Below are positions 1 through 23,489 of a stretch of DNA of 23,489 bases, piece by piece; positions within the stretch are counted from its first letter, which is position 1; every line of letters starts with the position of its first letter. The position numbers were made by a program, and so were the translations under genes. Under the pieces are notes generated by a model. It ran no database searches and was not told the origin of the DNA. It was given only the letters and a program-made list of their open reading frames with translations. Source of the DNA: a virus; the IMG/VR virus record IMGVR_UViG_3300035409_000007, positions 1-23,489 of that record; one strand, 5' to 3'.

Positions 1-747
1 CCTCCACACCGCATATGCATACTCCCTTATCTCGGCTTGTGCTTTGTCGGCTAGGCGCTCGTTGAGGAAGTGTGCCACAGCCGCCAGGCTTGCCGTCCAG
101 CGCCAGGTCAAGTAGAGGCTATAGGCGGGCAGGAACAGCCTGGCCTGCTCCGGCGCAATAACCTTGATTGCAGAGTGGTAGAGCCGAAGGCCCTCCTCAA
201 TGTATTGGACTAGGGCATCCATCCATCTGTCCTCGCAATCCACAGGCTCCTCTCCGCTTCCCTGTTTCCTGTTAGCTGGGGGGCTTCTCCACTTGCTGGG
301 AATGTAAAACTCTGGCTCGCTAGTCACGTATCGCCTGCTACTCTCATTGCGGGCGTACATCGGGTCATCAAACCCTGCATCATCGGTGTGGGTACTGCCG
401 ACCCGATACTTGAACCATTGTCGTGCCACCATGAGCGGTGCCTTCACCTCAAATGAGAGGATAGCGTGGCGGAATGGGGATGTCTCATATCGCCCAGCCA
501 GGAAACGTATCAGCCTCACATCCTTGTCCGTTAGCTCATACGACTCCTTAAGGAACGACACCCTTGCTGCGTTCACTACTGTCAGGTCGTTTTGCTCCAG
601 CCGCTCGACTAGCGCATCATGCGACCCACCCTCACTAATAATCTGGTACGCCTCACCCATTGCCCAGGGCATCCATGTCACCAGTCTCACGTACCCCTTG
701 TCCAGACACCTTATCTTTAGCTCCGTGTGTTCTTTCTTTTTCAACAT
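1..747 (-). CDS. thyX: Flavin-dependent thymidylate synthase, 3' end missing
   Basis: ThyX makes dTMP from dUMP using FAD, NADPH and methylenetetrahydrofolate, in the cytoplasm. The gene is open from an ATG at 747-745 to the left edge, giving 249 residues with the C-terminus cut off. Family landmarks appear in order: LDKGYV at 15-20, NAARVSF at 59-65, FEVKAPLMVARQWF at 99-112, KYRVGS at 113-118, NESSRRY at 134-140, FYIP at 147-150, and a C-terminal block with QARLFLP (201-207), HFLNERL (226-232) and AQAEI (236-240). By comparison with the Thermotoga enzyme, S137, R139 and R231 fall on the active-site serine and arginines. Two oddities: the usual RHR is KYR, and about 15 extra residues separate YRVGS from NESSRRY. 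The start is chosen because a promoter -10 box ends 7 nt upstream and no good ribosome site is present. An in-frame GTG eight codons upstream is a weaker alternative. It is divergent from the packaging genes, so it probably belongs to a separate nucleotide-metabolism block. Confidence 0.93.
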   Translation of the reverse strand, partial: MLKKKEHTELKIRCLDKGYVRLVTWMPWAMGEAYQIISEGGSHDALVERLEQNDLTVVNAARVSFLKESYELTDKDVRLIRFLAGRYETSPFRHAILSFEVKAPLMVARQWFKYRVGSTHTDDAGFDDPMYARNESSRRYVTSEPEFYIPSKWRSPPANRKQGSGEEPVDCEDRWMDALVQYIEEGLRLYHSAIKVIAPEQARLFLPAYSLYLTWRWTASLAAVAHFLNERLADKAQAEIREYAYAVWR

Positions 748-754
748 GGTTTCA

Positions 755-784
755 ATTTTATCACACCCCACTTCTCCCTGTCAA
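755..784 (-). promoter_or_regulatory. Sigma70-like promoter for thyX, leaderless layout
   Basis: Reading the minus strand, a perfect TTGACA (784-779) is followed after 18 nt by TAAAAT (760-755), five of six matches to the consensus. Only 7 nt separate TAAAAT from the thyX ATG at 747, so transcription would be expected to begin at or next to the start codon. The start is inferred from spacing. Confidence 0.7.
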
Positions 785-787
785 CCG

Positions 788-796
788 TGCTATAAT
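788..796 (+). promoter_or_regulatory. Extended -10 promoter for the packaging operon, leaderless layout
   Basis: TGCTATAAT is a perfect extended -10 element (TGn plus TATAAT). There is no recognisable -35 at the usual distance, which is common for extended -10 promoters. Six nt separate TATAAT from the ATG at 803, so the transcript would begin at the start codon. The element lies just 3 nt from the -35 box of the divergent thyX promoter (779-784), so the two promoters probably cannot be occupied fully at once. Confidence 0.65.
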
Positions 797-802
797 AGTA
801 CC

Positions 803-1138
803 ATGCCAAACGACCTAGCGAAAAGGCCAGTAGGCCGACCACCCACTGTCCAGGCTCAGGCCCTCGCATACGAAAAGACAGCTCGTCAAATACAGGCAGC
901 AGTAAGGGGGGCGCTTGGCACGATAGCAGAACGTTACCCAGACCTCCTAGACAAAGCCTTCGAGATTGCGCTGGGCGGAGACCGCTCCATGCTCAAGTTT
1001 CTAATCGAGCTGCCGACCCGATTCATGCCAGAGATGGCAGACGAGGACTCCCCATTTGCCAAGTTGGTTGAGCGAGTTACTCTCAGCCGCACCAGGACTG
1101 CTATACTCCCGCAGGCCCCAGATGAGGAGCAGGCGTGA
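803..1138 (+). CDS. terS: Putative terminase small subunit
   Basis: A 111-residue protein at the head of the packaging operon, overlapping the large terminase by 4 nt (GTGA). Small terminases bind the packaging site on phage DNA and regulate the large subunit. The N-terminus carries a basic AT-hook-like stretch (KRPVGRPPT, about residues 7-15) that could bind DNA. It is followed by helices with regular hydrophobic spacing (about 20-70) and an acidic to mixed C-terminal tail. The reading frame stays open upstream to 347, but that part lies opposite thyX. The ATG at 803 is chosen because it follows the -10 box directly. Function is inferred from size, position and the basic N-terminus; no catalytic motif is expected in this family. 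Confidence 0.65.
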   Translation: MPNDLAKRPVGRPPTVQAQALAYEKTARQIQAAVRGALGTIAERYPDLLDKAFEIALGGDRSMLKFLIELPTRFMPEMADEDSPFAKLVERVTLSRTRTAILPQAPDEEQA

Positions 1139-2580
1139 AGGTAGTGTGGCAGGACATCGCCTCTGAGGTACTTGGCACCCTTGGCATCACCCTGTCTGTG
1201 GAGCAAGCTGCTGCTTTCTGGTCTCCTGCACGTATTACACTTATTGGTGGGGGGGAAAGGGGTGGCAAGACCTTCATCTCCAGCCTCAAGGCCCTATGCT
1301 ACTCCATTGCACTTAGCCTGACCGGACAGCTACCAGAAGTGCTAGTATGGTTTGTGGGGGCAGAGTATAAGGATGCACGGGCATCCTGGGAATCACCAGA
1401 CCAACTTATCTCGTGGCTTCGTAAACTCGGTATGTTTAGCAGAGATACATTATCGATGCCCCAGGCCCGTGATGAGCCATGCTACCTCATTACCCGTGCG
1501 ATTACTATGCCGGACGGCAGGCGAGTCACCCCCATCCGCTTCGAGACTGTCAGTGGGCATGACCCCAGGGACATTGGGCGAGTCGAGCCGCACGTCATAA
1601 GCGGGGAGGAGCTGGGCCGCTGGCCCAAGGAACTTTGGGACAGATGTTATGGGAGGCTGGCTGCAAACTATGGTACTGCAATTGGTGTTTTTTCTGGCTC
1701 CTTCGAGTCTGACCAGCAGATGTTCGCTGAACTATTTGATATGGGTGCAGGCCCCAACACCCACGACATCCAATCCTTCCCCATGCCTAGCTGGGCAAAT
1801 CGCCAGAGGTATCCGGCAGGCCGACATGACCCCGCCATCGCTGACCTAGAATCAAGTATGTCACCCGAACGTTTCATGGAAAGGCATGGTGGGAGGCCCG
1901 CTCCTCCCACCGACAGCGTGTTCCCAGAGTTTCGTACCATCCTGCATGTGAGGCAGTGTGACATGGTGATGGGGGAGCCAGTCTACCTCGCCATCGACCC
2001 AGCAAAGTACGTCTATGCGGTGGAGTTTGTGCAGCCAGTAGGGGGAGAAGTCCATGTCCTCGACGAAGTATACCTTTACCAAACTACACACGAGCAAGTC
2101 ATTGCTGAAACGGTTAACCGTCCGTTGTGGCGATACGTGACTGGTGGAGTGATTGATTGTGCGGGGGAGCGCCACCCATTCGGTCTTATGAGTGCAGCGG
2201 AGGCATGGCGTCGTGACACCGGCCTCACCCTCTCCTCCCAATACCTAAAACTTGACCAAACGATAGAGCGTGTGCGAAGTACACTCAGCATCTCCCCCAT
2301 CACCCATCGGCCTCGTCTCGCCATCGCCCCGACCTGCCGTGGCATGATAGCTGAGTTTGGTGGGGGGCCGTCCCCCATCCCTCGTGGTGGGAGGTGGCGT
2401 ATGCAAGGGAAGACCCCTCGCACCGACAATTGCGATGCGGTGAAGGCACTAGGCTATCTACTCAGCCATCTCTACGGCACTCTGCGTCTCGACTTTCTCC
2501 CCGAACCAACTGAGCCAGTCACATACCTAACTCAGCGGCCCATGTCCCACCGCCAGGCCAACTATCGGAGCAAACCTTGA
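1135..2580 (+). CDS. terL: Terminase large subunit (packaging ATPase and nuclease)
   Basis: A 481-residue motor protein that docks on the portal, pumps DNA into the procapsid and cuts the concatemer. The N-terminal ATPase has a Walker A motif GGERGGKT (39-46) and a candidate Walker B with catalytic acids at HVISGEE (153-159). A coupling-type segment IGVFSGSF (183-190) follows. The C-terminal RNase H-like nuclease shows three acidic positions in the expected order: D288 in LAIDPAK, D341 in GVIDCAG, and D431 or D434 in DNCDAVKAL. The length is normal for the family. It starts with GTG, preceded by AGGAG (1125-1129, 5 nt spacing), and its start overlaps the stop of the small subunit gene, so translation is probably coupled. 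The Walker B is less hydrophobic than usual, but the remaining motifs make the call secure. Confidence 0.92.
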   Translation: MKVVWQDIASEVLGTLGITLSVEQAAAFWSPARITLIGGGERGGKTFISSLKALCYSIALSLTGQLPEVLVWFVGAEYKDARASWESPDQLISWLRKLGMFSRDTLSMPQARDEPCYLITRAITMPDGRRVTPIRFETVSGHDPRDIGRVEPHVISGEELGRWPKELWDRCYGRLAANYGTAIGVFSGSFESDQQMFAELFDMGAGPNTHDIQSFPMPSWANRQRYPAGRHDPAIADLESSMSPERFMERHGGRPAPPTDSVFPEFRTILHVRQCDMVMGEPVYLAIDPAKYVYAVEFVQPVGGEVHVLDEVYLYQTTHEQVIAETVNRPLWRYVTGGVIDCAGERHPFGLMSAAEAWRRDTGLTLSSQYLKLDQTIERVRSTLSISPITHRPRLAIAPTCRGMIAEFGGGPSPIPRGGRWRMQGKTPRTDNCDAVKALGYLLSHLYGTLRLDFLPEPTEPVTYLTQRPMSHRQANYRSKP

Positions 2581-4343
2581 AACCAGATAATCTCACCGAC
2601 CTCTGGATACAGACAAAGCGGTACTACGAAGGCATGTACGGCGCAATGCACCGAGCCAATCGTCTCTACAACCGTGAGTTCAGTGGACTCATTGAGGTGC
2701 CCGCAGGTGTCACAATCCACGAAAGTAGCACACCTACCCTAATCGTAGACTCACTGCGTGACCAGATAAGGGTGGACGAGCCAAAAGTCACATTCGACCC
2801 CCGTGGCACCAGCATCAAGGCCAGGAAGCACAAAAACCTCATGGAGCTGTGGGGTCAGCATATAATGGAAGGGCTAGCCCTCCACTCCATAGTTGACCCG
2901 ATTGGACAAGCAGTGTTTGACCTGCTTTTGCGAGGCGCTGCCTGCATTAAGTGTGTGGTGGATAATGACCTAGTGCCTGTACCACCTATTTCTGTCGACT
3001 ACAGCACAAGAGTAAGTTATCTTACCGCCCTAGACGAGTATGAGACTAGACTGGCTAGATATTGGCCCTGGGTATGCAAGGCAGTTGACCCACTGAATAT
3101 CGCACTTGCCCCTGGTAGCCGGAGACCCCCCCAATTCGTCATCGAAAGACAGGTACGGCGGGCTGGTCAAATTGCCGATGACTATAGCTGGGCTGACCCA
3201 CGCCGCCGTCACCCCGACTACTCGCCGATGCGGGAAGTGGAGTGGCTAGAATACTGGGACGCAGATAGTTATGTGGTAGAGGTGGATGGGGTACGCATTA
3301 TTGACCGGCCCAACCCATACGGCCTCCCATCCTACATCTACAGCTATAGTGGGATGGGCCGTGCCGATGCGGATGGAGACCCAGTCCATCTCGCCATAAG
3401 CATACTGAGTACGGTGGCAGGGGAGCTAGAGGAAGAGGTACGCATTAAGACCGCACAGGCCGCACAGTGGCTTTATTATGTGTTTCCCATTTTGCTGACC
3501 CGTGGACTTCCTGCCACAGTACGCCAGCAAATGATGAGTGGGCCAGGTGCAATAATTCAGGTATCGGAAGGGATGGCTGAAAGGCCCCAGTGGTTAGAGG
3601 TGCCTCCCCCTACTCCCTCCATGAACGAGTTTCTCCGTGCGATACAGCAGTCCATATTTCGCAAGGTCAGTCCCGCACTTCTCGAACGGCCTACCGGCGT
3701 AGACTATGGAATACACCAGGCACTACTAATCGGACAGGCACTCAAGGTTATCACACCAATACGTACCGCACTTGACCGGATGGGCACTGACCTAATCAAC
3801 CTAATGGCAAAACAAATGTCAACCATGCACATGCGAATGACTGTCATGGGCACAACTGAGAAGGGTGAACGAGAGTACACGGTTGGCCCAGAAGACTTCA
3901 CCAACCTTAACTTCCACGTCACCTACGAGGCAACCGACCCAGCAGAGAATGACCGACGCATGCTCACTGGGCTGAGTGTGCTGAGAGTGCCAGGACTTAT
4001 GAGTCGTGAAACCTGGCGAGACCGATTCGCCAAGGCAGTCATTCCAGACCCAGAAGCGGAAGAAGCGAAAATACTAGCCGAGCAAGCCATAGACCAATTT
4101 GTCGCCAGCGGCGGCCTTCTCCAACTCATCCAGCAGCAAGTGGGGGAGGAGCAGGTGGCGCAGGCCCAGGGCCAGGTCGGTGAGAGGCTAAGGGCTGGTG
4201 CGGAGCAAGAGTTGAGTCGTGGGCAAGCACTCACCGCAGAGGCAGGCATCCCCGAAGAATTGACTGAGGCGGGAGCAGTCACCGCAGAAGGCGCACTTGC
4301 CCAGGCAGGCATCGCAGCAGCAGAAGGACAGCGAGGAATCTAA
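2577..4343 (+). CDS. Portal protein
   Basis: A 588-residue protein immediately after the large terminase, the classic place for the portal, which forms the ring at the capsid vertex through which DNA enters and leaves. The N-terminus is helical and charged (YYEGMYGAMHRANRLYNREF, 16-35). A central alpha/beta region includes LNIALAPGSRRP and WLEYWD. A long helix-rich segment follows (about 270-420), and the tail rich in Gln, Ala and Glu (about 500-588) resembles the flexible portal C-terminus. It begins with TTG, overlapping the terminase stop as TTGA, with GGAG (2567-2570) 6 nt upstream. No enzymatic motif is expected. The call rests on position, length and overall character, not on a diagnostic motif. 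Confidence 0.82.
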   Translation: MKPDNLTDLWIQTKRYYEGMYGAMHRANRLYNREFSGLIEVPAGVTIHESSTPTLIVDSLRDQIRVDEPKVTFDPRGTSIKARKHKNLMELWGQHIMEGLALHSIVDPIGQAVFDLLLRGAACIKCVVDNDLVPVPPISVDYSTRVSYLTALDEYETRLARYWPWVCKAVDPLNIALAPGSRRPPQFVIERQVRRAGQIADDYSWADPRRRHPDYSPMREVEWLEYWDADSYVVEVDGVRIIDRPNPYGLPSYIYSYSGMGRADADGDPVHLAISILSTVAGELEEEVRIKTAQAAQWLYYVFPILLTRGLPATVRQQMMSGPGAIIQVSEGMAERPQWLEVPPPTPSMNEFLRAIQQSIFRKVSPALLERPTGVDYGIHQALLIGQALKVITPIRTALDRMGTDLINLMAKQMSTMHMRMTVMGTTEKGEREYTVGPEDFTNLNFHVTYEATDPAENDRRMLTGLSVLRVPGLMSRETWRDRFAKAVIPDPEAEEAKILAEQAIDQFVASGGLLQLIQQQVGEEQVAQAQGQVGERLRAGAEQELSRGQALTAEAGIPEELTEAGAVTAEGALAQAGIAAAEGQRGI

Positions 4344-4480
4344 TGCCAGTAAGTTCAAGGAAAGCGTTCCGACTATTCAAAGGTATTGCAGAAGGGACGA
4401 TAAAAAAGAAGGGTATCACACCCAGCAAGGCAAAGGAAATGATTACAGGGAAAAAGAAGAGGAAGCGCACCTACAAATGA
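4343..4480 (+). CDS. Small basic protein, 45 residues, unknown
   Basis: The ATG shares its A with the last base of the portal stop (TAATG), and the gene ends in an ATGA overlap with the next one. These are classic signs of a real coupled gene. The product, starting MPVSSRKAFRLFKGI and ending GKKKRKRTYK, is strongly basic (many Lys and Arg, few acids) with a predicted short helix at 5-20. It could bind DNA or another virion part, but nothing identifies a function. I do not recognise the family. Confidence 0.72.
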   Translation: MPVSSRKAFRLFKGIAEGTIKKKGITPSKAKEMITGKKKRKRTYK

Positions 4481-4716
4481 AAGAAGATATAACTCGCCAG
4501 GCTATGAAACAAGCAGCCCACCACATTCTTGCCGCAGCAGCACTCCTACGGGTCAAGATTCCGTTTGGCCCAACCCACGTACAATTAACACCAGCAGAGC
4601 TTCGACATGCGTGGGGACAGGCTGCACCAAATGCCCGTACCCGTCTGCTCGAAGAGCTGGGTTATGAGAAGCTACTTGAGGTGTTAGGAAGACAAAATGG
4701 CCCGCCTACCTACTAA
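4477..4716 (+). CDS. Small protein, 79 residues, unknown
   Basis: The start at 4477 (ATGA overlap with the preceding 45-residue gene) is chosen over the in-frame ATG at 4297, which lies inside the portal gene. An AGAGGAAG purine stretch lies about 11 nt upstream. The product is mostly helical: MKEDITRQAMKQAAHHILAA, then a hydrophobic turn region, then QAAPNARTRLLEELGYEKLL. It overlaps the next gene by 20 nt. No family is recognised; a small structural or assembly role is only suggested by its place between portal and large virion proteins. Confidence 0.7.
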   Translation: MKEDITRQAMKQAAHHILAAAALLRVKIPFGPTHVQLTPAELRHAWGQAAPNARTRLLEELGYEKLLEVLGRQNGPPTY

Positions 4717-6703
4717 ACCAGTCGCCCGCACGATTACCATACCTGCTGCTGAAATGCTGCGTGCGATAGACAAACGACTCCAATCGCTAGTCCGCCAGCC
4801 AGACGCAACTACGCCAGGTTCCCAGGCCAGCACCGAGATAGCACAGTTGCTAAGGGCGGAACTCGCATGGGAAGGCACACTACGGCCAGGCAACCCACGT
4901 CCACTTGCCATAGGCGACACGGCCAACTCCACTGTAACGTCCCAGCCATCACTCATTTCTCCTGCTGCTATAGCTGAGTTTGAGCAACGGGCCGCCGCAC
5001 TCGATGCGCTACTAGCCGCTTCAAGAGAAGGACAAATTGACCTGAGCAAGTACCAGGGAAATATCCGTCTGTCCGGTGCAACCGACACTCCAGATATAAG
5101 TATTGGTGGTAAGAGGACTGGACTTACCCTACGCCGTCAACCTTACGGTGAAGGAGATGCTGGAAAAGTTAGCCGCAGAGGTTATACCCAGTCAACGGGG
5201 CCAATAACTGGTAAGGTAGGGGCGTACCAGGTCAGTGGCACGACTACGCCTGTAGCAACAGGGCAATTAGTACCACCACCAATTCCAACGCCACCCAAAC
5301 CTTCCGCAACGCCACCAACGCCCAGGACGCCGCCACCTTCCACAACGCCGCCCTGGACGATGACGACGACGGCCATATCTACGTCAGACATTCCAACCTA
5401 CGATATGTTGAGGAGTTATGGGGTAGACGAGCAAACTGCTAGGCACTTAGCCAAGAATATGACACCAGAAAGGGCCGAAGAGTGGGCTATAGAATCAGGT
5501 TATTTAGGTTATGCTGGGGAAGGTCAACTTACTTCCAGCTCCTTCAATAAAACACCACCACTCGCTGAGTTAAAGGCGATATTGGATGCGGCAATGCAAT
5601 CCATTGAGCGTGGCCTACAGCTCGACGACCCCGAAATGCAACAGCGGCTCCAGCCTCTAGCCGACAGCCTTGGTATTCATCTCAATCTTATGCTCGCCCT
5701 GATTGGAGACCAGCCCGACCTATTTGCTGAGTATATCACCCGTGCAGTCGAGTTTGCAAACAGGGAAGGACTTCAGCTCGCAGCGGTGTTGGAAGGACAG
5801 GCCATCCAGCGAGAAATAAGTGAGGCACGTACTGAGGATGCACGCCTTGACCGAATAGCGAGACGTGAGGAGTTTTTAGCAAAGTTTGACCTGGACGAAC
5901 AGATATTTTCCACCCAAATAGAGCAATTCAACACCTCACTGGCTGAAAATATCAGGCAGTACGAAAAAACCTTTACAGAGAATGTGCGCCAATTCGAGGT
6001 GTCTGCTGGTTTCGAGGAGCGAAGACTAGACATTAGTGAGGCGGAGGAGGCCCGCAGCCGCTTCGCCTTCGAGCAGCGTACTCTCCCCATCAACCCCACC
6101 ACCATCGCTAGTCACAACTCGCTCTTGAGTCGCTATTTCTCCTGGCCTGGCCTGACTAGCGACCCTGACCAGCAGGTAGAGTGGGCCTACAACATCCTAC
6201 GGCTTGCTCCACCTCCCCCTCCCCCTGGTTTCAGTGTAGACCAATTCGGCAATTACACTCAGGTGCAGGGTGTGCGTGACCCAGCCCTCGAAGACCTAAT
6301 CCTCCGTCAACAAGTAGCGGTACAGCAATATGCGGTTCATAGGCAGCTCGCCGAGGCAATTGTAGCAGATGATAGACAATATCGGCTCGGCCAGCGAGAG
6401 TTGGAAGCTACACGAACTCAACTTCAGGCCGACCTTGCCACCAACCGTATTGACTCTGCCTTGGAACTCCAAATACGTGAGCACGAACTGCGCCAGCGTC
6501 AAGACGAAATACAAAATAAGCAGTGGTCGTTTAGTGTACTAGCCCTACTCCTGGCCAACCCACAAGCCTATAGTGTAGCAACAGAGCAAGGTATGCTTCC
6601 CATGATTCAACAGATAACAGGGCTAGACATCCCCCCGTTTGTCGGGTCTGGCATGGCTCCCCTTGACTTCCGACCCACATTCACCCGCCGAGGTAGAAGA
6701 TGA
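4697..6703 (+). CDS. Large coiled-coil, proline-rich virion-type protein (668 residues)
   Basis: I do not recognise a named family. Residues 1-115 are mixed and Ala-rich. Residues 192-219 form a Pro/Thr/Ser linker. Residues 235-268 (MLRSYGVDEQTARHLAKNM and following) look like a small three-helix, UBA-like unit. A long charged helix at about 355-460 carries repeated Gln, Glu and Arg heptads. A run of six prolines (505-510) separates it from a second long helix (about 527-610). The C-terminus is hydrophobic, then basic (TFTRRGRR). Coiled coils plus flexible linkers suit an internal head, ejected or portal-associated protein. It starts at ATG 4697 behind AGGAAG (5 nt spacing) and ends in an ATGA overlap with the giant gene, so the two are probably made together. 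Its role is inferred from architecture and position only. Confidence 0.72.
   Translation: MARLPTKPVARTITIPAAEMLRAIDKRLQSLVRQPDATTPGSQASTEIAQLLRAELAWEGTLRPGNPRPLAIGDTANSTVTSQPSLISPAAIAEFEQRAAALDALLAASREGQIDLSKYQGNIRLSGATDTPDISIGGKRTGLTLRRQPYGEGDAGKVSRRGYTQSTGPITGKVGAYQVSGTTTPVATGQLVPPPIPTPPKPSATPPTPRTPPPSTTPPWTMTTTAISTSDIPTYDMLRSYGVDEQTARHLAKNMTPERAEEWAIESGYLGYAGEGQLTSSSFNKTPPLAELKAILDAAMQSIERGLQLDDPEMQQRLQPLADSLGIHLNLMLALIGDQPDLFAEYITRAVEFANREGLQLAAVLEGQAIQREISEARTEDARLDRIARREEFLAKFDLDEQIFSTQIEQFNTSLAENIRQYEKTFTENVRQFEVSAGFEERRLDISEAEEARSRFAFEQRTLPINPTTIASHNSLLSRYFSWPGLTSDPDQQVEWAYNILRLAPPPPPPGFSVDQFGNYTQVQGVRDPALEDLILRQQVAVQQYAVHRQLAEAIVADDRQYRLGQRELEATRTQLQADLATNRIDSALELQIREHELRQRQDEIQNKQWSFSVLALLLANPQAYSVATEQGMLPMIQQITGLDIPPFVGSGMAPLDFRPTFTRRGRR
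5267..5356 (+). repeat. Low-complexity Pro/Thr-coding tract
   Basis: Imperfect repeats of ACGCC/CCACC type encode the flexible linker at residues 191-220 of the 668-residue protein. The repeat is at both DNA and protein level and stays in frame. It is best read as a linker, not a regulatory element. Confidence 0.6.
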
Positions 6704-9700
6704 TGCGCCTCCCCCCACTTCCAGCCGACATACTTCGACCCGACCCACAGCCCAAGCTTGATGCGCTAATGGAGCTGGGAGACGACCCTGACCTGTCTCC
6801 CAAAGACGCACTCTACCGCTTCATCAAGAAACCGAGCTTCAGGCGTGCCGAGGCATTTGGGAAGGCCTGGTTAGCCCGCATCACTTCACCCATTGGTCAG
6901 CAAGCCCGTGGAAGCTTGGAGGACATAGCTGACCTGGCCCGCCCGCTCAACCTCGTACCTGAGTTTCTAGCTGGAGTGATGGAGCTGAATAGGCGTGCCC
7001 CCTACCCTCAGCTAGTCCAACCCCCTCGCTTCTGGAACGACACTCAAAGCGAGAAGAGTGCTCAGGTCGTGCGCTCCTTGTTTCGTGGGCAGGTTGGCCC
7101 TGCCGAGGCATACCAACTGCTGACTGAGGGGTACGAGAAGCGCCCCATCTACCAGCAACTAGTTTATGGAGTAATCGACCCAACCAATCTCGTTCCGCTC
7201 ACCCTGCCAGGCAAGGTTATTGGGAAACTGACCACCACTGCTGGACGGCTCTTCCGTCCACTCAAGCCTAATACCAGGTATGCCTTTGGCCCCCAGCGCA
7301 TTGACAGCGACGGCTTGTTTGCCACGCCGAAGGGCTGGGAAAGTGTGGAGGGTAGGCCCAAGGACGTTGCCCCCCGTCTTGGGCCTATCGGCGCTAGTGG
7401 TGGGAAGTCTGGTATCCTACGTGAGCTAGACTATGCGTTAAAGGGGAAGATAATTAACCCAGATACCCACTCCCTTACCACTGAGTGGGTCAGGCTTATA
7501 CCCGACAAGTACCTTGCCCGTTTCAGGGTGGCGTTCCCAGAAACTTTAGACCCAGGAACGTTTGGTCGCTATTACGCAGATGTCAACCCGCTTGCAGTGG
7601 TGTCGGAAGCGGTAGTAAGGGCCAGGCCAGACCTCGCCCCCCGTACAATTATCCATGAAATATCCCACCACCTATCTCGCTTCATCCCCGAAGAAGATGT
7701 GATTGCGCTAAGAGAACAGTGGGCTAAAGACGTGGCCGACCACGGTATACGCCTGGTCAATGAAGCGAAAAGTGGTAAGCTGGTTGCTGCCGAGGGTATG
7801 GAAAGATTGATGCAGCTTTATCGGTTTACTGAACCATTTAATGAGTGGGTGGCTGAAGTGCTTACAGACAAAGCACTTGTATCCACTATTGCCCAACTGC
7901 CTGAATACAAGCCCTTCTTTCAGCAGATAATAGATATTATACGCCCACTCGCTATGGCAATGTATAACAGGTTAATGCGTACCGGAGAGGCCGACGCTGC
8001 CCAGAACGTATACGATTCCTTGCTGGCTGGGAAGTACCCAGATATACTAAGGCCAACTACACCATCAAGTGCGCTTGTCCAGCCCAACAGTGAGTTCCGG
8101 TTTGGTGGAGAGGTATTCCGTACTGGTAAAAGGGGTGAGTGGACTGGCCCACAACCTGGCATCCCCAATGTACGCCGAATGATACATGGGGAAATTCCTG
8201 CCACGGGCAAGCTAGCCTTTATTGAGCGGCTTGCCCTGGAAATGCGTAAGGGCAATATCGACCCAGACACCAGAGAGCTTGTAGGTGAATGGGTAAGCCT
8301 TGTCCCAGCCAAGTATTTAAGGAACCTAGCCACCTCGTTTCCCCAGGTAATACGACGAAAAGAACCAACAGCCGGTCTCTATACCACAGATGTAGGTGTA
8401 TCACCTGCATTAGTCCAGTACGCAGCAAGGTTTTTAGCGGCTAGTCCAGAGTTTGCAAATCGTACCCTGATTCACGAGGTTATGCACCATCTCAGCCGGT
8501 TTGTGCCCAAGAAGCAGGTTGATGCAATGCAGGCCCAGTGGCAAAAAGACCTGGCTGACAATGGCAAAAGGGTGATTGATGAGGCAAATAGGCTCAAAGG
8601 CCAGGTACGCTTCCTGACAAAAGAGGAAGAAGAGGCTGTAGAGCTTGCTTACCGATATGAGGGGGGTTTTGTTGAGTGGATAGCCGAGGTGCTGACTGAC
8701 AATGCTCTCGCTGCAATGATTATTGGGGAGATGCCAGGTTACAAACCCATATTTGCTAGGATTATAGATTTGGTGCGTCGCCTCGGCATGGGCATCTATA
8801 ATTTTCTGTTGCGTCGCAACCCAAATGCTGCTGCCAAAGTCTACCGTGAGCTTATTGCGGGAGAGTACCCAGCCATAGCAGGCCCGATACCAGGCATCGA
8901 CCTTGGTGTACCTACCCCATTCGCACCAGGACAGTTGGCCCGCTCCATCCCTGTCGAGCCAGACATTCAGGACATCCTTACCAACTCCATCCACTCCGCC
9001 CCTACATTCAAGCGCATATTTGACTGGCTAGGTGGCATGGGAGTTGTGAGGATTGGCCCCCGCACCCCTCTTCACCCCAGGCAACGCAACCTCGCTGGTC
9101 TGTTGACTGGGAAGGTCAGTATCGAGCTTGACTCAAGACGCCTATTTGAGCCGCTAGTGGACTTTGCGTTTGGGCGGGGTGTACTAGGTAGGCCAATCAA
9201 GAGGCTGGCCCAGGCCCTCCATCTCGCCTACAGCATTAGTCATGGACATGCCCGCCTGCTCCGCCTTAGCCTGGAGAGAGAGGCAGAACCCTTCCTCTCT
9301 CTCATCGGCGACGATGGACTAGTTAATGTGCGTGTGCTCTCACCCACCAGCCGAATCACAAGTAGGTGGCAGGCGGGATGGCAAGGTGTCGTATCTATAG
9401 ACGACCTGGCCCGCAGCCCTGGCGTCCTCCTCGAACTTAACCGTCAACAGCTAGTCCAGCATTATGACTTCGGCCCCAATCAAGGCGCAGTCCTTGACGC
9501 AATAGAGCGGCTACAGGATGCAGCAAATCAGATAATTACCCGTGTCGAGACTAGGACTGGCCAGACCTGGCTGCAACTAACAGGACATCAGAAGCAGCAT
9601 TACTTTCCTCGCCTGGTTGAGTCGCTTGCCGATACGTTTATACGGGGTAGAGAAGCTAGTCCCATCCCCATCCTCGACTATCAAAAACAGTTTGGTGCGG

Positions 9701-12294
9701 GAACTGGGGCGATGCGTGACCGTGAAATCCACGACTCGATTGAAGCGTGGATATACGATGTGCGCTACTTCAGCCCTATGGACGCACTCGAAGTATTCAT
9801 GGCGAGTGCGTATCGGTTTGCCGTGGACAGCCAGGCCGATGCGGTGCTAGCCCCCTTAGCAGTCAAAAACACTGCCCAGTCTGCATCAAAGCACTTCGAC
9901 GACATGACGCTCTATAACCAAGCAATCAATCAGCGAATAGCTGGAGCAAACTCGGCTGATATATTTGCCTCCTATCCTCAGTTTGCCAACGACCCATTGT
10001 TCCAGCGCATCGCAAACACTCCACCCACTCCCGATTTTTCCGCCCACATAAAGGGCCTGGTCGAGCTGGCACGTCAGCAAGTGGCCTACCTCAGTTCAAT
10101 ACGTCATAACACATTCGGCATGTCCAAACTCATCTTCGACGATGAGACGTATAAGGCTATTCGTACCACGCTAGAGGAGGAGAAACTACCATTCTACAAC
10201 GCCCTGCACGGCGTAAGCAGTACCTCCAACCTAGCTAAGTTTGCAATGACCGGACTCGACCCCAGTATCCTTCTCATCCAGGCAGTCCCGCTCATGGTTA
10301 CCAAGCCTGCCATATTTGCAAACGGTGCGCTAACCTGGTTTCGTAGCCTATTTGACTCACGCCTGGTTGACCAATTCCTCATCAATAATGCAGGGGAGGT
10401 GGAGGAGCTGTGGCGCTATGGTGGCGTACAACCTGGTGCGGACTGGAATGACTATCTTATCCGGCCTGGTCTAGTACAGAAAGTGGTGTCATGGCTTCCA
10501 GGTGCTCGTAATTTTGAGCGAGCCTACGCAGGCATGATGTTACAGGCACGAGTCCATCTCTGGGCATCCCTCAAACACCTCGCCAAGAACGAGTCCGACA
10601 AGTACGACATCGCCCAGTACATCAACAAAATTACTGGCTCCATTAACCCAGATGTGGCGGGAATGTCTCGCACCAACCGTATGATTGAAAATACGCTTGT
10701 GTCATTTGCGTATGGGTATAGGCGTGCTGTTGCGGCGCTCATACTCGACACGATGCAAGGTGGAATAAGGGGTAGTCTGGCCCGCACTACTATGATGCGA
10801 CTCATGGCAGCAGGCTTACTTACTGCGGCGGCCTCCTGGATGTGGTTGAAGGAGAAGGATACACCCGAAGATATGCAGGAAGTGCTAGCCTATCTCAGTA
10901 GCCCAAAACTCATGTCATTCCGAGTGGGCGACCAGCACATTGGCTGGGGTACTGCCTTCACCTCCCTCTTCCGTGCCTCCATCAACATTACCCGCCAATC
11001 CATCGAGCACCCCGACAAACTCCTGACACTTGACCCACGAGATAACCAGTTTGTTCGGTTCTGGAGGAGTCAGGCCCCCCCTATTCCATCCTACATCATG
11101 GACGTGATAAGGGGGCGCAACTATATTGGTGAACGTCTCGCTGACGAGGACAACAACCTATGGACAAAAGAATTTGCGCTCCATACACTCAAGCGCCTCA
11201 CCCCTATGGCAACCGAGTCGCTGTGGGAAGAAGGTTTCAGCCGTGGGTCATGGGTAACTTTTGTGGACTGGTTTGGACTTCGCAGCTTCCCAGTCAGCGA
11301 GTATGAGAGGCTGGCTGAGCTAAGGGCGGATGTACTGGCCCTGGACAATGCGCCACAGGTAGTTGCTTGGCGCAAGGCTAACCCAGAGGGGAAGTGGGCC
11401 GAGCTTCCCAAGCTCCTGCAAATCGACCTCACCAATCGCTATGCCACCCTTGACCAGCTAGACAGGAAGGTGGTTGCGGGTCGTGTCGAGACCGGCGACC
11501 AGGAACAACGGCTTCTAGGTGAGTTCCAGCAGGCTTTGCGTGCTCGTGACGACCAGATGCAGCCTTTTTATACTGGACTTGCCCAGGAGTGGACTAGTGG
11601 CACCATCGACTCCACCACCTTCCGTCAGCAGAAAAGCACACTAGACTCACAGCGTGCGGCGTTGACCGCCTCAATCTATCGTGACCCCAAGTTTACATCC
11701 ACACGACTCTTTCTGGACGAGGCGGCAGAGAAACGGGCTGCTGAAGGAGACACCTTTATCCTCGACCTGGCCTATGACCGCTACCAGCGTGACGTGGCAA
11801 ACAACCCAGTCATCCGACGGCCCAGTGGTATCCTCAACTCCTCTGTCTACAAGCGGCTGCTTAGTGATTTTCGTACCTTCTTTGGGGAAGAAACGTACAA
11901 GTATGTACGCTCCCGTCAGGCAGCTCAGCGCAACTTCCCTCCGCCCATCGCCTCGTTTGAGCTAGCACAGCAGGAATTGGAGCCGTACTGGGACTTGCAT
12001 AACAAGGTACTCTCTCCAGGCGACGCCTTGACCTTCGAGGAGTACCAAAGCTCCCCCGACTACATGCAAGACTGGCTGCTGAAAGCAAAGCCACGCCTGC
12101 GCTATCTTATCCGCCGTATGTCCAGAGAACGGGACAAGTACAAGCGTGCCCATTCTGCCCATGACTGGCTGCTAGTCAAGTGGTATGGGCACTCCCCACG
12201 TTCCCCTGCCAACCGTCGTAGACTATTGCAACTCACCCCTAATCAAGCTATAATAAATATAAGCGGAACCACCGATAGGGAGCTAACGCAGTGA
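6700..12294 (+). CDS. Giant polyvalent-type protein with duplicated HExxH metalloprotease-like domain
   Basis: An 1864-residue protein, the largest in the window. Residues 1-230 are helical with a hydrophobic stretch near 155-170. Two homologous units follow, residues 236-447 and 504-724. Each has HExxHH (H319-E320-H323; H592-E593-H596) and, 60-70 residues later, an EWxAEV motif (E382/E386; E659/E663) that could give the third zinc ligand, as in gluzincin-type peptidases. Residues about 1130-1500 resemble the C-terminal region of large polyvalent phage proteins (LPD38-like): a TGLDPS turn, a PGARNFERAYAG helix, and a membrane-like segment (1368-1383). The remainder is helical and charged. Such proteins are thought to be packaged in the virion and delivered with DNA, which would fit the slot between portal and scaffold. 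It begins with tandem ATG codons behind AGGTAGA. A peptidase role is inferred from motifs; targets are unknown. Confidence 0.75.
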   Translation: MMRLPPLPADILRPDPQPKLDALMELGDDPDLSPKDALYRFIKKPSFRRAEAFGKAWLARITSPIGQQARGSLEDIADLARPLNLVPEFLAGVMELNRRAPYPQLVQPPRFWNDTQSEKSAQVVRSLFRGQVGPAEAYQLLTEGYEKRPIYQQLVYGVIDPTNLVPLTLPGKVIGKLTTTAGRLFRPLKPNTRYAFGPQRIDSDGLFATPKGWESVEGRPKDVAPRLGPIGASGGKSGILRELDYALKGKIINPDTHSLTTEWVRLIPDKYLARFRVAFPETLDPGTFGRYYADVNPLAVVSEAVVRARPDLAPRTIIHEISHHLSRFIPEEDVIALREQWAKDVADHGIRLVNEAKSGKLVAAEGMERLMQLYRFTEPFNEWVAEVLTDKALVSTIAQLPEYKPFFQQIIDIIRPLAMAMYNRLMRTGEADAAQNVYDSLLAGKYPDILRPTTPSSALVQPNSEFRFGGEVFRTGKRGEWTGPQPGIPNVRRMIHGEIPATGKLAFIERLALEMRKGNIDPDTRELVGEWVSLVPAKYLRNLATSFPQVIRRKEPTAGLYTTDVGVSPALVQYAARFLAASPEFANRTLIHEVMHHLSRFVPKKQVDAMQAQWQKDLADNGKRVIDEANRLKGQVRFLTKEEEEAVELAYRYEGGFVEWIAEVLTDNALAAMIIGEMPGYKPIFARIIDLVRRLGMGIYNFLLRRNPNAAAKVYRELIAGEYPAIAGPIPGIDLGVPTPFAPGQLARSIPVEPDIQDILTNSIHSAPTFKRIFDWLGGMGVVRIGPRTPLHPRQRNLAGLLTGKVSIELDSRRLFEPLVDFAFGRGVLGRPIKRLAQALHLAYSISHGHARLLRLSLEREAEPFLSLIGDDGLVNVRVLSPTSRITSRWQAGWQGVVSIDDLARSPGVLLELNRQQLVQHYDFGPNQGAVLDAIERLQDAANQIITRVETRTGQTWLQLTGHQKQHYFPRLVESLADTFIRGREASPIPILDYQKQFGAGTGAMRDREIHDSIEAWIYDVRYFSPMDALEVFMASAYRFAVDSQADAVLAPLAVKNTAQSASKHFDDMTLYNQAINQRIAGANSADIFASYPQFANDPLFQRIANTPPTPDFSAHIKGLVELARQQVAYLSSIRHNTFGMSKLIFDDETYKAIRTTLEEEKLPFYNALHGVSSTSNLAKFAMTGLDPSILLIQAVPLMVTKPAIFANGALTWFRSLFDSRLVDQFLINNAGEVEELWRYGGVQPGADWNDYLIRPGLVQKVVSWLPGARNFERAYAGMMLQARVHLWASLKHLAKNESDKYDIAQYINKITGSINPDVAGMSRTNRMIENTLVSFAYGYRRAVAALILDTMQGGIRGSLARTTMMRLMAAGLLTAAASWMWLKEKDTPEDMQEVLAYLSSPKLMSFRVGDQHIGWGTAFTSLFRASINITRQSIEHPDKLLTLDPRDNQFVRFWRSQAPPIPSYIMDVIRGRNYIGERLADEDNNLWTKEFALHTLKRLTPMATESLWEEGFSRGSWVTFVDWFGLRSFPVSEYERLAELRADVLALDNAPQVVAWRKANPEGKWAELPKLLQIDLTNRYATLDQLDRKVVAGRVETGDQEQRLLGEFQQALRARDDQMQPFYTGLAQEWTSGTIDSTTFRQQKSTLDSQRAALTASIYRDPKFTSTRLFLDEAAEKRAAEGDTFILDLAYDRYQRDVANNPVIRRPSGILNSSVYKRLLSDFRTFFGEETYKYVRSRQAAQRNFPPPIASFELAQQELEPYWDLHNKVLSPGDALTFEEYQSSPDYMQDWLLKAKPRLRYLIRRMSRERDKYKRAHSAHDWLLVKWYGHSPRSPANRRRLLQLTPNQAIINISGTTDRELTQ
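7405..8040 (+). repeat. Metalloprotease-like unit, copy 1
   Basis: Encodes residues 236-447 of the giant protein. It shares order and motifs with copy 2: a basic helix, INPDT, EWVRLIPDKYL, RTIIHEISHHLSRFIP, NEWVAEVLTD, YKPFF and AGKYP. The copies differ throughout, so the duplication is old. Confidence 0.85.
8209..8871 (+). repeat. Metalloprotease-like unit, copy 2
   Basis: Encodes residues 504-724 of the giant protein. Matching landmarks are IDPDT, EWVSLVPAKYL, RTLIHEVMHHLSRFVP, VEWIAEVLTD, YKPIF and AGEYP. Both the zinc motif and the distal glutamates are kept, so both copies may be active. A few extra charged residues (LTKEEEE) lie between the motifs compared with copy 1. Confidence 0.85.
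12226..12254 (+). promoter_or_regulatory. Candidate internal promoter before scaffold and capsid genes
   Basis: TTGCAA (12226-12231, four of six matches to the -35 consensus), a 17-nt spacer and a perfect TATAAT (12249-12254) lie inside the last codons of the giant gene. Transcription would start near 12261, about 30 nt before the scaffold GTG, leaving room for its ribosome site. It could raise capsid and scaffold output above the upstream genes. Confidence 0.5.
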
Positions 12295-12905
12295 GCACCG
12301 AAACCATTCCCCTTGACGAGTACAAAAACTTACAACGCCAGAACGAAAAACTCCGCAAGGACTACGCACAGCTCCTCCAGGCCCATCTCGCCAATGAGGA
12401 GGTAAAGTCTGGCATGGAGAGAATAGAGAGGGGACTGGACGCATTTTTCGGTGCAGAAGTAGAGCACGGGTCACTAGACGACGCTAATGAGTTTAAGACC
12501 ACAGTTGCCGAGCTACGGACTCGCCGAGTTACAGACAAGCAGGCCGCAGCAGCCCAGAAACAAATAGCCGAGGTGTTGGCCCAGGCTGACGTGGACTGGT
12601 CAGATAACCGTCTTGAAACGACCCGAACTCTCTGGGACTCAGGTTCCTATGACCAAGCCGTGGCAAGCGCACGAGCCGCCCTGACCAGCCCATCTTCTGA
12701 GGAGATGAACGCTAGGGTCGAGGCAGAAATACGGCGCAGGATGGGTGAGGTGGGAAAGGTGGATACTGGGGATGGTGGGGGAAGTGATTACACCCCTACC
12801 ATTCCCGCAGACGTACTGAAGAAAAAGTTACAAGACCGCAACTTTGTCCGCCAGCATGGTAAGCAGGTCTGGGAAGATATAAAATCTGGCAAACTAAAGG
12901 TGTGA
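12291..12905 (+). CDS. Putative capsid scaffold protein
   Basis: A 204-residue charged protein lying 1 nt before the major capsid gene, the usual place for the scaffold that shapes the procapsid and is then removed. Residues 1-45 form a charged helix likely to be a coiled coil (EYKNLQRQNEKLRKDYAQLL). More helices run to about 155, then a Gly/Asp/Ser linker (GDGGGSDY). A basic C-terminal helix (KKKLQDRNFVRQHGK) fits the coat-binding end seen in P22- and phi29-type scaffolds. It starts with GTG overlapping the previous stop (GTGA), with AGGGAG at 12277-12282 and 8 nt spacing. No protease domain is visible, so this is a plain scaffold, not a protease fusion. Confidence 0.75.
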   Translation: MSTETIPLDEYKNLQRQNEKLRKDYAQLLQAHLANEEVKSGMERIERGLDAFFGAEVEHGSLDDANEFKTTVAELRTRRVTDKQAAAAQKQIAEVLAQADVDWSDNRLETTRTLWDSGSYDQAVASARAALTSPSSEEMNARVEAEIRRRMGEVGKVDTGDGGGSDYTPTIPADVLKKKLQDRNFVRQHGKQVWEDIKSGKLKV

Positions 12906-12906
12906 A

Positions 12907-13785
12907 ATGCCGCTTACTGATACCGCAACTGTCAACGCAACCAACATCATCCCCGAAATATGGGGGATGAAAACCATCGACACACGAGAAGCATACCTGG
13001 TCATGCCTAACCTAATGGACAGGGACTACGAGAGTGAACTGAACTCTAGGTATGGTGGGGCTGGTGATAGTGTGCGTGTGTTTGGTGTGGACAACTTCGG
13101 TGCAGCCAACACCAAGACCATAGCCACAGACGCCACCCTCCTTACTACTGAAGGTGTATTCAATGCCGCCCTCAACATCCTGGTAGACCGGCACGCATAC
13201 ATGATGTTTGAGCTGGACTATGTGTTCGAGCTTCAAACACACATCCGAATGTTCGAGAAGCTAGCTAGCAAGGCTGGTTACGCTGTGGCTCTAGCAGTCG
13301 ATGACACCTGCGCTGGTCTCATCGACGACTTCTCTCAGACAGTTGGTGCGCTTGGCACGCCCCTCTCTGATGAGAACGTGCGGGATGCAGTACGTCAGCT
13401 TAACGAAGCCTTCGCACCGGAAGAGAACCGCTACCTTCTCTGCTCCCCCAACCAGCAACTCGAATTTTACAACATAGACAAGTACGTGAACACCTTGTAT
13501 AAGGAAGCCCTGGGGCAGTCCCTCGATACCCGAAAGTTCAAGGGCTACTTTGGCTCCCTCTACAACATGGACTGGTATATGAGCCAGAACGTTGAGGGAA
13601 GCACTGCCCTCGGCTTCGACAATGGCATGTGGCATAGAGAGGCCCTCGCCCTCATCATCCAGGACGACATGCGCTCCGCTGTCGAGTACAACATATTACA
13701 GGACTCCACTCGATTCGTTGTCCACGCAGTATATGGCACACTGGAGATGCGTGACAACCACGGCGTGTTTATGAGGGGTGCATAA
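12907..13785 (+). CDS. Major capsid protein (probably HK97 fold)
   Basis: A 292-residue protein directly after the scaffold. The N-terminus (NATNIIPEIWGMKTIDTREA) looks like the N-arm that starts many capsid proteins. A beta-rich stretch with GGAGDSVRVFGVDNF follows. Then comes a long helix of spine type (about 95-130, ELQTHIRMFEKLASKAGYAV), and an alpha/beta domain with RYLLCSPNQQLEF, LDTRKFKGYFGSLYNMDWYM, and strands near the end (STRFVVHAVYGTLEMRD). Length and order match the core HK97 coat fold without added domains. An AAAGGTG ribosome site lies just upstream. The fold is inferred from pattern and context, as no diagnostic motif exists. Confidence 0.82.
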   Translation: MPLTDTATVNATNIIPEIWGMKTIDTREAYLVMPNLMDRDYESELNSRYGGAGDSVRVFGVDNFGAANTKTIATDATLLTTEGVFNAALNILVDRHAYMMFELDYVFELQTHIRMFEKLASKAGYAVALAVDDTCAGLIDDFSQTVGALGTPLSDENVRDAVRQLNEAFAPEENRYLLCSPNQQLEFYNIDKYVNTLYKEALGQSLDTRKFKGYFGSLYNMDWYMSQNVEGSTALGFDNGMWHREALALIIQDDMRSAVEYNILQDSTRFVVHAVYGTLEMRDNHGVFMRGA

Positions 13786-13925
13786 TGCCAGACTCCACTC
13801 GACTCAACAAACCTATGAAGCCACCCAAAGGAAGTGGGATTGCCCGCCCCACCAAGCGGCAGAAGATGGGCCGTGGCCTTCACATCGGACGACCAGGAGT
13901 ATTTGGCGATGGCCCACAAAAGTAA
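13785..13925 (+). CDS. Small basic Gly/Pro-rich protein, 46 residues, unknown
   Basis: Its ATG uses the last A of the capsid stop (TAATG), showing coupling to the capsid gene. The product runs from MPDSTRLNKPMKPPKGSG to VFGDGPQK. It is rich in Lys, Arg, Gly and Pro, with no hydrophobic core, so probably disordered or bound to a partner. The layout repeats that of the 45-residue basic gene behind the portal. It may be a small virion component, but no family is recognised. Confidence 0.68.
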   Translation: MPDSTRLNKPMKPPKGSGIARPTKRQKMGRGLHIGRPGVFGDGPQK

Positions 13926-14451
13926 GCGTCGCACTTCCCGCCAAGTTGTGGCACGTACACCTCAGCCGCCCCCTGGCTTCTTCCTGCAAGACTTTGCGGC
14001 CCAGATTGCTAGGCTAACTCCCCAGCCCGTTACCACCACGATTATTCGGGAGGTGCTGGGGCCGGAGCGTGTAGTCTATAAGGAAGGCCCGACTGTCTAC
14101 CTACCCGCCACGACTGCCACCTTCCAGACTGTGGCGGCACCAGCAGCTACCAAGCTGCCAGAAAGGCGGCCACCTGCTGCTCCAATTACCAACACAGCCT
14201 CATATGGGTCAAAGTCTTACGGTGAGGTAAGGCGTTCCTATGAACGGGGTGAAGTCAACTACGCTGAGGCAAGAGCGGCGCAAAATCGTGAGTTTGAGCG
14301 CCTTATGCGTGAGCGAGACAGAGGAGACCGTGATGAACCCTACGAGAAAACCCGTGAACGCTATAGTCGGGGTGAAATCAGCTATGTTGAAGCAAGAGAT
14401 GCACAAGAGCGTGAATTTGAGCGCAAGATGCGTGAAGCTGGCTATTTATGA
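13909..14451 (+). CDS. Protein with C-terminal tandem helical repeat (180 residues), unknown
   Basis: The start at 13909 is preferred to the in-frame ATG at 13834 because AGGAG (13895-13899) lies 9 nt before it and the overlap with the preceding gene falls to 17 nt. The N-terminus is basic (MAHKSKRRTSRQ), then Pro/Ala-rich to about 100. Two copies of a charged helical unit (103-135 and 144-176) follow, with consensus Y-x-RGE-[VI]-x-Y-x-EAR-x-AQ-x-REFER-x-MRE. The units faintly recall short SHOCT-type helical hairpins, which often mediate assembly. The gene ends in ATGA with the next. Function unknown; its place behind the capsid suggests a head or connector accessory. Confidence 0.72.
   Translation: MAHKSKRRTSRQVVARTPQPPPGFFLQDFAAQIARLTPQPVTTTIIREVLGPERVVYKEGPTVYLPATTATFQTVAAPAATKLPERRPPAAPITNTASYGSKSYGEVRRSYERGEVNYAEARAAQNREFERLMRERDRGDRDEPYEKTRERYSRGEISYVEARDAQEREFERKMREAGYL
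14215..14436 (+). repeat. Two tandem copies of a 33-codon repeat
   Basis: Copies at 14215-14313 and 14338-14436, offset by 123 bp, encode the helical units. DNA identity is moderate while the protein pattern is well kept, pointing to an old in-frame duplication under selection. Confidence 0.75.
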
Positions 14452-14837
14452 ACGCCGCCACAATATGGCAGAGAGGTAATTTTACCGTGCCAATGGGATG
14501 TACTGGCCTGCGTCTTGCCCGTGCGACTGCCGATGCAAAGAACAAGTTCGCCCTCCACCTGGGTAAGCTGGGCCTCTCCGTGCTGCGTATGCTGGTCAGG
14601 CGTACACCCGCCTGGCAAGCCAGTTACCGCCCGTCCGTTGGGAAGCACGGCCACCCTCTCTACCTGCCAACGAGTCGTGGGATGCGCCCAGACCACCCAT
14701 TCTACGAACCCGACAAAGACCGCTACGTGATTGATGCGCTGTGTACACACCGACCAGTCACCCACAAAATCGAAACAGATGACCCAAAACTAATTGCTCA
14801 CGGGCTGGCCCGTGGATGGAGATGGATAGATGGTTAA
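14448..14837 (+). CDS. Protein of unknown function, 129 residues
   Basis: Starts in an ATGA overlap with the preceding gene and ends 8 nt inside the next, so it is part of the coupled chain. Residues 20-50 are helical and basic (KNKFALHLGKLGLSVLRMLV). The rest mixes Pro, His and Arg (HPLYLPTSRGMRPDHPFY) and ends in ARGWRWIDG. Size and place, between capsid and decoration genes, are where head-completion or connector proteins can lie, but no motif supports that. I do not recognise it. Confidence 0.65.
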   Translation: MNAATIWQRGNFTVPMGCTGLRLARATADAKNKFALHLGKLGLSVLRMLVRRTPAWQASYRPSVGKHGHPLYLPTSRGMRPDHPFYEPDKDRYVIDALCTHRPVTHKIETDDPKLIAHGLARGWRWIDG

Positions 14838-15621
14838 GCGCCTGCTCGTTGAGCCAACAGAAGAGTATCTGCGAAAGCACTACTCCAACGTTCAGACTCT
14901 CTCTGACTTCCTTGAACTATTTAGCATGGACGTGGCGACCTGGGAAGATGACTTCATGGGCGATGTCATACATGGTATGTACCAGGCTAGTATCTCCGGT
15001 ACTGGTGCAACCAACTTCGCTATAGAGGCGGGCACGGTCAACGGTATAGCTCGGCTAACATCCGGCACCACCGATGATGGACGGTCTGACTTCAGTCTCG
15101 GTCTGCACTTCCGTGGTGACCAGAACTGTGTAATGGCATGTAGGTTCCAACTCTCCGCAGTTACCACGGTAAAGCTAGAGGTTGGGTTTACTGATGTTAT
15201 CTCTGGTACGGATGCGGGAGCGGTGAACGTACTGACTACCCCCTCATTCACTGCAACTGACTGCGCTGTGTGGTGCATTGATACCGACCTTGACGCCAAC
15301 TATCGTGGGGCGAGCGTAGCAAACGGGGTTGCTGCAACCAACGTAGCCCCAGGCATCGGCCCTGTTGCCGCAACCTACGAAACGCTTATTGTTGCTCTAC
15401 TCGGCAACACTGCCGCCGACCCCGACTTGTGCGAGGCTTACTACCTCCGAGCAAATGCGGATGGTGCAATCACCTACAGGTCATCTCCCCAGCTCCTGGC
15501 CTGTCGGCCTACCGTCCTGCTAACTCCGTGGGTCTTCCTCCAGTCACGAGCCGTCTCAGCATCCCGAAACTGTGACATAGACTACCTGCGAGTGTGGCAA
15601 CGCCGCACCGCTACCTTATAG
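14830..15621 (+). CDS. Beta-rich virion protein with ConA-like lectin character (263 residues)
   Basis: Residues 1-45 are helical, with WEDDFMGDVIHGMYQ leading into a beta-rich body. Alternating strands (GLHFRGDQNCVMACRFQL, TVKLEVGFTDV) and the C-terminal strand CDIDYLRVWQRR recall the end of concanavalin-like and GH16-type jelly rolls. No catalytic glutamate motif of GH16 is seen, so it is more likely a binding or decoration domain. It starts 8 nt inside the preceding gene. It opens a block of four beta-rich proteins and a fibre-like protein. Role as capsid decoration or host-surface binding is inferred. Confidence 0.68.
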   Translation: MVKRLLVEPTEEYLRKHYSNVQTLSDFLELFSMDVATWEDDFMGDVIHGMYQASISGTGATNFAIEAGTVNGIARLTSGTTDDGRSDFSLGLHFRGDQNCVMACRFQLSAVTTVKLEVGFTDVISGTDAGAVNVLTTPSFTATDCAVWCIDTDLDANYRGASVANGVAATNVAPGIGPVAATYETLIVALLGNTAADPDLCEAYYLRANADGAITYRSSPQLLACRPTVLLTPWVFLQSRAVSASRNCDIDYLRVWQRRTATL

Positions 15622-15631
15622 GAGAAATATT

Positions 15632-16273
15632 ATGCCAGATGGAATAGTCCGCCAAGATACCCTACCTGCAAACAGTGAGGGTTCCACCCCTCAGTACCGG
15701 CTAAACAGACGTGCCGAGCTAGTCACCGCATCCATGTTTGACCAGTTCCTCTTCGATGGGAGGATGTTCTGTGCCGGTGACGCTGATGAAAATGACCTCG
15801 TTACTGGTCAGGCGACCTTTGCCGCCACTACCCCCACCTTCCTGCTAGAAGTGCCTTCCGGTACAACTGCCATGCCCCTCTGGGTGATACTCAGCCAGGC
15901 CGGAACTGTTGCGGGGGGCGTCATTGAGTGTGAAATATCCTTTGACCGTGTGGGAAGATTCTCAACAGGTGGCACCAGCGAGACCATAACCCACATGCAC
16001 ACAGGCCGTCCCAACTCTCCTGCCTGTCTGCTGTATAGTGGGGCCACTGCTGCCGCTGCCACCGACGCAAGGCGAATTTTCAGTGCCTTTCTTGACCAGG
16101 ATGTGACTGACCCGAACACTACAGAGTCGCTTTACTGGAGCGCAAAGCAAATGTGGGCACCGTTGTTGGTTGGCCCTGCCGCCTTCCTTGTCTTCACCGT
16201 TGGGGCTACAACTGGCCCAACCTGGGCATGGTCTATCGGCTGGCTTGAACTGCCTTCTGCATCGGCGGACTAA
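15632..16273 (+). CDS. Beta-rich putative virion surface protein (213 residues)
   Basis: Start ATG at 15632 is behind a GGAG ribosome site overlapping the end of the previous gene. The sequence is poor in charged residues and rich in Thr, Ala, Gly and Ser, with strands such as PTFLLEVPSGT, LWVILSQAGTVAG and VIECEISFDRVG, and a final WAWSIGWLEL. This composition is common in phage capsid decoration and spike proteins. No enzymatic motif is seen and the family is not recognised; the role is inferred from composition and neighbours. Confidence 0.65.
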   Translation: MPDGIVRQDTLPANSEGSTPQYRLNRRAELVTASMFDQFLFDGRMFCAGDADENDLVTGQATFAATTPTFLLEVPSGTTAMPLWVILSQAGTVAGGVIECEISFDRVGRFSTGGTSETITHMHTGRPNSPACLLYSGATAAAATDARRIFSAFLDQDVTDPNTTESLYWSAKQMWAPLLVGPAAFLVFTVGATTGPTWAWSIGWLELPSASAD

Positions 16274-16615
16274 ATGCAATACTTCACCTGGCATCTGGCT
16301 GGTGGACTAACAGCGTCCACCAGCCAGCAACATAGCTACGTGACGGTAGGGGATTTGCGCCCACTACTAATCAACCTGTATGCGAAGACTGCTCCAGGCT
16401 CCAATGCACCCCTAACCCTCGACATCAACGACGATGGGGTGTCGATTTTCACCTTCCTTCCAAATATGTGGACGAGGGGGCCTGTCCGCTTCAGGGGCGT
16501 GTTTGTTGATGCGAGGATATTGGAAGGCTCGGTGCTAACGCTAGACATTGACCAGGTAGGCAGTCCCGAATCTGGCCGTGACCTGACAGTGCAACTGGTT
16601 TGTGAGGAGTTCTAA
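16274..16615 (+). CDS. Small beta-sandwich-like virion protein (113 residues)
   Basis: Begins at the base after the previous stop and ends by sharing an A with the next start (TAATG). Two similar strands, PLTLDINDDGVSIF and SVLTLDIDQVGSP, flank RFRGVFVDARILEG, suggesting a compact beta sandwich. Size matches many capsid-cementing proteins. No family is recognised; the call rests on predicted fold and position. Confidence 0.65.
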   Translation: MQYFTWHLAGGLTASTSQQHSYVTVGDLRPLLINLYAKTAPGSNAPLTLDINDDGVSIFTFLPNMWTRGPVRFRGVFVDARILEGSVLTLDIDQVGSPESGRDLTVQLVCEEF

Positions 16616-17325
16616 TGGCTACCCCCACATCACTCCCCCCAATATCTAGGGTCAGTGGTGCATCCCTCGCCCTAACTATCAACCGACTCTATACCCAAAA
16701 GCCTATCTGGGCAAGAGAGGCGGAGTTTTACACTCCCGCCGAGGCACGCCTTCTCATCTGCCCCGCACTTACTGCTGCCTTCTTCTATGACGGAACAACC
16801 TACACTGACATCCGCCCCGCAGTAAGCGACCCCGATGCCCTGACCGCCACATTCAACTCCATGCCAACAACTGGCTTCTGCTACCTCATAAGCCAGTACC
16901 AGTTCAACAGGTTTCGTATCGACGTAACCAACACGAACAGCACTGTCAGCACCATGACAGTTACCTACTGGAACGGTTCGGCCTGGACTGGTGTCAGCAA
17001 CTTCTCGGACGGTACTGCGTTGAGTAGTGCAACCCTTGGACAAGATGGTGAGGTGACTTGGGACTTGCCTACCGACGAGGCCACGACCACCCTAACAATT
17101 AGTGGCACCCCCTTCACTGGCTGGATAATACGGTTCGCAGTAAGCGTCACACTCGATGCTACGGTGAGCATAGACCAAATAATCCTGGGCGGTCAGGGCA
17201 CCTCCTACGCCTACGTGCAACCTGGTATCCGTACATTCAACCTAGACCGTGCGGCAGGCTTTATCTCCCTAGTTGACGCCGCCACAGCCACCGCACGAGT
17301 CTCATGGAGCGGTTATAGTGGTTAG
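16615..17325 (+). CDS. Beta-sandwich virion protein (236 residues)
   Basis: The start overlaps the previous stop (TAATG). After a helical N-terminal segment (about 1-45), the body has the pattern FNRFRIDVTNTNSTV, TMTVTYWNGSAWTGV, EVTWDLP and GWIIRFAVSVTLDA. This strand order recurs in phage virion proteins that carry a jelly-roll or galactose-binding-like module. It could bind host or environmental glycans, or cement capsomers. No catalytic residues are evident. Start position is secure because of the coupling. Confidence 0.68.
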   Translation: MATPTSLPPISRVSGASLALTINRLYTQKPIWAREAEFYTPAEARLLICPALTAAFFYDGTTYTDIRPAVSDPDALTATFNSMPTTGFCYLISQYQFNRFRIDVTNTNSTVSTMTVTYWNGSAWTGVSNFSDGTALSSATLGQDGEVTWDLPTDEATTTLTISGTPFTGWIIRFAVSVTLDATVSIDQIILGGQGTSYAYVQPGIRTFNLDRAAGFISLVDAATATARVSWSGYSG

Positions 17326-18799
17326 AAGCGTCTCTCCATCCGAGTTGCTTCCCCGCTTCTTCCCTGACGGGACTGAGGCGGCCCCTGGTATCGCATTTGC
17401 CGCAGACAATGATAATGGGGCATACCGTGCTGCTGCCAACGACTGGCACCTGGTTGTTGCAGGGGATACAGCAATTCGGTTCACCGCCACTTCAGTTGTA
17501 GTTAATGAGGATGCGGCTGACCGAGACTTCCGCATCGAGGGTGACACCGACGCTAACCTGCTAGTTGTGGATGCGGGACTGGACTCGGTATACATTGGCA
17601 TCGCCACACCCGCAGCGGGTAGTCCCAAGTTCCACGTTGCCGGAGACAGGACTGCTGCGGCCTGGAGCCTGAATGGTATTCAGGCCAGCTTCGCTGCTGC
17701 AACGTATACTGACAACTCAACCCTATCATCAGGCACCGCAGCTACCGCCGCAGCCTACAGCATTGGCCGTCCTACCTTCGCCGCCACCAATACCCTTGTG
17801 ACCATCACCGATGCCGGAACGCTGGTAATTGCTGGCGCACCAATCGCTGGTACTAACGTCACCCTCACCAGCGCTTATAGCCTTATTGTTGACCAGGGTA
17901 CTAGCAGGTTTGATGGCCCCGCCAGAGGTGAGGGCGCAACAGGCGACGCATACATTAACTTTGGTGGTACTGGGAGCGCTGTCGAACCCAACTATGCCTA
18001 TACTGGAGACCTCAATACTGGACATTTCCGGCCTGCCGCAGATGTCCTGGCTACAACTACTGGTGGCGTGGAGCGTATGCGGGTTGACGCATCCGGCAAC
18101 CTACTTCTAAACGCAACGGCTGTTGGCACTTCTGCCGCCCGCACCCTGGCCCTGGGCAACGCCTCCATCGTCATGCCGACACTGGCCCTCACCGATTTGG
18201 TACACTTGGGCGCAGTGGACATAGCTGCTGCGGATGCTAGGCTTGCCATCCAGTCCGAAGCTGGTAGTGTGATGTACCTGGGCAACGATGCGCTCAGGTG
18301 GGCAAGTGAAGTGGACTTGCGTAGGCTGGCTGCTGGCTCCCTTGCCTTCTACCGAATCACTGCAAGCTCATCAATAGCGAACGCAGTAGTGCCTGGTGGC
18401 ACGGTTACATCTGGTGCCAAAGCGTCATGGTCAGTTTTCGGCACTGACTTTGTCGCCGACTCAACAAACTATGAAGCACTGATACTCAGGGCAGATGCGG
18501 CAACACCTGGCACCGGCCTAGTTGCCAATGCGTTCCATGTGGTGATGCGTATAGCGGGGACTGGCACAGCCCGTCCATTCATCCTGGGCCACTGGAACGG
18601 CACTACCCTCAGCGAGCACATCCGCATGAATGTGTCGGGCACAACCGCACAGTTAGGTTTTTATGGTGCTACTCCCATATCTCAGGGTGCGTCGGTGGCC
18701 GACGCTGCCGGTGGCGCAACAATCGACGCAGAAGCCAGGACAGCAATCAATGCTCTCATCTCCAGAATAGAGGCCACCGGCTTGATAGTGACAGTTTAG
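17318..18799 (+). CDS. Fibre-like virion protein (about 493 residues)
   Basis: A repetitive beta-rich protein with features usual in phage fibres: short strands with VMYLGNDALRW, NTGHFRPAADVL and MRVDASGNLLL, low charge, many Ala, Thr and Gly, and a C-terminal helix (AEARTAINALISRIEATG) that may drive trimerisation. The chosen start is GTG at 17318, with GGAG (17305-17308) 9 nt upstream and an 8-nt overlap with the previous gene. A TTG at 17273 would give 15 more residues but a 53-nt overlap. Its place among head-decoration genes means it could be a head fibre as well as a tail fibre. No hydrolase motif is seen. Function as an adhesin is inferred. Confidence 0.72.
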   Translation: MVRSVSPSELLPRFFPDGTEAAPGIAFAADNDNGAYRAAANDWHLVVAGDTAIRFTATSVVVNEDAADRDFRIEGDTDANLLVVDAGLDSVYIGIATPAAGSPKFHVAGDRTAAAWSLNGIQASFAAATYTDNSTLSSGTAATAAAYSIGRPTFAATNTLVTITDAGTLVIAGAPIAGTNVTLTSAYSLIVDQGTSRFDGPARGEGATGDAYINFGGTGSAVEPNYAYTGDLNTGHFRPAADVLATTTGGVERMRVDASGNLLLNATAVGTSAARTLALGNASIVMPTLALTDLVHLGAVDIAAADARLAIQSEAGSVMYLGNDALRWASEVDLRRLAAGSLAFYRITASSSIANAVVPGGTVTSGAKASWSVFGTDFVADSTNYEALILRADAATPGTGLVANAFHVVMRIAGTGTARPFILGHWNGTTLSEHIRMNVSGTTAQLGFYGATPISQGASVADAAGGATIDAEARTAINALISRIEATGLIVTV

Positions 18800-18805
18800 G
18801 AGTGT

Positions 18806-19099
18806 ATGGCAATTCAAATTGCATGGACTGACCAGTGGAACACCCTCTACAAACTTGGCTACTGCCGAGTCATGGATGTCTCGGTCAACAACTTTGCCCA
18901 GCGTGCAACCGTGTCAGTCGGATATTATGGTAGTGCAGCGGAACGGGCAACACTGCCTCCCCGTGCCTCCTCTACCTTCCTCTTCGTGCAACCAGACTAC
19001 ACCCCACTTTTCCTCACTCCTGGCAAGACCGACGCAATCAATGCGGCATACCTGGCCCTGAAGGGCCTGACCGAGTTTTCAACTGGAGTGGATGTATGA
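18806..19099 (+). CDS. Small protein, 97 residues, unknown
   Basis: AGGAG overlaps the stop of the fibre gene and lies 3 nt from the ATG, an unusually short spacing. The product has a beta-hairpin region (ARVMD-type strand, RATVSVGYYGSAAERATLPP) and a helical end (TDAINAAYLALKGLTEF). It ends in an ATGA overlap with the next gene. A role in assembling or attaching the fibre, encoded just upstream, is possible but not shown by any motif. Confidence 0.7.
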   Translation: MAIQIAWTDQWNTLYKLGYCRVMDVSVNNFAQRATVSVGYYGSAAERATLPPRASSTFLFVQPDYTPLFLTPGKTDAINAAYLALKGLTEFSTGVDV

Positions 19100-19425
19100 G
19101 GTATATTCCTGACCTGCCTTATCTGGACTGGCGTGGACAGACCGCCTTTGGTGACGATGGGCAGCAGTTCACTTGGCCCAAGGCCCTATTCACCATCGCC
19201 AACGCCTACACTCCGATGGCGCAGTTTGAACTCCGTGGGGACGAGATGCGCCAGTTCAACAAGGCGATGGACGCACTAGAAACGGGATGTGGACTTGAGG
19301 ATGCTTGGTTCAACACCCTAGTACGTGTGGTAGACTATTTCTCCACCAAAATGCCGTTTTGGTGTCGGAGCGGGCCTGCCATATCCGAGTTTCTTTCTGC
19401 CTGTCCGTGCGAGAAGCCGGAGTGA
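19096..19425 (+). CDS. Small protein, 109 residues, unknown
   Basis: Coupled upstream by ATGA and downstream by GTGA. The first 35 residues are rich in aromatics (YIPDLPYLDWRGQ, TWPKALFTIANAYT), followed by helices (LRGDEMRQFNKAMDALETG; TLVRVVDYFSTKM). There are four Cys, two of them in the C-terminal CPC. The helical build and size are compatible with an assembly chaperone, but the evidence is thin. No slippery sequence joining it to the 97-residue gene was found, so it is not a typical tail chaperone pair. Confidence 0.7.
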   Translation: MRYIPDLPYLDWRGQTAFGDDGQQFTWPKALFTIANAYTPMAQFELRGDEMRQFNKAMDALETGCGLEDAWFNTLVRVVDYFSTKMPFWCRSGPAISEFLSACPCEKPE

Positions 19426-19652
19426 GCAAGCTCACACCACACCTCTCCATGTTCGCCATTGTGGGGGCATGGAACTTTGTTTACGTGGCTGCGGTGCGCA
19501 CCTCTGTAGACCAGTCGTTGCTGGCAGTACCAACGACACTTGCCATAGTCGGATTCTGGTTCGCAGGGACGAGGCTGTGTCGTGACTGGTGGTTGTTGCC
19601 AGCCGCACTTGTAGGTGGGGCCATCGGTACTTTCTTAGGGATTAAGGTATGA
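19422..19652 (+). CDS. Small membrane protein, three predicted spans (holin-like)
   Basis: Starts with GTG inside the previous stop (GTGA) and gives 76 residues. The in-frame ATG upstream at 19305 lies inside the previous gene and is not used here. Three hydrophobic stretches are visible: MFAIVGAWNFVYVAAV (about 9-24), LLAVPTTLAIVGFWFAG (about 33-49) and WWLLPAALVGGAIGTFLGI (about 56-74), with Arg-Leu-Cys-Arg between the last two. Size and topology match class I holins, which make holes in the inner membrane for lysis. No endolysin gene is in the window, so this is a structural resemblance only. Confidence 0.65.
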   Translation: MSKLTPHLSMFAIVGAWNFVYVAAVRTSVDQSLLAVPTTLAIVGFWFAGTRLCRDWWLLPAALVGGAIGTFLGIKV

Positions 19653-19810
19653 AGGTCGTACAGCCCACCATCTCTCTTGCCGCAATAGCTGGCCTGGTTG
19701 TGCTAGAGATAGTGGCTATACGCTCAGGGATGGATGGTGTGCTATTTAGCGCAGTTGTTGCGCTGATTGGATTGATTGCGGGCGTAAACTTGAGAGGCAG
19801 GAATGGGTAG
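19649..19810 (+). CDS. Small membrane protein, two predicted spans (53 residues)
   Basis: Coupled by ATGA to the preceding membrane protein, and overlapping the next gene by 8 nt. Two hydrophobic helices, ISLAAIAGLVVLEIVAI (8-24) and VLFSAVVALIGLIAGV (31-46), are joined by a short loop RSGMDG and followed by a basic end (NLRGRNG). This hairpin form fits a class II holin, an antiholin or a small accessory membrane protein. It may act together with its neighbour. Confidence 0.62.
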   Translation: MKVVQPTISLAAIAGLVVLEIVAIRSGMDGVLFSAVVALIGLIAGVNLRGRNG

Positions 19811-21098
19811 GACTCGTGCACAGCTCCGTGACTCGGTGGTGAGGAAGTTGGGCCTCCCCCTCATCTCCGGCACCTCCAACTCATCCGGCAATACCACCAC
19901 GCTTCTCGACGACGATGACGTGCTGGCACGCTACGCAGACGATGCACTAATTGGGATGTGGTTGTATGATGAGGTGCCCAGCACCCCCGTCGACTCCGTA
20001 ATTACCGATTCGGCCCAGGCAACAGGGGTAACCTTCCGGCCCGCAGCAGCCGCGGCCCCTAACAGCGAGGCGTATGAGGTACTCCCTTTCTCTGCTTCCG
20101 CTATCCACTCTGCCATTGACGATACGCTACTTTATCTCTTTGATACTGGGCTGCTGGTGCGAGAGTTCTGGATTGGTGGAGTGACAGGCTCTCCCATCTA
20201 CAACTCAATGTTCGACTATTGGACTACCTCCACTGCCTGTCATGGCTGGACGAGTACCGGCTCAATGAACCGCCAGCAGGGTGCCGCAGTCAAATGGACT
20301 GGCGAGCAGGTGGCAAGGGTTGCCAACATCGGTGCGACGCACTCGCTTGACCCGACATGGCGGCGCTTCCTGACCGACCTTGCTGGACAGACCATTAGAT
20401 TGCGGGCTTGGTGCAATACTGCCACCGCATCAACCTTACGCATCCAAATTGTTGGTGCAGCCACAAGCTCATCACCCTACCACTCCGGCGATGGGGAGTG
20501 GGAAATGCTTGAGATACAAGCCACACTCGCCGTAACTGACCTGGACTGGATACCACGTATCACTACTGGTGACATTGCAACTCAGGACGTAGGGGAGATT
20601 TGGATTGACTCAGGGTACGTGCCTGCCGAGCACCCCATCCCCATCGCACTCATGCCTGGCGGCCCAACTGCCATCTATCTCTCTCACATGCCAGTCAACA
20701 TAACGGATAGGAAGGCAGAAGTACGCCCGTCAAGGCTACACCCCTGGCACCACTGGCGCTGGCAACGCTACCACGACCAGAACGCCGATGTGGAATTTGG
20801 TACAATTATTTGGACTGAGCGCCCACCCCCAGGTATGCGTATGTGGGTGATGGGTAGTGGCCCGCTTACCCTCCCCACCTCCACCACAACCATTGTCGAG
20901 GTGAATCAGAGTGAAGCCGAACTCATTGCGAACATGGTTGCACTGAGGCTACTTGAGTTGCAGATGGGTGCACTGCCCGCTTCTGGCAAGTCTGCTCTTG
21001 CCGACAGGATAGCCAGACTTCAGCGGGACGCATCCATACTGGCCGAGGGATTTGGTGCAAGGACAAGAACCGCATCGCTCCCTAGGCAGTGGCCCTAA
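19803..21098 (+). CDS. Head-tail adaptor-like protein with carbohydrate-binding-like insertion (431 residues)
   Basis: The N-terminal part (RTRAQLRDSVVRKLGLPL, 3-20; DDDDVLARYADDALI, 36-50) and the C-terminal helical part (SEAELIANMVALRLLELQMG, 370-389; KSALADRIARLQRDASILAE, 396-415) resemble helical adaptor proteins such as those following the portal in short-tailed phages. Between them, residues about 135-275 form a jelly-roll-like region (AVKWTGEQVARVANI, LAGQTIRLRAWCNTA, GDGEWEMLEIQATL, GEIWIDSGYV) of the kind found in CBM4_9-type carbohydrate-binding modules. It would sit at the tail side of the portal. It starts 8 nt inside the small membrane gene and is coupled to the next gene (TAATG). 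The adaptor call is by architecture and order, not by a decisive motif. Confidence 0.6.
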   Translation: MGRTRAQLRDSVVRKLGLPLISGTSNSSGNTTTLLDDDDVLARYADDALIGMWLYDEVPSTPVDSVITDSAQATGVTFRPAAAAAPNSEAYEVLPFSASAIHSAIDDTLLYLFDTGLLVREFWIGGVTGSPIYNSMFDYWTTSTACHGWTSTGSMNRQQGAAVKWTGEQVARVANIGATHSLDPTWRRFLTDLAGQTIRLRAWCNTATASTLRIQIVGAATSSSPYHSGDGEWEMLEIQATLAVTDLDWIPRITTGDIATQDVGEIWIDSGYVPAEHPIPIALMPGGPTAIYLSHMPVNITDRKAEVRPSRLHPWHHWRWQRYHDQNADVEFGTIIWTERPPPGMRMWVMGSGPLTLPTSTTTIVEVNQSEAELIANMVALRLLELQMGALPASGKSALADRIARLQRDASILAEGFGARTRTASLPRQWP

Positions 21099-23489
21099 TG
21101 GATGCTCTTTCATCCGCATACGACCTCACCCTGCAAGACCTATCCACTTCTCCCACCATCACGGTACAGCTAGTCCTCGCTGAAGATGAGGAGAGTGGCC
21201 AGAAGATGTTGGTAGAGCAGCGCCACCTGCCTGAGCCGAGTCAGGTCGAAGGGGAGGTGTCTACCCATCCTGACCCGCTCGTCGACCTGGTATGGAAGCA
21301 GGATGACTGGTCGGGTGGCTGTGGTCAACTCCGGTATGACCGAGAACATCCTAACCGCTACCTTGGATCATCCGGCATTGATGCGAGGGGAGCAAATGCA
21401 CTTGGCCCTTGGGTAGCCCGTTCCCCTATCAGCTTGTTTGTCCGAAATGGTAGTGCAGAGGATGGTACGAACGGCTGGACAGAAGAGAATGGTGCATCCT
21501 TAACCCAACAGACATCCGAAGCACAACAGGGCACATACGGCTTTCGTGTCACCGACTCTTCAGGTGCCCTCAATGATAGGTTATTCTCCCAAACCCTCAC
21601 CAACCCAACCGTTTATCAGAGCCGAGAAATTAGGGTCTACGCAAACTGTCGCAGGTCAGCGGGAGCCGAGGCAGGTATGCGTATCCTCATTAATGATGGG
21701 GTTAGTACGACACGCAGTACCTCCATCACTAACGCCGCCTTTACCACGGTCTCTGTAGTAGCAACTATCGGCGCAACTGCCACTGTGGTGCGTATCGGGT
21801 TTGACCTGGACGCCGCAATCACCACCACCCACACCTTCGCTATCGACTCGATAAAGGTGTTCCCTACTGGTGGAGTTGAGTGGTTTGGCACTACCTCGAT
21901 TATTCAAGCAACAGTGCGGGAATGGTATAGTGCATTTGGCCGTTGCTTATGTAAGTGGAATCGAACCACGTCAGTATACGAGGCAGTATACATCGACTCA
22001 GCGAACCCAATTACCGACATTCTTGGGTTCGATGGTAATATACTAATCGCATTTGGGAGTGCTGCACGCTACCGATTTGGAAGCGACACCACCTGGACTC
22101 AAGTTAATGTGGCCACTGGAGACTCACCCCGCCAGTTTGCCATTGGCCGTGATAATAATGGTGCACTTGCAGTCTGGCAGTCCACCGCAATCAACGATAC
22201 CCGATTGCACTACTCACTTGTTCCGGCCAACGCCACTCCAGGTTGGAGTGGTAATTTGGCGTGTGGCGATGACAGCCTGCTTGTCACCAACCTATTCTCT
22301 TTCCTCGACTCGGTGGTGGCAGGAAAGGAAGAAGGACTCTTCATCTACCGACAAGTGTGGCCCAATACCGGCACCGCCACCGGAGCGAACAGGATGTTCA
22401 ACCTACTGCCGGAGTGGGAAGGCTTACCCTCCTCCACCCACTGGCGGACAGGAGTGGCACACCAGGGCTGGCTCTACCTTGTGACTTCGGCTGGGTCTCT
22501 AGTCCGGTATGATGGGGCAGTATTTGAAGATTTAGCATACCTGTTCGATTGGGTAGGAGGGTTGCCTGGTGTTGGCGATAATATAGTCAACGCTGTCGGA
22601 GAACCAAACGGGAACATACGTGGGCTAGTGAGTGACCTGACTACTCTCTGGCTTCTAGTCGATTCACTTGAACAGGGCGACACCACTGCTAGACCAGCCA
22701 ACCTCTTCACCCTTACCGAGTCCGACGACGAATTTATACTACACCAGGTCGAGAATAGCGGTCTGGTTACTGTGGCGGAGAGCTTCGCTCCTCTAGGAAT
22801 TACCGAGGCAGACGGCCTGGCCCTGGTGGATGGGTCGATTCATGTCTATGTGCGTAGGTTTGCGCTTACCCCAACTAATAATGTAGAGAATTTTAGTAGA
22901 TACCCATTGCCTATCGGGTCTATGTTCCCCTACATGGACGGGAGCAACGTCACAGTAACCATCACCGACCAGGGCCTGGTCACTTCGGTGTGGGATGCAG
23001 GACTACCCAGCGAGGACAAGGCGTTCCTGTGGCTTGACTTTTGGACTCGTGGCACTAGCGATGCATCCAGTCGTAACCTGACAGTCGAGTTTTCGATTGA
23101 CGGAGGGGCGTGGACAACCCTTGGTTCTACCAACACCAGTGCAGCTACCATACCAGTCTTACGCACCCTTTCTTTCAATGACGTGGCTAGCCCCACTACT
23201 GCTGCGGTAGGTGGACAAATCGCATTTCGATTCAGCACTAGCGGCATCGGCGCTGCGACCCGCCGACTCATCCTCTCCTTCGAGCTTCATGCGGCAATAA
23301 GGCCACTGCGCTTTAGGCAGTGGGACTTAACTGCGGAGGTGGGGCCAGAAGTGCTTTTACGCAACGGCACCTTCGACCCTCAATCCCGCACCACAGTGCT
23401 GTCTCGCCTCTCCACCCTAGAGCAGCAAGTCTACCCAATTACTCTAATCCAGGACTGGGATGAAGACGGCACCACCACCTCTATTCCAG
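21098..23489 (+). CDS. Large beta-rich tail protein, 3' end missing
   Basis: Starts at ATG 21098 (TAATG with the adaptor stop) and stays open for 797 codons to the right edge. Residues 1-110 are mixed (ITVQLVLAEDEESG, WSGGCGQLRYDR). Residues about 114-258 form a second carbohydrate-binding-like jelly roll (NGWTEENGASLTQQTSEA, YGFRVTD, IDSIKVFP). From about 280 to 620 short strands recur in blade-like fashion (ITDILGFDGNILIAFGSA, WLYLVTSAGSLVRYDG, GLALVDGSIHVYVRR), suggesting a beta-propeller. A further beta domain follows, and the last part (LLRNGTFDPQSR) resembles ends of tail-hub-type proteins. Nozzle proteins of short-tailed phages are of similar size and contain a propeller. A hub or tip protein of a long-tailed phage is the alternative. 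Confidence 0.65.
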   Translation, partial: MDALSSAYDLTLQDLSTSPTITVQLVLAEDEESGQKMLVEQRHLPEPSQVEGEVSTHPDPLVDLVWKQDDWSGGCGQLRYDREHPNRYLGSSGIDARGANALGPWVARSPISLFVRNGSAEDGTNGWTEENGASLTQQTSEAQQGTYGFRVTDSSGALNDRLFSQTLTNPTVYQSREIRVYANCRRSAGAEAGMRILINDGVSTTRSTSITNAAFTTVSVVATIGATATVVRIGFDLDAAITTTHTFAIDSIKVFPTGGVEWFGTTSIIQATVREWYSAFGRCLCKWNRTTSVYEAVYIDSANPITDILGFDGNILIAFGSAARYRFGSDTTWTQVNVATGDSPRQFAIGRDNNGALAVWQSTAINDTRLHYSLVPANATPGWSGNLACGDDSLLVTNLFSFLDSVVAGKEEGLFIYRQVWPNTGTATGANRMFNLLPEWEGLPSSTHWRTGVAHQGWLYLVTSAGSLVRYDGAVFEDLAYLFDWVGGLPGVGDNIVNAVGEPNGNIRGLVSDLTTLWLLVDSLEQGDTTARPANLFTLTESDDEFILHQVENSGLVTVAESFAPLGITEADGLALVDGSIHVYVRRFALTPTNNVENFSRYPLPIGSMFPYMDGSNVTVTITDQGLVTSVWDAGLPSEDKAFLWLDFWTRGTSDASSRNLTVEFSIDGGAWTTLGSTNTSAATIPVLRTLSFNDVASPTTAAVGGQIAFRFSTSGIGAATRRLILSFELHAAIRPLRFRQWDLTAEVGPEVLLRNGTFDPQSRTTVLSRLSTLEQQVYPITLIQDWDEDGTTTSIP

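Follow-up and report, generated by a model that had tools for sequence, protein, structure and literature searches.

The 23,489-base stretch of viral DNA analysed here as a whole (the window) is nearly empty of at least six palindromic words, among them GATC, CGCG, GGWCC, CCSGG, GRGCYC and CYCGRG, and these sites were very probably removed by selection from host Type II restriction. The elimination, the exact limits of the lost words, the synonymous mechanism of the loss and the absence of different Type II sites from related phages can all be read directly from the DNA. Restriction escape is the best explanation of the pattern because the loss is near-total, specific to palindromes, bounded as Type II sites are bounded and synonymous, and because relatives are without different sites.

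The window is a complete virus record, holds the structural half of a phage only, and probably represents part of a larger genome. Judging from its terminase and major capsid families and from its capsid relatives, its source is an uncultured double-stranded DNA tailed phage. It contains terminase, portal, capsid and tail genes, the last of which runs past the right end. The features used below are as follows (percentages are identities).

1135..2580, plus strand: terminase large subunit (phrog_2, E 2e-8; 22-27% to Microbacterium and Arthrobacter phage terminases)
2577..4343, plus strand: probable portal protein, named from its position after the terminase (34% over 531 aa to L079; no PHROG match)
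6700..12294, plus strand: 1864-aa protein (about 600 aa at 25% to L078, L116, L081 and others, the C-terminal part being kept in relatives; no Pfam or PHROG match)
12291..12905, plus strand: probable scaffolding protein, from its position before the capsid gene (28-30% to the gene in the same position in about 20 IMG/VR relatives)
12907..13785, plus strand: major capsid protein (phrog_267, E 4e-14; PDB 8e16 major capsid protein, E 5e-4; 36-42% to IMG/VR relatives)
14830..15621, plus strand: unnamed protein conserved in the phage group (31-44% to L079, L081-L084, L090, L113-L116, L118, L119, L121, L123 and L125)
19803..21098, plus strand: tail-region gene in common with L079 (32% over 440 aa), with a weak match in Chloroflexota locus L152
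20051..20054, no strand: the sole CGCG, from the site count
21089..23488, plus strand: tail protein, open at its 3' end at the right end of the window (28% over 820 aa to L079)
21366..21369, no strand: the sole GATC, in GGA TCA (Gly-Ser) of the right-hand tail gene (1 TCN serine codon after an xGA codon)

The 1864-aa protein probably belongs to the virion, either associated with the head or injected. It carries two similar segments, HEISHHLSRF and HEVMHHLSRF, which are suggestive of a duplicated zinc-metallopeptidase-like motif of the HExxH type. A megablast search of the window against phages gave no match, searches of viral contigs with the terminase, the 1864-aa protein and the right-hand tail protein gave none, and neither did a genome scan with the capsid protein as query.

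GATC occurs once in the window, where an order-2 Markov model expects 61 copies (Poisson p ~2e-25). In 300 codon shuffles of the 21,651 coding bases, with protein sequences and codon usage unchanged, 68.8 +/- 6.6 copies were produced (range 51-87), against the one observed. The first-pass annotation had reported a single GATC at 21366-21369, and the exact count and position agree. Its expectation of about 92 copies, from equal base use, was somewhat high, but the depletion is real and the avoidance it proposed stands against the order-2 model. Its reading of the loss as restriction escape is supported and was incomplete, as at least five further sites were lost along with GATC, and these were overlooked.

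Those five sites came from a palindrome scan of positions 1 to 23489. Their observed/expected counts are 1/66 for CGCG, 0/65 for GGWCC, 0/38 for CCSGG, 0/32 for GRGCYC and 0/25 for CYCGRG, and the means of the codon shuffles are 83.9, 52.9, 41.5, 22.6 and 22.6 respectively. With z values of -5 to -11 in the shuffles, the depletion of all six sites is unexplained by protein sequence or codon usage. At a ratio < 0.1 and an expectation > 15, six sites are eliminated, with ratios of 0 to 0.016. Another four words, of six bases each, occur nowhere in the window, CTGCAG (0/12), CCATGG (0/14), CAGCTG (0/11) and GGTACC (0/10), and no firm claim is made for any of them singly because their expectations are too small.

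Control sites are near expectation: GGCC 149/159, CTAG 87/83, GANTC 75/84, CCWGG 125/102 and GGSCC 85/76. The earlier statement that other palindromes are plentiful thus holds for GGCC and CTAG; GCGC (71/91) and CATG (82/117) are mildly low, and CCGG falls short (46/79) through the loss of those copies that form part of CCSGG. The limits of the losses are sharp. GGACC and GGTCC are absent, and GGGCC and GGCCC are present; CCCGG and CCGGG are at zero, and CCAGG (59/50) and CCTGG (66/52) are retained. All four words of GRGCYC and all four of CYCGRG are at zero, and the one-letter neighbours GAGCAC (6/8) and CACGAG (8/7) are kept. The lost words therefore carry the degeneracy of Type II enzymes themselves: GGWCC and not GGSCC, CCSGG and not CCWGG, GRGCYC and CYCGRG complete. 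The corresponding specificities are MboI/DpnII for GATC, FnuDII/BstUI for CGCG, AvaII/SinI for GGWCC, NciI/BcnI for CCSGG, BanII/HgiJII for GRGCYC and AvaI for CYCGRG.

The sites were lost at synonymous positions, so that the encoded proteins stay intact and codon choice steers clear of the avoided words. The GAT/GAC counts for aspartate are 0/100 before a codon starting with C and 127/203 elsewhere (Fisher p 3e-18), and isoleucine is written ATC in 0 of 52 cases after a codon ending in G and in 144 of 318 elsewhere. These counts bear out the earlier observations that GAT codons never precede C and that ATC codons never follow G. GAT and ATC are each frequent apart from GATC, as had also been noted.

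Relatives were collected as IMG/VR contigs found by scans with the capsid and scaffold proteins; several are presumably marine, to go by their dataset numbers. One of them, L079 (35.8 kb), has counterparts, at 28-41% identity, of the window's portal, capsid and four more genes that lie rightward of the capsid. Six others belong to the phage group of the window by capsid (35-37%) or scaffold: G506 (L090), G508 (L120), G512 (L122), L080, L081 and L112. Like the window, all six have both GATC and GGWCC at zero, with GATC at 0/66, 0/38, 0/29, 0/15, 0/19 and 0/16 respectively. In most of the six the pattern of the window is inverted, with CCWGG lost and CCSGG no scarcer than expected, and CGCG is lost in only part of them. 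G506, for example, has CCWGG 0/49, GGWCC 0/30 and CCSGG present at 42/21, and G508 has CGCG 0/27. L080 resembles the window, with CCWGG present and CCSGG at 0/4 (a small expectation). The most syntenic relative, G505, has normal GATC and GGCC at 0/69, and G507 has GATC present with RGATCY at 0/49 and CCWGG at 0/57. Relatives thus switch between overlapping Type II sites, and a changing restriction pressure therefore fits better than an inherited composition.

Two of the IMG/VR contigs showed further features. G507 (IMGVR_UViG_3300025131_000111, L158/L159, 40.6 kb) has two head modules: a capsid from the same family as the window's lies at 37377-38240, and a second capsid lies with portal and terminase at 9.9-15.8 kb. 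It also carries a phrog_842 glucosyltransferase. GGCC is at 0 in its first 30 kb and at 15/24 in its last 10 kb. Together with the two head modules this split indicates a recombinant or a chimeric assembly, with the avoidance profile marking the junction. In contig L098, GANTC is at 1/45 and most four-base sites are much less affected; GANTC is usually tied to CcrM-type methylation.

Phages are known to counter restriction by eliminating sites, as defined by a ratio < 0.1 at an expectation > 15 (Rusinov et al. 2018, PMC6286503). Sites have been lost entirely or almost so in about 10% of viral genomes; the systems concerned are chiefly orthodox Type II and the phages chiefly non-temperate (PMC6286503). 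The window is like those cases in ratio and expectation, in the palindromic orthodox Type II nature of its sites and in being from a double-stranded DNA tailed phage; the expectations used here come from the order-2 Markov model and those of PMC6286503 from the Burge formula. It is unlike them in losing six independent sites at once within 23.5 kb, four of them to zero. In a small benchmark (expectation > 15, ratio < 0.1, nested words removed) the window had 6 eliminated sites, G506 had 6, T7 had 4, a Nodularia phage stretch had 3, lambda had 0 and most other stretches had 0 or 1. T7, by the same count, has GATC 6/141, CCWGG 2/83, GRGCYC 1/27 and YGGCCR 2/25. The two unrelated phages both eliminate GATC and GRGCYC, but T7 eliminates four sites against six, has no site at exactly zero in its full genome, and eliminates CCWGG, which the window keeps while losing CCSGG. 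The Nodularia phage vB_NpeS-2AV2 (first 25 kb; cyanobacterial host, GC 40%) has GGWCC at 0/20, as in the window, and its other two sites are GWGCWC and CMGCKG. The strategy is thus already known, and what is unusual is how many sites are gone together, at the extreme end of this small benchmark.

Hints about the host come from Chloroflexota, in the form of a spacer and capsid homologues. The spacer match is:

16208..16244, minus strand: protospacer-like match to a spacer of Chloroflexia genome G046, 31/37 bases

The spacer was found by a search of 158 Chloroflexia genomes and lies in array L067 (G046:C15:128000-143575), which has 182 CRISPR repeats, GTTTTAATCCCCTTCCGAGGATTTTGGTTATTTGAAT. In frame, the match reads STRPTGAWSLGW against TTGPTWAWSIGW, with a BLOSUM score of 52, and the best of 905 shuffles scored 38. 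Of the short DNA matches to Chloroflexota that were inspected for CRISPR arrays, the G046 match alone fell inside one. Matches of G047 and G044 near 16208-16244 look like chance, with no homologues of the window nearby. Of 400 Chloroflexota genomes, 31 contain a homologue of the capsid, and in one of the 31 (L152) two tail-region genes are matched weakly as well. The link to Chloroflexota is suggestive only, because the spacer came from a 158-genome search within this one phylum and no close relative of the window was found in any Chloroflexota genome searched. As a point against the restriction reading, of the 158 genomes of Chloroflexia, the one lineage hinted at, just 1 has the DpnII (GATC) enzyme family and 5 have the SinI (GGWCC) family.

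A Chloroflexus host as such, an idea drawn from the specificities of CauI, CauII, CauIII and CauB3I, is unsupported: Chloroflexales avoid GGWCC and GRGCYC, and not GATC or CGCG. In Chloroflexales chromosomes (L006-L031), whose DNA was retrieved with a chlorosome protein query, GGWCC and GRGCYC are scarce in most genomes sampled. CCWGG is scarce in several Chloroflexus loci (L006, L008, L009 and L010), with 1-2 copies against 31-45 expected.

The phage might instead mirror the word usage of a host whose genome is itself without these words. Low GGWCC and GRGCYC in Chloroflexales chromosomes (6/23 and 2/25 in L006, for example) could explain part of the pattern in this way, but the same chromosomes are normal in GATC (158/159) and only mildly low in CGCG (235/306). 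None of the 26 Chloroflexales loci has more than two eliminated sites (range 0-2), whereas the phage losses are total at six, and the sets of lost sites differ among the phage relatives. We consider such mirroring unlikely. Loss by mutation, in which methylated cytosines deaminate and sites decay without selection, is hardly credible. TGCG, among the words that deamination makes from CGCG, is in excess (117/81), but the aspartate codons before C are all GAC, a T-to-C change relative to GAT and so in the wrong direction. The main excess words are GATG and CATC and not GATT and AATC, and deamination would leave residual sites where four are exactly zero.

It is equally hard to credit that the phage, or its missing half, encodes site-specific endonucleases against host DNA and avoids their sites to protect itself. 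The early half of the genome lies outside the window and could hold such genes, but six specificities would be needed, and each relative with other missing sites would need other enzymes. In ten proteins from non-structural parts of relatives, a partial coverage, Pfam found no endonuclease. A wider version, in which the whole phage group carries a changing set of nucleases against host DNA and the avoidance profile is a self-protection code and not a mark of host defence, is very improbable, if slightly less so.

Under host restriction, the favoured reading, the phage would have been under strong selection against Type II enzymes. GATC, CGCG, GGWCC, CCSGG, GRGCYC and CYCGRG would have been removed by mostly synonymous substitutions, leaving the cognate enzymes nothing to cut. 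We infer that the enzymes belonged to hosts and that several acted jointly, whether spread over the hosts that the phage can infect or gathered in a single heavily defended one; the phage would be mainly virulent. The window has no integrase, which in a structural half carries no weight as to lifestyle. No C5 methyltransferase was found in the window, and a phage methyltransferase or antirestriction gene may lie in the half of the genome outside it.

The window is a clean example of selection on synonymous codons, and its set of missing sites would be a record of the restriction enzymes that an uncultured phage has met. The set differs among relatives (GATC or RGATCY, CCWGG or CCSGG, GGCC, CGCG), and therefore it could assist host prediction and the tracking of host shifts in environmental phages whose hosts have still to be found.
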